Made by a program: the position numbers and the translations under genes. Below are positions 1 to 64,000 of a stretch of 64,000 bases of DNA, in pieces. The notes beneath the pieces were generated by a model. It did not search any database and had not been told where the DNA came from. It saw nothing but the letters and a program-made list of their open reading frames with translations. This DNA comes from Thermoactinospora rubra (GTDB lineage: Bacteria; Actinomycetota; Actinomycetes; Streptosporangiales; Streptosporangiaceae): positions 187,088 to 251,087 of the forward strand of contig NZ_KZ084328.1 of the NCBI RefSeq assembly GCF_002093975.1, in the 5' to 3' direction. Each line of letters opens with the position of its first letter. Position 1 is the first letter of the stretch.

Positions 1-4655
<4,655 letters not shown>

Positions 4656-4668
4656 CCGTTCCCGGCCT

Positions 4669-4708
4669 CCGCGGGCCGGGGGCTCGCCCGCCGTCCCCCG
4701 GCCCGCGG
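4669..4708 (+). terminator. hairpin terminator after GH9 gene
   Basis: A perfect 14-bp stem (CCGCGGGCCGGGGG with CCCCCGGCCCGCGG) and 12-nt loop lie 14 bases after the GH9 stop and just before the GH5 gene's ribosome binding site (CGAGGAG). There is no T tract, as is common in high-GC actinomycete terminators. Confidence 0.65.
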
Positions 4709-4727
4709 ATCCCATCCGAGGAGTCTC

Positions 4728-6284
4728 ATGAACCTCCGCAGGACCCTCGCGGCGGCCACCGGGGCCGCCGCGCTCGCGGTCTCGCTCGCCGCCGTCTCTC
4801 CCGCGGCTCCGGCACTGGCCGCCACGGGGCTGCGCGTCAGCGGCACGAAGATCCTGGAGTCCAACGGCAACGAGTTCGTCATGCGCGGCACCAGCCACGC
4901 CCACACCTGGTACCCGTCGCAGACCTCCTCCTTCGCCAACATCAAGGCGCTGGGCGCCAACACCGTCCGCGTGGTGCTCAGCGGCGGCCGGTGGACCAGG
5001 AACGACGCCGCCGACGTGGCCAATGTGGTCTCGCTGTGCAAGACCAACCGGCTCATCTGCGTGCTGGAGAACCACGACACCACCGGGTACGGCGAGCAGT
5101 CCGGCGCCTACACCCTGGACCAGGCCGTCGACTACTGGGTGAGCGTCAAGAGCGCCCTGGCCGGCCAGGAGGACTACATCGTCGTCAACATCGGCAACGA
5201 GCCGATCGGCAACAACCCGACCACGCCGGACTGGGCCACCGCCACGAAGAACGCCATCCAGCGCATGCGCGCCGAGGGCTTCGACCACCTGCTCATGGTC
5301 GACGCGCCCAACTGGGGCCAGGACTGGCGCGGCGTGATGCGTGACAACGCCGCCTCGGTGGCCGCCGCCGACCCGGACAAGAACACCGTGTTCTCGGTGC
5401 ACATGTACGGGGTCTACGACACGGCCGCCGAGATCGTCGCCTACCTCGACGCCTTCAAGGCCGCGAACCTGCCGCTGGTGATCGGCGAGTTCGGCTTCAA
5501 CCACTCCGACGGCGACCCCGACGAGGACACCATCATGGCCGAGGCCGTCAAGCGCGGCGTCGGCTACCTCGGCTGGTCCTGGAGCGGCAACGGCGGCGGC
5601 GTGGAGTACCTGGACCAGGTCACCAACTTCGACCCGGCCCGGCTGACCAGCTGGGGCCAGCGGCTGTTCAACGGGGCCAACGGCATCGCGCAGACCGCCA
5701 AGGAAGCCACGATCTACGGCGGCTCCACGCCCGACACCGAGAAGCCGACGCGGCCCGGCACGCCCGCCGCCTCCGACGTCACCGCCACCACCGCCCGGCT
5801 GACGTGGGCCGCCTCCACCGACAACCGGGGCGTCGTGGGCTACGACGTCTACCGGGGCGCCGCCAGGCTGGCCAGCTCGACCACCAACGCCGTCACGCTG
5901 ACCGGTCTGAGCCCGGAGACCGCCTACACCGTCCACGTCGTCGCCCGCGACGCGGCCGGCAACGTCTCCGACCCCTCCCCCACCGCGACCTTCGCCACGC
6001 CCAAGGGCTCGACCTGCACGGCCGTCTACCGGACGGTGGGCCACTGGCCGGGCGGCTTCCAGGGCGAGGTCACCGTCACCTGCCCGCCGGGCACCAGCGG
6101 CTGGCGGGTCAGCCTGGCCTGGTCCGACGCGAGCGTCAAGGTCACCCAGGCGTGGAACGCCACCGTGACCGGCACCGGTCCCTACACCTTCGCCAACGCC
6201 TCGTGGAACGCCGGCGGCGGCACCTTCGGCTTCCTGGCCTCCTGGCCGGGCAGCGGGGCCCCGCCGAGCCCGAGCGTCGGCTGA
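4728..6284 (+). CDS. GH5 (subfamily 8-like) endo-beta-1,4-mannanase with Fn3-CBM2
   Basis: Secreted 518-residue hydrolase. ATG 4728 follows GAGGAG. Residues 1 to about 31 form a signal peptide (two Arg, an Ala-rich hydrophobic stretch, ending ALAA). The GH5 domain (about 32-330) begins GLRVSGTKILESNGNEF, as in actinomycete mannanases, and has the acid/base Glu158 in NIGNEP and nucleophile Glu254 in IGEFG. Fn3 covers about 335-425 and CBM2 about 428-518. The subfamily call rests on resemblance to Streptomyces and Thermobifida mannanases; a cellulase of the same family is the main alternative. It sits between GH9 and GH10 genes, adding hemicellulose attack to the cellulase set. Confidence 0.88.
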   Translation: MNLRRTLAAATGAAALAVSLAAVSPAAPALAATGLRVSGTKILESNGNEFVMRGTSHAHTWYPSQTSSFANIKALGANTVRVVLSGGRWTRNDAADVANVVSLCKTNRLICVLENHDTTGYGEQSGAYTLDQAVDYWVSVKSALAGQEDYIVVNIGNEPIGNNPTTPDWATATKNAIQRMRAEGFDHLLMVDAPNWGQDWRGVMRDNAASVAAADPDKNTVFSVHMYGVYDTAAEIVAYLDAFKAANLPLVIGEFGFNHSDGDPDEDTIMAEAVKRGVGYLGWSWSGNGGGVEYLDQVTNFDPARLTSWGQRLFNGANGIAQTAKEATIYGGSTPDTEKPTRPGTPAASDVTATTARLTWAASTDNRGVVGYDVYRGAARLASSTTNAVTLTGLSPETAYTVHVVARDAAGNVSDPSPTATFATPKGSTCTAVYRTVGHWPGGFQGEVTVTCPPGTSGWRVSLAWSDASVKVTQAWNATVTGTGPYTFANASWNAGGGTFGFLASWPGSGAPPSPSVG

Positions 6285-6291
6285 TCTGACG

Positions 6292-6320
6292 AGGGGTGCG
6301 GCTCCCCAGGCCGCACCCCT
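6292..6320 (+). terminator. hairpin terminator after GH5 gene
   Basis: A perfect 11-bp stem (AGGGGTGCGGC with GCCGCACCCCT) with a 7-nt loop begins eight bases after the GH5 stop. Confidence 0.65.
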
Positions 6321-6337
6321 TCGCCAGGCCCGTCCCC

Positions 6338-6346
6338 GAAAGTTTC
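6338..6346. promoter_or_regulatory. GAAAGTTTC inverted repeat before GH10 gene
   Basis: GAAA-G-TTTC is a short perfect inverted repeat 33 bases before the GH10 start, followed by CATATAGG, a possible -10 region. GAAA/TTTC repeats are described upstream of Streptomyces xylanase genes. The same nine bases occur at 36238-36246 before the PL11 gene. Confidence 0.4.
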
Positions 6347-6379
6347 TGACCATATAGGAAAGTATCGAAGGGAGACATC

Positions 6380-7996
6380 GTGAAACCCGCACGAGTGGCG
6401 ATCGCGACCGCGATCGGCCTGCTGTCCGTGGCACTGTCGACGGCGCTGCCGGCGGCGCCCGCCGGCGCCTCGGCCCCGCTGCGCGAGCACGCGGCCGCCA
6501 AGGGCAAGTTCATCGGCACCGCGCTGGCCACCGGACCGCTGGCGAGCGAGAGCGCCTACCGCACGATCGCCGCGACCGAGTTCGACCAGGTCACGGCCGA
6601 GAACGCGATGAAGTGGGACGCGACCCAGCCCAGCCAGGGCCAGTTCACCTTCTCCGGCGCCGACCAGATCGTCGCCTTCGCCGCCCAGAACAACCAGCAG
6701 GTCCACGGCCACACGCTGGTCTGGCACAGCCAGACGCCGGGCTGGGTGCAGAACCTGTCCGCCGCCCAGCTGCGCACGGCCATGCAGAACCACATCAGCA
6801 CCGTGGTCGGCCGCTACGCCGACAACCCCGTCGTGCGCTCCTGGGACGTCGTCAACGAGGCGTTCGAGGAGAACGGCAGCTACCGCAACTCCTTCTGGTA
6901 CCAGAAGCTCGGCGAGGGCTACATCGCCGACGCCTTCCGCTTCGCCAGGGCCGCCGACCCCGACGCCAAGCTGTGCATCAACGACTACAACGTCGAGGGG
7001 ATCAACGCCAAGAGCACGGCCATGTACAACCTGGTCCGCACGCTGCGCCAGCAGGGCGTGCCCATCGACTGCGTCGGCTTCCAGGCGCACCTGGCGATCC
7101 AGTACGGCTTCCCCGGCGACGTCCAGCAGAACATGCAGCGCTTCGCCGACCTCGGCGTCGACGTCCGGCTCACCGAGATCGACGTGCGCATGCAGATGCC
7201 TCGCGACGCCACCAAGGACGCCACCCAGGCGACCTACTACCGCAACCTCGTCAACGCCTGCCTCGCCGTGACCCGGTGCGTGGGCATGACGATCTGGGGC
7301 TTCACCGACAAGCACTCGTGGGTGCCCGACACCTTCCAGGGCCAGGGCGCGGCGCTGATCTACGACGAGAACTACGGCAAGAAGCCGTCCTACAACGCCG
7401 TGCACGACGCGCTCGCGGGCGGCACGAGCAACGACACGCAGAAGCCCACCAGGCCCGGCAAGCCCGCGGTCTCCGACGTCACCGGCTCCAGCGCCCGCGT
7501 GACCTGGACCGCCTCGACCGACAACGTCGGCGTGACGGGCTACGACGTCTACAGCGGCACCACCAAGCTGGCCGGCGCGACGACCAACGCCGTCACGCTG
7601 ACCGGCCTGTCCCCCAACACCTCCTACACCGTCCACGTCGTGGCGCGTGACGCGGCGGGCAACACCTCCGACCCCTCCGACACCACGTCGTTCACCACGA
7701 CGGGCACGCCGGCCGGCGACTGCACCGCGACCTACCGCCTGGTCAACTCCTGGCCCGGCGGCTTCCAGGCCGAGGTGTCCGTCACCTCCACCAGGGCGAT
7801 CACCGGCTGGACGGTCGGCTGGACCTTCCCCGGCGACCAGAAGATCACCCAGCTGTGGAACGGCACGCACACCCAGACCGGCGCCACGGTGTCGGTGAAG
7901 AACGCCTCCTGGAACGGCAGGCCGCCGGCCACCTTCGGCTTCACCGCCTCGGGTGCCGGCGCGACGCCGTCCGGCGTGACCTGCACCGCCCAGTAG
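6380..7996 (+). CDS. GH10 endo-beta-1,4-xylanase with Fn3-CBM2
   Basis: Secreted 538-residue xylanase that cuts the xylan backbone. The start is GTG 6380, eight bases after AAGGGAG. Residues 1 to about 32 form a signal peptide ending PAGAS. The GH10 barrel covers about 36-345: FIGTALATG at the first strand, TAENAMKWD, HGHTLVWHSQ, acid/base Glu160 in DVVNEAF and nucleophile Glu266 in LTEIDVRM, all characteristic of the family. Fn3 (about 351-440) and CBM2 (about 447-538) follow and are near-identical in DNA to those of the GH9 gene. It is the last of four secreted enzymes on this strand and has its own leader with a GAAAGTTTC repeat, so it may be controlled separately. Confidence 0.96.
   Translation: MKPARVAIATAIGLLSVALSTALPAAPAGASAPLREHAAAKGKFIGTALATGPLASESAYRTIAATEFDQVTAENAMKWDATQPSQGQFTFSGADQIVAFAAQNNQQVHGHTLVWHSQTPGWVQNLSAAQLRTAMQNHISTVVGRYADNPVVRSWDVVNEAFEENGSYRNSFWYQKLGEGYIADAFRFARAADPDAKLCINDYNVEGINAKSTAMYNLVRTLRQQGVPIDCVGFQAHLAIQYGFPGDVQQNMQRFADLGVDVRLTEIDVRMQMPRDATKDATQATYYRNLVNACLAVTRCVGMTIWGFTDKHSWVPDTFQGQGAALIYDENYGKKPSYNAVHDALAGGTSNDTQKPTRPGKPAVSDVTGSSARVTWTASTDNVGVTGYDVYSGTTKLAGATTNAVTLTGLSPNTSYTVHVVARDAAGNTSDPSDTTSFTTTGTPAGDCTATYRLVNSWPGGFQAEVSVTSTRAITGWTVGWTFPGDQKITQLWNGTHTQTGATVSVKNASWNGRPPATFGFTASGAGATPSGVTCTAQ
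7434..7975 (+). repeat. Fn3-CBM2 module repeat, copy 2
   Basis: Partner of the copy at 4092-4625 in the GH9 gene; identity is highest in the CBM2 half (7770-7949). The repeat is direct and about 3.3 kb from its partner. Confidence 0.8.
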
Positions 7997-8004
7997 CGTC
8001 GCGG

Positions 8005-8038
8005 GGCCCTGCCGGCGGCTCCCAGCGCCGGCAGGGCC
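8005..8038. terminator. hairpin terminator between convergent GH10 and GH3 genes
   Basis: A perfect 13-bp stem (GGCCCTGCCGGCG with CGCCGGCAGGGCC) and 8-nt loop sit between the stops of two converging genes, so it can serve both strands. Confidence 0.7.
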
Positions 8039-8062
8039 GGTCCGGCGACCCAAGGGTGCGGG

Positions 8063-10918
8063 TCAGGAGAACGCCAGGTCCCTGACCCGCACCTCGCCCT
8101 TCAGCACCAGGTAGACGTCGCCGTGCCCGGGGGTCATGGACGCGGAGGCGGTGGCCCACCGGTAGACGTCGCCGGTGGCGGGCACCCGGGCCGTGCCGAG
8201 CAGCGTGCCGGTGGGCGAGCCGAGGCGCACCTCGATCGAGCCGCCGCCCGCCGACGCCACGCCCGCGGTGAAGGCTCCGCCGTACCGGGCGTCCTTGAAG
8301 AGGATCCATCCGGGCCCGGCGACGGCGTCGCCGGCGGCCTTGGTCTCGTCGGCGAACCGCACGCCGGAGTAGTCGTCGAAGTCCATCGCCCGCGTCGCCC
8401 GCGTCAGGTCGCGCGGCGGGATCGTCTCGCCCGCCACCTGGAGGGTGGTGCGCTGCCTGATCCGGTCGGAGGAGGAGCCGGCCATCACCTCGTGGACGGC
8501 CTGCTCGACGACCCACTTGTTCCTGGTCACGTCCCACACCGCCAGGTCCTCGCGCTTGAGCGGGAAGGTGACGGTGCGGCTCTGGCCGGGGTTCAGGGTG
8601 ATCCGCTGGAAGCCGCGCAGCCGCTTGACCGGCTGCTGGAAGCGGGAGTCGCGCTGGCGGGTGTAGAGCTGGACGACCTCGTCGCCGGCGACCCTGCCGG
8701 TGTTGGTGACCTTGACGCTGACCTGGCCGCCGCGCACTTTCAGGCCCTCGTAGGCGAAGGTGGTGTAGGACAGGCCGTGGCCGAAGGCGAACAGCGGCCT
8801 GCCGCGGTGGTAGAGGTAGGTCAGCCCGGCCTTGGCGATGTCGTAGTCGAGCAGGCCGGGCACCTCCTCGGTGGCGTACCAGGTCTGGGTGAGCCGCCCG
8901 GCCGGGTTGACGTCGCCGAACAGCACGTCGGCGATGGCGTGGCCGGTCTCGGCGCCCGCGTGGGTGGTCCACAGCAGGGTGGGGGCGTCGACCACGACCG
9001 GGTAGCTCGTCTCCAGCACCACGACCGTGTTGGGGTTGGCCTTGCGCACGGCCTCGACGAGCCGCCGCTGGCCCTCGCCGAGCCGCAGGTCGTCGCGGTC
9101 GTGGAACTCGCGGCCGTGCACGAACGGGTGGCTGCCGACCACGACCACCGCGACCTCGGCCTCGGCCGCCTGCTCGGCCGCCTGGGCGATGCCGTCGGCG
9201 ACGACCTCCTTGGCGAAGCGGGCGGCCTGGTCCTTGGTGCCCATGCCGAGCACGCCGTCGGCGCCCACGGTGACGTAGGGCTCGTCGATCCAGAACCAGC
9301 CCTCGTCGATCTCGTAGCCCTCGTACTTGATCAGGTAGCTGCCGTCGTCCTGCCTGTCCAGGGCGAACTGCTGCTGGACGTACCAGCCGTCCGGTTCGGC
9401 CGCGGTGGTGGTGAACGGCCCCCAGTTGCCGCCCAGCAGCCTGCCGTTGCCGACGTTGCGCAGGGTGGAGACCGGGCCGGTCCAGTCGGTGAGGTCCCAC
9501 TGGGAGGCGGGCGTGGGCGCGGCGTCCACGACGGCGGCGTCGCCGCCGGTGGCGGTGACGTACTTGCCGGTGTCGAGGTGCTTGAGCGCGATGCGCTCGA
9601 CGCCCGTGGCCGTGGTCACCCGGGAGACCCGTTCCTTGATCCCGTCGGCCGGGGTGACCTGGTAGGGCAGCTCGCCGCCGTACCAGTCGCGGTAGAGCAC
9701 GTCCGACAGCGGGCCGACGACGGCGGCCGACTTGGGGCTCTTCAGCGGCAGCAGGCCCGAGTTGCGCAGCAGCACGGCGGCCTTGCCCGCGGCCTGGCGG
9801 TTGAGCCTGCGGTGCGCGGGGCTGTCGACCACGTCCTTGGTGATCTTCCCGTACGGCCCGCCGCCGGGGTCGAAGTGGCCCAGCCGGAAGCGGATCGTCA
9901 GCGCGTTGCGCACGGCCCGGTCCACGTCGGCCTCGGTGATCAGGTTCTTGGCCAGTGCCTCCTTGAGGATGCCGATCATGGGCTGGGCGTCGGCGCCGTC
10001 GACGGTGTAGCTGTCCAGGCCCGCCTTGAGCACGGCGGCGAACGCCTCGGGTTTGGTGGCGAAGTACTTCTCCAGCTCGGTGAGCGCGTGGGGGCCCCAG
10101 GCGTCGCTGACGTTGTAGAGCGTCTGGTCGGTCCACGACCGCACGAGCGTGCCGAGGTCGGGGTTGACGTGGTTGGGGCGGCCGTTGACCAGGTTGTAGG
10201 AGGCCATCACGCCGGTGGCCGCGCCCTGCTGGACGGGCGTCTTGAAGGCGGGCTCGTAGTACTCCTTCCTCAGCCTGGGGGTGAGGCCGGAGGAGGTGAG
10301 GCTGCGGTCGGTCTCGTTGTTGTAGGCGAGGTAGTGCTTGAGCACCGGCGCGGTCTTGAGGTGCCGGGGGTCCTCGCCCTGCAGGCCCTTGCCGTACGCG
10401 GTGGCCATGGCGCCGGTGAGCAGCGGATCCTCCGAGTAGCCCTCCTCGTTGCGCCCGGCCCGCGGGTGGCGCAGCAGGTCGACCACGGGCGCCCAGACCT
10501 GCAGGCCCCACAGCACCGGGTCCTCGCTGTGGTAGCCGCGCACTTCGTCGCCGACGGCCGAGCCGACGCGCCTGACCAGCTCGGGGTCCCACGTGCTGGC
10601 CAGGCCGACGGCCTGCGGGAAGACCGTGCCCTTGGCGAACTTCTGGTTCCAGTTGTCGCCGAGGTGGTTGGACCAGCCGACGCCGTGCAGGGCCTCGGTG
10701 CCGTTCTTGTGGTACGGCACGCCCAGGCGCGGGATGGCGGCCTGCGACTGGTGGAGCAGGGACAGCTTCTCCTCCAGGGTGAGGCGGCCGAGCAGGTCGT
10801 CGACCCGCTGGGCGAGCGGCAGGGAGGGGTCGCGGAAGGGGAGGTCCCCGGCGGCCTGGGCGGGCGCGGCGGCCAAGCCCGCGACCAGGACCGCGGCGAG
10901 GACGGCACGTTTGATCAC
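8063..10918 (-). CDS. secreted GH3 beta-xylosidase/beta-glucosidase with inserted beta domain
   Basis: Exo-acting GH3 enzyme of 951 residues. The start is GTG 10918, sharing GTGA with the stop of the upstream permease gene. Residues 1-22 are a signal peptide ending APAQA. The motif TEALHGVG (about residue 75) is usual in GH3 beta-xylosidases. The nucleophile Asp271 is in YNVSDAWG, a variant of the common SDW/SDY motif. Between the two GH3 domains lies an extra block, about residues 430-560 (starting IALKHLDTGKYVTATGG), that looks like a beta-trefoil or fascin-like insert. The C-terminal GH3 domain and an Fn3-like region follow, then a beta-sandwich of about 120 residues resembling CBM6. It closes the importer operon, so it likely acts on the same oligosaccharides before uptake. 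Whether it prefers glucose or xylose ends is not clear. Confidence 0.85.
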   Translation of the reverse strand: MIKRAVLAAVLVAGLAAAPAQAAGDLPFRDPSLPLAQRVDDLLGRLTLEEKLSLLHQSQAAIPRLGVPYHKNGTEALHGVGWSNHLGDNWNQKFAKGTVFPQAVGLASTWDPELVRRVGSAVGDEVRGYHSEDPVLWGLQVWAPVVDLLRHPRAGRNEEGYSEDPLLTGAMATAYGKGLQGEDPRHLKTAPVLKHYLAYNNETDRSLTSSGLTPRLRKEYYEPAFKTPVQQGAATGVMASYNLVNGRPNHVNPDLGTLVRSWTDQTLYNVSDAWGPHALTELEKYFATKPEAFAAVLKAGLDSYTVDGADAQPMIGILKEALAKNLITEADVDRAVRNALTIRFRLGHFDPGGGPYGKITKDVVDSPAHRRLNRQAAGKAAVLLRNSGLLPLKSPKSAAVVGPLSDVLYRDWYGGELPYQVTPADGIKERVSRVTTATGVERIALKHLDTGKYVTATGGDAAVVDAAPTPASQWDLTDWTGPVSTLRNVGNGRLLGGNWGPFTTTAAEPDGWYVQQQFALDRQDDGSYLIKYEGYEIDEGWFWIDEPYVTVGADGVLGMGTKDQAARFAKEVVADGIAQAAEQAAEAEVAVVVVGSHPFVHGREFHDRDDLRLGEGQRRLVEAVRKANPNTVVVLETSYPVVVDAPTLLWTTHAGAETGHAIADVLFGDVNPAGRLTQTWYATEEVPGLLDYDIAKAGLTYLYHRGRPLFAFGHGLSYTTFAYEGLKVRGGQVSVKVTNTGRVAGDEVVQLYTRQRDSRFQQPVKRLRGFQRITLNPGQSRTVTFPLKREDLAVWDVTRNKWVVEQAVHEVMAGSSSDRIRQRTTLQVAGETIPPRDLTRATRAMDFDDYSGVRFADETKAAGDAVAGPGWILFKDARYGGAFTAGVASAGGGSIEVRLGSPTGTLLGTARVPATGDVYRWATASASMTPGHGDVYLVLKGEVRVRDLAFS

Positions 10919-11727
10919 TTGATGGCTCCTACGGTGATGCCCCGGGTGAGCGTGCGCTGGAAGAGCAGGAAGAACACGACCGCCGGGAGCAGGCCGAGCA
11001 GCGCCGAGGCGCTGGAGGCGGTGGCGTCCATGAACTTCTCGCCCTGCAGCACGCCCAGGGCGACCGGCGCGGTCTGGGTGTCGTTGGAGATGAGGAAGAT
11101 CAGCGGGAGGAAGAACTCGTTCCAGGTCCAGATGAAGAAGAAGATCAGCAGCACGCTGAGCGTCGGCCTGCTGACCGGGACCACGATCGTGGCCAGCGTG
11201 CGCAGCCGCCCGGCCCCGTCCATGGAGGCGGCCTCGAGGATCTCCCGGGGGAACTGGCCGAGGACGGCGCTGAGCAGGTAGGTGCCGAAGGCGGCCTGGA
11301 TCGCCGTGAACACGATGATCATGGCGAGCCGGGTGTCGTAGAGGCCCGCCGCCTTGGCCAGGTAGTACAGCGGGTAGGCCAGCGCCTCCTGCGGCAGGGT
11401 GTTGGCCAGCAGGAACAGCGCCAGGATCCACACCCGGCCGCGCACCCGCCCGATGCCGAGCGCGTAGGCGTTCAGCACCGACAGCACCACCGCCAGCACC
11501 GCCACCGAGCCGCTGATGACGAAGCTGTTCCAGAGCTTCTCGCCGAAGTCGACGCGGTTCCAGAAGTCGACGATGCCCTGCAGGTACAGGCCCTCGGGCA
11601 GGCTGAGGGGGCCGTGGGCGCCGTAGTCCTGCGGCGACTTGACGGCGTTGAGCGCGACGATCACGAACGGGAACACCATGACGATCGCCAGGACCGCCAG
11701 CGCGATCCGCACCGCGTGCCTGGTCAC
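10915..11727 (-). CDS. sugar ABC transporter permease, MalG type
   Basis: 270-residue inner-membrane component of an oligosaccharide importer. GTG 11727 overlaps the stop of the upstream permease (GTGA), and its own stop overlaps the GH3 start, so the three genes are likely translationally coupled. About six membrane segments are visible, and the EAA loop that contacts the ATPase reads EILEAASMDGAGRLRTLATI. The start chosen here (TRHAVRIALAVL) puts the first membrane helix at the N-terminus as usual. No ATPase gene lies nearby; in Streptomyces such systems share the MsiK ATPase. The neighbours suggest xyloglucan-type or related oligosaccharides as cargo. Confidence 0.9.
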   Translation of the reverse strand: MTRHAVRIALAVLAIVMVFPFVIVALNAVKSPQDYGAHGPLSLPEGLYLQGIVDFWNRVDFGEKLWNSFVISGSVAVLAVVLSVLNAYALGIGRVRGRVWILALFLLANTLPQEALAYPLYYLAKAAGLYDTRLAMIIVFTAIQAAFGTYLLSAVLGQFPREILEAASMDGAGRLRTLATIVVPVSRPTLSVLLIFFFIWTWNEFFLPLIFLISNDTQTAPVALGVLQGEKFMDATASSASALLGLLPAVVFFLLFQRTLTRGITVGAIK

Positions 11728-12611
11728 GTCGCACGCTCCTGGACGCGCAGGAACAGGAACGTCACCGCGACGATGACGAGCGCGAGGACGGTGGCGATGG
11801 CCGAGCCGTACCCCACGTTGCTCTTCTGGAAGAAGTTCAGGTAGGAGAAGTAGGAGGGGACCATGGTGGCGTCGCCGGGGCCGCCGCGGGTGAGCACGAA
11901 GATCGGGCCGAACACCTTCAGCGCCGCGATCGTGCAGGTGAGCAGTACCACGAAGATCTCCGGCCTGATCTGCGGGACGGTGATGTGCCAGAAGCGCCGC
12001 CACCAGGAGGCGCCGTCGATCTGCGCGGCCTCATGCAGCGCCGGGTCCACCCGCTGGAGGCCCGCCATGAAGACCACGACCGGGTAGCCGAGCTGGAACC
12101 ACACCATCACCGCCATGACGGTGGCCAGGGCCAGGTCGGGGTCGCCGAGCCAGTCCACATCCAGGCCGAGGATCTGGTTGACCGCGCCGTAGGAGGGGTG
12201 GAGCATCCACCCCCACACCACGCCCGCGACGGCGACCGGCAGCACCTGCGGCAGGTAGTACAGGGCGCGCAGCACCACGGCCGTGCGTCCCTTGAGGTGG
12301 AACAGCGTGGCGGCCAGCACCAGGCCGATCGCGGCAGGCACGACGGCCATGGCCACGATGAGCCCGGCGTTGTGCTGGAAGGACGCCCAGAACCGCTCGT
12401 CGCGCAGCAGCCGGGCGTAGTTCTCCAGCCCGATCCACCTCGGCGTGCCGACGCCCGACCACCTGGTGAAGCTCGCACCGAGGTTCATCAGGAACGGCAC
12501 GGCGATCACGCCGAGGAACAGGATCGAGCTCGGCACCAGGTAGAGCCAGTAGCCCCGGGCGTTAGAAGCCAAGGTCCGCGAGGTTGTCTTGGTACGGCTT
12601 GGCGATCTCAT
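11724..12611 (-). CDS. sugar ABC transporter permease, MalF type
   Basis: Up to 295 residues with six membrane segments; the EAA loop reads ALHEAAQIDGASWWRRFWHI. The start is unsure: ATG 12611 gives a 50-base overlap with the binding-protein gene, while TTG 12572 would overlap its stop by only a few bases and still keep the first helix (GYWLYLVPSSILF). Neither has a strong ribosome binding site. It works with the MalG-type partner downstream and the lipoprotein upstream as one importer. Confidence 0.88.
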   Translation of the reverse strand: MRSPSRTKTTSRTLASNARGYWLYLVPSSILFLGVIAVPFLMNLGASFTRWSGVGTPRWIGLENYARLLRDERFWASFQHNAGLIVAMAVVPAAIGLVLAATLFHLKGRTAVVLRALYYLPQVLPVAVAGVVWGWMLHPSYGAVNQILGLDVDWLGDPDLALATVMAVMVWFQLGYPVVVFMAGLQRVDPALHEAAQIDGASWWRRFWHITVPQIRPEIFVVLLTCTIAALKVFGPIFVLTRGGPGDATMVPSYFSYLNFFQKSNVGYGSAIATVLALVIVAVTFLFLRVQERAT

Positions 12612-13857
12612 CGAGGACCTGCGACGGGGACTTCGAGCCGTTGATCAGGTTCTGCACCCCGGCGACGAGCACGTCGTAGTAGCCGGGCGCGGGCCAGTCG
12701 GGGTAGAAGGCCAGGCCGTCCTGCGCGGTGAGCTTGTTGAAGGTCTCGATGAGCTCCTTGCTCTTGGCGTCGGTGATGGCGGCCGGGTCGGCGGCCACCG
12801 GCACGCCGCCGGAGTTGCCGAGCAGGTTCTGGATCTCCCTGCTCATCGTGATGTCGATGAAGTCGTAGGCCAGGTCCTTGTTCTTGGACTTCTCCGGCAC
12901 CACCCACAGGTTGCCGCCGGAGCCTGGGGCGAGCCGGTTGCCGGGGAACAGGAAGGTGCCCCACTCGAAGTCCTTGACGGTGCTCTGCACGCGGCCGTAC
13001 CACCAGCTGCCGGAGATCATCATGGGGAACTTGCCGTTCATGAACGCCACGCCCATGTCCTCGGCCTTGAGGGCGGCGGAGTTCTTGGGGATGTAGCCCT
13101 TGCCGACCCAGTCGGCCATGGTCTGGGCGGCGTAGGTGAGCTGCGGGCCGTGGAAGTCGACCTTGCCCTGGTAGGACTGGTAGGCGTTGACCCAGGCGCG
13201 GTCGGCCTTGCTCAGGGCCAGCTCGTAGAAGATCTGCTGAGCCGGGTACTCGGCGCCCGCGACGCTCAGCGGGGTGAGGCCCGCCTGGACGAACTTGTCC
13301 ATGGCGGCGGTGAACTCCTCGAACGTGGCGGGCACGGAGACGCCGTGCTCGTCGAAGAGATCCTTGTTGTAGTAGACCATCACGAACTCGCCGTAGTTCG
13401 TGACGCCGTACCACTTGCCCGAGCCCATGACGCCGCGGTCGTCGTACTTGGAGGTGGTCTGCAGGCCGCCGGGCAACAGCCTGTCCCAGCCGCGCTTGGC
13501 GGCCTCCTCGGTGAGGTCGGTGAGCAGCCCCTGCTTGGACAGCAGCCCGGCGGTGGCGTTGCCCTTGTTGTACTCCATGACGTCCGGGGCCTCGTCGGAG
13601 TTGAGGACCATGCCGGCGGTCTTCTGGATCTGCTCGAAGCCCTTCTCCTCGAACTGGACCTTCACGTTCGGGTGGGTGGCCTCGAACTTCTTGACGGCCT
13701 CGGCCCAGGCCTTGCCCATCGCGCTGTCGGGGGTCTCGTAGTGCCAGAGCTTGAGCGTGCGCGGTCCGCTGGGCTGGGCGGACGGCGCGTCCTGGCCGGA
13801 GCCGCAGGCCGCCAGCGCGAGGACCGCCGCGGCCAGCAGGCAGGTGAGCTTGTTCAT
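12562..13857 (-). CDS. sugar ABC transporter substrate-binding lipoprotein, MalE type
   Basis: 431-residue extracellular binding protein that captures oligosaccharides for the two permeases downstream. ATG 13857. The signal peptide ends in a lipobox (ALAAC, lipidated Cys18), followed by a Gly/Ser/Pro linker and TLKLWHYE, the usual first strand of family 1 binding proteins. Trp-rich stretches such as MISGSWWYGRVQ probably stack on sugar rings. The bases upstream of the ATG show only a weak ribosome binding site. An IS remnant starts a few bases further up, which may have changed expression of the whole importer-GH3 operon. The neighbouring GH31, GH95 and GH42 genes point to decorated xyloglucan oligosaccharides as ligand; this is inference. 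Confidence 0.9.
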   Translation of the reverse strand: MNKLTCLLAAAVLALAACGSGQDAPSAQPSGPRTLKLWHYETPDSAMGKAWAEAVKKFEATHPNVKVQFEEKGFEQIQKTAGMVLNSDEAPDVMEYNKGNATAGLLSKQGLLTDLTEEAAKRGWDRLLPGGLQTTSKYDDRGVMGSGKWYGVTNYGEFVMVYYNKDLFDEHGVSVPATFEEFTAAMDKFVQAGLTPLSVAGAEYPAQQIFYELALSKADRAWVNAYQSYQGKVDFHGPQLTYAAQTMADWVGKGYIPKNSAALKAEDMGVAFMNGKFPMMISGSWWYGRVQSTVKDFEWGTFLFPGNRLAPGSGGNLWVVPEKSKNKDLAYDFIDITMSREIQNLLGNSGGVPVAADPAAITDAKSKELIETFNKLTAQDGLAFYPDWPAPGYYDVLVAGVQNLINGSKSPSQVLDEIAKPYQDNLADLGF

Positions 13858-13865
13858 CGGACTTT

Positions 13866-14101
13866 TGGGGCGGAGACCCCCGCCTTCAGGCGGGGAGGAA
13901 GCCCCTTTCCTTCCTCGGTTGTCGGTGGACTGGTGTATTGTCGGCGTGTTCCGCGATAGCCAAGCGGGACTGCTGGACGGCCGCTGGACGGGCGGTCGCT
14001 GCGCGGGAAGGGCCCGGGTTGCCGAGCCGGTGCACCGCGAACCACCAGACCCGGCATAGCCGGGAGCTGGAATCCCTCTCGTTCGCGAGGGGAGGACGTC
14101 A
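13866..14101 (+). mobile_element. IS200/IS605 (TnpB-type) end-pair remnant or MITE
   Basis: About 235 non-coding bases with the look of an IS605-family element stripped of its genes. The left side has a subterminal hairpin, CCCCGCC-TTCA-GGCGGGG (13873-13890), then AGGAAG/CTTCCT. The right side ends GGGAGCTGGAATCCCTCTCG, then a small hairpin (CCTCTCG-TT-CGCGAGG) and GGAGGACGTCAA, which closely resembles the right ends of actinomycete TnpB elements as I remember them. No transposase frame is present. The right end runs into the last codon of the GH31 gene, and its TCA supplies that gene's stop on the other strand. The exact left boundary is not certain. Confidence 0.6.
13985..14100 (+). ncRNA. 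candidate omega-RNA scaffold remnant
   Basis: In TnpB elements the 3' end and right end of the element encode the omega-RNA, whose guide is the flanking DNA. The GC-rich, hairpin-rich stretch ending GGAGGACGTCAA matches that position. If transcribed on this strand, its guide would begin in the 3' end of the GH31 gene (from 14102). No TnpB gene is in the window, so function is speculative. Confidence 0.3.
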
Positions 14102-16258
14102 ACGCATCTCCAGGTAGGTGATCTCCGCACCGTCGGCCACGGTGTCGCCCGGCTCGGTGACCGGGATGCGCGCGCCGTGCCGTACGAAGAGGGGGATCTG
14201 GTCCAGCGGCTTGGCCACCTCCACGTAGCGGCCGCCGGCCAGGGTCTCGCCGGTCCAGTAGTCGACCCAGTCGCCGTGCGGCAGGTAGACCTTCCGCACG
14301 CCGTCCGGCGAGATCATGGGGGCCACGAGCAGGTCGCGGCCGAGCAGGTACTGCAGGTCCGCCTGCCAGGCCACCGGGTCGCCGGGGTAGTCGGCGCACA
14401 GCGCCCGCATCATCGGCGCGCCCGTGCGCGCCGACTCCTCGGCGGCGGCCAGGATGTACGGCATGAGCCGGTAGCGCAGCCGCAGGGCCGCCACCGCCTC
14501 GGCCTCCACGGCCGGGAACTCCCACGGCTCCCTGCTGGTGGTGCCGTGCAGGCGCACCAGCGGGGACAGCGCGCCGAACTGCACCCAGCGCACGTACAGG
14601 TCGTCGGTGGGGGTGCCGGTGAAGCCGCCCGCGTCGTGGCTCCAGAACGGGACGCCGGACAGGCCGTGCGCCAGGCCGCCGCGGATGGTGCTGCCCATCG
14701 CGGCGTAGCTGGTGTAGATGTCGCCGCTCCACTGGGCGCTGTGCCGCTGGCCGCCCAGGAAGCTGGAGCGCGCCCACACCAGCGTGTGGCCGTGCACCTC
14801 GTGGGTGACCTCGGCGACCACGTCGTTGAACAGCAGCGTGTAGACGTTGTGCAGCTCGGTGCCCGTCATGCCGTTGAAGGCGACGGCGTCGTGGGGGACG
14901 GCCTCGGCGAAGTCGGTCTTGAAGCACTGCACGCCCTGCTCCAGCAGCGGGCGCAGCAGGCCCTTGAACCAGGCGGTGGCCTCGGGGTTGGTGAAGTCGA
15001 CGATGGCGCAGGGCGGGTAGGAGCCGTGCCAGCAGTCGGCGACGTACGGCTCGCCGTCCGGCTTCTTCAGGAAATATCCGGCTGCGGCGGCTTCCGGGAA
15101 GACGGGGCTCAGGTGGGAGACGTAGGGGTTCATCCACAGGCAGACCTTGAAGCCCATGCGGTCCAGCTCGGCCAGCATGGCGCCGGGGTCGGGGAAGCGC
15201 TCGGCGTCCCAGCGCAGGTCCGACCAGTGGCCCTCGGTCTGCCAGTAGGTGTCCAGGTGGAGCACGTCGCAGGGGATGCCGCGCCGCCTGATCTTCCTGG
15301 CCCGTTCCAGGACGCGCTGCTGGGTGTCGACGAAGAAGCCCGAGGAGATCCACGTGCCGAACGCCCAGGCCGGCGGCAGGGAGGGGCGGCAGGTGAGCCG
15401 GTCGAAGCGCTCCAGGATCTGCGGCGGCGTCGGCCCGGCGATCACGTAGTAGTCGATGAGGTCGTCCGGCACGACGATCTGCACCACGCTGTGGGTGGAC
15501 TGGCACACGTCGAACTCGGCCGGCAGGCCGCTGTCGACCATGACGCCGTAGCCCCGGCTGGACAGGTAGAAGGGGACGTTCTTGTAGGCGCGCTGGGACT
15601 CGGCGCCGAAGGCGTCGAAGTTCCACATCAGCGGGCGCTGGCCGCGCTTGTCCAGCGGGGTGAAGGACTCGCCGAAGCCGGTGAAGCACTCGTCGGGCGC
15701 GGCGGCGAAGGTCTCGTGGTAGGCGGCCACCCCGCCGTCGGCCCGGGACCGGCCGAAGGGCAGCGTGCGCAGCCGCCCGCTGATGTCGCGGTGGCCGGGG
15801 TCCTCCTCCACAAGCGTGTGGCCCTCGGCGTCGGCGAAGCGCAGGTGCCACGGGGCGAGGGTGATCTCGGCGCGCAGCGCGCCCGCGTCGACGACGATCG
15901 TCTCGCCGCCCGCCTCGGGATCGCCGGTCCCGTCAGGCTCGGCGGGGCGGCGGTCCACCCGGGCCCCCGCGTAGGTGCCGGGTGTCACCATCGAGATCGC
16001 CCGGGCCGAGCGGGTCCTGGCGTCCACGTCCTCGCTGAGCCGTACCCGGATCACGCCCTCGCCCGCGACGCTCACCCGCACCACCAGCGTCTCCTCCGCC
16101 GAGGTGGAGCCCTTGAGCGTCACCCCGGCGGTGTCGGCGTCCACCAGCTCGGCGGACGTCACCGCCGACAGCCCGGCCTCGCCGGGTTGCCTGACGGGCA
16201 GCTCGGGCGGATCGGCGACGAAGTACTCGTGCGCGACCAGAGGGGGGCGGTAGGGCAT
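14099..16258 (-). CDS. GH31 alpha-xylosidase (YicI-like)
   Basis: 719-residue cytoplasmic enzyme (no signal peptide) that removes alpha-1,6-xylose from the non-reducing end of xyloglucan oligosaccharides. ATG 16258 follows AAGGAG. The nucleophile is Asp449 in CFKTDFAEAVP (YicI has KTDFGE) and the acid/base is Asp513 in QWSGDIYTSY. GFGESFTPLDKRG and WISSGFFVDTQQ are typical of bacterial alpha-xylosidases. The stop codon TGA is made by the end of the IS remnant, so the original C-terminus may have been slightly different. It lies between the GH95 gene and the importer genes on the same strand, and a TTAGTTT-type motif occupies its leader. Alpha-glucosidase activity is the main alternative. Confidence 0.9.
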   Translation of the reverse strand: MPYRPPLVAHEYFVADPPELPVRQPGEAGLSAVTSAELVDADTAGVTLKGSTSAEETLVVRVSVAGEGVIRVRLSEDVDARTRSARAISMVTPGTYAGARVDRRPAEPDGTGDPEAGGETIVVDAGALRAEITLAPWHLRFADAEGHTLVEEDPGHRDISGRLRTLPFGRSRADGGVAAYHETFAAAPDECFTGFGESFTPLDKRGQRPLMWNFDAFGAESQRAYKNVPFYLSSRGYGVMVDSGLPAEFDVCQSTHSVVQIVVPDDLIDYYVIAGPTPPQILERFDRLTCRPSLPPAWAFGTWISSGFFVDTQQRVLERARKIRRRGIPCDVLHLDTYWQTEGHWSDLRWDAERFPDPGAMLAELDRMGFKVCLWMNPYVSHLSPVFPEAAAAGYFLKKPDGEPYVADCWHGSYPPCAIVDFTNPEATAWFKGLLRPLLEQGVQCFKTDFAEAVPHDAVAFNGMTGTELHNVYTLLFNDVVAEVTHEVHGHTLVWARSSFLGGQRHSAQWSGDIYTSYAAMGSTIRGGLAHGLSGVPFWSHDAGGFTGTPTDDLYVRWVQFGALSPLVRLHGTTSREPWEFPAVEAEAVAALRLRYRLMPYILAAAEESARTGAPMMRALCADYPGDPVAWQADLQYLLGRDLLVAPMISPDGVRKVYLPHGDWVDYWTGETLAGGRYVEVAKPLDQIPLFVRHGARIPVTEPGDTVADGAEITYLEMR

Positions 16259-16288
16259 GGAGGCTCCTTCGGCGTGCTGAGGTTCTGG

Positions 16289-16315
16289 ATTAGTTTGCTG
16301 TCCATACCAACAAAC
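16289..16315. promoter_or_regulatory. candidate operator before GH31 gene
   Basis: ATTAGTTT is followed by CCAACAAAC within 27 bases, in the 66-bp gap between the GH95 stop and GH31 start. The gap upstream of GH95/GH42 (18463-18485) has the same ATTAGTTT then CCAAAC. The type recalls ROK or LacI operators in sugar loci, but this is not tested. Confidence 0.4.
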
Positions 16316-16324
16316 GTCAACGGG

Positions 16325-18457
16325 TTACCAGGTGATCGTCACGCCGCCGGCCAGATCCACCGGGCGGCCGTTGACGTGCAGGGTGCGCGGCGCCAGGCTG
16401 GTCAGCCGGGCCTCGCCGCCGCCCGGCCACCACGCCAGGCACTCGACCGTCACCCCGCCCCTGGCGCGCAGGCCGCGGGCCTCCCCCCGCGGCCACGGGC
16501 AGGCCGGGAGCAGGTCCAGGCTCTCCTCGGACGAGCGCACGAGCATGGCCGCGACCAGCGCGGGGACGCCGCCGCAGACGTCCACGTTGAAGATCGCGTC
16601 GCGGTTGTGGGTGGAGACCATGTTGGCGCGCCAGTAGCGCGTCACCAGCAGCGTCAGCGCCTCGTGCGCCTCGGCCGCCATGCCCAGGCGGGCGGCGGCC
16701 AGGCCGAGCTGGACCAGGCCGAAGGCCATCTCGTCGGACTCGCTGCCGCGCCACCACGCCAGGCGCCTGCGCACCGCCTCCTCGCCGCCCCGCGCCGCCT
16801 CGTCGCCCTCGTACCAGAACGGGTACAGGTGGGAGGCGTGCCGGTGGGCGTGGTTGTCCTCCAGGTCCCAGGCCCACTCGGCCAGCTCGCCGCCCGGGGC
16901 CACGCGGTAGCCGGGCAGGCGCGCGGCCAGGCGGTCCCAGCGGGGCCGCGGGTCCACCCGGCGCAGGTTGCGCACCAGATCGCGCACGGCGGCGATGTCC
17001 ATCGTGGCGTTGACGCACGCCTGCGCGCGGCTGCCGGGCGGGGCGTTCTCCGGCGAGTAGGACGGGACGAAGTTGCCGTGCTCGTCCAGGAAGTCCTCGT
17101 AGAACTCGGCCGCCTCGACCATGAACGGCAGCGCCCGATCCCGCAGGAAGGCGGCGTCCTGGGTGTAGCTGTAGTGGTCGTAGTAGAGCCGGGCGAGCCA
17201 GGCGGCTCCGGCCGTCCAGAACGTCTGGCACCAGATCGGGCCGAAGTGGTTGTGGCGGCCGTGCGTCGAGACGTGGGCGGGGGTGAGGATGCCGCGGCAG
17301 CCGTACAGGGCGCGGGCGTTGTCCCTGAAGTCCGGCACCAGCCGGTCGAACAGGTCGAAGACCGGCAGCATGAGCTCCGGCGCGCCGGTGGGGTGCAGTC
17401 CGGCGACGGCGGTCTGGAGGTTGCCGTCGATGGTGTAGCCCGACTGCCAGGCGGGGGTGAAGGTGCCGCTCCACACGCCCTGGAGCGTGGGCGGCAGCTC
17501 CCCGCAGCTGGAGACGATCGCGTACCGCGCGGCGTCGAAGACGGCCTCGACCAGCTCTGGACCGCCTCCGGCCAGCAGGTCCTCGCTGCAGGCCTCGCGA
17601 CGCTTGCCGCCGTGGCCGAGCCGTACGGCCGAGCGGTCCATCAGTTCCGCGTGCTGGCGCGCGTGCCCGGCCAGGAGGGCGTCGAAGTCGGCGGGGAGGT
17701 CCTCCAGCGGCGGGTACGGCTCCCGCCCCGGGATGACCACCCTGGCCAGCACGAGCGCGTCGCCAGGCAGCCGCAGCCCGCCGGGCACGGGCGTGGCCGG
17801 GCCGGTGACGCGGCACTCAACCTGGTACCCGGTGAGGGCGCCCGGCCAGTGCTCGGGAAAGCTCGCGTGGAGGACAAGCCCGGCGTCCCGGGCCGGCTCG
17901 CCGTGGGGAGCGGGCGGCGCGGGCCAGGCCGACAGCCGGTAGCCGATCGGGATCGGCGGCTCGCCCTCGACGGGCGCCAGCCGGAGCACGCCCGCCAGCC
18001 CGGTGCAGCGGATCACGACCGCGTCGGCCGCCCGCGAGACGAACACCTCCTGCCGCCCGCCGTCGCACTCCTGGGTCACCACGCCGGTCCGCAGGTCGCA
18101 GGAGCGCCGGTAGGCGGTCACGGGGGCGGGCGGCTCCAGCGCGAGGGTCGCCGCGCCGATCAGGGGGTCGATCCAGCGGGTTTCCGCGTAGCCGGGGTCC
18201 TGCCGGACGGCGAGCTCCACCACCCGGTCGGCCGCCTCCTGGCGCCGCCCGGCGTACAGCAGCCCGCGCAGCTCCGGCAGGATCCGCGCCGTGGCGGGCG
18301 GGTCGAGCGGGCGCGTGACGGGCAGGAACAGCCGCTCGTGCGAGAGCGTCACCCGCAGGTCGCGGTGCCCGCCGTACACCAGGGCGCCCTGGCGGCCGTT
18401 GCCGGTCACCAGCGCGCGCTCCCAGTCGCCGGTCCGCGTCCGTGAGAAGAACCGCAT
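16325..18457 (-). CDS. GH95-family alpha-L-fucosidase/alpha-L-galactosidase
   Basis: 710-residue cytoplasmic protein of the GH95 family, which hydrolyses alpha-1,2-fucose or alpha-L-galactose from xyloglucan side chains. ATG 18457. The N-terminal beta-sandwich domain begins at about residue 8 (WERALVTGNGRQGALVYGG). In the (alpha/alpha)6 barrel, LQGVWSG, PAWQSGYTIDGNLQTA, SYSPENAPPG (GH95 usually SPEN), NATMDIAAVRDL and HRHASHLYPFW correspond to the family's catalytic-site motifs. It is shorter than many GH95 enzymes and lacks a signal peptide. It lies head to head with the GH42 gene, with a 42-bp gap between the two starts that holds a candidate operator. Combined with GH31 and GH42, it would strip fucose, galactose and xylose from imported xyloglucan pieces. 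Confidence 0.8.
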   Translation of the reverse strand: MRFFSRTRTGDWERALVTGNGRQGALVYGGHRDLRVTLSHERLFLPVTRPLDPPATARILPELRGLLYAGRRQEAADRVVELAVRQDPGYAETRWIDPLIGAATLALEPPAPVTAYRRSCDLRTGVVTQECDGGRQEVFVSRAADAVVIRCTGLAGVLRLAPVEGEPPIPIGYRLSAWPAPPAPHGEPARDAGLVLHASFPEHWPGALTGYQVECRVTGPATPVPGGLRLPGDALVLARVVIPGREPYPPLEDLPADFDALLAGHARQHAELMDRSAVRLGHGGKRREACSEDLLAGGGPELVEAVFDAARYAIVSSCGELPPTLQGVWSGTFTPAWQSGYTIDGNLQTAVAGLHPTGAPELMLPVFDLFDRLVPDFRDNARALYGCRGILTPAHVSTHGRHNHFGPIWCQTFWTAGAAWLARLYYDHYSYTQDAAFLRDRALPFMVEAAEFYEDFLDEHGNFVPSYSPENAPPGSRAQACVNATMDIAAVRDLVRNLRRVDPRPRWDRLAARLPGYRVAPGGELAEWAWDLEDNHAHRHASHLYPFWYEGDEAARGGEEAVRRRLAWWRGSESDEMAFGLVQLGLAAARLGMAAEAHEALTLLVTRYWRANMVSTHNRDAIFNVDVCGGVPALVAAMLVRSSEESLDLLPACPWPRGEARGLRARGGVTVECLAWWPGGGEARLTSLAPRTLHVNGRPVDLAGGVTITW

Positions 18458-18462
18458 GTGCT

Positions 18463-18485
18463 ATTAGTTTAGACAATAGCCAAAC
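18463..18485. promoter_or_regulatory. candidate operator in the GH95/GH42 divergent gap
   Basis: The 42-bp gap contains ATTAGTTT then CCAAAC, as before the GH31 gene, and an imperfect inverted repeat CTATT-N9-AATAG (18461-18479). One site here could control both directions. Confidence 0.4.
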
Positions 18486-18499
18486 GAAGGAGAATCCCT

Positions 18500-20344
18500 T
18501 TGTACTACGGCGGCGACTACAACCCCGAGCAGTGGCCCGAGGAGGTCTGGCACGAGGACGTGGCGCTCATGCGGCGGGCCGGGGTCACCCTGGTCACGGT
18601 CGGCGTGTTCTCCTGGTCCCGGCTGGAGCCCGCCCCGGGCCACTACGACTTCGGCTGGCTGGACAGGGTGCTCGACCTGCTCCACGAGGGCGGGGTGGCG
18701 GTCGACCTGGCCACCCCGACCGCCTCGCCGCCGCCGTGGTTCCCGGCCGAGGCGCGCAACGTCACCGCCGACGGGGTACGGCTCACGCACGGCAGCCGCG
18801 ACACCTACTGCGTCAGCTCGCCCTTCTACCGGGACAAGTCCCGCGAGATCACCGCCAGGCTGGCCGAGCGCTACGGCGGCCATCCGGCGCTGGCGATGTG
18901 GCACGTCCACAACGAGTACGGCAGCTGGTGCCACTGCGACCACACCGCCGCCGCCTTCCGCGCCTGGCTCCGCGACCGCCACGGCTCCCTCGACGCGCTG
19001 AACGACGCCTGGACGACGTCGTTCTGGAGCCAGCACTACGCCGACTGGGAGCACATCCAGCCGCCGCGGGCCACGCAGTACCTGCCCAACCCCGGCCAGG
19101 TCCTCGACTTCCGCCGCTTCCTGTCCGACGAGCTGCTGGCGCACTTCCGTGAGGCCAAGGCCATCCTGCGGCCCACCGGCAAGCCGGTCACCACCAACTT
19201 CGTCTTCGGCGACTGGGTGCCCGTCGACCAGCGGCGCTGGGCCGAAGAGGTCGACCTCGTCGCCATCGACCACTACCCGGCCGAGGACCCGCCCGCCGAG
19301 ACCGCCTTCGCCGCCGACCTGGCCCGCTGCTGGGCGGGCGGCAAGCCGTGGCTGCTGATGGAGCAGGCCACCGTGACCTACACCGAGCCGCGCATCATGG
19401 CCAAGGAGCCCGGCGAGATCGCCCGGCTCAGCCTCTCGCACGTGGCGCGGGGCTCCATGGGGGCGATGTTCTTCCAGTGGCGCGCCTCGCGCGGCGGCGC
19501 GGAGCTGTGGCACGGCGGGATGGTCCCGCACGCCGGGCCCGACTCGCGCATCTTCCGCGAGGTGTGCGAGCTGGGGTCGGTGCTGCGGCGCCTGCCCGCG
19601 CCGTCGGCGCCCGTGGCGGCCGAGGCGGCGATCCTGTGGGACACCGAGTCGTGGTGGGCCACCCAGGCACCCAAGTTCCCGTCTTCGGAGGTGCGCTACC
19701 TGGACGCGGTACGGCAGGCGCACCGGGTGCTGTACCGGCACGGGGTCACGGCGGACTTCGCCCATCCCGCGGGCGACCTGTCGCGTTACCGCCTCGTGCT
19801 GGTGCCGTGCCTGTACCTGCTGCCGGACGTCTCGGCCTTGCGAGCCTACGTCGAGGGCGGCGGGACGCTGGTGGTGTCGTTCTTCAGCGGCGTCGCCGAC
19901 GCCTGCGGCCGGGTGCACCTCGGCGGCTACCCGGGGGCGTTGCGGGAGCTGCTGGGGATCAGGGTGGAGGAGTTCCAGCCGCTCGCCGCGCCCGTCACGC
20001 TCTCCACGGGCGAGACGGCCTCGCTGTGGAGCGAGCGGGTGCACCTGGAGGGCGCCGTGGCGCTGGCCTGCTACCCCGACGGCACGCCGGCGATCACCCG
20101 GCACGGGAACGCCTTCTACGTGTCGACCCGGCTGACCGACGAGGGCCTGGCCCGGCTGCTGGGCCTGGCCCCGCATCCGGCCGGGCTGGAGCTCGTCCGG
20201 CGTGGCGACCTGCTCTTCGCCGTCAACCACGGGACCGAGGAGCATGCCGTCCCGGCCGGGATCGACGTGCTCACGGGCGATCGCGTCGAGCGTCTGGCCC
20301 CGGGAGCCTTCGCCGTCCTCCGCTACACCCCCTCACCACCCTGA
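18500..20344 (+). CDS. GH42 beta-galactosidase (first copy)
   Basis: 614-residue cytoplasmic beta-galactosidase. TTG 18500 is chosen because GAAGGAGA lies seven bases upstream and the protein then begins YYGGDYNPEQWPEEVW, the family's normal N-terminus. The acid/base is Glu139 in HVHNEYG and the nucleophile Glu288 in LLMEQAT. A CHCD-type stretch (residues 144-149, SWCHCD) may be part of the zinc site seen in some GH42 enzymes. It is somewhat shorter than the usual 650-690 residues because the C-terminal domain is small. Its divergent partner is the GH95 gene, so its likely job is removing galactose from xyloglucan oligosaccharides. A second GH42 gene lies 2.3 kb downstream under a different operator type. 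Confidence 0.9.
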   Translation: MYYGGDYNPEQWPEEVWHEDVALMRRAGVTLVTVGVFSWSRLEPAPGHYDFGWLDRVLDLLHEGGVAVDLATPTASPPPWFPAEARNVTADGVRLTHGSRDTYCVSSPFYRDKSREITARLAERYGGHPALAMWHVHNEYGSWCHCDHTAAAFRAWLRDRHGSLDALNDAWTTSFWSQHYADWEHIQPPRATQYLPNPGQVLDFRRFLSDELLAHFREAKAILRPTGKPVTTNFVFGDWVPVDQRRWAEEVDLVAIDHYPAEDPPAETAFAADLARCWAGGKPWLLMEQATVTYTEPRIMAKEPGEIARLSLSHVARGSMGAMFFQWRASRGGAELWHGGMVPHAGPDSRIFREVCELGSVLRRLPAPSAPVAAEAAILWDTESWWATQAPKFPSSEVRYLDAVRQAHRVLYRHGVTADFAHPAGDLSRYRLVLVPCLYLLPDVSALRAYVEGGGTLVVSFFSGVADACGRVHLGGYPGALRELLGIRVEEFQPLAAPVTLSTGETASLWSERVHLEGAVALACYPDGTPAITRHGNAFYVSTRLTDEGLARLLGLAPHPAGLELVRRGDLLFAVNHGTEEHAVPAGIDVLTGDRVERLAPGAFAVLRYTPSPP

Positions 20345-20372
20345 CAGGACTCCCAACCCTGCTCGCCCGCCC

Positions 20373-21383
20373 TCAAGCGCCCGGCGCCGCTCCCCCGGTC
20401 GACTCCCGCACCACCAGCTCGGGCTGGAACATGATCTGCTGGTGCGCGTGCGTGCCCGGGTGGTCGCACTCGTCCAGCAGCAGCTCCGCCGCCACGCGCC
20501 CCAGCTGCTGCGTCGGCTGCCGGATCGAGGTGAGCGACACCGTGGACGCCGACGCGAAGTCGATGTCGTCGTACCCGATCAGCGCCACGTCCTCCGGCAC
20601 CCGCACACCCGCCTGCAGCAGCCCCCGCAGCACCCCCAGCGCCAGCAGGTCGTTGGCGCAGAACACCGCGTCGGGCAGCCGGTGCAGCAGCTTGTCCGCC
20701 GCCTGCTGCCCCGACCTGGCGGTCATCGTCGCCATCGGCACCTCCTCCAGCGCCTCGGCCGGGTCGAGCCCCGCCGCGGCCAGGGCCCGCTCGGCGCCGA
20801 GGCGGCGCTCGCGGCACTGCCGGATGCTCGGCGGCCCCGTGACGTAGGCGATCCTCTCCGCCCCGCACCGCAGCAGGTGGGTGACCGCCAGCGACCCGCC
20901 GGCCACGTCGTTGACCGCCACCGCGCACTGGTCCGGCCGCTCGGCGGGATGGTCGACGAGCACCACGTTGATGCCCCGCTCCTTGAGCGCCTCCAGCCGC
21001 GCCGGATCGTCGTCCGACGGCGTGATGAGCACCCCGCGCACCCGCTGCTCGGCGAAGACCAGCAGGTTGCGCTCCTCCTTGGCGCGGGCGCCGGAGGAGT
21101 TGCCGAGGATGACCGCGTAGCCGCGCTCGCTCGCCACCTCCTCCACGCCCGCCGCGACGTCGGTGAAGAACGGGTTGCCGATGTCGATGACCGACAGGCC
21201 GATGGTGCGGCTGTGCCCGGCGCGCAGGGTGGAGGCCGAGCCGTGCCGTACGAAACCCAGCTCCCTGATGGCCTGCTCGACGCGGGCCCGGGTGGCCGCG
21301 GAGACCTTCTCCGGCCGGTTGAGGACGTTGGACACCGTGCCGGGCGAGACGCCCGCACGTGCCGCGACCTCCTTGATGCTCAC
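20373..21383 (-). CDS. LacI-family transcriptional regulator (first copy)
   Basis: 336-residue sugar-responsive repressor. The N-terminal helix-turn-helix (SIKEVAARAGVSPGTVSNVLNRP, about residues 2-24) and hinge helix (about 47-57) precede a periplasmic-binding-protein-like effector domain, with NPFF, GVLITPSDDD and GYDDIDFASA typical of the family. It lies downstream of the CE7 esterase gene on the same strand with a 52-bp gap, so the operator before that esterase may also control this regulator. Its recognition helix is nearly the same as that of the second LacI protein (24689-25708), so both may bind similar sites. The inducing sugar is unknown. Confidence 0.93.
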   Translation of the reverse strand: MSIKEVAARAGVSPGTVSNVLNRPEKVSAATRARVEQAIRELGFVRHGSASTLRAGHSRTIGLSVIDIGNPFFTDVAAGVEEVASERGYAVILGNSSGARAKEERNLLVFAEQRVRGVLITPSDDDPARLEALKERGINVVLVDHPAERPDQCAVAVNDVAGGSLAVTHLLRCGAERIAYVTGPPSIRQCRERRLGAERALAAAGLDPAEALEEVPMATMTARSGQQAADKLLHRLPDAVFCANDLLALGVLRGLLQAGVRVPEDVALIGYDDIDFASASTVSLTSIRQPTQQLGRVAAELLLDECDHPGTHAHQQIMFQPELVVRESTGGAAPGA

Positions 21384-21435
21384 CGGCCCTCCCTGCCGTC
21401 CCTGCCGTCCTTCCTGGCCACAGGCTAGTCCGCCG

Positions 21436-22404
21436 TCAGCCCGCGAGCAGCTTGCGCGCCGCCTTCAGCTGCTCGGCCACCTGCGCGGACTCGCCGCCCT
21501 CGTGGGCGTTGAACGGCCAGACCCGGATGTCCTTGGGCCCGGCGTAGTGGTTGTAGGCGGCGAAGACCGTGGAGGGCGGGGTGATCCCGTCGCGCAGGGC
21601 GACCGAGAACAGCGCGGGCGTGGTGTTGCGGGCGGCGAAGTTCAGCCCGTCGAAGTAGTCGAGGGTGGAGAAGACCTCCTCGATCCGGTGCCGGTGCGAC
21701 TTCAGGAAGCGGCCCAGCTCGCCGTACGGGTCCTCGTCGGTGATCTCGGCGGCGCGCCGGATGTGGGTCATGAACGGCACGTCGATGAAGGCGAACAGCA
21801 GGCCGGGCACCAGCGCGCCGACGGCCATGGCCAGGCCGCCGCCCTGGCTGCCGCCGGAGACGACGACGCGGGAGGCGTCGACGAGCGGGTGGGAGCGGGC
21901 CGCCTCGACGGCCCGGACGCCGTCGGTGTAGAGGCGGCGGTAGTAGTAGTCGTCGGGGTGCAGCACGCCCTGGGTGAGCTTGCCGCTGACCTGCGCCCCC
22001 GTGCCGCCCACGGGGTCGGCGGTGTCGCCGGGCCGCCAGCCGCCGCCCTGGCCCCGCGAGTCCATGACGAACACGGCCCACCCGGCGGCCGGCCAGGTCA
22101 GCCAGTCGTGGGGGTAGCCGCGGCCGCCGTTGTAGCCGATGTACTGCACCACGCACGGCAGCGGCGCCTCGGCCGCGGCGGGGACGAGCAGCCACCCGCG
22201 GATCTCGTGGCCGCCGAAGCCGGCGAAGCTCACGTCGAAGCAGCGCACCAGGGCCAGGTCGGTCTCCACCTCGGCGAAGGAGGCGCCCAGATCGTGGGCA
22301 CGGGCCTCGGCCAGGGTGCGCTCCCAGAAGGCGTCGAAGTCCTGGGGCTCGCTGCGGGCGGGCCGGTAGTCTCGCAACTGGTCCAGCGGCATGTCGACGA
22401 ACAT
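21436..22404 (-). CDS. CE7 acetyl xylan esterase / cephalosporin-C deacetylase family
   Basis: 322-residue intracellular alpha/beta hydrolase that removes acetyl groups from short acetylated oligosaccharides. ATG 22404 follows GGGAG. The nucleophile is Ser186 in GGSQGGG, with Asp272 (LRDGITPP) and His301 (NAHEGG) completing the triad, almost the same numbering as the Thermotoga enzyme. The RGQ motif at about residue 122 (DSRGQGGGW) is the CE7 oxyanion-loop signature. There is no signal peptide, so it acts on imported sugars. An operator-like site lies 15 bases before the start. Because both rhamnogalacturonan acetylesterase genes in this locus are broken, this may be the only working deacetylase here. 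Confidence 0.93.
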   Translation of the reverse strand: MFVDMPLDQLRDYRPARSEPQDFDAFWERTLAEARAHDLGASFAEVETDLALVRCFDVSFAGFGGHEIRGWLLVPAAAEAPLPCVVQYIGYNGGRGYPHDWLTWPAAGWAVFVMDSRGQGGGWRPGDTADPVGGTGAQVSGKLTQGVLHPDDYYYRRLYTDGVRAVEAARSHPLVDASRVVVSGGSQGGGLAMAVGALVPGLLFAFIDVPFMTHIRRAAEITDEDPYGELGRFLKSHRHRIEEVFSTLDYFDGLNFAARNTTPALFSVALRDGITPPSTVFAAYNHYAGPKDIRVWPFNAHEGGESAQVAEQLKAARKLLAG

Positions 22405-22418
22405 GGGACTCCCGTCGG

Positions 22419-22434
22419 ATTGAAACGTTCTTCA
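22419..22434. promoter_or_regulatory. LacI-type operator before CE7 esterase
   Basis: ATTGAAACGTTCTTCA has a central ACGT with nearly symmetric arms. It lies directly upstream of the esterase ribosome binding site and is one of seven similar sites in the RG-I and rhamnose region. Confidence 0.6.
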
Positions 22435-22545
22435 CCGTCGCGGTCGGGCGGACGCCGTCGTCAAGAGCCCGCTCACCAAGGCAGAGTCCCATTGTGGCGA
22501 TCAACGCGCCGCCGCACAAGGAGAGGGGTCTTGCGCGGCCTTCGC

Positions 22546-22559
22546 TAAGAACGTTTTAA
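22546..22559. promoter_or_regulatory. LacI-type operator before second GH42 gene
   Basis: TAAGAACGTTTTAA is a near palindrome around ACGT, 64 bases before the GH42 start in the gap shared with the esterase gene. Confidence 0.6.
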
Positions 22560-22622
22560 TCCCCGTAACGCGCGCCCGACACCGGGGCGCCCGCGGATGT
22601 GCGTCGACCCCGGGGAGGGGCA

Positions 22623-24572
22623 TTGATCGTCTACGGCGGCGACTGGAATCCCGAGCAGTGGCCCGAGGAGGTCTGGGCCGAGGACGTCGCGCTGATGCGC
22701 GAGGCCGGCGTGAACCGGGTCAGCGTCGGGATCTTCTCCTGGTCCCGGCTGGAGCCCGTGGAGGGCGTCTTCGAGTTCGGCTGGCTGGACCGGTGCCTGG
22801 ACCTGCTGGCCGCGGGCGGCGTCCAGGCGTGCCTGGCCACGCCCACCGCCGCGCCGCCGCCGTGGTTCGGCCACACCTACCCGGAGGCGCTGCCCGTCGA
22901 CGCCGACGGCCGGACCCTCCACCACGGCAGCCGGCAGGCGTTCTGCCCCAGCTCGCCGATCTACCGGGAGAAGGCGCTGCGCGTCGCCGAGCAGGTCGCC
23001 CGCCGCTACGCGGGCCATCCGGCGCTGGCGATCTGGCACGTGCACAACGAGTACGGCTGCCACAACGCCCGCTGCTACTGCGACACCTCGGCGGCGGCCT
23101 TCCGGGCGTGGCTGCGGGAGCGCTACGGGACGCTGGAGGCCCTCAACGACGCATGGGGCACCGACTTCTGGTCCCAGCGCTACGGCGACTGGGAGCAGAT
23201 CCTGCCGCCGCGCGCCACGCCCACCTTCGTCAACCCCGGCCAGCAGCTGGATTTCCGCCGCTTCAGCTCCGACGCCCTGCTCGACCTCTACCGCGCCGAG
23301 CGCGACCTGCTGGCCGAGATCACCCCGGACGTGCCCGCGACCACGAACCTGATGGCCGGCATGCACTGGGACATGGACTACTTCTCCTTCGGCCCCGAGC
23401 TGGACGTGATCGCCTCCGACCACTACCTGATCGGCGATGACCCGCACGTCCACCTGGCCTTCTCCGCCGACCTGGCCCGCTCGCTGGGCGGGGGCCGGCC
23501 GTGGGTGCTGATGGAGCACTCCACCAGCGCGGTCAACTGGCAGGGCCACAACCGCGCCAAGCGACCCGGCGAGATGCGCCGCAACTCCATCCAGCACCTC
23601 GCCAGGGGCGCCGACGCGATCATGTTCTTCCAGTGGCGCGCCTCCCGCGCCGGGGCCGAGAAGTGGCACTCGGGCATGGTGCCGCACGCCGGGAAGGACA
23701 CCAAGATCTGGCGCGAGGTCGTCGAGCTGGGCGCGCTGCTGAAGGGCCTGGCCGAGGTCGCTGGCAGCACGGTCGCCGCCGAGGCCGCCGTCCTGCTGGA
23801 CTACGCCAGTATCTGGGCCCAGGACCACCCCGCCCAGCCGACCTCGAACCTGCGGCCGCTGGAGGTCGTCACCGAGTGGTACGGCAAGCTCTGGGAGCTC
23901 GGCGTCACCTGCGACGTCGTCCACCCCGAGAGCGACCTGTCCGGCTACCGCCTGGTGGTCGTCCCCTCCCTCTACCTGGTCAGCGACGCGGGCGCGGCCA
24001 ACCTCGAGCGCTTCACGGCGGCCGGGGGCGTCGCGCTGGTCGGGCCGTACAGCGGGATCGTCGACGAGCACGACCGCGTACGGCTGGGCGGCTACCCGGG
24101 CGCCTGGCGCGACCTGCTCGGCGTGACGGTCGAGGAGTTCTTCCCCCTCGCCGCCGGCGAGCGCGTCGAACTGTCGGGCGGCGGCGCCGGGACGGTCTGG
24201 AGCGAGGTCGCGCACGCCACCACCGCCAAGGTCCTGGACACCTACCTCACCGGCGAGCCGGCCTGGACCCGCAACACGTGGGGCGAGGGCGCCGCGCACT
24301 ACCTGACCACCCTGCTCCACGGCGACGACCTGCGCCGCGTGGTGGCCGAGGTCTGCGCGGAGGCGGGCGTCGGCACCTCCGCCACCCCGGGCCTGGAGGT
24401 GGTACGGCGGGCGCACCCCGACGGCCGCCGCTACCTGTTCGCGATCAACCACACCGGCGCCGAGGCCACCGTGGCGGCCACCGGCGTCGCCCTGCCCGAC
24501 GGCACCCCGGTGGAGGGCCGCCTCACGGTCCCCGCCGGAGCCGTCGCGATCGTCCGCGAGACCGCGCCGTGA
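22623..24572 (+). CDS. GH42 beta-galactosidase (second copy, RG-I linked)
   Basis: 649-residue cytoplasmic beta-galactosidase. TTG 22623 is preferred over GTG 22599 because GGGGAGGGG precedes it and the protein then begins IVYGGDWNPEQWPEE. The acid/base is Glu143 in HVHNEYG and the nucleophile Glu298 in VLMEHST. The N-terminal 350 residues closely resemble the first GH42 (18500-20344), but the C-terminal part is longer and differs. A LacI-type operator precedes it and a LacI gene follows. In Bacillus subtilis the rhamnogalacturonan cluster has the GH42 enzyme YesZ, and this copy is a likely counterpart, releasing galactose from RG-I side chains. Confidence 0.92.
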   Translation: MIVYGGDWNPEQWPEEVWAEDVALMREAGVNRVSVGIFSWSRLEPVEGVFEFGWLDRCLDLLAAGGVQACLATPTAAPPPWFGHTYPEALPVDADGRTLHHGSRQAFCPSSPIYREKALRVAEQVARRYAGHPALAIWHVHNEYGCHNARCYCDTSAAAFRAWLRERYGTLEALNDAWGTDFWSQRYGDWEQILPPRATPTFVNPGQQLDFRRFSSDALLDLYRAERDLLAEITPDVPATTNLMAGMHWDMDYFSFGPELDVIASDHYLIGDDPHVHLAFSADLARSLGGGRPWVLMEHSTSAVNWQGHNRAKRPGEMRRNSIQHLARGADAIMFFQWRASRAGAEKWHSGMVPHAGKDTKIWREVVELGALLKGLAEVAGSTVAAEAAVLLDYASIWAQDHPAQPTSNLRPLEVVTEWYGKLWELGVTCDVVHPESDLSGYRLVVVPSLYLVSDAGAANLERFTAAGGVALVGPYSGIVDEHDRVRLGGYPGAWRDLLGVTVEEFFPLAAGERVELSGGGAGTVWSEVAHATTAKVLDTYLTGEPAWTRNTWGEGAAHYLTTLLHGDDLRRVVAEVCAEAGVGTSATPGLEVVRRAHPDGRRYLFAINHTGAEATVAATGVALPDGTPVEGRLTVPAGAVAIVRETAP

Positions 24573-24611
24573 GCAGCGGGGAGGACCCATGCCCGCGCCA
24601 GCCCGTGCTAC

Positions 24612-24624
24612 TGAGACGTTTCAA
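24612..24624. promoter_or_regulatory. LacI-type operator before second LacI gene
   Basis: TGAGACGTTTCAA is a near palindrome 64 bases before the regulator start, with a weaker half-like site GGAACGTTAAG at 24634-24644. The position suggests self-regulation. Confidence 0.6.
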
Positions 24625-24688
24625 TTCGATGGCCGGAACGTTAAGATGAGGCACCCTTTCGGCGGCAGCGACACCTTCACGAGGGACG

Positions 24689-25708
24689 ATGGCCAATCCC
24701 AGCATCAAGGAGGTCGCGCAGCGTGCCGGCGTCTCCGTCGGCACGGTGAGCAACGTCCTCAACCGGCCCTGGATCGTGGCACCGCGCACCCGGCAGCGGG
24801 TCCAGGACACCATTCGCGAGCTGGGTTTCGTCCGCAACGAGGCGGCCCGGCACCTGCGCGCGGGCCGGAGCAGGACGGTGGGGCTGGTCGTGCTGGACGT
24901 GGCCAACCCGTTCTTCATCGACGTCGCCCGGGGCGCCGAGGCGCTGGCGGACGAGCACGACACGATGGTGGTGCTGTGCAACAGCGACGGCGACCCGCAC
25001 CGGGAGGGCCGCCACCTGGACCAGCTGGAGCAGCAGCGCGTGATGGGGATCCTCATCACGCCGGTGCGCACCGACAGCCCGCGGCTGCGCTCGCTGGTGG
25101 CCAGGGGCACGCCGGTGGTGCTGGTGGACCGCGCCGCCGCGCACGGCGGCCGCTGCTCGGTGTCGGTGGACGACCGGCTCGGTGGCCGCCTGGCCGGGAC
25201 GCACCTGGTCGAGCGGGGGCACCGCCGCATCGCCTTCGTCGGCGGCCCGCTGTCCATCCAGCAGGTGGCCGACCGGCTGGCGGGCGTCACCGCCGCCGTC
25301 GAGGAGGCGGGCGGGGTGTCGCTGGAGACCCTGGAGATGCCCACGCTGAGCGTCGCCGCGGGCCGCGCGGCGGGCGAGCGGATCGCCGCCCTGCCCGACG
25401 CCTCGCGCCCCACGGCCGTCTTCTGCGGCAACGACCTGCTCGCGCTGGGCTTCCTGCAGGCGATGGCCGCGCAGGGGCTGCGCGTCCCGCACGACATGGC
25501 CATCGTCGGCTACGACGACATCGACTTCGCGGCGGCCGCCGCAGTCCCCCTGTCGTCGGTGCGCCAGCCGCGCGAGCTGCTCGGGCGCACAGCGATGGAG
25601 CTGCTGCAGGAGGAGGTCGAGGACCCGGGCGCGCACCGGCACCGGCAGGTCATCTTCCAGCCGGACCTGGTCGTGCGCGAGTCCAGCGACCTGACCCGGG
25701 CCGACTGA
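24689..25708 (+). CDS. LacI-family transcriptional regulator (second copy)
   Basis: 339-residue repressor, ATG 24689. The helix-turn-helix (SIKEVAQRAGVSVGTVSNVLNRP, about residues 4-26), hinge helix (NEAARHLRAG) and effector domain (NPFFIDVARG, GILITPVRTDS, GYDDIDFAAA) are complete. It sits between the second GH42 gene and the DUF1961 gene, with an operator-like site in its own leader. It is the best local candidate to bind the seven TTGAAACGTTTCAA-like sites spread over 22.4-40.6 kb, sensing an RG-I- or rhamnose-derived sugar. The ligand and the division of work with the first LacI copy are unknown. Confidence 0.93.
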   Translation: MANPSIKEVAQRAGVSVGTVSNVLNRPWIVAPRTRQRVQDTIRELGFVRNEAARHLRAGRSRTVGLVVLDVANPFFIDVARGAEALADEHDTMVVLCNSDGDPHREGRHLDQLEQQRVMGILITPVRTDSPRLRSLVARGTPVVLVDRAAAHGGRCSVSVDDRLGGRLAGTHLVERGHRRIAFVGGPLSIQQVADRLAGVTAAVEEAGGVSLETLEMPTLSVAAGRAAGERIAALPDASRPTAVFCGNDLLALGFLQAMAAQGLRVPHDMAIVGYDDIDFAAAAAVPLSSVRQPRELLGRTAMELLQEEVEDPGAHRHRQVIFQPDLVVRESSDLTRAD

Positions 25709-25752
25709 CCGCACCCCGACCGCATCGAGACGGCGCCGAGAAAGACGGCCGC

Positions 25753-26382
25753 ATGACCTATCACAACCCCCTGAGCTCCCCCTCCGACGTGGAGGGCTTC
25801 CGCATGGAGGGCGCCGGCGCGCTCTCCTTCCCCATGGGCAGGATGCGCCTGGAGAGCCTGCGCCCGCCCGAGGACGGGCAGGAGGCCAACATCGTGCTGT
25901 GGTGCCCGGAGGACTTCCCGGCCGACGTGACGGTGGAGTGGGACTTCTGGCCCATTCGCGAGCCCGGCCTGTGCATCCTGTTCTTCCACGCCCGCGGCAG
26001 GAACGGCGAGGACCTGTTCGACCTGAAACCCCGGACGGGCCCCTACGAGCAATACCACCACGGCGACCTGGACGCCTATCACGTGTCCTATTTCCGCCGC
26101 ATGTGGCCCTCGGAACGCCGCCTGCACACCTGCAACCTGCGCAAGAGCTACGGCTTCCACCTGGTCGCGCAGGGCCCAGACCCGCTGCCCGCGGCGCTGG
26201 ACGCGCAGGGTCCCTACGCCATGCGCCTGACCGTCCGCGGGGGCGAGATCACCTTCGCCGTCAACGATTTGGTCTCGTTTCAATGGCGGGACGATAATCC
26301 GCTGACCGGCGGCAAGATCGGATTTCGCCAGATGGCGCCCATGATTGGCGAATACGCGAATCTCCGCGTCACGCGCCATTGA
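25753..26382 (+). CDS. DUF1961 (YesU-like) protein
   Basis: 209-residue protein with no signal peptide or membrane segment. ATG 25753. The pattern EWDFWPIREPGLCILFFHARGRNGEDLFD, many aromatic residues, and GGKIGFRQMAPMIGEYANLRV at the end fit the concanavalin-like beta-sandwich of DUF1961. YesU of Bacillus subtilis, in the rhamnogalacturonan cluster, belongs to that family. Its role is not known; sugar binding or modification of an RG-I product is a reasonable guess. It follows the LacI gene by 44 bases and precedes the importer operon. Confidence 0.8.
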   Translation: MTYHNPLSSPSDVEGFRMEGAGALSFPMGRMRLESLRPPEDGQEANIVLWCPEDFPADVTVEWDFWPIREPGLCILFFHARGRNGEDLFDLKPRTGPYEQYHHGDLDAYHVSYFRRMWPSERRLHTCNLRKSYGFHLVAQGPDPLPAALDAQGPYAMRLTVRGGEITFAVNDLVSFQWRDDNPLTGGKIGFRQMAPMIGEYANLRVTRH

Positions 26383-26384
26383 CT

Positions 26385-26398
26385 TTGAGACGATTCAA
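26385..26398. promoter_or_regulatory. LacI-type operator before importer operon
   Basis: TTGAGACGATTCAA is nearly palindromic and starts two bases after the DUF1961 stop. About 110 bases of leader follow before the DUF624 gene, so a promoter for the importer operon probably lies here. Confidence 0.6.
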
Positions 26399-26506
26399 CA
26401 CTACGGTCACAGCAACCGTTCGCCGTTCACCCGCTTGTAACAAGGCAGGAACTCCGGTGCAACTCCCCGTCCCCGCACTCGCGCTCCGCCTGAACGGCGG
26501 CCCGCG

Positions 26507-27127
26507 ATGACGTCGGCCGCCTGGTCGATCAGGCTCTACAACGCCTGCGACCAGCTGCTCTGGGCGATCAGGCTGAACCTGCTGTGGATCGCGTTCACCC
26601 TGCTGGGCGGCGTGGTCCTCGGCCTCGGCCCCGCCACCGTCGCGGCCTACACGCTGGCCCGTCGGCACGCCAGGGGTGAATCGTTTCAGGTCTGGACCGA
26701 ATTCGCCCGCGCCTACCGGCGGGAGTTCGTCCGCGGCTCACTGCTGGTGCTGCCGCTGACGGCGACCGGCGTCCTCCTGGTCGGCAACCTGCTGTACTTC
26801 ACCGCCCAGGGGATGACCGCGCTGCGACTGACGACCTACGTCGCGCTCGCGGCGCTGGTCGTCGTGGCGGCCTACCTGCTGCCCATGTACGTTCACTACG
26901 ACCTCCGGGTAAGCGCTTACCTGCCCAAGGCGTCGCTGTTCGCGCTCACCCGCCCCGCGTCCTCGATCCTGCTGCTGTTCGCGTTCGTGGCGATCGCTCA
27001 CACGGTCGAGGCCTTCCCGATCCTGGCCCCGACGGTGGCCGCCGGCGCCTGGATCCAGCTGAACACCTGGCTCTGCCTGCGCTTCTTCGAGGAGAACGAG
27101 GCTCGCCTGCACGCGAAAGGCAACTGA
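26507..27127 (+). CDS. DUF624 (YesV-like) membrane protein
   Basis: 206-residue integral membrane protein with about four to five hydrophobic segments (roughly 27-48, 75-97, 104-127, 142-161, 168-184). ATG 26507. It belongs to the DUF624/YesV type that accompanies LplABC-like importers and pectin genes in Bacillus. Its exact role in transport is unknown. The stop TGA overlaps the start of the next gene (TGATG), which indicates coupling to the binding protein. A perfect palindrome, GGTAAGCGCTTACC, lies inside the gene at 26908-26921. Confidence 0.85.
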   Translation: MTSAAWSIRLYNACDQLLWAIRLNLLWIAFTLLGGVVLGLGPATVAAYTLARRHARGESFQVWTEFARAYRREFVRGSLLVLPLTATGVLLVGNLLYFTAQGMTALRLTTYVALAALVVVAAYLLPMYVHYDLRVSAYLPKASLFALTRPASSILLLFAFVAIAHTVEAFPILAPTVAAGAWIQLNTWLCLRFFEENEARLHAKGN

Positions 27128-28677
27128 TGAAGACAACCCCCCGTCGGCTCCTGGCCGGTGTGTTGACGCTGACAACCGCATTGCTCGCGACCGCCTGCGG
27201 CAGCGACGGCGGCGGTGGCGGCCAGGCGGCGAGCAACGAACTGACCCTGATGGTCAAGCTCTTCGGCGCCGCGCCCTCCCCCAGCGGCGAGATGCACAAG
27301 GCCGTGGAGAAGCTGACCGGCAAGAAGCTCAACATCACCTGGGTGCCGGACGCGGACTACAACGAGAAGACCAACGTCACCCTCGCCTCCGACAAGCTGC
27401 CCGACCTCATGGTCGTCAACCCCAAGAACGCCTCGTTCGCGAAGGCTGCCGAGGCCGGGGCCTTCTGGGACCTCACCGACAAGATCAAGAATTACCCGAA
27501 CCTGCCCAAGGACCCCCGGATCCTGGCCAACTCCTCCACCAACGGGAAGAACTACGGCATCTACCGGGTCCGCCCGCTGCTGCGCTCCGCCATCGTGCTG
27601 CGCAAGGACTGGCTGGAGAAGCTGGGCCTGAAGGAGCCGGAGACCACCGAGGACCTCTACGAGATCGCCAAGGCCTTCACCGAGAAGGACCCCGACGGCA
27701 ACGGCAAGAAGGACACCTACGGCCTGATCCTGCCGAAGTGGCCCTCCCCGCAGTTCAACGCCTCCAGCCCGTACAACGCGATCGACGTGTGGTTCGGCGC
27801 CCCGAACGGCTTCCAGATGCGCGACGGCAAGCTCGTGCCCGAGTTCGACGCCCCGGAGTTCTGGGAGGCGCAGAAGTACATCAAGAAGTTCATCGACGAG
27901 GGCCTGGTCAACCCCGACTGGGCGACGCTCGACACCGCCAAGTGGAACGACCCGTTCGTCCAGGGCAAGGGCGGCATCATCATCGACGTCAACGTGCGGG
28001 CGCAGCAGCTGTTCGACCTGTTCAAGCAGCAGGACCCGAAGGGCTACATGCACAAGGTGACGATCGCCGGCAACCTCAAGCGGCCCGACGGCCAGAAGTT
28101 CTCCCTGCCGTTCACCGGCTACAACGACGTCATCGCCGTCTCCAAGCAGAACATCCGCACCGAGCAGCAGCTCGACGACGTGCTGAAGATGATGGACAAG
28201 CTCGCCTCCAAGGAGGGCGCGGTCCTGCTGACCAACGGCATCGAGGGCAAGAACTTCAAGGTCGAGGACGGCAAGGCCGTCAAGATCAACGACCAGGACC
28301 CGGCCGTCCAGACCATCAACAACGACGTCGAGAAGGGCTTCATCCAGCTCGGCACCACCGCCAGCGTCGGCGTCTCGGGCGGCACGGGCTACGACTGGAA
28401 GCGCCAGACGCCCCAGGAGCAGGCGATCGAGGACAAGAAGAACCAGCTGGCCGAGCTCGACCTGCAGACCGCGGTGCACGACCCGACCCTGCCGTACATC
28501 TCCAAGACCGCGGTGGAGAAGGGAGCCACGCTGAACCCGATCCCCACCGACGCGCGGATCAAGCACCTGGCCGGTGAGATCACCGAGGAGCAGTTCAAGG
28601 CCGAGATCAAGCGCTGGTACGACAGCGGCGGCACCCAGATGCTGGCCGAGTTCCAGGAACTGATCAACAAGGGCTGA
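27127..28677 (+). CDS. ABC transporter substrate-binding lipoprotein, LplA/YtcQ type
   Basis: 516-residue extracellular lipoprotein. The signal peptide ends in a lipobox (LLATAC, Cys24) and a Gly-rich linker. NELTLMVKLFG, WVPDADYNEKTNVTLASDKLPDLM and the length of over 500 residues mark the LplA/YtcQ group that binds large uronate-containing oligosaccharides. The insert DPDGNGKKDTYG (about residues 190-201) is a DxDxNxxxD calcium-type loop common in this group. It is followed by a 16-bp hairpin and then the two permease genes. In this setting its cargo is most likely unsaturated RG-I oligosaccharides. Confidence 0.9.
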   Translation: MKTTPRRLLAGVLTLTTALLATACGSDGGGGGQAASNELTLMVKLFGAAPSPSGEMHKAVEKLTGKKLNITWVPDADYNEKTNVTLASDKLPDLMVVNPKNASFAKAAEAGAFWDLTDKIKNYPNLPKDPRILANSSTNGKNYGIYRVRPLLRSAIVLRKDWLEKLGLKEPETTEDLYEIAKAFTEKDPDGNGKKDTYGLILPKWPSPQFNASSPYNAIDVWFGAPNGFQMRDGKLVPEFDAPEFWEAQKYIKKFIDEGLVNPDWATLDTAKWNDPFVQGKGGIIIDVNVRAQQLFDLFKQQDPKGYMHKVTIAGNLKRPDGQKFSLPFTGYNDVIAVSKQNIRTEQQLDDVLKMMDKLASKEGAVLLTNGIEGKNFKVEDGKAVKINDQDPAVQTINNDVEKGFIQLGTTASVGVSGGTGYDWKRQTPQEQAIEDKKNQLAELDLQTAVHDPTLPYISKTAVEKGATLNPIPTDARIKHLAGEITEEQFKAEIKRWYDSGGTQMLAEFQELINKG

Positions 28678-28692
28678 CGGCCCCGGCAAGCC

Positions 28693-28729
28693 GTGGTCCT
28701 CAAGGGACGAGCAGTCCCTTGAGGACCAC
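28693..28729 (+). terminator. intra-operon hairpin between binding protein and permeases
   Basis: A perfect 16-bp stem (GTGGTCCTCAAGGGAC with GTCCCTTGAGGACCAC) with a 5-nt loop. It lies between the lipoprotein stop and the permease ribosome binding site. It has no T tract. Such hairpins often give more binding protein than permease by partial termination or by mRNA protection. Confidence 0.65.
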
Positions 28730-28748
28730 CGTGAGAAAGGAGGCCGCC

Positions 28749-29720
28749 ATGGCCACGGACCTCGCATCGGCGCCCGCCAAGGCGGCCACCAAGCCTCCAC
28801 GCAGACGGGCCGGGTCCTCGCCGCTGGCCAAGCTCGTGCGCCACCGCTGGCTGCTGCTGATGCTCCTGCCCGGCCTGGCCTACTTCGCGATCTTCAGGTA
28901 CTGGCCGATGTACGGCCTGACCATCGCGTTCAAGGACTTCGTGCCGTTCCTCGGCATCGAGGGCAGCGAATGGGTGGGCCTGAAGCACTTCGAGGCGCTG
29001 TTCACCGGGCCGGACTTCGGCCGCCTGATGACCAACACCCTCGTCATCGCGCTGCTGATGATCCTGTTCGCCTTCCCGGCGCCGATCATCGTCGCGCTCA
29101 TGCTCAACGAGCTGAGGGTGCGCTTCGTCAAGCGCACGGTCCAGTCGCTCATCTACATCCCCCACTTCCTGTCCTGGACCATCGTCGCGTCGCTGACGTA
29201 TCTGCTGTTCTCCGTCGACTACGGGGTGATCGCCGGCTGGATCCACGCGATCACCGGCGGGCAGAAGATCGACTACGTCGCCCAGGAGGAGTGGTTCCGG
29301 CCGATCATCATGCTGCAGACGCTCTGGAAGAGCACCGGCTGGGGCACGATCATCTACCTGGCCGCGCTGGCCGGGGTGAACCCCGACCTGTACGAGGCGG
29401 CCCGCATGGACGGCGCCGGGCGCTGGCGGCAGTTCTGGCACGTCACGCTGCCCGCCATCCGGCCCACCATCGTCGTCATGGCCATCCTCACCTCCGGCAA
29501 CCTGCTCGACCAGAGCTTCGAGCAGTTCTGGCTGATGCGGAACTCGCTCAACGCCGACGTCGCCGACGTGTTCGACACCTTCGTCTACTACGTCGGCATC
29601 ACGCAGGGCGGCTACAGCTACGCCACCGCCGTCGGCCTGTTCAAGGGCGTCGCCGGGCTGGTGCTCATCTTCGGCTGCAACTGGCTGGCCAAGCGCCTCG
29701 GCCAGCGGGGCCTGTTCTAA
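28749..29720 (+). CDS. ABC transporter permease, LplB type
   Basis: 323-residue permease with six membrane segments. ATG 28749 is chosen because GAAAGGAGG lies six bases before it; an upstream GTG (28719) would be inside the hairpin arm. YWPMYGLTIAFKDF and WVGLKHFEALF are typical of the LplB group. The EAA loop reads DLYEAARMDGAGRWRQFWHV. It pairs with the next gene to form the membrane channel. Confidence 0.92.
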   Translation: MATDLASAPAKAATKPPRRRAGSSPLAKLVRHRWLLLMLLPGLAYFAIFRYWPMYGLTIAFKDFVPFLGIEGSEWVGLKHFEALFTGPDFGRLMTNTLVIALLMILFAFPAPIIVALMLNELRVRFVKRTVQSLIYIPHFLSWTIVASLTYLLFSVDYGVIAGWIHAITGGQKIDYVAQEEWFRPIIMLQTLWKSTGWGTIIYLAALAGVNPDLYEAARMDGAGRWRQFWHVTLPAIRPTIVVMAILTSGNLLDQSFEQFWLMRNSLNADVADVFDTFVYYVGITQGGYSYATAVGLFKGVAGLVLIFGCNWLAKRLGQRGLF

Positions 29721-29730
29721 GGAGGGGCGC

Positions 29731-30648
29731 GTGTCGATCGACCTGACCTCGAAGAAGCTGGCGGAGGCACCCGCCACGGTACGCAACTACGGCTCCTGGG
29801 GAAGCCGGCTGTTCGACGCGTTCAACGTCGCGTTCCTCGTCGGTCTGGCGCTCATCACCGTCCTGCCGCTGATGTACGTGCTGGCCGGGTCCTTCGCCAC
29901 CGAGGCGGAGATCTCCTCCAGGCCGTTCTTCCTGTGGCCGGAGCAGTTCGTCACCAGCACCTACGACTACATCTTCGGCACCCCCACCTTCGTCCGGGCG
30001 CTGGTCACCACGGTCTGCGTGACGGCGGTCGGCACGGTGGTGCAGGTGCTGCTGACGCTCACCATGGCCTACCCGCTGTCCAAGCGGCAACTCCCCGGCA
30101 GGACGCTGGTGCTGAACCTGGTGATCTTCACGATCGTGTTCAGCGGCGGCATGATCCCGACCTACCTCGTGGTGCGCGACCTGGGCCTGCTCGACAGCTA
30201 CTGGGCGCTGATCCTGCCGCTCGCGATCAACCCCTTCTACCTGATCATCGTCAAGAGCTTCTTCCAGGAGCTGCCGCAGGCCCTGGAGGAGGCCGCCCGC
30301 ATCGACGGCTGCACCGAGCTGGGCGTCTTCCGGCGGATCGTGCTGCCCCTGTCCAAGCCGATCATCGCCACGTTCTCGCTCTTCTACGCGGTGGGCATCT
30401 GGAACGACTACATGTCGCCGCTGCTGTACATCAACGACAACTCCAAGTGGACCCTCCAGGTGCTGGTCCGCATGCTCACCAGCCCCGCCGCCGAGCGGTC
30501 GGTGACCGCCTTCGACTCGGTCCTGTTCCCCGAGCAGGGCATCAAGTTCGCCGTCGTGGTCGTCGCGACGCTGCCGATCCTGCTGGTCTACCCGTTCCTG
30601 CAGAAGCACTTCGCCAAGGGCGTCCTGATCGGGTCGGTGAAGGAATGA
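29731..30648 (+). CDS. ABC transporter permease, LplC/YtcP type
   Basis: 305-residue second permease. GTG 29731 with AAGGAGG seven bases upstream. Six membrane segments; MIPTYLVVRDLGLLDSYWALILP and the EAA loop ALEEAARIDGCTELGVFRRI are family marks, and the C-terminus (LQKHFAKGVLIGSVKE) is typical. The stop TGA overlaps the next ATG (ATGA), so the exo-lyase-like enzyme is coupled to the importer. No ATPase gene is present in the window. Confidence 0.92.
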   Translation: MSIDLTSKKLAEAPATVRNYGSWGSRLFDAFNVAFLVGLALITVLPLMYVLAGSFATEAEISSRPFFLWPEQFVTSTYDYIFGTPTFVRALVTTVCVTAVGTVVQVLLTLTMAYPLSKRQLPGRTLVLNLVIFTIVFSGGMIPTYLVVRDLGLLDSYWALILPLAINPFYLIIVKSFFQELPQALEEAARIDGCTELGVFRRIVLPLSKPIIATFSLFYAVGIWNDYMSPLLYINDNSKWTLQVLVRMLTSPAAERSVTAFDSVLFPEQGIKFAVVVVATLPILLVYPFLQKHFAKGVLIGSVKE

Positions 30649-33167
30649 CGCACCTGCGCTGGCTGGAAGGTCCGCGCAGGCAGGGCGTCACGTGGGGGGT
30701 CCCCTGGCCCCGGGGAGCGGTGGCCGCGGGCTCCTCCTTCGCCCTGCGCGACGGCACCCCCGTGCAGAGCTGGATCACCGCCACCTGGCCGGACGGCTCG
30801 GTCAAGTGGTCGGCCCACGCCATCGGGCCGCAGGCCGTGCCCGCCGAGTCCTACGAACTCGTGCCGGGCGGGACGCCTGCCGTACCCGGCGAGCCCGTCA
30901 CCGTGGACGGGCTCACCATCCGCACGGGTGCCGTCACGTGGCGGCTCTCCCGGGAGGCCCTGATCGAGAGCGTCTCGTACGGCGAGCGCGAGATCGTGCG
31001 GAACGTCCGGCTCGTCAGCATCCGGCAGGACACGCCCGACGAGGACGCCGGCCGTACCCGCACGAGGACCGTCGCCCGGATCGAGCGGGTCACGGTCGAG
31101 CAGGACGGCCCGGTGCGCGCGGTCGTCCGGGTGGAGGGGCGGCACGGCGACTGGCTGCCGTTCACGGTCCGGCTGTACTTCTACGCGGGCGCGGCCGACG
31201 TGCGGATCGTGCACAGCTTCGTCTGGGACGGCGACCCCGGGCGCGACTTCCTCGCGGGCCTGGGCCTGCGGGCCGACGTGGTCATGCGGGACGAGCCGCA
31301 CGACCGGCACGTACGGCTGGCCGGAGCCGAGGGCTTCCTCACCGAGGCCGTGCGCGGCCTGACCGGGCTGCGCCAGGACCCCGGCGAGGAGGCACGGCGG
31401 GCGCAGGTCGAGGGCCGCCCGGTCGGCGAGATCGGCAACCCCGAGGTGGCGCGCAGGCTCCACCTGATCCCGGTGTGGAACGACTACACGCTCGACCAGT
31501 CCAGCGCCGACGGCTTCACGCTGCGCAAGCGCACCGCGCCCGGCCACGCCTGGGTGACCGTCCCCTCGGGCACCAGATCGCGCGGCTACGGCTATGTGGG
31601 CGGGGTCAGCGGCGGCCTCGGCTTCGGCCTGCGCGACTTCTGGAAGCTGCACCCCACCCGGCTCGACGTCCGCGGCGCGGCCACCGGCGTGGCCACCGCG
31701 ACCGTCTGGCTCTACTCCCCCGGCGCCCCGCCGATGGACCTGCGCTTCTGGCACGACGGCCTGGGCCAGGACACCCACGCCGAGCAACTGGAGGGCCTGG
31801 AGATCACCTACGAGGACCACGAGCCCGGCTTCGGCACGCCGTACGGCATCGCCCGCACCCACGAGCTCAGCCTGCGCGTCCACGACAGCACCCCGGCGCA
31901 CGAGGAGCTCGCCGAGCACGCGGCCCTGCTCGACGCCCCCGGCCTGCTCACCGCCTCCCCCGAGCGGATCAGGCAAGCCGGCGTCTTCGGCGTGTGGGGC
32001 CTGCCCGACCCGGCCCATCAGGACATCGAGGACCGGCTGGACTTCCTGGTCTCCTACTACCGGGGCCAGGTCGAGCAGCGCCGCTGGTACGGGTTCTGGG
32101 ACTACGGCGACGTCATGCACACCTACGACGCCGACCGGCACACCTGGCGCTACGACGTGGGCGGCTACGCCTGGGACAACTCCGAACTGTCGCCCGACCT
32201 GTGGCTGTGGTACCAGTACCTGCGCACCGGCCGGGCCGACGTCTTCCGCCTCGCCGAGGCGATGACCCGCCACACCGGCGAGGTGGACGTCTACCACCTC
32301 GGCCCGTGGAAGGGGCTGGGCTCCCGGCACAACGTGCAGCACTGGGGGTGCAGCTGCAAGCAGCTGCGCATCTCCAACGCGGCCTACCGGCGCTTCTTCT
32401 ACTACCTGACGGCCGACGAGCGCACCGGCGACCTGATGGACGAGCTGGCCAGGCCCGAGGAGACGTTCCAGGCGATCGACCCGCTGCGCAAGTACCGGAC
32501 ACGCGAGGGCATCGAGGTCGGGCTCGGCGCGGACTGGGGATCCATGGCGGCCGACTGGCTGACCCGCTGGGAGCGGCACGGCGACGAGCGGGCCCGCGAC
32601 CGGCTGCTCGGCACGATGGCCGACATCGCGGCGCTGCCGTACGGCTTCCTCACCGGCGAGGCGCGGCTGGACCCGGAGAGCGGCCGGTTCGACACCTCGC
32701 GGGAGCGGATCGGCGTCTCCCACCTGTCGGCCCTGTTCGGCCTGCCGGAGATCTGCGCCGAGCTGATCGACCTCGACCTCGGCGTGCCGGGCTTCGAGGA
32801 GGCGTGGCTCGGCTACTGCCGCCTGTATCTCGCCTCGCCCGAGCGGCAGCGCATGGAGCTCGGGAAAGCGCTTACCGGCATCTCGTGCATCCCCGCCCAC
32901 AGCAGGCTGGCCGCCTACGCCGCCGCCCGGCTCGGCGACCCCGAGCTGGCCGCCCTCGCCTGGCACGCCTTCCGCAGCGACGAAGGCGACCAGCTCGGCA
33001 ACGCCAGCCCCCTGGCCCGCACTTCCGGCTGGCACGTCACCGAGGTCCGCGGACCCCGCGTGCTCATGCCGGTCCAGGAGGCGCCCTTCGTCTCCACCAA
33101 CGACGCCGCCCAGTACGGCCTGGCGGCGATCCAGCTTCTCGCCCTCATCCCCCAGCACCGGAGGTAA
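30645..33167 (+). CDS. exo-rhamnogalacturonan lyase-like protein, cytoplasmic copy
   Basis: 840-residue protein without a signal peptide, starting ATG 30645 inside the permease stop. It begins LRWLEGPRRQGVTWGVPWPRG and has WPDGSVKWSAHAIG, VRLYFYAGAADVRIVHSFVWDGD and a long alpha-helical part with WYGFWDYGDVMH and YDVGGYAWDNSELSPDLWLWYQYLRTGR. These motifs fit the large actinomycete family annotated as exo-acting rhamnogalacturonan lyases (PL26 type); I know that family only in outline. It is a clear paralogue of the next, exported protein. Its place directly after the importer suggests it degrades imported RG-I oligosaccharides from the end. A related uronate-active role remains possible. Confidence 0.7.
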   Translation: MTHLRWLEGPRRQGVTWGVPWPRGAVAAGSSFALRDGTPVQSWITATWPDGSVKWSAHAIGPQAVPAESYELVPGGTPAVPGEPVTVDGLTIRTGAVTWRLSREALIESVSYGEREIVRNVRLVSIRQDTPDEDAGRTRTRTVARIERVTVEQDGPVRAVVRVEGRHGDWLPFTVRLYFYAGAADVRIVHSFVWDGDPGRDFLAGLGLRADVVMRDEPHDRHVRLAGAEGFLTEAVRGLTGLRQDPGEEARRAQVEGRPVGEIGNPEVARRLHLIPVWNDYTLDQSSADGFTLRKRTAPGHAWVTVPSGTRSRGYGYVGGVSGGLGFGLRDFWKLHPTRLDVRGAATGVATATVWLYSPGAPPMDLRFWHDGLGQDTHAEQLEGLEITYEDHEPGFGTPYGIARTHELSLRVHDSTPAHEELAEHAALLDAPGLLTASPERIRQAGVFGVWGLPDPAHQDIEDRLDFLVSYYRGQVEQRRWYGFWDYGDVMHTYDADRHTWRYDVGGYAWDNSELSPDLWLWYQYLRTGRADVFRLAEAMTRHTGEVDVYHLGPWKGLGSRHNVQHWGCSCKQLRISNAAYRRFFYYLTADERTGDLMDELARPEETFQAIDPLRKYRTREGIEVGLGADWGSMAADWLTRWERHGDERARDRLLGTMADIAALPYGFLTGEARLDPESGRFDTSRERIGVSHLSALFGLPEICAELIDLDLGVPGFEEAWLGYCRLYLASPERQRMELGKALTGISCIPAHSRLAAYAAARLGDPELAALAWHAFRSDEGDQLGNASPLARTSGWHVTEVRGPRVLMPVQEAPFVSTNDAAQYGLAAIQLLALIPQHRR

Positions 33168-33173
33168 TCCCGC

Positions 33174-35861
33174 GTGGAACTCACCCGACGTGAAGTGTTA
33201 GCCGGAATGGCCGCCATCCCCCTCGTGTCGATGCTCGAAGGCCAGGCCGGAGCCGCGGCGGCAGCCGTACCGGAGGTCAAGCTCACCTGGCTCGAAGGCA
33301 GGCCGGGCACCTCCGCCGTCTCCACCTGGGGCACCCCCTGGCCCAAGGGCGCGGTGCCCGAGGACCAGTCCTTCGCGCTCGCCGACGGCACCCCGGTGCA
33401 GAGCTGGCCGCTGGCCTACTGGCCCGACGGGTCGCTGAAGTGGACCGCGCACGCCATCGCCGCCGACACGCCCGCCGAGTCCTACACGCTCACCGCCGGA
33501 ACGCCGGCCGCGCCCGCCCGGCCGGTGACGGTCAAGGACGAGAAGAACTACGTGGACGTCGACACCGGCGTCATCCGGGCGCGCATCCGCAAGGACGGCA
33601 AGGAGCTCATCAGCCAGATCTGGCGCGGCGACGTCGAGATCGCCCGCAAGGGCCACCTCGTCAACCTCAAGCAAGACAAGATCGACGAGGACGAGGAGAG
33701 CACGACCGTCCTGGACCGCTACGAGAGCGACATCGGCAAGGTCACGGTCGAGCAGTCCGGGCCGGTGCGCGCGGTGGTCAGGATCGAGGGCCGCCACACC
33801 GGCAAGAAGGGCAGGTCCTGGCTGCCGTTCACCGTGCGGCTGTACTTCTACGCGGGCGCCGAGTCGATCCGCATGACGCACACCTTCGTCTACGACCGCG
33901 ACGGGCGGCACGACTTCATCGCCGGGCTCGGCGTGCGGTTCCGGGTGCCGATGCGGGACGCGACGTATGACCGGCACGTCCGCTTCGTCGGCGAGGGCCA
34001 CGGCATGCTGGCCGAGGCCGTCAAGGGCATCACCGGGCTGCGCCGCGACCCGGGCGCCGCCGTGCGCGCCGCGCAGATCGCGAGCGCCAAGCTGCCCGAC
34101 CCCGCCACCTGGGACCAGCGGGTCACCACGCGCCTGCAGTACATCCCCGAGTGGGGCGACTACTCGCTCAGCCAGCTGTCGTCGGAGGGCTTCACGCTGC
34201 GCAAGAGGACCAAGAAGGGCCACGGCTGGATCCCGGTCGACCAGGGCAGGCGGGCCTCCGGCCTGGGCTACGTGGGCGGCGTCGGCGGCGGGCTGGCCTT
34301 CGGGCTGCGCGACTTCTGGCAGCGCCACCCCACGCAGCTGGACGTGCGGGGCGCGCACACCGAGGAGGCCGAGGTCACCGTCTGGCTCTGGTCGCCCGAG
34401 GCCGGGCCGATGGACCTGCGCTTCTACCACGACGGCATGGGCCAGGACACCTACCCCGAGCAGCTCCAGGGCCTGGAGATCACCTACGAGGACTACGAGC
34501 CCGGCTTCGGCACGCCGTACGGCATCGCCAGGACCAGCGAGCTGATGTTCTGGGCGCTGGCGGGGACCCCCTCGGCCGAACGGCTGGGCGCGATGGCCGA
34601 CCAGGTGCGCACGCCCCCGCAGCTGATCAACCCGGTCGGGCACCTGGTGGCGGCCAAGGTGTTCGGCGGCCTGTTCGCGCCCGTGGACCGCTCGCACCCG
34701 GTCAAGAAGCAGATCGAGGACCACCTCGACTTCCAGTTCGCCTTCTACCAGGCCCAGGTGGAGGAACGGCACTGGTACGGCTTCTGGGACTACGGCGACA
34801 TCATGCACAGCTACGACGAGGACCGGAAGGTCTGGCGCTACGACGTCGGCGGCTACGCCTGGGACAACTCCGAGCTGTCGCCCGACCTGTGGCTGTGGTA
34901 TCAGTACCTGCGCACCGGCCGGGCCGACGTCTACCGCCTCGCCGAGGCGATGACCCGCCACACCGGCGAGGTGGACGTCTACCACATCGGGCCGTGGAAG
35001 GGCCTGGGCACCCGGCACGGCGTGCAGCACTGGGCCGACAGCGCCAAGCAGCAGCGCATCTCCACCGCGATCTACCGGCGCTTCCACTACTACCTGACCG
35101 CCGACGAGCGCACCGGCGACCTGCTGCACGAGGTGGCCGACTCGGAGAAGACCTTCCTGGTGCTGGACCCGATCAGGAAGATCCGCACCGAGCCGTACAC
35201 CCCCGATCCCAAGGCGCTGGCCATCGGCCTGGGCACCTCCTGGAGCGGCCTGGCGGCCGGGTGGTTCACCGAGTGGGAGCGGAACGGGCCGCTGGCCGAG
35301 CAGTGCAAGCGCAACCTGCTGGGGACCATGGAGTCCATCGCCGCGCTGCCCAACGGCTTCATCCAGGGCGAGGCGCTGTACAACATGGAGACCGGCCGCT
35401 ACGCGCCGGACACCGCCAAGGTCAGCGTCAGCCACCTGTCGGCCATGTTCGGGCTGGTGGAGATCTGCGCCGAGCTCATCGACGCGATCGACATGCCCGC
35501 CTTCGAGCAGAAGTGGCTGCAGTACTGCCGGCTCTACAACGCCACCCGGGCCGAGCAGACCGCCGAGGTCGGTAAGCACTTCGGCAACCTCATCCTCAAG
35601 CAGGGGCACACGCGGCTGGACGCCTACGCGGCCGTGCGGCTCAAGGACGACAAGTACGCCGCGCGGGCCTGGCAGATCTTCCTCAAGCCGCCGGAGGCCT
35701 GGGAGTACGCCCACACCCGGGACTGGTCGGCGCAGAAGGTGGACAGCACGCTGAACCCGTCCTCGCACGCGCCGTGGATCTCCACCAACTCCACCGCGCT
35801 GTTCGGGCTGGCGGCCATCCAGAACCTCGCCCTGATCGGCGACAAGCTGCCCGCCGCCTGA
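33174..35861 (+). CDS. exo-rhamnogalacturonan lyase-like protein, exported copy
   Basis: 895-residue paralogue of the preceding protein. GTG 33174, with its GGAGG overlapping the stop region of the gene before. The N-terminus MELTRREVLAGMAAIPLV has a twin-arginine-like motif (TRREVL) and a hydrophobic core ending GAAAAAV, so it is probably exported by Tat. The catalytic part repeats the same blocks: WGTPWPKGAV, WPDGSLKWTAHAIA, VRLYFYAGAESIRMTHTFVYD, WYGFWDYGDIMHSY and YDVGGYAWDNSELSPDLWLWYQ. The pair would let the cell use the same reaction outside and inside. A strong hairpin ends the operon straight after. Confidence 0.72.
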   Translation: MELTRREVLAGMAAIPLVSMLEGQAGAAAAAVPEVKLTWLEGRPGTSAVSTWGTPWPKGAVPEDQSFALADGTPVQSWPLAYWPDGSLKWTAHAIAADTPAESYTLTAGTPAAPARPVTVKDEKNYVDVDTGVIRARIRKDGKELISQIWRGDVEIARKGHLVNLKQDKIDEDEESTTVLDRYESDIGKVTVEQSGPVRAVVRIEGRHTGKKGRSWLPFTVRLYFYAGAESIRMTHTFVYDRDGRHDFIAGLGVRFRVPMRDATYDRHVRFVGEGHGMLAEAVKGITGLRRDPGAAVRAAQIASAKLPDPATWDQRVTTRLQYIPEWGDYSLSQLSSEGFTLRKRTKKGHGWIPVDQGRRASGLGYVGGVGGGLAFGLRDFWQRHPTQLDVRGAHTEEAEVTVWLWSPEAGPMDLRFYHDGMGQDTYPEQLQGLEITYEDYEPGFGTPYGIARTSELMFWALAGTPSAERLGAMADQVRTPPQLINPVGHLVAAKVFGGLFAPVDRSHPVKKQIEDHLDFQFAFYQAQVEERHWYGFWDYGDIMHSYDEDRKVWRYDVGGYAWDNSELSPDLWLWYQYLRTGRADVYRLAEAMTRHTGEVDVYHIGPWKGLGTRHGVQHWADSAKQQRISTAIYRRFHYYLTADERTGDLLHEVADSEKTFLVLDPIRKIRTEPYTPDPKALAIGLGTSWSGLAAGWFTEWERNGPLAEQCKRNLLGTMESIAALPNGFIQGEALYNMETGRYAPDTAKVSVSHLSAMFGLVEICAELIDAIDMPAFEQKWLQYCRLYNATRAEQTAEVGKHFGNLILKQGHTRLDAYAAVRLKDDKYAARAWQIFLKPPEAWEYAHTRDWSAQKVDSTLNPSSHAPWISTNSTALFGLAAIQNLALIGDKLPAA

Positions 35862-35864
35862 GCC

Positions 35865-35906
35865 GCGGGCGCCGGGCGGTCCCGCCCACGTCCGCCCGGC
35901 GCCCGC
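35865..35906 (+). terminator. hairpin terminator of the importer/exo-lyase operon
   Basis: A perfect 15-bp stem (GCGGGCGCCGGGCGG with CCGCCCGGCGCCCGC) and 12-nt loop start three bases after the exo-lyase stop. Confidence 0.75.
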
Positions 35907-35926
35907 CCGCCCCGCCTGGAGACCCC

Positions 35927-36239
35927 GTGTCGCGTCTGGCCGCCTCCGCGCTCGCGCTCGCCGTACCCGCCGCCTCATGATGCCGCTCACCGCCACCGGC
36001 GCGGGCGATCTGGCCCGCCGTGCCTTCACCGGCTGGGGCAGCGGCTGCCGCGGCACTTCCGGCGCGGCATCCAGGCCCGCGGCGCCACGCCGGTGCTGGT
36101 GACGCCGATCGTCCGGCGGTGGTTCACGGGGACCGCGCTGAACTCCACCGGGCTGATCGTCAACGGGCTGGGCGTGGACCTGGTGGCGGACGGGCTGCGG
36201 GACCTGGGGCTGGTGCCGGACTGCCTCTGGGCCGGGTGA
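35927..36239 (+). pseudogene. decayed rhamnogalacturonan acetylesterase (SGNH) gene
   Basis: GTG 35927 opens a signal-peptide-like stretch (SRLAASALALAVPAAS) that stops after 17 codons. Pieces of an SGNH esterase follow in other frames: GWG near 36030, then, in the frame ending TGA 36237-36239, RRGIQARGATPVLVTPIVRRWF and a degraded C-terminus. ARGATPVLVTP is a recognisable block of rhamnogalacturonan acetylesterases. The block with the catalytic Ser (GDST) and the GHND block are gone, so there are at least two deletions and a frameshift. An intact gene would have removed acetyl groups from RG-I outside the cell. Confidence 0.7.
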
Positions 36240-36248
36240 AAGTTTCAC
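36236..36248. promoter_or_regulatory. perfect inverted repeat before PL11 gene
   Basis: GTGAAA-G-TTTCAC is a perfect 13-base palindrome at the end of the esterase pseudogene, about 110 bases before the PL11 start. Its core GAAAGTTTC is the same as before the GH10 gene. Confidence 0.4.
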
Positions 36249-36320
36249 GTTCTAAAGGACATCGTCCCTGATGAAACAGCCTTAAGTCAGCGGGATATGG
36301 CGCCATGGAGGCCTCTCTGA

Positions 36321-36334
36321 TTAAAACGTATTAA
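36321..36334. promoter_or_regulatory. LacI-type operator before PL11 gene
   Basis: TTAAAACGTATTAA is nearly palindromic and ends 22 bases before the PL11 start codon, next to the ribosome binding site GAAGGGA. Confidence 0.6.
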
Positions 36335-36356
36335 CCAACCTGCGAAGGGATTTGTG

Positions 36357-38597
36357 ATGCGCTTACGAATCCTCAGCGCGACGGCCGTCCTGGCGATGGC
36401 CGGGACGCTGACCTGCGCGCCACCGGGCGTCGCCCAGGCCGCGCCGACGCGCTACGAGGCCGAACAGGCACCCGCCACCTGCGACGGCGTGGTGGAGTCC
36501 AACCACGCCGGATACTCGGGGACGGGATTCTGCAACGGGACCAACGCCGTCGGCGCGGCCGTGCAGTTCACGGTGAACGCCGCCGCCGCGGGCACCGCCA
36601 CGCTCGCCGTCCGCTACGCCAACGGCACCACCACGACCCGGCCCGCCGACATCGTGGTCAACGGGACGGTCGTGCAGGCGGCCACCCCGTTCGACGCCAC
36701 GGGCGCCTGGACCACGTGGGCCACCAAGACGCTGACCGCGCCGCTGAACGCGGGCGGCAACACCGTCAGGATCGTCCCCACGAGCGCCGCCGGGCTGCCC
36801 AACATCGACTACCTCGACGTCGAGGCGGGCGGGGCGGCCGAGTCCGGCCGCCAGGTCGAGGACCTCGACCGGGGCCTGATCAGCGTGCGCTCCGGCACCG
36901 GCAACCTGGTCTCCTGGCGGCTGCTGGCCACCGACCCCGACAACGTCTCCTTCAACGTCTACCGTGGCTCGACCAGGATCGCGACGGTCACGAACTCCAC
37001 GAACCACCTCGACTCCGGCGCGGCGGCCGACGCCTCCTACACGGTCAGGGCCGTGGTGAACGGCGTCGAGCAGGCCGCCTCCGAGCCGTCGCTCCGCTTC
37101 ACCGGCGGCGACCACCTCGACGTGCCCATCCAGCGGCCCTCCGGCGGCACCACGCCCGACGGGGCCTCCTACACCTACAGCGCGGGCGACGCCAGCGCAG
37201 GCGACCTGGACGGCGACGGCCGGCTGGAGATCGTGCTGAAGTGGGATCCGTCCAACGCCAAGGACAACTCCCAGTCCGGCTACACCGGCAACGTCTTCGT
37301 CGACGCCTACCGCCTCGACGGCACCCGCCTGTGGCGCATCGACCTCGGCCGCAACATCCGCGCGGGCGCCCACTACACGCAGTTCCAGGTCTACGACTAC
37401 GACGGCGACGGCCGCGCCGAGGTGGCCATGAAGACCGCCGACGGCACCCGATCCGGCACCGGCCAGGTCATCGGCAGCGCCTCCGCCGACCACCGCAACT
37501 CCAGCGGCTACATCCTCACCGGGCCCGAGTACCTGACCATGTTCCGCGGCACCGACGGCGCCGTCCTGTCCACGGTGAACTACCTTCCGGCGCGCGGCAA
37601 CGTGTCGTCGTGGGGCGACAGCTACGGCAACCGCGTCGACCGCTTCCTCGCGGCCACCGCCTACCTCGACGGCCGGCGGCCCTCGCTGATCATGGCTCGC
37701 GGCTACTACACCCGGGCCGTCGTCGTGGCCTGGGACTTCCGCAACGGCACGCTCACGCACCGCTGGACCTACGACTCCGGCAACAGCGGCGGCGCCTACG
37801 GCCAGGGCAACCACAACCTGTCCGTCGCCGACGTCGACGCCGACGGCCGCGACGAGATCGTGTACGGCTCGGCCACGATCGACGACAACGGGGCGCTCAT
37901 GTACGCCACGGGCTTCGGCCACGGCGACGCGATGCACGTGGGCGACCTGATCCCGGCGCGGTCCGGCCTGGAGGTGTTCACCATCCACGAGAGCGGCAGC
38001 TCGCCCGCCGCCGACGTGCACGACGCGCGCACCGGCCAGATCATCTGGCAGCGGCCCGGCAACGGCGGCTCCGAGGGCCCCGGCCGCGGCGTCGCGGGCG
38101 ACATCCACGCCGGCAGCCCCGGCGCGGAGTTCTGGGGCGCGGGCACCCAGATGACCAGCCTGTTCAACACCTCAGGCGCGGCCATCGGCCGCACCCCGTC
38201 CTCGGCCAACTTCCTGGCCTGGTGGGACGCCGACCCGGTCCGCGAGCTGCTCGACGGCAACCACGTCGACAAGTACGGCACCGGCGGCGACACGCGGCTG
38301 CTGACCGGCTCCGGCGCGCACTCGATCAACGGCACCAAGGCCACGCCTTCCCTGTCCGGCGACCTGTTCGGCGACTGGCGGGAGGAGATCATCCTGCCGC
38401 GCGACGGCGAGGGCGCGCTGCGCATCTACGCCACCACCGTGCCGACCGACCGGCGCATCTGGACGCTGCTGCACGACACGCAGTACCGGGTCGCGATCGC
38501 CTGGCAGAACACCGCCTACAACCAGCCGCCGCATCCCAGCTTCTTCCTGGGGAACGGCATGTCCGCACCGCCTCGGCCCAACGTCTACGTCCGCTGA
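36357..38597 (+). CDS. secreted PL11 rhamnogalacturonan lyase with N-terminal CBM35-like domain
   Basis: 746-residue endo-lyase that cuts the RG-I backbone outside the cell by beta-elimination. ATG 36357 (or GTG 36354), with GAAGGGA upstream. Signal peptide about 1-29 (ending GVAQA). A CBM35/6-like domain (about 31-158: YEAEQAPATCDG to NIDYLDVEAGG) is followed by a linker and a PL11 domain (about 163-746) that begins RQVEDLDRGLISVRSGTGNLVSWRLL. The DLDGDGRLEIVLKWDPSNAKDN and YDYDGDGRAEVAMKTADGT motifs are the calcium-binding repeats of the PL11 beta-propeller, and AWQNTAYNQPPHPSFFLGNGM ends the family. This is the only intact PL11 gene here; a second one survives as a chimeric pseudogene at 39149-40474. 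Confidence 0.95.
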   Translation: MRLRILSATAVLAMAGTLTCAPPGVAQAAPTRYEAEQAPATCDGVVESNHAGYSGTGFCNGTNAVGAAVQFTVNAAAAGTATLAVRYANGTTTTRPADIVVNGTVVQAATPFDATGAWTTWATKTLTAPLNAGGNTVRIVPTSAAGLPNIDYLDVEAGGAAESGRQVEDLDRGLISVRSGTGNLVSWRLLATDPDNVSFNVYRGSTRIATVTNSTNHLDSGAAADASYTVRAVVNGVEQAASEPSLRFTGGDHLDVPIQRPSGGTTPDGASYTYSAGDASAGDLDGDGRLEIVLKWDPSNAKDNSQSGYTGNVFVDAYRLDGTRLWRIDLGRNIRAGAHYTQFQVYDYDGDGRAEVAMKTADGTRSGTGQVIGSASADHRNSSGYILTGPEYLTMFRGTDGAVLSTVNYLPARGNVSSWGDSYGNRVDRFLAATAYLDGRRPSLIMARGYYTRAVVVAWDFRNGTLTHRWTYDSGNSGGAYGQGNHNLSVADVDADGRDEIVYGSATIDDNGALMYATGFGHGDAMHVGDLIPARSGLEVFTIHESGSSPAADVHDARTGQIIWQRPGNGGSEGPGRGVAGDIHAGSPGAEFWGAGTQMTSLFNTSGAAIGRTPSSANFLAWWDADPVRELLDGNHVDKYGTGGDTRLLTGSGAHSINGTKATPSLSGDLFGDWREEIILPRDGEGALRIYATTVPTDRRIWTLLHDTQYRVAIAWQNTAYNQPPHPSFFLGNGMSAPPRPNVYVR

Positions 38598-38645
38598 CCT
38601 GAGGCCTTTCTCGCGCTTGGTGCTGGGCCTTCGGCGCATGAGAAC

Positions 38646-38680
38646 GGCGCGGCTCCCGCCGCAGTGGCGGGAGCCGCGCC
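38646..38680. terminator. hairpin terminator between PL11 and coiled-coil genes
   Basis: A perfect 15-bp stem (GGCGCGGCTCCCGCC with GGCGGGAGCCGCGCC) with a 5-nt loop sits between convergent genes. Confidence 0.75.
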
Positions 38681-38694
38681 GCATGGGCTTGCCG

Positions 38695-39012
38695 TCAGGC
38701 GGGGAGCCGCCGCTGGATGTCGATCAGGACGCCCATGACATCCGTCTTGAACTCCCGGATGTCGGCCTTGACGTCATACATCTCGGTCTTGACCTCGTGC
38801 ACCTCGGCCTTGACCTCGTCGACCTTGGTGTCAAGGCTGGTGACCTTGGCGTCAAGGCTGGTGACCTTGGCGTCAAGCGCCTTGACCTCGTTGGCGACGC
38901 CGTTGACCCGCTCGGTGAGCCGCTGGCCCAGTTCCATCTGATCGGCGCGGATCTGGATCAGCTCGTTCTCGACCGCCGTCGCGAAACGCATGGCCGCCTC
39001 TTTGATCCCCAC
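38695..39012 (-). CDS. small coiled-coil protein of unknown function
   Basis: 105 residues, ATG 39012 with GGAGGTTCC upstream. The first 40 residues (AMRFATAVENELIQIRADQMELGQRL) look amphipathic. Residues about 38-95 are a long coiled coil of seven-residue repeats (ALDAKVTSLDAKVTSLDTKVDEVKAEVHEVKTEM). The DNA of these repeats is itself repeated every 21 bases, so the coil grew by copying heptads. No family name is recognised. It stands alone between PL11 and the RGAE-PL11 pseudogene and need not belong to the pectin system. Confidence 0.65.
   Translation of the reverse strand: MGIKEAAMRFATAVENELIQIRADQMELGQRLTERVNGVANEVKALDAKVTSLDAKVTSLDTKVDEVKAEVHEVKTEMYDVKADIREFKTDVMGVLIDIQRRLPA
38821..38883. 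repeat. 21-base tandem repeat coding for coiled-coil heptads
   Basis: Three units of the form GACCTTGG(T/C)GTCAAG start at 38821, 38842 and 38863. The first two differ by one base and the third diverges at its end. Twenty-one bases equal one heptad of the encoded coil. Confidence 0.75.
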
Positions 39013-39101
39013 GGAACCTCCCGTACGGTTGTCGTACGGGACCTGGGTGGTAAGCGCACTCAGGTCCCTCCGCTGTACCTAGAGTAACCGACGTGCCACG
39101 A

Positions 39102-39137
39102 CCGATGGGGAAGGATCAAGAGATCCTCCCCCATCGG
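39102..39137. terminator. hairpin downstream of the RGAE-PL11 pseudogene
   Basis: CCGATGGGG then AGGATC pair with GATCCT then CCCCATCGG, with one mismatch in the stem and a 4-base loop. It lies 12 bases past the pseudogene stop and would end its transcript. Confidence 0.6.
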
Positions 39138-39148
39138 CCAAGAAGCGG

Positions 39149-40474
39149 TCAGCGCACGTCATGCCCGCGCGCGTAACGAATGCGTGGCTTCTCGGGCGCC
39201 GTCATCCCCGTCCCCAGGTAGAACCCGGGATGCGGCAGCTGGTTGTAGCCGACGTTCTGCCAGGCGACGCCCAGCCGGTACACCGGGTCGTGCATGAGTG
39301 TGCGAAGCCGCGCGCCGCGTCGTAGTCGTGGTCGACGATCTCCCGCAGCAGGTCGCCGTCCCACCAGGCGAGGAAGTTCGCGGGCGGGATCGCGGTGCCG
39401 ATAGGCGAACCGGACGCCGAGCGCAGCTCGCCCTGGCCGGAGTTCCACTCGCCGGTCGCGGTCACGGCCCAGCCCTCGGCGCCCGGGTGGCGCGGGTCGA
39501 CGTCGCCGGAGGCGGCCCGCCCGGTGTCCTTGGCAGCGGGCAGCGACCACAGCACCGCGCCCGTGGCCGCGTCGCGGAAGGTCGCGCCCCGGTTGCCGCT
39601 GCTGCCCATGTCCTCGTGCGCGGCGAACACCTCATAGCCCGGCCGGGCCGGGTCCAGGTCGCCGACGGTGTCGAGCGCCTTGCCGGTGACCCCTCGAAGA
39701 CCGTGAGGTACTCGGGGCCGCTCAGCACGTACCCGCCGGAGTTGCGGTGGTCGCGGCTCGGGTTGCCGATGACCGCGCCCGTGCCGTCCACGGTGCCGTC
39801 GGCGGTCTTCATCATCACCTCCTTGTAGTCGGCCGGGGAGGCGTACCGGTCGGGCACGCTGACGGTGGCGTCGTTGTGGCCGAACTGGATGAGGAAGGAG
39901 TCGCCGGGCCTGATGAGGCGCAGGATCTCGTCCAGGCGGCCCTGGGTGAGGAAGTTCTTCGAGCTGCGCCCGCCGATGGCGTGGTTGTCGAAGGCCACGC
40001 CGGTGGTGAGGAACCGCTCGATCATCTGGCCCCATCCGGCCTCGGGCGCCCAGGAGGGTCGTAGGTCTGCACGGTGGAGTCGCCCGCGAGGTAGGCCGTG
40101 GGGACGGTGCCGGGGGCGCGTTGCGCCTGCCGTACCACGACCAGGGAGTTGATCTTCGGGGCGGCGCCGGAGAAGGCGAGGTCCAGCCGGCCGTCCACGA
40201 GCGCGATGGCGAAGGACATCTCCAGGTGCTCGCCTGGGGGCTTGGCCGTGGGCTGGACCTTCTGGATCGACTCGGCGGCGATCGCGATGTCGGTGGCCTC
40301 GGCGGCGTCGCCCGCGACGAGGGAGACGGTGTAGTCGCCGGTGGGCAGGTCGAGGCTGAAGGTGGCGCAGGCGGCGGTGACGAAGTCGAAGGCCCACCGG
40401 GTCTGGTCGGCGAGCGCGCGACTGGGCGTTATCGCTGACAGCACGAGGACGAGGGCGGCGAGGATGCGTGGCAT
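39149..40474 (-). pseudogene. chimeric pseudogene: rhamnogalacturonan acetylesterase fused to PL11 lyase
   Basis: Read from ATG 40474, frame 1 gives a signal peptide, a beta domain and the SGNH start AYLAGDSTVQTYDP. The frame then shifts near 40060 and continues WAPEAGWGQMIERF, NHAIGGRSSKNF and FLIQFGHND, all acetylesterase blocks. At about 39818 the protein jumps in frame from ADYKE to VMMKTADGTVDGTGAVIG, which is the PL11 propeller. More PL11 pieces follow in two further frames (DLDPARPGYEVFAAHE, PPANFLAWWDGD, then DPVYRLGVAWQNVGYNQLPHPGFYLGTGM). There are thus at least three frame changes and several internal deletions. It probably arose from adjacent esterase and lyase genes collapsed by deletion. 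An operator-like site still stands before it. Confidence 0.8.
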
Positions 40475-40516
40475 GGGGGGTTCCCGTTCCGGTCCGTTCT
40501 GGTACGGCAGGGCACC

Positions 40517-40530
40517 TTAAAACGTGTGAA
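40517..40530. promoter_or_regulatory. LacI-type operator before the chimeric pseudogene
   Basis: TTAAAACGTGTGAA, a less symmetric member of the site family, lies 43 bases before the pseudogene start in the 186-bp gap shared with the rhamnose operon. Confidence 0.5.
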
Positions 40531-40625
40531 TCACTTCACCGCCAGACCCTTCGCGCGTCGGGCGGAACTCGCCCGTCCAGGCATTGACGCGGTGCCGTGC
40601 CCCCTCTACTCTCGCTGCTAGCCTA

Positions 40626-40639
40626 TTAAAACGTTTTGC
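40626..40639. promoter_or_regulatory. LacI-type operator before the rhamnose operon
   Basis: TTAAAACGTTTTGC, with the perfect core AAAACGTTTT, ends 21 bases before the mutarotase start codon. This places the rhamnose genes under the same control as the RG-I genes. Confidence 0.65.
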
Positions 40640-40660
40640 TCGACGTCCTGTGGAGCCCCC

Positions 40661-40978
40661 GTGCAGCGAATCTGCTTCCTGTTGCAGGTCCGGCCAGAGC
40701 GCCTGGAGGAGTACAAGGAACGCCACCGGGCCGTCTGGCCCGAGATGCTCGAGGCGCTGCGCAGGACCGGCTGGCACAACTACTCGCTCTTCCTGCGCGA
40801 GGACGGCCTGCTGGTCGGCTACCTGGAGACCGAGGACTTCGAGGCCGCGCGCAAGGCGATGGCCGAGACCGAGGTCAACGCCCGCTGGCAGGCGGAGATG
40901 GCGCCGTTCTTCGCCGAGCTCGACGGCCGCCCCGACGAGGGCATGCGGCCGCTGACCGAGGTCTTCCACCTGGACTGA
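40661..40978 (+). CDS. rhaM: L-rhamnose mutarotase
   Basis: 105-residue cytoplasmic enzyme that interconverts alpha- and beta-L-rhamnose, giving the form used by the isomerase. GTG 40661. The ferredoxin-like fold is seen from [21 protein letters not shown] (catalytic His of RhaM), [18 protein letters not shown], and the C-terminal EVFHLD typical of the family. Length matches the family (about 104). It is first in a four-gene operon, 17 bases before the isomerase. Confidence 0.93.
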
Positions 40979-40995
40979 ATCGGGGACCCCTCACC

Positions 40996-42141
40996 ATGAT
41001 CAAGGACCTGCTGCGGCAGCAGCGCATCGAGACGCCCTCCTGGGCCTACGGCAACTCCGGCACCCGCTTCAAGGTGTTCGGCCAGCCCGGCGTGCCGCGC
41101 GACCCGTACGAGAAGCTGGCCGACGCCGCCCAGGTGCACCGCCACACCGGGATCGCCCCCACCGTGGCGCTGCACATCCCCTGGGACGCCGTGGAGGACT
41201 ACGCCGACCTGGCCCGCCACGCCGAGTCGCTGGGGATCGGCATCGGCGCCATCAACGCCAACCTGTTCCAGGAGGAGGACTACAAGCTCGGCAGCGTCAC
41301 CCACCCCGACCCGGCGGTGCGCCGCAAGGCGCTCGACCACCTGCTGCAGTGCGTGGACATCATGGACGCCACCGGCTCGGCCACGCTCAAGCTGTGGTTC
41401 GCCGACGGCACCAACTACCCCGGCCAAGACGACCTGCGCGCCCGCCAGGACCGGCTGGCCGAGGCGCTGGCCGTCGTGTACGACCGGCTGGGTGCGCACC
41501 AGCGCTTCCTGCTGGAATACAAGCTGTTCGAGCCGGCCTTCTACGCCACCGACGTGCCGGACTGGGGCACCGCCTATGCGCACTGCGTCAAGCTCGGCCC
41601 CCGGGCGCAGGTGGTGGTGGACACCGGGCACCACGCGCCGGGGGTCAACATCGAGTTCATCGTCGCCTTCCTGCTGCGCGAGGGCAAGCTGGGCGGCTTC
41701 GACTTCAACTCCCGCTTCTACGCCGACGATGACCTGATGGTGGGCGCGGCCGACCCCTTCCAGCTGTTTCGGATCATGTTCGAGGTGATCCGCGGCGGCG
41801 GCTACACCCCGCAGGTGGCCTTCATGCTGGACCAGTGCCACAACATCGAGCCCAAGATCCCCGGGCAGATCCGCTCGGTGATGAACGTGCAGGAGGCCAC
41901 CGCCAAGGCGCTGCTGGTGGACCGGCAGGCGCTGGCGGCCGCCCAGCAGGCCGGGGATGTGCTGGGCGCCAACGCGGTGCTGATGGACGCCTTCAACACC
42001 GACGTCCGCCCGCTGCTGGCCGAGCTGCGCGCCGAGATGGGCCTGGATCCGGACCCGATGGCCGCCTACGCCCGCTCGGGCTACTTCGAGAAGATCTGCG
42101 CCGAACGGGTCGGCGGCGCGCAGGCGGGCTGGGGGGCCTGA
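40996..42141 (+). CDS. rhaI: L-rhamnose isomerase (RhaI type)
   Basis: 381-residue metal-dependent isomerase turning L-rhamnose into L-rhamnulose. ATG 40996. It belongs to the RhaI group found in Rhizobium, Pseudomonas stutzeri and actinomycetes, not to the E. coli RhaA group. [17 protein letters not shown], the metal-site strands ([63 protein letters not shown]) and a C-terminal GYFEKI fit. The stop overlaps the next ATG (TGATG). Confidence 0.93.
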
Positions 42142-44144
42142 TGAACCACCTCAACCAGACGGTGAAACAGTTGCTGGACCGCTGTCACACGCTGGGCGCG
42201 GACCGGCGCAACACCAACTACGCCGGGGGCAACGCCTCCGCCAAGGGCACCGATCGCGACCCCGTCACCGGCGGCGAGGTGGAGCTGCTGTGGGTCAAAG
42301 GCTCCGGCGGCGACCTCGGCACGCTCACCGAGGCGGGCCTCGCGGTGCTGCGGCTGGACCGGCTGCGCGCGCTGGTAGACGTCTACCCGGGCGTCGAGCG
42401 CGAGGACGAGATGGTGGCCGCCTTCGAGTACTGCCTGCACGGCAAGGGCGGCGCGGCCCCGTCGATCGACACCGCCATGCACGGCCTGGTCGACGCCGCC
42501 CACGTGGACCACCTGCACCCCGACGCCGGCATCGCCGTCGCCTGCGCCGCCGACGGCCCCGAGCTCACCGAGCGTATCTACGGCGACCGGGTCGTGTGGG
42601 TGCCGTGGCGCCGCCCCGGCTTCCAGCTCGGCCTGGACATCGCCGCGATCAAACAGGCCAACCCGCAGGCCATCGGCGTGATCCTGGGCGGGCACGGCAT
42701 CACCGCCTGGGGTGAGACCAGCGAGGAGTGCCAGGCCAACTCGCTGGAGATCATCCGGACGGCCGAGCGGTACATCGCCGAGCACGGCCGGCCCGAGCCG
42801 TTCGGCCCGGTCGTCGTCGAGCCGCTGCCCGAGCGGGAGCGGCGGGCGAAGGCCGCCGAGCTGTTCCCAGCGATCAGGGGCCTGGCCTCGGCGAGCCATC
42901 GGGTGGTCGGCCACTTCACCGACTCCCCCGAGGTGCTGGACTTCGTCTCGCGCGCCGAGCTGCGCCGCCTGGCCGCGCTGGGCACCTCCTGCCCGGACCA
43001 TTTCCTGCGCACCAAGGTCGCCCCGCTCGTGCTGGACCTGTCGGATGAGCTGGAGCCGCAGTTCGAGGCCTACCGGGCCGAGTACCGCGCCTACTACGAG
43101 CGGCACGCCACCCTCGGCTCGCCGCCCATGCGTGGCGCCGATCCGGCGATCGTGCTGGTGCCGGGCGTGGGCATGTTCAGCTTCGGCAAGGACAAGCAGA
43201 CCGCCCGGGTGGCCGGGGAGTTCTACGTCAACGCGATCAACGTCATGCGCGGCGCCGAGGCGCTGTCGCGCTACCAGCCGATCGACGAGGCGGAGAAGTT
43301 CCGCATCGAGTACTGGGAGCTGGAGGAGGCCAAGCTCCGCCGCCTGCCCCCGCCCAAGCCGCTGGCCACGCGGGTCGCGCTGGTCACCGGCGGCGGGTCC
43401 GGGATCGGCGCGGCCACCGCGCGGAAGCTGGCTTCGGAGGGCGCGTGCGTGGTGGTGGCCGACCGGGACCTGGGCGCCGCCGAGAAGGTGGCCGCGGAGC
43501 TGGGATCCGCCGACGTCGCCGTCGCCGTGGAGGTGGACGTCACCTCCGAGGAGCAGATCGCGGCAGCCGTACGGCAGGCGGTCCTCGCCTTCGGCGGCGT
43601 GGACCTGGTGGTCAACAACGCCGGGCTGTCGATCTCCAAGAGCCTGCTGGAGACCACCGCCGCCGACTGGGACCTGCAGCACCAGGTGATGGCGCGCGGC
43701 TCGTTCCTGGTCTCCCGCGAGAGCGCCCGCGTGATGATCGCCCAGGGCATGGGCGGCGACATCGTCTACATCTGCTCCAAGAACGCCGTCTTCGCCGGGC
43801 CGAACAACCTCGCCTACGGCGCGGCCAAGGCCGACCAGGCGCACCAGGTCCGGCTGCTGGCCGCCGAGCTGGGCGAGCACGGCATCCGCGTCAACGGCGT
43901 CAACCCCGACGGGGTGGTCCGCGGCTCGGGCATCTTCGCCTCCGGCTGGGGCGCCAACCGGGCGGCGGTGTACGGCGTGCCCGAGGAGAAGCTCAGCGAG
44001 TTCTACGCCCAGCGGACCCTGCTGAAGCGGGAGGTCCTGCCCGAGCACGTGGCCGCGGCGGTCTTTCACCTGACCCAGCTGTCCCACACCACCGGCCTGC
44101 ACATCCCCGTGGACGCCGGGGTCGCGGCGGCCTTCCTGCGATGA
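42141..44144 (+). CDS. rhaEW: bifunctional rhamnulose-1-phosphate aldolase/short-chain dehydrogenase
   Basis: 667-residue fusion. Residues about 1-400 are a class II aldolase-type domain (NYAGGNASAKGT, LLWVKGSGGDLGTL, the metal histidines in VDHLHPDA and a later His in LGGHGIT) that splits rhamnulose 1-phosphate into DHAP and L-lactaldehyde. Residues about 410-667 are a short-chain dehydrogenase with TGGGSGIGAATA for NAD binding, NNAG, and the YGAAKADQAH catalytic Tyr-Lys; it would act on lactaldehyde. Bacillus RhaEW has the same fusion. Starts in the isomerase stop and its own stop overlaps the kinase start (ATGA). Confidence 0.93.
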   Translation: MNHLNQTVKQLLDRCHTLGADRRNTNYAGGNASAKGTDRDPVTGGEVELLWVKGSGGDLGTLTEAGLAVLRLDRLRALVDVYPGVEREDEMVAAFEYCLHGKGGAAPSIDTAMHGLVDAAHVDHLHPDAGIAVACAADGPELTERIYGDRVVWVPWRRPGFQLGLDIAAIKQANPQAIGVILGGHGITAWGETSEECQANSLEIIRTAERYIAEHGRPEPFGPVVVEPLPERERRAKAAELFPAIRGLASASHRVVGHFTDSPEVLDFVSRAELRRLAALGTSCPDHFLRTKVAPLVLDLSDELEPQFEAYRAEYRAYYERHATLGSPPMRGADPAIVLVPGVGMFSFGKDKQTARVAGEFYVNAINVMRGAEALSRYQPIDEAEKFRIEYWELEEAKLRRLPPPKPLATRVALVTGGGSGIGAATARKLASEGACVVVADRDLGAAEKVAAELGSADVAVAVEVDVTSEEQIAAAVRQAVLAFGGVDLVVNNAGLSISKSLLETTAADWDLQHQVMARGSFLVSRESARVMIAQGMGGDIVYICSKNAVFAGPNNLAYGAAKADQAHQVRLLAAELGEHGIRVNGVNPDGVVRGSGIFASGWGANRAAVYGVPEEKLSEFYAQRTLLKREVLPEHVAAAVFHLTQLSHTTGLHIPVDAGVAAAFLR

Positions 44145-45544
44145 GCGGCGGCCTTCCCGGCGGGGGCGCGCGCTACGCGGCCGTCGACCTGGGCGCCTCC
44201 AGCGGCCGGGTGATCGTCGCCGAGGTCGGGCCCGAGCGGCTGGAGCTGCGGGAGGTCCACCGCTTCGGCAACGTCCCGGTCGAGCGGGACGGCACGCTGT
44301 GGTGGGACTTCGGCCGCATCCTCGACGGCATAGCCACCGGGCTGCGCGCCGCCGGCCCGGTGGACGGGATCGGCGTCGACTCCTGGGCCGTGGACTTCGG
44401 CCTGCTCGACGCCTCCGGGACGCGCGTGGGAGACCCCGTGTGCTACCGGGACCGCCGCACCGAGGGCGTGCCCGAGCGCGTGGACGCGGTCATCCCGGCC
44501 GAGGAGCTCTACGCCAGGACGGGGATCGCGCGCCAGCCGTTCAACACCCTCTACCAGCTGGTGGCCGCCCCGCCGCCGGCCGGGCGGACGCTGCTGCTCA
44601 TCCCCGACCTGGTCGCGCACTGGCTGACGGGGCAGGTGGGGGTCGAGGTCACCAACGCCTCCACCACCCAGCTGCTGGAGGCCCGCACCCGGCAGTGGGA
44701 CGCCGAGCTGATGAGCCGCGTGGGCATCGACCCCGGCCTGTTCCCGCCGCTGCGCTCCCCCGGCGAGGTGATCGGCCGGGTCCGTCCCGAGCTGGCCGCG
44801 CGGTTCGGCTGGAGCGAGTCTCCCCCGGTCATCGCGGTCGGCTCGCACGACACCGCCTCGGCCGTGGCGGCGGTCCCGGCCGAGGACCCGCACTTCGCCT
44901 ACATCTCCTGCGGCACGTGGTCGCTCGTGGGCGTGGAGCTGGACAAGCCCGCGATCAGCGAGGAGGGGCGGCGGGCCAGCTTCACCAACGAGGCCGGCAT
45001 CGACGGCACCGTGCGGTACCTGCGCAACGTGACGGGGCTGTGGCTGCTGCAGGAGTGCCTGCGCGAGTGGGGCTCCGGCGCCGGCCTGGCGGACCTGCTG
45101 CGGCAGGCGGCCGAGCTGCCACGTGGCGCGGTGGTCGACGCCGGCGACCCGGAGTTCCTGCCGCCGGGCGGCATGCCGCGGCGCATCGCCGAGCACTGCC
45201 GCCGCTCCGGCCGGCAGGTTCCGGCCACCCGCGCCGAGACGGTGCGCTGCATCCTCGACTCGCTGGCCGTGGGGCACCGCGCCGCGGTGGAGGACGCCGT
45301 CCGCCTCACCGGGCGGGCGGTCGACGTGGTCCACATCGTGGGCGGCGGCTCGCGGAACGAGCTGCTGTGCCGGCTGACCGCGCAGGCCTGCGGGCTGCCC
45401 GTCGTCGCCGGCCCGGTCGAGGCCACGGCCATCGGCAACGCGCTGGTCCAGGCCCGGGCGACGGGCGCGCTGGAGGGGACGCTGCGGGACCTGCGGGCGC
45501 TGGTGCGCCGCACGCAGCCGCTCACCCGGTATCCGCCGTCCTGA
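44141..45544 (+). CDS. rhaB: rhamnulokinase
   Basis: 467-residue FGGY-family kinase that phosphorylates L-rhamnulose with ATP. ATG 44141 overlaps the aldolase stop. The phosphate-1 motif is VDLGASSGRVIVAE (about residues 15-28), with GIGVDSWAVDFGLLD, AVGSHDTASAV and the adenosine site VHIVGGGSRNELLCRLTA as expected for RhaB. Length fits the family. It is the last gene of the rhamnose operon, which ends in a hairpin at its stop codon. Confidence 0.94.
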   Translation: MSGGLPGGGARYAAVDLGASSGRVIVAEVGPERLELREVHRFGNVPVERDGTLWWDFGRILDGIATGLRAAGPVDGIGVDSWAVDFGLLDASGTRVGDPVCYRDRRTEGVPERVDAVIPAEELYARTGIARQPFNTLYQLVAAPPPAGRTLLLIPDLVAHWLTGQVGVEVTNASTTQLLEARTRQWDAELMSRVGIDPGLFPPLRSPGEVIGRVRPELAARFGWSESPPVIAVGSHDTASAVAAVPAEDPHFAYISCGTWSLVGVELDKPAISEEGRRASFTNEAGIDGTVRYLRNVTGLWLLQECLREWGSGAGLADLLRQAAELPRGAVVDAGDPEFLPPGGMPRRIAEHCRRSGRQVPATRAETVRCILDSLAVGHRAAVEDAVRLTGRAVDVVHIVGGGSRNELLCRLTAQACGLPVVAGPVEATAIGNALVQARATGALEGTLRDLRALVRRTQPLTRYPPS

Positions 45545-45564
45545 CCGGGCCCTCGCCCCGGTCA
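45542..45564 (+). terminator. hairpin at the end of the rhamnose operon
   Basis: TGACCGGG pairs with CCCGGTCA across a 7-nt loop; the stem begins at the rhaB stop codon itself. Confidence 0.55.
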
Positions 45565-45621
45565 CATCCGGGTCGCGGGATCCGTCAGTGGTATGAAGGA
45601 CCCCGACGAAGGATTGTGACC

Positions 45622-46479
45622 ATGAGCGACTTCCTGGCCCGCCGTTTCGAGGAGCACCGTCCCCACCTGCGGGCGGTCGCCTACCGCATGCTCGGGTCCC
45701 TGGCCGAGGCCGAGGACGCCGTGCAGGAGGCGTGGCTGCGGCTCAGCCGTACCGAGGCCGGACAGGCCGGGCAGATCGACAACCTCGGCGGCTGGCTGAC
45801 CACCGTGGTCGGGCGCGTGTGCCTGGACATGCTGCGCTCCCGGGCGGCCCGGCGCGAGGACCCCATCGGCGATCGGCAGCACGAGGCGGGCAGGGTGGAT
45901 CCCGAGCACGAGGCGATGCTGGCCGACTCGGTGGGCGTGGCGCTGCTCGTGGTGCTGGAGACGCTGGAGCCCGCCGAGCGGCTGGCGTTCGTGCTGCACG
46001 ACCTGTTCGGGGTGCCGTTCGAGGACATCGCCCGGATCGTGGACCGCACCCCGGCGGCGGCCAGGAAGCTCGCCAGCCGCGCCCGCGCCCGGATCCGGGG
46101 CGTCCGGGCGGTCCCCGCCGCCGAGCTGCCCCGGCAGCGGGCCGTCGTCGAGGCGTTCCTGGCCGCGGCCCGCGGCGGCGACTTCGAGGGGCTGCTGACC
46201 GTGCTCGATCCCGACGTCGTGGTCCGCTCCGACACGGACGTGGCAGGGCTGGTGCGCGGCGCCGCCGCCGTGGCCCGCCAGGCGCTCACCTACGCCACCC
46301 TGTCCAGGACGTCGCAGCTGGCCCTCGTCGACGGCATGCTGGGAATCGTCGTCACGCACGAGGGGCGGCCCGTCCGCACGCTGGTGTTCACGGTGCGCGA
46401 CGACAAGATCACCGAGCTGCGTTCCGTCGCCGGCGCCGAACGGCTGGCGGAGCTGGAGATCAGCCTGCTGATCGACTGA
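45622..46479 (+). CDS. ECF-type RNA polymerase sigma factor (SigJ/ECF41-like)
   Basis: 285-residue sigma factor, ATG 45622 after GAAGGA. Region 2 covers about 8-75 (YRMLGSLAEAEDAVQEAWLRL, WLTTVVGRVCLDMLRSRAARRE) and region 4 about 110-165 (LEPAERLAFVLHDLFGVPFEDIARIVDRTPAAARKLASRARARI). A SnoaL-like C-terminal domain of about 110 residues follows; in ECF41 this domain controls activity in place of an anti-sigma factor. ECF41 genes often sit beside a carboxymuconolactone decarboxylase/oxidoreductase gene, and none is adjacent here, so its target is elsewhere or unknown. Confidence 0.9.
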   Translation: MSDFLARRFEEHRPHLRAVAYRMLGSLAEAEDAVQEAWLRLSRTEAGQAGQIDNLGGWLTTVVGRVCLDMLRSRAARREDPIGDRQHEAGRVDPEHEAMLADSVGVALLVVLETLEPAERLAFVLHDLFGVPFEDIARIVDRTPAAARKLASRARARIRGVRAVPAAELPRQRAVVEAFLAAARGGDFEGLLTVLDPDVVVRSDTDVAGLVRGAAAVARQALTYATLSRTSQLALVDGMLGIVVTHEGRPVRTLVFTVRDDKITELRSVAGAERLAELEISLLID

Positions 46480-46528
46480 CGGCCCGTCCGCCCGCGGGAT
46501 ACGTGGATGTCTGGCTAGATTGGTCCAC

Positions 46529-47338
46529 GTGACCGAAGAGGAACAAGCGCCATCATGGGTGGTGAACCCCCACATTCCCAGCGTCGCACGGATGTACGAC
46601 TACTACTTAGGCGGAAAGGACAACTTCGCGGCCGACCGGGAGGCCGCCAGGAAGATCATCGCGCTGGTGCCGAACGCCCGGGAGATCGCACGGACCAACC
46701 GTGTCTTCCTCGGCCGGGCCGTACGCCACCTGTCCGCCTCGGGGATCCGCCAGTTCCTGGACATCGGCACCGGCCTGCCGACCCAGGAGAACGTCCACCA
46801 GGTGGCGGCGGAGGGGTCGCGGGTGGTCTACGTCGACAACGACCCCATCGTGCTGACCCACGCCCAGGCCCTGCTGGCCGACAACCCCGACACGATCGTG
46901 GCCGAGGGCGACCTGCTGCGGCCGGAGACGATCCTGGACAACCCCGCCGTGCGGGCGCACCTGGACTTCTCCCAGCCGGTGGCCGTGCTCATGCTGGCGA
47001 TCCTGCACTTCGTGACCTCCGACGCGGAGGCGGCGCGGGCCGTGACGGCCTTCCGCGACGCGGTGGTTCCGGGCAGCCCGCTCGTCATCTCGCACGTCAC
47101 CGCGGGGGATCTGAGCGAGAGCGAGGTACGGCAGGGCGACCAGATCTACCGGGCGACGCAGGCGGGCGGCATCGTGCCCCGCACGGTGGCGCAGGTCCGG
47201 TCGTTCTTCGAGGGGTACGACCTGGTCGAGCCCGGGGTGGTGCCGCTCGCCGACTGGCGGAGGGACCCCGACGAGATCGACCTGCCGGACAGGGGCGGCG
47301 CGGGAATCATCGGCGCCGTCGGCGTCAAGCGGCCCTGA
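46529..47338 (+). CDS. SAM-dependent methyltransferase, DUF574 family
   Basis: 269-residue protein of the actinomycete DUF574 family. GTG 46529 is chosen; an upstream TTG adds three residues. It has the family's N-terminus (NPHIPSVARMYDYYLGGKDNFAADRE), then IRQFLDIGTGLPTQENVH as the SAM-binding loop, VVYVDNDPIVLTHAQALL, and RSFFEGYDLVEPGVVPLADWRRD near the end. The substrate is unknown for the family. Such genes are present in many copies in Streptosporangiales and Streptomyces. Confidence 0.92.
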   Translation: MTEEEQAPSWVVNPHIPSVARMYDYYLGGKDNFAADREAARKIIALVPNAREIARTNRVFLGRAVRHLSASGIRQFLDIGTGLPTQENVHQVAAEGSRVVYVDNDPIVLTHAQALLADNPDTIVAEGDLLRPETILDNPAVRAHLDFSQPVAVLMLAILHFVTSDAEAARAVTAFRDAVVPGSPLVISHVTAGDLSESEVRQGDQIYRATQAGGIVPRTVAQVRSFFEGYDLVEPGVVPLADWRRDPDEIDLPDRGGAGIIGAVGVKRP

Positions 47339-47417
47339 CCCGGCCTGGGGGTCCGGCGCGGGTTCTGGCGGGTCCGGCTCGGTCCTGATGGGTCCGGCGC
47401 GCCGGGCAGGCACGGGC

Positions 47418-48140
47418 TCAGCCGGATGACGGCCGGGCCGGGTGCAGCTCGGCACGCGCGAGGTCCCCGGCCCCGGGACCCGCCTCGGCGAGGCAGGCGC
47501 CGTCGGGGGCCCAGATGCCCGAGCCGCCGGCCGTACGGTCGTAGCCCTCGCCCGTGGGGCCCGCGAAGCTGGCCGTCGCCGTCCAGACGCCGTGGCCGGC
47601 GGCCACGCGGCGGGCGCGTTCGCCGTGCAGGCCGGCTTCCTCCGCCCTGTGCACGACCCCCGCGACGTAGACGTCCATGCCGAGCGCCGCCGTGTCGGCC
47701 GCGTGCCGCGCGACGCCCGTGTCCTTGCACACGGCCAGCCCGAGGCGCCAGCCGTCCACCTCGATCACGGACGGCGCCGCGCCCGGGCGGAAGCGCTCCG
47801 GCTCGCGCCCGCCCAGCCACACCTTGTGGTAGACCGGCATCACGCCCTCGCCGTCCACGGCCAGGACGCCGATGTGCGGCCCGGGCACGGGCGCGCCCAC
47901 CAGCGCCACCGAGCCCGTCGCCGCGCACGCCGCCACGATCGGCGCCAGCCGCGGGTCGTCGGGGCTCACCTCGGGGGCGTCCAGGTGGTACCCCGTCAGC
48001 GACATCTCGGGGAAGACGACCACGCGGGCGCCGGCCTCCCGGATCGCCGCGGCGTGCGCCCCGGCGTTGGCCGCCACGTCGTAGGAGCGGCACGGAGGCT
48101 GGGCGACGGCGATGGCGAGTGGCGGGCGCATGCGCGTCAT
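47418..48140 (-). CDS. carbon-nitrogen hydrolase (nitrilase superfamily)
   Basis: 240-residue amidase-like protein. The Glu-Lys-Cys triad is visible: Glu45 in VVFPEMSLTGY, Lys106 in YHKVWLG, Cys138 in LAVCKDTGV. ATG 48140 is the longest start; ATG 48128 (RPPLAIAVAQPPC) is equally likely. It is a little shorter than the usual 260-280 residues. It lies downstream of the alkB and kinase-pseudogene pair on the same strand. Substrate unknown. Confidence 0.88.
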   Translation of the reverse strand: MTRMRPPLAIAVAQPPCRSYDVAANAGAHAAAIREAGARVVVFPEMSLTGYHLDAPEVSPDDPRLAPIVAACAATGSVALVGAPVPGPHIGVLAVDGEGVMPVYHKVWLGGREPERFRPGAAPSVIEVDGWRLGLAVCKDTGVARHAADTAALGMDVYVAGVVHRAEEAGLHGERARRVAAGHGVWTATASFAGPTGEGYDRTAGGSGIWAPDGACLAEAGPGAGDLARAELHPARPSSG

Positions 48141-48141
48141 C

Positions 48142-48457
48142 CTAGGTCCAGCCCACCCGCCGCAGGACGGCGGCCGCCGCCTCCACGACGGTCAGGCGCG
48201 TGACGTCCACCGTCACGTCGTCCACCCCGGCGCGGTCGAGAATGCCGTCCAGCTCTCCCGCCCGATCCACGTACCAGACCGGCCCGTGCCCGTCGTGCTC
48301 GTGGCGGCGTCGGCCAGCACCGCCGCAGCCAGTCGAGGTCGATGACGGCGTTCGGCACCCCGGCGTCGGCCAGCGCGTCGCCGATCGCGTCCGCGACCGT
48401 GGTCTTGCCCACGCCGACGGTCCCGTTGACCAGCAGCGCGGCCGGAGAGCCCCTCAC
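48142..48457 (-). pseudogene. truncated P-loop kinase-like gene
   Basis: GTG 48457 overlaps the alkB stop (GTGA). The first frame gives SPAALLVNGTVGVGKTTVADA, a good P-loop, then VIDLDWLRRCW. After about 50 codons it leaves the frame; near the other end a different frame gives GPVWYVDRAGELDGILDRAG and TVVEAAAAVLRRVGWT before TAG 48142-48144. These are the two ends of a small nucleotide kinase-like family of about 170-180 residues. The middle is deleted and the total length, 316 bases, is not a multiple of three. Confidence 0.7.
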
Positions 48458-49074
48458 CGCACGTCCCGGGGGCGGAACTGGATGCTGATGCGCGGCCCCA
48501 CCGCGCCCGCGGCCTTGGGCACCGCGTGCTCCCAGGTGCGCTGGCAGCTGCCGCCCATGACGATGAGGTCGCCGTGCCCCAGGTCGTGGCGGATGGACGG
48601 CCCGCCGCCGCGGGGACGCAGCAGGAGCGCCCGAGGGGTGCCGACGGAGACGATGGCGACCATGGTGTCCTCGGTGGCGCCGCGGCCGATCGTGTCGCCG
48701 TGCCAGGAGACGCTGTCGCGCCCGTCGCGGTAATAGCACAGCCCCGCCGTGACGAACGGCTCGCCCAGCTCGGCCGCGTAGTGGGCGTTCAGCGCCGCCC
48801 GCATGGCCTCCAGGGCCGGATGCGGGAGCCTTTCGCCCTCCTCGTAGAACTTCAGCAGCCGCGGCACGGCGACGACCCTGTCGTACATGCGCCGCCGCTC
48901 GGCCTTCCACGGCACGTCCGCCACGAGCCGCTCGAACAGCGCGTCGGCTCCGGCCAGCCAGCCCGGGCGCAGGTCGATCCACGCCCCGTGGGACAGGCGG
49001 GTGCGGCGCACCGCCGCGCCGAGCTCGCGGGGCCGGATCTCCTCGTCCAGGTCGAGCAGCGATGCCTGAAACAT
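48454..49074 (-). CDS. alkB: AlkB-type 2-oxoglutarate/Fe(II) DNA repair dioxygenase
   Basis: 206-residue enzyme that oxidatively removes alkyl groups from DNA bases. ATG 49074. The iron ligands are His and Asp in SWHGDT and His in TWEHAVPK; the 2-oxoglutarate arginines are in RISIQFR. YYRDGRDSVSWHGD is the AlkB signature. A TCGAGTATACGTTCGA sequence close to the usual actinobacterial LexA box lies four bases before the start codon, so DNA-damage control is likely. The pseudogene kinase follows with overlap. Confidence 0.92.
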   Translation of the reverse strand: MFQASLLDLDEEIRPRELGAAVRRTRLSHGAWIDLRPGWLAGADALFERLVADVPWKAERRRMYDRVVAVPRLLKFYEEGERLPHPALEAMRAALNAHYAAELGEPFVTAGLCYYRDGRDSVSWHGDTIGRGATEDTMVAIVSVGTPRALLLRPRGGGPSIRHDLGHGDLIVMGGSCQRTWEHAVPKAAGAVGPRISIQFRPRDVR

Positions 49075-49077
49075 TCT

Positions 49078-49093
49078 TCGAGTATACGTTCGA
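49078..49093. promoter_or_regulatory. candidate LexA (SOS) box before alkB
   Basis: TCGAGTATACGTTCGA matches the mycobacterial-type LexA consensus TCGAACRYRYGTTCGA at 14 of 16 positions; the two misses are in the left half. It is placed just upstream of the alkB start. Confidence 0.6.
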
Positions 49094-49286
49094 TCCGATC
49101 ATGACGCAGCCCCGCGTGCCGGGTTCATCGCACCCGGGAGCATGGTGGGACAATCGTCGCACCCGCGATGACCATGGAGGGCGCGGGAGGCCTCGCCGTC
49201 CCGCCGGACCCGCACGGCGCGGTCTTCGCGGCCTTCGCGGTCGTCGCGAGCGAGCAGCCGCAGAGCCAGAGCTGAGGAAGGACCGC

Positions 49287-50234
49287 ATGCCGCACCCGAA
49301 CCTCGATCCGCAACTCGCCGCGGGCTGGGCCGCCCTGGACCTGCCCGCGGTGGACCTGCAGACCGCCGACCTCGCCGAGGTGCGGGCGACCCGGCGGGCC
49401 TGGGTGGTCCCCGCCGAACCCGACGACATCGCGATCGAGGACCGCCTGGTGCCCGGCCCGCCGGGGGCGCCGGACGTGCGGGTGCGGCTCTACCTGCCGC
49501 ACGAGGGCGAGCGCCCGCTGCCGTGCCTGTACTGGATCCACGGCGGCGGCATGGTCATGGGCAGCCCGGAGGCCGATGACCACTTCATGGTCCAGATCAT
49601 CCGGGAGGTCGGGTGCGCGGTGGTGTCGGTCGACTACCGGCTGGCCCCGGAGAACCCGTATCCGGCGCCCCAGGAGGACTGCTACGCCGGGCTGGTGTGG
49701 ACCGCCAAGAACGCCGCCGAGCTGGGCCTGGACCCCGGCAGGATCGCGGTGGGCGGGGCCAGCGCGGGCGGCGGGCTGGCGGCGGCCACCGTGCTGATGG
49801 CCCGCGACCGGGGCGGCCCGGCGATCGCCTTCCAGCTGCTGGAGTGCCCCATGCTGGACGACCGCAACGTGACGCCGTCGTCCGCGATGGAGTACGACGA
49901 CGCCCTGGTCTGGTCGCGCTCGAACAACCTGTTCGGCTGGCGGGCGCTGCTGGGCGATCTGGAGGAGGTCCCGCCGTACGCCGCCCCCGCCAGGGCCGAG
50001 GACCTGTCGGGGCTGCCGCGGACCTTCATCGACGTCGGCGAGCTGGAGGTTTTCCGGGACGAGTGCATCGACTACGCCGCCAGGCTGGTCAGGGCGGGCG
50101 TGTCGACCGAGTTCCACCTGTATCCGGGGGCCTTCCACGGCTTCGACGCCTTCGTGCCCGAGGCGGACGTCAGCCGCCGCGCGCTCGCCACGCGGCTCGC
50201 GGCGCTCCGCCAGGCCCTGCGCCGTGACGGCTGA
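49287..50234 (+). CDS. alpha/beta hydrolase of the hormone-sensitive-lipase (HSL) family
   Basis: 315-residue esterase. ATG 49287 follows GAGGAAGG. The oxyanion motif is WIHGGGMVMG, the nucleophile Ser lies in GGASAGGG, the acid in DVGELEVFRDE and the catalytic His in GAFHGFD, all in the order of family IV (HSL) esterases. No signal peptide. It probably hydrolyses small acyl esters. It is not obviously linked to its neighbours. Confidence 0.92.
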   Translation: MPHPNLDPQLAAGWAALDLPAVDLQTADLAEVRATRRAWVVPAEPDDIAIEDRLVPGPPGAPDVRVRLYLPHEGERPLPCLYWIHGGGMVMGSPEADDHFMVQIIREVGCAVVSVDYRLAPENPYPAPQEDCYAGLVWTAKNAAELGLDPGRIAVGGASAGGGLAAATVLMARDRGGPAIAFQLLECPMLDDRNVTPSSAMEYDDALVWSRSNNLFGWRALLGDLEEVPPYAAPARAEDLSGLPRTFIDVGELEVFRDECIDYAARLVRAGVSTEFHLYPGAFHGFDAFVPEADVSRRALATRLAALRQALRRDG

Positions 50235-50342
50235 CCCCATGACGGCCGACCTCGTGACGGGCGGCGACGGCGCCCTCGGCGGGGTCTGCGTCACGGCCTC
50301 CCGCACGGCCTGCGCCACGCGAGAGCACGGCGGGCGGTCGTA

Positions 50343-51563
50343 GTGCTGGCGCGATACCTCGCGGGCGCGGTGGCCGCCCGGACCGGCAACGAGATGTCCG
50401 GTCCCGCCCTGCTCGTGCTCGCGCTGGCGGTGACCCGCTCGCCGGTCGTGGCCTCCTCGCTCCTGGCGGGGCTGACCGTCTCGGCGGCCGTGGGCGGCCC
50501 GCTGCTGGGCGTGCTGCTGGACCGCGCGGGCCGCCCCGGGCGGATGCTCGGCCTGACCATGGCGGGGTACGCCGCCGGGCTCGTGCTGATCGTGCTCGGC
50601 ATCCCGTACCTGCCCCATGCCCTGCTGATCGGCATCGCCGTCGTGACCGGGCTCCTCGGCCCGGCGATGGCCGGCGGCTGGACCGCCCAGCTGCCGCTGG
50701 TGGCCACCGGCGACCGCCTGGCGCGGGCCAACGCCCTGGACGCGATGACCTACAACGTCGGCGGCCTGGCCGGTCCGGCGGCGGTGGGGGTGATCGCGAC
50801 GACGGCGGGGCCGCAACCGGCGGCGCTGGCCGCCGTGGCGCTGATCGTCGCGGCCGTCGCGGGCGCCTGGTCCCTCCCCCGCCGCGCCGACGCGGCCACC
50901 GCCGGGAACACGGCAGGAGACACCGCCGCGGACACGGCGAGAGACACGGCAGGAGACGCGGCCAGGGACCCGGCAAAGGCGCGCGGCGTCCGGGCCGAGC
51001 TGGCGGCCGGGTTCTCGGCCATCGCCAGGCCGGGCCCGCTGCGCCGGGCGACGGCCACCTCCGTGGTCTCCATCGCCGGGGAGGCGATGTTCGTGGTGTG
51101 CGCGCCACTGCTCGGCGCGCGGCTGCTGGGTGAGCCCGGCTACGGGGCGATGCTGCTGACCGTCATGGCGGTGGCCGGGCTGGCCGCCAACGCGGTCCTG
51201 GCCCGGGTGCGGCACGACCCCGACGTGCTGCTGGTGGCCACCACCCTGGTGCTGGGCCTCGCGCTGGCCCTGGCGGCGCTGGCCACGTCCTTCGCGCTGG
51301 CCGTGGTGGCCGCCGCGCTGGCGGGGCTGGCCGAGGGCCCGCAGCTGACCGCCCTGTTCGCGGTACGGCACCGCGAGTCGCCCCCGCGGCTGCGCAGCCA
51401 GATCTTCACCACCGGCGCCAGCCTGAAGATCACCTCGTTCGCGCTGGGCTCGGCCGCCGCGGGCCCGCTCGCGACCGTCTCGCCCGGCCTCGCCCTGCTG
51501 GTCGGCGCCGGCATCCAGGTGCTGGCCGCGCTCACCTTCGCCGCCCTGTCGCGCAGGCCGTGA
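50343..51563 (+). CDS. MFS transporter
   Basis: 406-residue membrane protein with about 12 hydrophobic segments. GTG 50343. The loop 2-3 motif LLDRAGRPGRMLG is the MFS signature in drug-exporter-like proteins. A poorly conserved central stretch (about residues 180-215) is full of Ala, Asp and Thr and made of small repeats (AGDTAADTARDTAGDAARD). Substrate unknown. Confidence 0.88.
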   Translation: MLARYLAGAVAARTGNEMSGPALLVLALAVTRSPVVASSLLAGLTVSAAVGGPLLGVLLDRAGRPGRMLGLTMAGYAAGLVLIVLGIPYLPHALLIGIAVVTGLLGPAMAGGWTAQLPLVATGDRLARANALDAMTYNVGGLAGPAAVGVIATTAGPQPAALAAVALIVAAVAGAWSLPRRADAATAGNTAGDTAADTARDTAGDAARDPAKARGVRAELAAGFSAIARPGPLRRATATSVVSIAGEAMFVVCAPLLGARLLGEPGYGAMLLTVMAVAGLAANAVLARVRHDPDVLLVATTLVLGLALALAALATSFALAVVAAALAGLAEGPQLTALFAVRHRESPPRLRSQIFTTGASLKITSFALGSAAAGPLATVSPGLALLVGAGIQVLAALTFAALSRRP

Positions 51564-51572
51564 CCGGCGGGC

Positions 51573-51935
51573 TCAGCGCAGGGGGCGCCGCCCGGCGAAG
51601 CCGAGCTCGGTCCGGTGGTACCAGCCCAGCTCCGGCTCGCCCTCGATCCAGCACAGCCGTACCGAGACCCCGTCGAGCACGGCGGGGAAGTCGACCAGCA
51701 CGGGCGCGACGCCCTTGATCTCCAGGCCCCGGTCGGTCCAGCCGCTGAGGATCTCCTCGATGCGCGCCTCGCGGGCCTTCAGCTCCGCCAGGCCGCCCAG
51801 CGGCGAGGTCTCGCCCGTCTGGCGCGCGTAGGTGATCTCGGCCAGGTCCGCCCTGGCGGCGACCAGCTCCGCGGTCTCGGCCTGGATGACCGGCAGCAGC
51901 TCGCGTGCCTCCTCCACGGTGAAGGTCCTGTGCAT
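51573..51935 (-). CDS. DUF2203 family protein
   Basis: 120-residue protein, ATG 51935. FTVEEARELLPVIQ at the start and the C-terminal DGVSVRLCWIEGEPELGWYHRTELGFAGRRPL are the hallmarks of DUF2203. The first half is helical. Function unknown. It is 9 bases downstream of the GntR gene on the same strand. Confidence 0.88.
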   Translation of the reverse strand: MHRTFTVEEARELLPVIQAETAELVAARADLAEITYARQTGETSPLGGLAELKAREARIEEILSGWTDRGLEIKGVAPVLVDFPAVLDGVSVRLCWIEGEPELGWYHRTELGFAGRRPLR

Positions 51936-51944
51936 GCTGGAACG

Positions 51945-52640
51945 TTAGCCCTTGGGCGCGTAGGCGCGCAGCAGCAGCTGCTCGGCATGGTCGAGGTAGG
52001 CCTCCAGGTAGCGGCCGGCCTCCTCGGCCTTCCCGGCTTCGACGAGCTCCAGCAGCTCGCGGTTGCGCTCGACGAACGGCTCGTGGAACTCGCGCGGGTT
52101 CTTCATCACGTGGAAGACCAGCCGCAGCTCGGCCAGCAGCTGCCGCATGGCCTCATCCAGGCGGGGGCTGGCGTTGAGGGCCGCCAGCGCCTGGTGGAAG
52201 CGGATGTTGGCGGTGCCGACGGCCTGCCAGTCGCCCGCGACGGCGGCCCGCTCGGCGTCGGCCACCGCCTCCCTGATGGCGGCGAGCGTCTCGGCGGACG
52301 CCTCGCGGCTGCGCCGTACGGCCGCCCCCTCGATGACGCGGCGCACGCGGTAGAGGTCGGCGACGTCGGCGGCCGACAGGATCCGCACGAAGACGCCCTT
52401 GTTGAGCCGGTGCTCCAGCAGGCGCTCGTGGCCGAGCAGCCGGAAGGCCTCCCTGAGCGTGTTGCGCGAGACGTCGAGCGCCTCGGAGATCTCGCCCTCG
52501 AGCAGCTGCATCCCCGGCCAGAAGACGCCCTCGGTGATCCGCTCGCGCAGGATGTCGGCCACCCACTCGGCCGTGCTGCTGCGGCCCAGGCGCAGGCGGT
52601 CGTGCTCCAGCCGGGCTACAACGTCACGCACATGTGACAT
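51945..52640 (-). CDS. GntR/FadR-family (FCD) transcriptional regulator
   Basis: 231-residue regulator. ATG 52640 is preferred over TTG 52676, since the latter lies inside the candidate operator. The winged helix-turn-helix is at about 20-85 (WVADILRERITEGVFWPGMQLLEGEISEALDVSRNTLREAFRLL), followed by an FCD effector domain (RRVIEGAAVR, RFHQALAALN, FHVM, YLDHAEQLLLRAY). It is divergent from an MHS-type transporter and likely controls it together with itself, responding to a carboxylic acid, as is usual in this family. Confidence 0.9.
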   Translation of the reverse strand: MSHVRDVVARLEHDRLRLGRSSTAEWVADILRERITEGVFWPGMQLLEGEISEALDVSRNTLREAFRLLGHERLLEHRLNKGVFVRILSAADVADLYRVRRVIEGAAVRRSREASAETLAAIREAVADAERAAVAGDWQAVGTANIRFHQALAALNASPRLDEAMRQLLAELRLVFHVMKNPREFHEPFVERNRELLELVEAGKAEEAGRYLEAYLDHAEQLLLRAYAPKG

Positions 52641-52671
52641 GAAATCAGCCAACAAACCTCTTGTCGAGTTG

Positions 52672-52692
52672 TTCAACGATTCATATGTTGAA
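52672..52692. promoter_or_regulatory. candidate GntR operator in divergent gap
   Basis: TTCAAC and GTTGAA face each other across nine bases in the 80-bp gap between the regulator and the MHS transporter. The position fits control of both genes. Confidence 0.5.
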
Positions 52693-52720
52693 GGGAACCC
52701 CCTTAGCAGAGGAGCCTGAC

Positions 52721-54028
52721 ATGACCGGCAGCTCTTCGAACCAGACCCGGCGCGTGATCGTGGCCAGCCTGATCGGCACGTCGCTGGAGTGGTACGACTT
52801 CTTCCTCTACAGCACCGCGGCGGCCCTGGTCTTCGGCAAGCTGTTCTTCCCGACGCTCGACCCGGTCGCCGGCACGCTGGCCGCGTTCACGACCAATGCC
52901 GTGGCCTTCGTGGCCCGGCCCCTCGGCGGCATCGTCTTCGGCCACTTCGGCGACCGCGTGGGCCGCAAGACCGTGCTGGTGGTGACCCTGCTGGTGATGG
53001 GCATCGCCACCTTCCTCATCGGCCTGCTGCCCACCTACGCCGCCATCGGCGTGGCCGCGCCCGTCCTGCTGGCCGTCCTGCGCTTCGTCCAGGGGCTCGG
53101 GCTGGGCGGCGAGTGGGGCGGCGCGGTCCTGATGTCCATCGAGCACGGCGCGCGCGGGCGCCGCGGCCTGAACGCCAGCTGGCCGCAGGTGGGCGTGCCC
53201 GCGGGCAACCTGCTGGCCGCCGGTTTGCTGGCGGTGATGTCGGTCCTGCTGACCGACCAGGCGTTCCTGTCGTGGGGCTGGCGGGTGCCGTTCCTGCTCA
53301 GCGGGGCGCTGGTCGTGGTCGGCCTGTGGATCCGCCTGAAGATCACCGAGTCGCCGCTGTTCGAGGAGGTCGAGCAGAAGGGCGTCAAGGCGCAGATGCC
53401 GCTGCTGGAGGTCCTGAAGACCCACCCGAAGGCGCTGCTGTCGGCCTTCACCGCCCGCATCGGGGTGGACGTGGCGTTCTACACCTTCACCGCCTACATC
53501 CTCGTCTACATCACCAAGGATCTCGGCCTGGACCGCCAGATGGGCCTCAACGCGGTCCTGCTCGGCTCGGCGCTGCAGCTGGCGCTGATCCCGTTCTTCG
53601 GCGCCCTGTCCGACCGGTACGGCAGGCGCACGGTCTACCTCGGCGGCGTGCTGGCCGCCGCGGTCTGGGTGTTCGCGTTCTTCCCGCTCCTGGACACCAA
53701 GTCCTTCCCGATCATCGCGCTGGCCGCGATCGTCGCGCTGGCCGCCCACGCCGCCATGTACGGCCCGCAGGCGGCCTTCATCGCCGAGCTGTTCAGCACC
53801 CGCCTGCGCTACAGCGGCGCCTCGATGGGCTACCAGGTGGCCGGCATCGTCGGCGGCGGCCTGGCCCCGATCATCGCCGTGTGGCTGCACGACACCTACG
53901 GGTCCTCGGTGCCGGTGTCGCTCTACGTCCTGGCCGCCCTGGCCGTGACCACCGTGGGGCTGGCCATCGCGCCGGAGACCCGTGACCTGGACCTGGCCGC
54001 CGACCTGAAGGAGGCCCGGCGCGCCTGA
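52721..54028 (+). CDS. MFS transporter, metabolite:H+ symporter (MHS) family
   Basis: 435-residue symporter with about 12 membrane segments. ATG 52721 with GAGGAG upstream. SLIGTSLEWYDFFLYSTAAALVFGKLFFP at the start, GHFGDRVGRKTVLV, RFVQGLGLGGEWGGAVL and RIGVDVAFYTFTAYILVYITK are diagnostic of the MHS (ProP/ShiA-like) family, which imports small organic acids or osmolytes. The divergent GntR gene suggests regulation by the transported acid. The exact substrate cannot be read from the sequence. Confidence 0.92.
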   Translation: MTGSSSNQTRRVIVASLIGTSLEWYDFFLYSTAAALVFGKLFFPTLDPVAGTLAAFTTNAVAFVARPLGGIVFGHFGDRVGRKTVLVVTLLVMGIATFLIGLLPTYAAIGVAAPVLLAVLRFVQGLGLGGEWGGAVLMSIEHGARGRRGLNASWPQVGVPAGNLLAAGLLAVMSVLLTDQAFLSWGWRVPFLLSGALVVVGLWIRLKITESPLFEEVEQKGVKAQMPLLEVLKTHPKALLSAFTARIGVDVAFYTFTAYILVYITKDLGLDRQMGLNAVLLGSALQLALIPFFGALSDRYGRRTVYLGGVLAAAVWVFAFFPLLDTKSFPIIALAAIVALAAHAAMYGPQAAFIAELFSTRLRYSGASMGYQVAGIVGGGLAPIIAVWLHDTYGSSVPVSLYVLAALAVTTVGLAIAPETRDLDLAADLKEARRA

Positions 54029-54048
54029 CCCGGCCCGCCGCGAGGGAG

Positions 54049-54078
54049 GGCGGGCGGCGGCTGCCACCGCCGCCCGCC
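54049..54078 (+). terminator. hairpin terminator after MHS transporter
   Basis: A perfect 12-bp stem (GGCGGGCGGCGG with CCGCCGCCCGCC) with a 6-nt loop, 20 bases past the stop. Confidence 0.65.
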
Positions 54079-54083
54079 GGCTC

Positions 54084-54128
54084 GCGTTCACCGCGTTCAC
54101 CGCGTTCACCGCGTTCACCGCGTTCACC
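54084..54128 (+). repeat. five tandem copies of GCGTTCACC before SPFH gene
   Basis: Five exact 9-base units run up to the GGAGGAGCCC ribosome binding site of the SPFH gene. Copy number could vary by slippage. Confidence 0.9.
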
Positions 54129-54138
54129 GGAGGAGCCC

Positions 54139-54921
54139 ATGACCGCGAAGCGAATCGTCTTAGCCGCGCTGGCCGCGATCGTGGCCCTGCCCGCGCTGGT
54201 CGGCACGGCGCGCGGCTTCACCGGCACCGCGCCGGGCGAGGTCGCCGTGGTGCGCGACGGTGGCTGGTTCGACGACACCGAGATCCGCCAGGTGATCGGC
54301 CCGGCCTCCGGGCCGACCTGGACAGGCCTGTGGTCGTCGGTCCACACCTATCCGGCGCAGCAGCGCTTCTACACCATCACCGCCGACCCCAAGCGCGCCA
54401 CCGCGCTCGGCGTGGACGTGGTGACCGTGCCCAGCAGCGACGGGGTGAACCTGGGCCTGGAAGGCACGCTGTACTTCACCCTCACCGCCGACGAGCAGGC
54501 GCTGCGCAGGTTCGACGACAAGTACGGCACGCGCACCTACCGCGGCCAGGACGACCGGTCGCTGGCCGCCTGGGACGGCGACGAGGGCTGGGCCGCCTTC
54601 TTCGGCCAGGCCGTCCGGCCCGTCGTCGACAACGCCCTGCGCGTCCAGGTCGGCGCCATGCGCTTCACGCTGGCCAAGGTGACGCTGCCGGCGGAGGTGC
54701 AGCGGGCGGTGGACCGGGCGCTGGCCGCCGGCGCCGCCGTGTCGGAGGCGCGGGCCCGCGTGGAGCAGGCCAAGGCCGAGGCCGCGGCGAACCGGGCGCG
54801 GCAGGAGGGCTACGACAAGTGCCCGGCCTGCGCGGAGATCGACAAGCTGAAGTCCCTGCCGCAGGGCATCACCGTCTACGCTCCCGGCAATCCGCAGTCG
54901 GTGGTCGTCCCGGCCCGGTGA
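54139..54921 (+). CDS. SPFH/Band 7 domain membrane protein
   Basis: 260-residue protein, ATG 54139 after GGAGGAG. A single N-terminal hydrophobic segment (about 6-24) could be a membrane anchor. The Band 7/SPFH domain covers about 28-205 (APGEVAVVRDGG, VDVVTVPSSDGVNLGLEGTLYFTL, VRPVVDNALRVQVGAMRFT), followed by a helical stretch rich in Ala/Glu/Arg (about 193-230) and a CPACAE pair of cysteines. SPFH proteins form large membrane scaffolds. Role here unknown. Confidence 0.85.
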   Translation: MTAKRIVLAALAAIVALPALVGTARGFTGTAPGEVAVVRDGGWFDDTEIRQVIGPASGPTWTGLWSSVHTYPAQQRFYTITADPKRATALGVDVVTVPSSDGVNLGLEGTLYFTLTADEQALRRFDDKYGTRTYRGQDDRSLAAWDGDEGWAAFFGQAVRPVVDNALRVQVGAMRFTLAKVTLPAEVQRAVDRALAAGAAVSEARARVEQAKAEAAANRARQEGYDKCPACAEIDKLKSLPQGITVYAPGNPQSVVVPAR

Positions 54922-54930
54922 GGCCCAGGC

Positions 54931-56214
54931 TCACGCGGTCGCGTCGGCCGGCGCCGTACGCCTCCTGGGCAGCAGCGCCATCGCGGCCAGGAACACCACC
55001 TGCCCGGCCAGCGCGACCTGCAGCCAGGTCTGCCAGCCGCCGGCGGCCACCACCTGGGGCGCCACCACCAGCAGGACGACGATCATCACGCGGACGACCA
55101 TGCCCCACAGGCCGAGGGCGGCGCCCTGCAGGCGGGCGTCGACGTCCTCGGCGTCCTCGGAGAAGGCGGCCATCCACGGCACGTAGGCGATGCCGAGGAA
55201 GAGGAAGAGCAGGCTGTAGACGAGGGTCACGTGGGCGGCTCCCGGGCGGTCCCCCACGAGGCTGACGCAGTAGGCCAGGGTGGCGATCGTCAGCGCCGTG
55301 CCGGTCAGGACGAACGGCCTGCGCGTCAGCAGCCGGTCCGACACCCGGCCGACCACGACGACGGCCAGCGCGTTGAGCACGATGGCGAGCGCCACCACGC
55401 CGTTGGCCGCGGCGGTGTCCATGCCGAACGCCTCCACCAGGAGGGTCTGGCCGAAGATGGCGAAGGTCCAGTAGAGGACCTGCCAGGCGGTGTTGCCGGC
55501 GACGTGCGCCCATAAGTGCGGGTGGCGCAGCAGCGCGCGGACCTTGCCGGGGTCGACGGCCCGCTCGGCGGTGACCTCGGCCTCGGCCGTGAGCACCTGC
55601 GCGCGCAGGGCGGCGGACGGCTCGGCGATCTGCCAGATGATCACCCCGCACAGCGCCAGGGACACCACGCCCATGATGATCGCCTGGGACTGCCAGGCGT
55701 TGCCGAACAGGGGCAGCGTGAGGCCGGCGATGCCGGAGGCCAGGAACGAGGCCCCGACCGGCCCCCACGTCCAGAACGCGAACGCCTGCGCCCGGCCGAG
55801 CCGGGGAGAGAAGTCGCGCACCAGGCTCGCGGTGATGGTGATGCCCGCGCCCTCGATGAAGAGCATCAGGCAGCGCACGGCGAACAACTGGCCGGGCGTC
55901 TCGACGAGGGCGAGGAGAAAGTTACAGGCCGCGGTGACGGTCAGGGTGGGCACGAGGATGGCCACGCGGCCCCACCGGTCCGACAGGATCCCGCCGAAGC
56001 CCGCCGACAGGCCGCCGACCAGCACGGAGGCGGCGGCGATGAGCCCGTAGACGCGCAGGGACATGCCGAGGTCGGCCATGAGGAGGGGCAGGATGGTGGC
56101 GATGGTGGTCTCGAAGTTGGCCACCAGGCTGGCCAGGACGGCGATGGCCAGCAGGCGGATCCGCCTGGCGCCGACGGGGTAGACGTGCAGCTCGCGGACG
56201 TAGAACGGCTTCAT
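54931..56214 (-). CDS. MFS transporter
   Basis: 427-residue membrane protein with about 12 segments. ATG 56214 (KPFYVRELHVYP) is chosen because GGTGGAGGGC precedes it; GTG 56253 would add 13 residues. GGILSDRWGRVAIL is the MFS loop motif and GRVSDRLLTRRPFVL its mirror in the second half. The divergent region contains a perfect CRP-type site. Substrate unknown. Confidence 0.88.
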   Translation of the reverse strand: MKPFYVRELHVYPVGARRIRLLAIAVLASLVANFETTIATILPLLMADLGMSLRVYGLIAAASVLVGGLSAGFGGILSDRWGRVAILVPTLTVTAACNFLLALVETPGQLFAVRCLMLFIEGAGITITASLVRDFSPRLGRAQAFAFWTWGPVGASFLASGIAGLTLPLFGNAWQSQAIIMGVVSLALCGVIIWQIAEPSAALRAQVLTAEAEVTAERAVDPGKVRALLRHPHLWAHVAGNTAWQVLYWTFAIFGQTLLVEAFGMDTAAANGVVALAIVLNALAVVVVGRVSDRLLTRRPFVLTGTALTIATLAYCVSLVGDRPGAAHVTLVYSLLFLFLGIAYVPWMAAFSEDAEDVDARLQGAALGLWGMVVRVMIVVLLVVAPQVVAAGGWQTWLQVALAGQVVFLAAMALLPRRRTAPADATA

Positions 56215-56299
56215 CCGCCCTCCACCAGAACTGTTTTCTAGTACCGGGTTCACCTTCTCCGCGGTCCGAGAGGCCCGTCAACGCCCCGGGATATCACGA

Positions 56300-56315
56300 T
56301 GTGATGTCGATCACA
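56300..56315. promoter_or_regulatory. CRP/GlxR-type binding site
   Basis: TGTGATGTCGATCACA fits TGTGA-N6-TCACA exactly. It lies in the gap between the MFS gene and the CbiX-like gene. A second overlapping repeat, ATCAC-GAT-GTGAT (56293-56305), adjoins it. Confidence 0.6.
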
Positions 56316-56362
56316 GCTCAGTGTGAAGGTTTCGGGCGGTTTCTCCCGCCTTTGATCGCAGA

Positions 56363-57151
56363 ATGCGCATAAACTGCCCGCCTGTGAGTCTCCCTGTTCG
56401 CCAACGCTCCCCCCGCCCCGGCGGCGGACGCCACCGCGCACCGGTTCCCATGAGCCTGCCCTCCGACGCCCCGGTGCTGCTGCTGGCCGTGCCGGGTGAC
56501 GTCGAGGGCGTCCCCGCCGAGATCGCCTCCGTCGTGCGCGTGGACAACCCCCAGATCGAGGTGCGCCTGGCCTCGGTCGCCGCGCTGGACTCCGCCTTCC
56601 CCGAGGGCCGCGCCGCCGTCGTGGTGCCGCTGATGACCTGGCCCGATCCCGCGGTGCTCGGCCAGATCAGCAAGGCCGTGGCCGCGACGGGCGCCGACGC
56701 GGTCGTGACGGGCCCGCTGGGCCCGCATCCGCTGCTGGCCGAGGCGCTGCACATCCGGCTGGCCGAGCGCGGCCTGGCCCGCGCGGACCGGGTGCGCCTG
56801 CTCAACATCTCCAGCCCGGTCGACGCGGTCGTCCTGGGCGTGCCGGGCGGCCCGGACGGCGTCCAGGCGGCCCAGCCGACCGCCGTGCTGCTGGCCTCCC
56901 GCCTGACCCTGCCGGTGGTGGCCGCCTCCCTGGAGGGCGAGCCGGGAGTACGGCTGGCCGCGCAGCGCCTGCGCGACGCGGGCGCCCAGCGCCTGGCCCT
57001 GGCGCCCTGCCTGATCGGCCACGAACTGCCCGCCGAGGCGGTGAGCGAGGCGGCCGCGTCGATCGGCGCCGGCCACGCCGCGCCCTTGGGCGCCCACAGC
57101 CTGGTCGCGGACCTTGTCGCGCGAGCTTACGGCAGTCAACTCGCTACTTGA
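56363..57151 (+). CDS. CbiX/sirohydrochlorin chelatase-like protein
   Basis: 262 residues from ATG 56363; the start is uncertain and ATG 56450 (SLPSDAPVLLLAVPGD) is a good alternative that removes 29 Arg/Pro-rich residues. VVTGPLGPHPLLAEALHIRLAERG, the strand-loop pattern of two Rossmann-like halves (SRLTLPVVAASLEGEPG, LRDAGAQRLALAPCLIGHELP) fit the CbiX family, which inserts metal into sirohydrochlorin. The usual active-site AHGSRD block is replaced by LLLAVPGDVEG, so chelatase activity is doubtful. No siroheme or cobalamin genes are near. Confidence 0.6.
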   Translation: MRINCPPVSLPVRQRSPRPGGGRHRAPVPMSLPSDAPVLLLAVPGDVEGVPAEIASVVRVDNPQIEVRLASVAALDSAFPEGRAAVVVPLMTWPDPAVLGQISKAVAATGADAVVTGPLGPHPLLAEALHIRLAERGLARADRVRLLNISSPVDAVVLGVPGGPDGVQAAQPTAVLLASRLTLPVVAASLEGEPGVRLAAQRLRDAGAQRLALAPCLIGHELPAEAVSEAAASIGAGHAAPLGAHSLVADLVARAYGSQLAT

Positions 57152-57195
57152 CAAAGGGTTGTAAAGATCGAGTCGCTCGGGTTAAGTTTCTCCCC

Positions 57196-57753
57196 ATGCG
57201 TTGCGTCCAGGTCACCGGCGCCCGTCTCCGCCTTCGGGAGGTCACCCGCGACGACGTCGACGCCCTGCACGCGATCTACGGCGATCCCGCGGCCACCGAG
57301 CACCTCCCCTTCGACCCGCGCACGCCGGAGGAGGTGGCCGAGATCGTCGAGGAGGCGATCGAGGCGGCGATGGCCGAGCCGCGCAGGTTGTACCTGCTGG
57401 CCGTCACCGACGTCCACGACGGGCGGGTCATCGGCGTCGCGCGGCTCCAGATCGAGGCCGACCACCCGCACAGCGCCGAGATCGGCCTGGCGCTGCGGCC
57501 GGAGACATGGGGCCGCGGGCTCGGCACCGACCTGGTGCGGATGCTGCTGTCCTTCGGCTTCCGCGACCTGCGCCTGCACCGCATCTGGGGCGCCCGCTCC
57601 CCCGCCAACGTCCCGGCCCAGCTGGCGATGCTCGTGGCCGGGATGGTGGAGGAGGGCCGGGTGCGCCACCACTACCGGACGCCGCGGGGCTGGCGCGACT
57701 CGATCGTGCACTCGGCCCTGGAGGACGAGTGGGACGGCGACCGGCGCAGATGA
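57196..57753 (+). CDS. GNAT-family N-acetyltransferase
   Basis: 185-residue acyltransferase of the RimJ/RimL type. ATG 57196; an upstream ATG (57148) is less likely. GARLRLREVTRDDVDALHAIYGDP opens the fold, and RPETWGRGLGTDLVRMLLSFGF holds the acetyl-CoA loop (RGLGT). HRIWGARSPANVPAQLAMLVAGMVEEGRVR is the usual C-terminal part. The acceptor is unknown. Confidence 0.9.
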   Translation: MRCVQVTGARLRLREVTRDDVDALHAIYGDPAATEHLPFDPRTPEEVAEIVEEAIEAAMAEPRRLYLLAVTDVHDGRVIGVARLQIEADHPHSAEIGLALRPETWGRGLGTDLVRMLLSFGFRDLRLHRIWGARSPANVPAQLAMLVAGMVEEGRVRHHYRTPRGWRDSIVHSALEDEWDGDRRR

Positions 57754-57759
57754 GCCCTC

Positions 57760-58218
57760 TCAGAGGTAGGCCCGGGCGGCGGTGACCAGATCCGCCACCG
57801 CGTCGCGCGTGTCGACGAGCATCGCCCCCTCGGGGGTGCGCTCGCGCACGTCGCGGTCGCGGATGGCGAACACGGCCGGGACCGGCGCGCCCGTCTCGCC
57901 GAACCGCGCCGCCACCACCGCCGCCACCGCCCTCCTGAGGTCGGCGACCACCTGCCTGGCCGTGTGCCCCTCGCCGGCGGCGGCGAGGTAGCCAAGCAGG
58001 CCGGCGAACCGCATCTCCGTGCGGGAGGGCGGCCGCTGCCCGGGCAGCACCGGCCGGTCGAGCCAGAACACCCGCCCCACCAGGAAGCCGTCGTAGCGCA
58101 GGCCGTCGCGGTCGAGGGAACGCGCCGCCTCGGCGACGATCTCCCCGAACTCCGCCAGGTCCGCCCCGGGCGGCAGGTCGGTGGTGACGAACAGCGGCAC
58201 GATGAGCGCGTCGAGCAT
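57760..58218 (-). CDS. hypothetical protein
   Basis: 152 residues, ATG 58218, with no family recognised. It is acidic and Ala-rich, with no signal peptide or membrane segment. The pattern FVTTDLPPGADLAEFGEIV, YDGFLVGRVFWLDRPV and FAIRDRDVRERTPEGAMLVDTRDAVADLV suggests a mixed alpha/beta fold. It is convergent with the GNAT gene, 6 bases apart. Codon use with GC-rich third positions supports a real gene. Confidence 0.65.
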   Translation of the reverse strand: MLDALIVPLFVTTDLPPGADLAEFGEIVAEAARSLDRDGLRYDGFLVGRVFWLDRPVLPGQRPPSRTEMRFAGLLGYLAAAGEGHTARQVVADLRRAVAAVVAARFGETGAPVPAVFAIRDRDVRERTPEGAMLVDTRDAVADLVTAARAYL

Positions 58219-58262
58219 GCGGCACATCGTAGAGGCCGCCACCGACACCCGCGGGCCGGCGC

Positions 58263-59741
58263 TCAGAACGTGATGAGCGGTCCGCCGAACAGACTCGCCA
58301 CGAAGTTGACGAAGAAGAACCCGAAGAACAGGAAGTTGAGGACCAGGATCACGTAGTGCCACGGCCTCGGCCGCGCCGGCCTGGGCAGCTTGCTGTTGAG
58401 GTACATCAGCAGGAACGGGTAGATCAGCGCGCCCAGGTTGGACATGTTCGCCGACCAGTTGATCAGGTTCTGCGGCAGCGTCAGGTGGATGATCACGGAG
58501 ATCACCACCAGCATGACGATCATGAACGGGTAGTAGAAGCGCCGGGGGTCGCCCTCGATCCTGGCGCGAAGCCTCGGGCTGGTCGCGTGAGCGGCGTCGG
58601 TGGTGACGCGCACCATCGCCTCGAAGATGCCCAGCTGCGTGGAGAACAGGACGAGCACGCCCACCAGCAGCAGCAGGTAGAACAGGCCCCTGCCGTACTC
58701 CTGGCCGAGAGCGGCGGCCGTGAAGGTGGGGATGTTGGCGTCGGTCGGCCGCTCCCCGGTCAGCCGTACGGCCTGCGTCATGAGGATGGTGGGCAGCAGC
58801 ATGCCGAGCATGGCGCCGACGAAGAAGACGCCCCACATGTCGGTCAGCAGCAGCCGGTACCACCGCTTCCAGCGCGCCGCGTTCCCCGCGTCGTCGGGGA
58901 AGGTCACGCCGCTGGCCATGATCTCCCGCCGCTCGCCGCGCAGGCCGGAGATGAAGCCGGCCCGGTAGCCCATGCCGTACCCCTTGTCGCGGTAGTGGCC
59001 CATGACGTACCAGTTCAGCCCGGAGGCCAGCGCGGTGAAGCCGGCGATGGCGCCGATCTGCGTCGCGGTGATCCCGGCGGGCGGGGCGGCGGGGGTGAAG
59101 AAGCCGCGGATGCCCTCCCACCACAGCTCGAAGGGCACCACGAACAGGTCGACGGCGACGAGGATGAGCAGGATCGCGGCGACCATCACCCAGTTGGCCA
59201 GCTCCAGCGCCCGGCTGATGCGGCGGGCGAAGGCGGTGATGAGGAAGACCAGCACCAGCAGCGCGATGGCCCACAGCCTGGGCTCCTCGGCGCCCCGGGG
59301 CGGCACGACGCCGTGCACGAGCGCGTAGACGCCCTGCCCCGCCGAGGCGGCCCAGCCGCCGGCGATGAACGCGAAGATGACGACGAACACCGACAGCGGC
59401 ACCCACAGCCACCAGCCCGGCGGCACGCGCCCCCAGCCGACGACCGGTACCTCGCCGGTGGCCATCACGTACCGCGAGCACTCCACGTTGTAGAACGTCT
59501 GCAGCAGCGCCGAGACGACGATCACCCATCCGACGCCGACGAAGCCGAACTCCCCGATGTTGCGCGGGCCGATGAGCCACTCGCCGCTGCCGATCGAGAT
59601 GCCCAGCGCGATCAGGCTGGGGCCGACAGCGTACTTGACCAGCTCCTTGGGGCCGATCCGGGAGACCTTGAAGACCTCTTCAGGCGTGGGCAGGTCGGCG
59701 ACCTCGAGATCCGGGCGGCTGACTCCGAGTTTGTACGGCAT
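58263..59741 (-). CDS. Nramp-related membrane transporter
   Basis: 492-residue protein with about 11-12 membrane segments. ATG 59741. The first segment region (GPSLIALGISIGSGEWLIGPRN) is where classical Nramp proteins carry the metal-binding DPGN; here it is replaced by GSGEW, as in Nramp-like carriers of uncertain substrate. Later pieces (SGLNWYVMGHYRDKGYGMGYRAGFI, LFSTQLGIFEAMVRVTTDAA) are typical of this actinomycete subgroup. It may not transport divalent metals. Confidence 0.8.
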   Translation of the reverse strand: MPYKLGVSRPDLEVADLPTPEEVFKVSRIGPKELVKYAVGPSLIALGISIGSGEWLIGPRNIGEFGFVGVGWVIVVSALLQTFYNVECSRYVMATGEVPVVGWGRVPPGWWLWVPLSVFVVIFAFIAGGWAASAGQGVYALVHGVVPPRGAEEPRLWAIALLVLVFLITAFARRISRALELANWVMVAAILLILVAVDLFVVPFELWWEGIRGFFTPAAPPAGITATQIGAIAGFTALASGLNWYVMGHYRDKGYGMGYRAGFISGLRGERREIMASGVTFPDDAGNAARWKRWYRLLLTDMWGVFFVGAMLGMLLPTILMTQAVRLTGERPTDANIPTFTAAALGQEYGRGLFYLLLLVGVLVLFSTQLGIFEAMVRVTTDAAHATSPRLRARIEGDPRRFYYPFMIVMLVVISVIIHLTLPQNLINWSANMSNLGALIYPFLLMYLNSKLPRPARPRPWHYVILVLNFLFFGFFFVNFVASLFGGPLITF

Positions 59742-59816
59742 GGCACGCCTCCTCAGCTTCAGCGTGATCCCGGATCAGGCCGCCCGCAAGACCCATTTCG
59801 GCCTGCACCTGGGGCT

Positions 59817-60986
59817 TCACACGAGCGTGGAGTACAGCTCCAGGGTCCGTTCGGCGATGCGCTCCCACGAGAAGTGCTCGACCGCCCGCGCCCGCCCCGC
59901 CCGGCCCAGGGCCGCGGCGCGGCCGGGGTCGGCGAGCAGCGCGTTGACGCGCGAGGCGAGCTCGGCCGCGAAGGCGTCGGGGTCGCGCGGCTCGCCGTCG
60001 GGCCGCTGGCCGATCGGCACCAGCAGCCCCGTCTCCCCGTCGGCGACGACCTCGGGGATGCCGCCGGTCGCGGTGGCCACCACGGCGGTCTCGCAGGCCA
60101 TGGCCTCCAGGTTGACGATGCCCATGGGCTCGTAGACCGACGGGCACACGAACACCGTGGCGTGCGTGAGCAGCTGGATCACCTCGTGCTTGGGCAGCAT
60201 CTCGGAGATCCACACGACGCCGTCGCGCTTCAGCCCCCGCACGAGCCCGGTGACCTCCTCGGCGATCTCCGGCGTGTCGGGGGCGCCCGCGCACAGCACC
60301 AGCTGCGCCCCCGGGTCGAAGGAGCGGGCCGCGTGGAGCAGGTGGACCAGGCCCTTCTGCCGGGTGATGCGGCCCACGAAGACGACGTACGGCCTGGCCG
60401 GGTCGACGCCGTGCTTGCGCAGCGCGTCGTGGCCGTGGTCGGGGGCGTACTCGACGGTGTCGATGCCGTTGTGGATGACGCTGACCTTCTCGGGCGCGAT
60501 GCCGGGGTAGGCGGCCAGCACGTCGCGCCGCATGCCCTCCGACACGGCGACGACGGCGTCGGCGGCCTCCAGCGCGGTCCGCTCGGCCCAGGAGGAGATC
60601 CGGTACCCGCCGCCGAGCTGCTCGGCCTTCCAGGGGCGCAGCGGCTCCAGGCTGTGCGTGGTGATCACGTGCGGCATGCCGTACAGGAGCTTGGCCACGT
60701 GCCCGGCGAAGTTGGCGTACCACGTGTGGCTGTGCACCACGTCGGCGCCCTCGCAGGCCGCCGCCATCTCCAGGTCCACCCCGAGGACCTGCAGGGCCGG
60801 GTTGGCGGTCTCCAGCCCGCCCGGGATGCGGTAGGCGGACACGCCGGGCTCCTCACGCGGGCCGCCGAAGCACCGCACGCGCACGTCCGCCAGGCGGCGC
60901 AGCTCGCGGGAGAGGTATTCCATGTGCACGCCGGCGCCCCCGTACACCTCGGGCGGATACTCCCGGCTCAGCAGATCGACACGCAT
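59817..60986 (-). CDS. glgA: glycogen synthase / alpha-maltose-1-phosphate synthase (GT4)
   Basis: 389-residue GT4 glycosyltransferase of the actinobacterial GlgA/GlgM type, which uses ADP-glucose made by GlgC. ATG 60986. REYPPEVYGGAGVHMEYLSREL, HSHTWYANFAGHVAKLLY, VIHNGIDTVEY, VVFVGRITRQKGL and the EX7E-type motif CPSVYEPMGIVNLEAMAC are diagnostic. In mycobacteria this enzyme (GlgM) makes maltose 1-phosphate for glycogen and capsular glucan. It is divergent from glgC with an 80-bp gap, the standard actinomycete arrangement. Confidence 0.93.
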   Translation of the reverse strand: MRVDLLSREYPPEVYGGAGVHMEYLSRELRRLADVRVRCFGGPREEPGVSAYRIPGGLETANPALQVLGVDLEMAAACEGADVVHSHTWYANFAGHVAKLLYGMPHVITTHSLEPLRPWKAEQLGGGYRISSWAERTALEAADAVVAVSEGMRRDVLAAYPGIAPEKVSVIHNGIDTVEYAPDHGHDALRKHGVDPARPYVVFVGRITRQKGLVHLLHAARSFDPGAQLVLCAGAPDTPEIAEEVTGLVRGLKRDGVVWISEMLPKHEVIQLLTHATVFVCPSVYEPMGIVNLEAMACETAVVATATGGIPEVVADGETGLLVPIGQRPDGEPRDPDAFAAELASRVNALLADPGRAAALGRAGRARAVEHFSWERIAERTLELYSTLV

Positions 60987-61066
60987 GGCACGACACTAGA
61001 GCCTGGAGGGCGCGAACGGCCGTCACCCGGTATGGTAGGCGCCCCGTTTCGGGGTAGCTTCTGACC

Positions 61067-62305
61067 ATGAAATCCTCGCCCAAGGTCCTCGCGGTCGTGC
61101 TAGCCGGTGGAGAAGGCAAGCGCCTGATGCCCCTCACCGCGGACCGGGCGAAACCCGCGGTGCCGTTCGGGGGGATGTACCGGCTCATCGACTTCGTGCT
61201 GTCCAACCTCGCCAACGGCCACTACCTGAAGATCGTCGTGCTGACGCAGTACAAGAACCACAGCCTCGACCGGCACATCTCCCGCACCTGGCGGCTGTCG
61301 GCGATGCTGGGCAACTACGTCACGCCCGTCCCGGCCCAGCAGCGGCTGGGGCCCAGGTGGTTCGCGGGGTCGGCCGACGCGCTGTTCCAGAACCTCAACC
61401 TCATCTACGACGAGATGCCCGAGCACGTGATCGTGTTCGGGGCCGACCACATCTACCGCATGGACCCCCGCCAGATGGTGGCCCAGCACGTCGACTCCGG
61501 CGCGGACGTGACCGTGGCGGCCATCCGGCAGCCGCTGTCGCTGGCCGACCAGTTCGGCGTGATCGAGACCGACCCGGCGGGGCGCAGGATCGTGGCCTTC
61601 CGCGAGAAGCCCAAGGACGCGGTCGGGCTGCCCGACGCGCCCGACCAGATCTTCGCCTCGATGGGCAACTACGTGTTCAGGACGCAGGCGATGATCGACG
61701 CGCTGCGGGAGGACGCCCTCGATCCCACCAGCAAGCACGACCTCGGCGGCAACATCATCCCGATGATGGTCAAGTCGGGCGGCGCGGAGGTCTACGACTT
61801 CGCCCACAACATGGTGCCCGGCTCCACCGAGCGCGACCGCGGCTACTGGCGCGACGTGGGGACCCTGGACGCCTACTACGAGGCCAACATGGACCTCATC
61901 GCCCCCCACCCGGTCTTCAACCTCTACAACGACCAGTGGCCCATCTACACCGGCCACGATCCGCTGCCCCCGGCGAAGTTCGTGCACAACGTGGGCGACC
62001 GGGTCGGCCGGGCCGTCGAGTCGCTGGTCTCCCCCGGCGTGATCATCTCCGGCGGTACGGCGCAGCGGTCCATCCTGTCGCCCCGCGTGGTGCTCCACTC
62101 GCACTCGCTGGTGGAGGACTCGGTGCTGATGGACAACGTCAAGATCGGCAGGGGGGCGATCGTCCGCCGGGCGATCATCGACAAGAACGTCGTGATCCCC
62201 GACGGCGCCAGGATCGGCTTCGACCTCGACTACGACCGCACCCGCTTCGCGGTCACCCGCAGCGGCGTCGTGGTCATCGGCAAGAACGAGGTCGTGGACC
62301 GGTAG
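61067..62305 (+). CDS. glgC: glucose-1-phosphate adenylyltransferase
   Basis: 412-residue enzyme making ADP-glucose, the donor for GlgA. ATG 61067. The N-terminal nucleotidyltransferase domain has [39 protein letters not shown] and REKPKDA; SGNxVF-type strands and the left-handed beta-helix ([57 protein letters not shown]) follow. Length is typical. The glgA/glgC divergent gap includes a CCCCG-TTT-CGGGG hairpin (61042-61054). Confidence 0.96.
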
Positions 62306-62311
62306 CCCGGG

Positions 62312-63271
62312 TCAGGCGGCGCCCAGGGCGGCGCGGACCTCCTCCATGCGCCGCATCACGGCCAGGCTGTCGGCCACCGGCATGACCTCGCTCTCGGTGC
62401 GGCCCTCGGCCAGCGCCGCCGCGACCTCCCGCGCCTGCTCCTGGTAGCCGCCGCGGGAGGGGTCCAGCACGTGCTCCTCGGGCTCGACGCCGGGCCCGCT
62501 CAGCACCATCCGCCCGGGCGCCCAGAAGGGCGCGGGCAGGTCGGCGCGCAGGCCGGTGCCGACCACGGTGGCGCTGTTGGCCATGGGGCTGACCAGCGAG
62601 GTCTCCAGCAGCGCCCGCGCGCCCCCGGCGTAGGTCAGCAGCATCCCGGCCTCGGCGTCGACCCCGCTGGGCGCCAGCGTGCCCGTCACGTGCAGCGCCT
62701 CCGGCTCGCCGAGCAGCAGGTGGGCCAGGGCCAGCGGGTAGACGCCCAGGTCCAGCACCGCGCCGCCCGCGGTCGCCGGGTTCCACAGCCGGTGCTGCGG
62801 GTCGTAGGGCGCCACGAAGCCGAAGGACGCCTGGACCGAGCGGATCTCGCCGAACCGCCCGTCGGCGGCCAGGCGCCTGATGAGGGGGTTGAAGCGCATC
62901 CACATGGCCTCCATGAGGAACACCCCCGCGTCCTTGGCCAGCTTCGCCATGCGCTCGGCGTCGGCCAGGGACCCGGCCAGCGGCTTCTCGCACAGCACCG
63001 CCTTGCCCTCGGCGATGGCCGGCTCCGCCACCGCCAGGTGCTGGGCGTGCGGGGTGGCGACGTAGACGACGTCCACCTCCGGGTCGGCGCACAGGGCGGC
63101 GTAGGATCCGTAGGAGCGCTCGGCCCCCAGCTCCGCGGCCAGCGCCGCCGCCCTGCCCGCGTCGCGCGAGCCGACCGCCGCCACGCGCATTCCCGGTTCC
63201 GCGGCGATCACCGCTCCCACGGTCCGCGCGATCCCGCCCGTCGCCGCGATGCCCCAGCCGAGCTTCTTCAC
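62312..63271 (-). CDS. Gfo/Idh/MocA-family NAD(P)-dependent oxidoreductase
   Basis: 319-residue sugar-type dehydrogenase. GTG 63271 follows GGGGGGGA. The Rossmann motif is WGIAATGGIARTVGAVIAA, the EKP motif that carries the catalytic Lys is in VLCEKPLAGS, and EAMWMRFNPLIRR and GGAVLDLGVYPL are typical of the family. It may act on a sugar or inositol; the substrate is unknown. It lies convergent with glgC. Confidence 0.92.
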   Translation of the reverse strand: MKKLGWGIAATGGIARTVGAVIAAEPGMRVAAVGSRDAGRAAALAAELGAERSYGSYAALCADPEVDVVYVATPHAQHLAVAEPAIAEGKAVLCEKPLAGSLADAERMAKLAKDAGVFLMEAMWMRFNPLIRRLAADGRFGEIRSVQASFGFVAPYDPQHRLWNPATAGGAVLDLGVYPLALAHLLLGEPEALHVTGTLAPSGVDAEAGMLLTYAGGARALLETSLVSPMANSATVVGTGLRADLPAPFWAPGRMVLSGPGVEPEEHVLDPSRGGYQEQAREVAAALAEGRTESEVMPVADSLAVMRRMEEVRAALGAA

Positions 63272-63338
63272 CAGTCCCCCCCAGCCGTGTCGTCGGTCCC
63301 CAGGCTGGCGTGCCGTACGGCTGGGCGGCAACCGTGTC

Positions 63339-63860
63339 TCACCCTTCGGCCACCGCCCCGGCCGGGCGGCGCCGCCGTACCGCCCGCAGGATCCCGGCCG
63401 GGGAGCGCAGCGCGGCCCACAGGGCGACGGCGATGTAGAGGGCCTGCTCGGGGACGCGCCGCCACAGCGGGGTGGCCGCCTCGCCGGCGAAGGGCGTCTC
63501 GCTCACGGCCGCGTAGACGTTCGCGGGCAGCAGCGCCACGAACAGCAGCGCCAGGGCCAGCCCCGCGGCGCGGCGGGTGGCGGGCGCCACGAGCCCGGCC
63601 GCGCCCGCCAATTCCAGCACGCCCGTCAGGTACACCGTCGCGCTGGGGAAGGGCACGAACGGCGGCACCATGCGGACCAGGTCGGCGTGGTTGGGCATGA
63701 CCGTGACGCTCTCCGGCACGAAGTGCGCGCAGGCGGTGAGCACCAGCATGACGGCCAGCCCATGGGCCGCACTGGCGTGCCATGTGGCCCACCGGCGCGC
63801 GCCCAGCGCGCCGAGCAGGCGGAAGGTGAGCGTGGCGGCGACGAGGACAGCGGGGATCAT
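63339..63860 (-). CDS. DoxX-like membrane protein
   Basis: 173-residue membrane protein with about four hydrophobic segments. ATG 63860 after GGAGGAG. PNHADLVRMVPPFVPFPSATVYLTGVLELAGAAGLV is typical of the DoxX-like group. Its C-terminal 25 residues are Arg-rich and soluble. A 29-base palindrome lies just upstream, so a repressor probably controls it. Function unknown. Confidence 0.85.
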   Translation of the reverse strand: MIPAVLVAATLTFRLLGALGARRWATWHASAAHGLAVMLVLTACAHFVPESVTVMPNHADLVRMVPPFVPFPSATVYLTGVLELAGAAGLVAPATRRAAGLALALLFVALLPANVYAAVSETPFAGEAATPLWRRVPEQALYIAVALWAALRSPAGILRAVRRRRPAGAVAEG

Positions 63861-63873
63861 CAGCGTTCTCCTC

Positions 63874-63902
63874 CCTATTGGATAGTGACACTATCCAATA
63901 GG
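63874..63902. promoter_or_regulatory. 29-base perfect palindrome (TetR-like operator)
   Basis: CCTATTGGATAGTG is mirrored exactly around a central A (63888). It starts 14 bases before the DoxX-like start and 62 bases before the start of a divergent gene. The inner part GGATAGTG/CACTATCC looks like TetR-family operators, and the regulator could be the divergent gene. Confidence 0.7.
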
Positions 63903-63963
63903 TCCGGCGGAAGCGCAAGCGACGGGCAAGGTCCTTGCAAGAGGCCGGGTCCACCGTGAGAGC

Positions 63964-64000
63964 ATGACCGCCGCAGCCCTGGCCGCCCGTGTGCGCACGG
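63964..64000 (+). CDS. start of a divergent gene, possibly the regulator (partial)
   Basis: ATG 63964 opens the frame TAAALAARVRT to the end of the window; AGAG is the only weak ribosome binding site. Only 12 codons are visible. The position opposite the DoxX-like gene and beside the palindrome suggests a TetR-type regulator, but the sequence is too short to say. Confidence 0.35.
   Translation, partial: MTAAALAARVRT

Follow-up and report, generated by a model that had tools for sequence, protein, structure and literature searches.

Two paralogous LacI-family regulators with distinct operator classes predicted to divide the control of rhamnogalacturonan I and rhamnose use in an actinobacterial locus

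Regulons in which a LacI-type RhaR joins rhamnose genes to those for rhamnose oligosaccharides were predicted for Actinomycetales in 2013, and in the part of that study drawn on here they combine a LacI-family regulator, palindromic sites, catabolism coupled to oligosaccharide uptake, a rhaEW-type aldolase/dehydrogenase and an ABC importer, as does the present locus (Rodionova 2013, PMC3870299). Both of its regulators belong to the LacI family (HTH and Peripla_BP domains, Pfam), orthologs of one of them, LacI-1, lie near the rha genes, and the sites at 40517 and 40626 precede the rha operon. Whereas a single regulator serves both tasks in the described Actinomycetales systems, as far as that partial account goes, two paralogs with distinct operators seem to share them here, and genes for PL11, GH42 and CE7 enzymes would, unlike in that description, stand under a diverged paralog (PMC3870299). 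By operator class, the importer appears not to share a regulator with rha, the former going with class A and the latter with class B in both the window (the whole stretch of 64,000 nucleotides of Thermoactinospora rubra DNA that was analysed) and the genus. The kind of regulon is not new, and its division between two paralogs is probably a lineage-specific split of known rhamnose control; no report of such a two-LacI split was found among the open-licence PMC texts surveyed.

A separate LacI protein for rhamnogalacturonide or rhamnose-oligosaccharide genes, acting beside another rhamnose regulator, is likewise described in that portion of the source for Rhizobiales (RhiR) and Chloroflexus (RhmR), although the rhamnose regulator there belongs to the DeoR family, whereas both are LacI proteins here (PMC3870299). 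The RhgR rhamnogalacturonan system of Bacillus is also reminiscent of this locus in that YesL- and YesU-like genes (here Pfam hits) accompany an importer and RG lyases. Those of the window presumably correspond to the Bacillus yes genes, and RhgR, to our knowledge, is not a LacI protein. In Bacillus, it exerts its control beside a separate RhaR, as outlined in the same part of that study (PMC3870299).

The locus comprises the following genes and predicted operators, with ranks being those on the matrix of the respective class:

20373..21383, minus strand: LacI-1 (Pfam LacI and Peripla_BP), proposed rha-type repressor for class B, a RhaR by position in relatives
21436..22404, minus strand: CE7-type acetyl esterase gene (Pfam AXE1), probably the first gene of a CE7-lacI1 operon (gap about 50 bp)
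22420..22433: operator 1, class B, hybrid (left half TTG), before CE7-lacI1; rank 5
22546..22559: operator 2, class B, before GH42; rank 2, also in the own-genome scan
22599..24572, plus strand: GH42 beta-galactosidase gene (Pfam)
24611..24624: operator 3, class A, before LacI-2, as in relatives; rank 2
24689..25708, plus strand: LacI-2, canonical RhaR-type (Pfam, tree), proposed class A reader
25753..26382, plus strand: DUF1961 (YesU-like) gene (Pfam DUF1961), 3' of LacI-2
26385..26398: operator 4, class A, exact TTGAGACGATTCAA, before the importer operon; rank 1
26507..30648, plus strand: genes for a DUF624 (YesL-like) protein, a solute-binding protein and two permeases (Pfam), probably an oligosaccharide ABC importer
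30645-33167 and 33174-35861, plus strand: two PL26-type rhamnogalacturonan lyase genes (Pfam PcRGLX domains)
36321..36334: operator 5, class B, before PL11; rank 1, also in the own-genome scan
36354..38597, plus strand: PL11 rhamnogalacturonan I lyase with CBM35 (Pfam RGL11_C, CBM_35)
40517..40530: operator 6, class B, distal rha operator; rank 4
40584..40612, plus strand: sigma70-like promoter of the rha operon, TTGACG-N17-TACTCT, same geometry in relatives
40626..40639: operator 7, class B, proximal rha operator, conserved before rhaM; rank 3
40661-40978, 40996-42141, 42138-44144 and 44141-45544, plus strand: rhaM, rhaI, rhaEW and rhaB (Pfam, NCBIfam)

All seven sites reported in the initial annotation are present within 1 base (the actual starts of two are 22420 and 24611), and each precedes a transcription unit, the set as a whole reaching rhamnose catabolism as well as the importer and the enzymes for RG-I. 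A site (24611) does precede the LacI gene at 24689 itself, and, as had also been claimed, nothing comparable lies upstream of the cellulase-type, GH31 or GH95 genes among the top matrix matches listed, where the best such match, at 6355 before GH10, has 9.2 bits versus 21.6 for the weakest class B site. With matrices trained only on relatives, the class B sites rank 1-5 and the class A sites 1-2 among the roughly 64,000 window positions, confirming that the seven sites are real and far above chance; they resemble LacI-type operators. The consensus originally given for them, TTGAAACGTTTCAA, is an average of two distinct motifs. Allowing up to 3 mismatches, it has five matches in the window (0.12 expected), four at noted sites (2 mismatches at 24611 and 26385, 3 at 36321 and 40517) and a fifth in coding sequence at 26676, while the remaining three noted sites exceed 3 mismatches; scanning with this single pattern was abandoned because at 3 mismatches it finds 25 places in the genome versus 14 for the control. 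The class B motif, ATTAAAACGTTTTAAT, at up to 3 mismatches hits the 8.2-Mb genome at four positions only, each of them a noted site (reversed-pattern control 0), and the exact class A motif, TTGAGWCGATTCAA, has a single genome copy, at 26385.

Class A, represented in the window by 24611 and 26385, keeps close company with LacI-2. Across 54 same-genus genomes (own included) there are 81 exact copies (control 0), found in precisely the 46 genomes with LacI-2 and absent from the other 8; 80 lie at most 1,914 bases from LacI-2, and the 81st sits 733 bases into another contig. With one mismatch allowed, the motif is confined in 39 of 42 named loci to the positions before LacI-2 and before YesL or, in L016, just 3' of LacI-2, and none of the 20 rha loci holds an exact copy. 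LacI-2, with V17, a TTGAG half-site and a place in the tree among rha-adjacent LacI proteins of other families, has the sequence hallmarks of the canonical RhaR group (clustering, V/L at residue 17 and a TGA-type half-site).

Class B (window sites 22420, 22546, 36321, 40517 and 40626) in turn goes with LacI-1, which has a match in 52 of the 54 genomes of the genus, the own one counted (the others' best hits being 74-86%), and lies near rha in all 20 rha loci fetched, with class B sites around rhaM, rhaB, GH42 and lacI-1. These loci (387 kb) contain 57 copies of the half-site TTAAAACG, 56 of them outside matched genes, and the 840 kb of loci L001-L042 contain none. The two of 54 genomes that lack LacI-1 also lack class B (3 mismatches), a concordance that is loose because the motif has a background at 3 mismatches (260 forward matches versus 53 control, summed by hand among the matches listed) and some listed matches lie away from rha (e.g., in G015, G032 and G063). 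Six genomes lacking a LacI-2 hit (G009, G032, G029, G022, G003 and G071) retain class B sites at rha. The distal rha operator, with a broken minus-strand esterase-like gene on one side and rhaM on the other, has counterparts before rhaM in several relatives, and the promoter geometry preceding a class B site recurs in 22 of the 30 rha loci compared, a set that contains the own locus. Operator 2 matches the GH42b sites of relatives in side and orientation, among the GH42b promoters examined. PL11 is carried by 35 of the 54 genomes; among the 30 places listed (own included), just one of the 29 flanks from relatives has a class B half-site, so PL11 control at that position is not generally conserved.

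Within the 54 genomes (own included), both LacI proteins occur in 46 and LacI-1 alone in 6. Of the 45 relatives that carry both, 13 have the two genes 119-297 kb from each other and 32, including many drafts, have them on separate contigs. The rha neighbour in the genus is LacI-1, not LacI-2. The two proteins have non-overlapping residues at position 17 and at hinge positions 50-52 and 54, LacI-1 being the one with the changed recognition helix and hinge, and their clades have local support of 0.995 and 1.0. With P17, the hinge HGS-ST and the TTAAAACG half-site, LacI-1 falls outside the canonical RhaR group. Each protein goes with its own operator class in the genus, and of the original view that one repressor ties rhamnose catabolism to RG-I breakdown, the co-location of the two controls stands while the single repressor gives way to two: the LacI at 24689 explains two of the seven sites, and those of rha, PL11, GH42 and CE7-lacI1 go with the LacI at 20373-21383.

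We therefore consider it very probable that two paralogous LacI-family repressors use the seven sites as operators, LacI-2 those of class A and LacI-1 those of class B, the classes, their gene partners and their conservation having been computed directly. Binding, repression and effectors are what we infer from these: LacI-2 would bind at the lacI-2 promoter and upstream of the operon for the YesL-like protein, the ABC importer and the PL26 lyases, and LacI-1 before CE7-lacI1, GH42, PL11 and rhaM-I-EW-B. Since the proximal rhaM operator lies 13 bases 3' of the -10, LacI-1 bound there should prevent initiation. Each repressor would be released by a sugar signal, which for LacI-2 is probably an RG-I oligosaccharide and for LacI-1 probably L-rhamnose or an early catabolite.

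A less likely arrangement is that the specificities of the two repressors overlap, each binding its own class tightly and the other weakly, such that PL11 or CE7-lacI1 would respond to both signals. The matrices do cross-score: the class A window sites reach 13.6 and 17.2 bits on matrix B, and 36321 reaches 16.4 on matrix A, where it ranks third, with only the two class A sites above it. In relatives, the median for class A training sites is 13.4 bits (maximum 18.3) on matrix B, on which the weakest class B training site has 17.3, and class B sites have a median of 11.6 (up to 25.1) on matrix A; in L107-L126, four positions that fall on class B sites attain 20 bits on matrix A, and seven non-class-A positions in L001-L038 (760 kb) reach 18 bits on matrix B, none 20. 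The hybrid operator at 22420 and hybrid TTAAAACGATTCAA sites in L123 and L163 point the same way, but the exact motifs are cleanly separated, as are residue 17 and the hinge residues of the two proteins. It is improbable that some of the sites, chiefly 22420 and 40517, are AT-rich promoter sequence rather than operators: of the class B sites these two score lowest (21.6 and 22.5 bits), yet both stand about 10 bits above any window position outside the seven (next 11.5, at 36242), and the distal position is shared with several relatives. Scarcely credible is the initial annotation's single regulon with LacI-2 binding all seven sites, for which the common ACG core, the placement of the sites within 18 kb and the LacI-2-like regulators beside rha in other families (in L247 also with importer genes) might speak, but against which stand the separation of exact class A from rha loci and of TTAAAACG from L001-L042, the identity of the rha neighbour in the genus and the class B sites kept at rha in the six genomes without a LacI-2 hit.

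Regarding the origin of the two-repressor arrangement, LacI proteins adjoining rhaI in other families are mostly LacI-2-like, with TGAAACGATTCA-type sites. Of 21 loci whose regulator has V/L17, 18 have a site that can be recognised by matching 9 or more fixed positions of a neutral pattern, all 18 with TGA on at least one half. The mixed sites of the P17 regulators of L191 and L200 speak against the two-repressor reading, and a link between residue 17 and the operator base is suggestive but imperfect. We lean toward a scenario in which an ancestral single RhaR regulon split in the host's actinobacterial family: rhamnose catabolism passed to a diverged LacI-1 with P17 and a rebuilt hinge, together with a shift of the operator half-site from TTGAAACG to TTAAAACG, and the canonical-type LacI-2 kept only the RG-I importer. 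The arms would probably be importer versus catabolism plus lyase, with the two loci now neighbours in the window genome and their control unmerged. Such a split would mean that polymer fragments and the monosaccharide are sensed separately, and would offer a compact natural example of how insulation may arise between paralogous repressors of one pathway, through a small number of fixed residues set against a small number of operator bases; intermediate lineages exist. The two motifs could serve to annotate pectin and rhamnose regulons in the family.

A test of the spacing of paired class B sites for helical phasing gave R 0.71 (n 19), a value uncorrected for relatedness and given no weight here. 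Twenty further stretches were picked among the listed class B-like places, away from rha except L185, which also holds a rhaI piece, and two of them were chosen for nearness to PL11 genes. Their sites are not counted as regulon members. Those of L171, L181 and L177 lie before genes for ABC importers, a GH42 ortholog or PL11-type proteins, that of L176 lies 4.9 kb upstream of PL11, and others resemble chance or other LacI motifs.

Direct reading recovered all seven operator-like sites claimed in the initial annotation, each upstream of a transcription unit, with gene identities taken from Pfam and NCBIfam. They fall into two predicted operator types, here termed class A and class B:

22420, class B, upstream of CE7-lacI-1 (minus strand)
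22546, class B, upstream of GH42
24611, class A, upstream of LacI-2
26385, class A, upstream of the YesL-like gene and ABC importer
36321, class B, upstream of PL11 (an RG-I lyase)
40517 and 40626, class B, both upstream of rhaM

The claim that no such sites precede the cellulases also holds, as the four-gene hydrolase run at 307-7996 is without an operator-like score of either class. This plant-wall hydrolase run comprises GH48, GH9, GH5, and GH10, the last three of which carry CBM2. The single consensus proposed for the seven sites, TTGAAACGTTTCAA, survives only as a local signal: its matches in the window exceed expectation (5 vs 0.12), but genome-wide it is weak (25 matches vs 14 in the control). 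The latter, together with at least two mismatches to it in every one of the seven sites, was the first sign that it is a mixture of two classes.

Class A follows LacI-2 (24689-25708, plus strand), its proposed partner. In named genomes, mostly of Nonomuraea and Kribbella, the LacI-2 orthologs recurrently have TTGAGACGATTCAA or TTGAGTCGATTCAA upstream. The exact motif has 81 copies in 54 same-genus genomes (own included; control 0), and the genomes with it and those with LacI-2 are identical sets (46 and 46 of the 54), where 43 orthologs came from protein search, those of G065, G025, and G018 from stretches fetched around class A sites and chosen because the motif was present, and the eight motif-free genomes were judged by protein search only. 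Eighty of these copies are no more than 1,914 bases from LacI-2, and the remaining one is on another contig, 733 bases from its start. With one mismatch allowed, 39 of the 42 fetched LacI-2 loci hold 77 sites, plus two in the window, placed upstream of LacI-2 and upstream of YesL, with none in L039, L041, and L042, which have more distant LacI proteins. In L016, where YesL was undetected, the second site is directly 3' of LacI-2, and L025, which stops short of YesL, has one site.

Class B is associated with rhamnose catabolism (rha) genes and its proposed partner, LacI-1 (20373-21383, minus strand). At three mismatches its pattern occurs in the own genome at exactly four places, all among the seven sites (control 0). 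The first relatives search gave 30 rha loci (own included), of which 29 have a rhaM match; TTAAAACG lies at most 120 bases upstream of rhaM in 22 of these and is absent from the rhaM start in the other seven, three of which (L108, L115, and L116, fetched as wider loci) have sites further upstream, before rhaB. Across 20 rha loci (387 kb) selected on rhaI alone there are 57 copies of TTAAAACG: 56 are outside matched genes, around lacI-1, rhaB, GH42, and rhaM, and one is inside rhaEW (L123), where L163 likewise has one. One copy each in L108 and L115 precedes a gene without assignment. The TTAAAACG half-site has no copies in the 840 kb of the 42 LacI-2 loci. Each of the 20 fetched rha loci contains LacI-1, which has a match in 52 of the 54 genomes (best hits 74-86%, own excluded); the only two without it, G008 and G062, likewise give no class B match when three mismatches are allowed. 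This concordance is loose because reversed-pattern controls match too (in total 260 forward vs 53 control) and, among the matches listed, those of some genomes are away from rha.

L123 and L163 (from G003 and G032, both without a LacI-2 hit) have a hybrid TTAAAACGATTCAA site upstream of rhaI. In five relatives (L171-L175), a ATTAAAACGTTCGCAT-like site recurs between a divergent gene pair. For the L171 pair, the only one run against Pfam, the products are a regulator of the DeoR family and a sugar-binding protein; the site is possibly a further class B target or the site of another regulator.

Symmetrised matrices were built on relatives alone, with the window as an independent test. Matrix A (27 distinct sites, regular-expression matches from L001-L038 and L040) ranks 26385 first (28.4) and 24611 second (23.7), followed by 36321 (16.4) and a coding match at 26676 (13.9). 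Matrix B (40 distinct sites, every TTAAAACG in L107-L126) places 36321, 22546, 40626, 40517, and 22420 in ranks 1-5 (31.6 to 21.6), followed by the two class A sites (17.2, 13.6) and 36242 (11.5 bits), a weak class B-like site near background level, 79 bases upstream of 36321 and before PL11. On matrix B the class A training sites score a median of 13.4, and on matrix A the class B sites one of 11.6, with a few as high as 25.1; in L001-L038, seven positions other than class A sites reach at least 18 bits on matrix B, and none 20. Given these non-negligible cross-scores, each LacI may also bind the other operator class.

The proposal of one LacI over rhamnose and RG-I use stands as to co-location and LacI-type control; its single repressor most likely gives way to two paralogous ones, each with an operator class of its own. 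Rodionova 2013 (PMC3870299) predicts a LacI-type RhaR in Actinomycetales that co-regulates rhamnose and rhamnose-oligosaccharide genes, and describes LacI-family regulons with 20-bp palindromes. The window locus is of the same kind but seems to depart from its one shared regulator. In open-licence PMC text, we found no paper on Nonomuraea with rhamnose and LacI, and none on the two-LacI topic among the matches listed for LacI paralogs with rhamnogalacturonan.

In 22 of the 30 rha loci, a TTGAC-N17/18-TA...T promoter is upstream of the class B operator, which starts 11-14 bases past the -10, and the window rha operon has the same layout at 40584; a repressor at this operator would overlap the transcription start. 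Since CE7 and lacI-1 are ~50 bases apart on one strand, 22420 probably serves lacI-1 autoregulation, as may the site directly upstream of lacI-1 in relatives having one. Gene content points to rhamnose or an early intermediate as the putative LacI-1 effector and, from the importer and PL26 lyases, to an RG-I oligosaccharide for LacI-2. Paired class B sites at rha promoters (L107-L126; window 40517/40626) fall into spacing groups of 67-69, 88-90, 98-103, 109, and 135, which suggests helical phasing, with related loci counted as independent.

Among 296 genomes drawn from the class, rhaI was found in 106 at the cut-off used, and 60 rha loci from 58 of these, with five added, were compared. A near-complete LacI of >45% identity occurs in 23 of the 65 loci; in 19 it most resembles LacI-2 (54-65%) and in four LacI-1 (L191, 78%; L200, L218, and L237, 50-53%). 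Many of the 65 loci have [AT]TGAAACGATTCA-type sites near rhaI, and loci from other genera of the same family mix A-like and B-like sites. In a FastTree phylogeny of 53 chosen LacI (14 LacI-1, 14 LacI-2 or near, 23 rha-adjacent, and 2 outgroups), LacI-2 forms a clade (local support 1.0) that branches within the rha-adjacent regulators, and LacI-1 groups with L191 of another genus in a clade of its own (0.995). Residue 17 (E. coli LacI numbering) is P in 46/46 distinct LacI-1 and V in 41/41 distinct LacI-2 among sequences >70% identical to their window counterpart; the two also share no residue at hinge positions 50, 51, 52, and 54. A recognisable upstream site accompanies 18 of 21 V/L17 rha-adjacent regulators, and in every case one or both halves carry TGA; outside the genus, P17 occurs in two regulators, L191 and L200, whose sites are mixed. 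L247 looks like a single-regulator state, combining rha genes with a LacI-2-like regulator and importer genes in one locus. Most likely, a duplication or acquisition came first and one regulon was then split, with direction and timing resting on the small 53-protein tree.

In the window, 3.3 kb separate LacI-1 from LacI-2. Of the 45 relatives that have both, drafts included, 13 carry them on a single contig at a distance of 119-297 kb and 32 on different contigs. Within the limits set by draft genomes, this joined island may be a peculiarity of the window genome. Finally, at 38598-40474 (minus strand), a rhamnogalacturonan esterase-like gene remnant runs into PL11-like pieces across several frames, and is probably a decayed, deletion-fused gene or the product of assembly errors.
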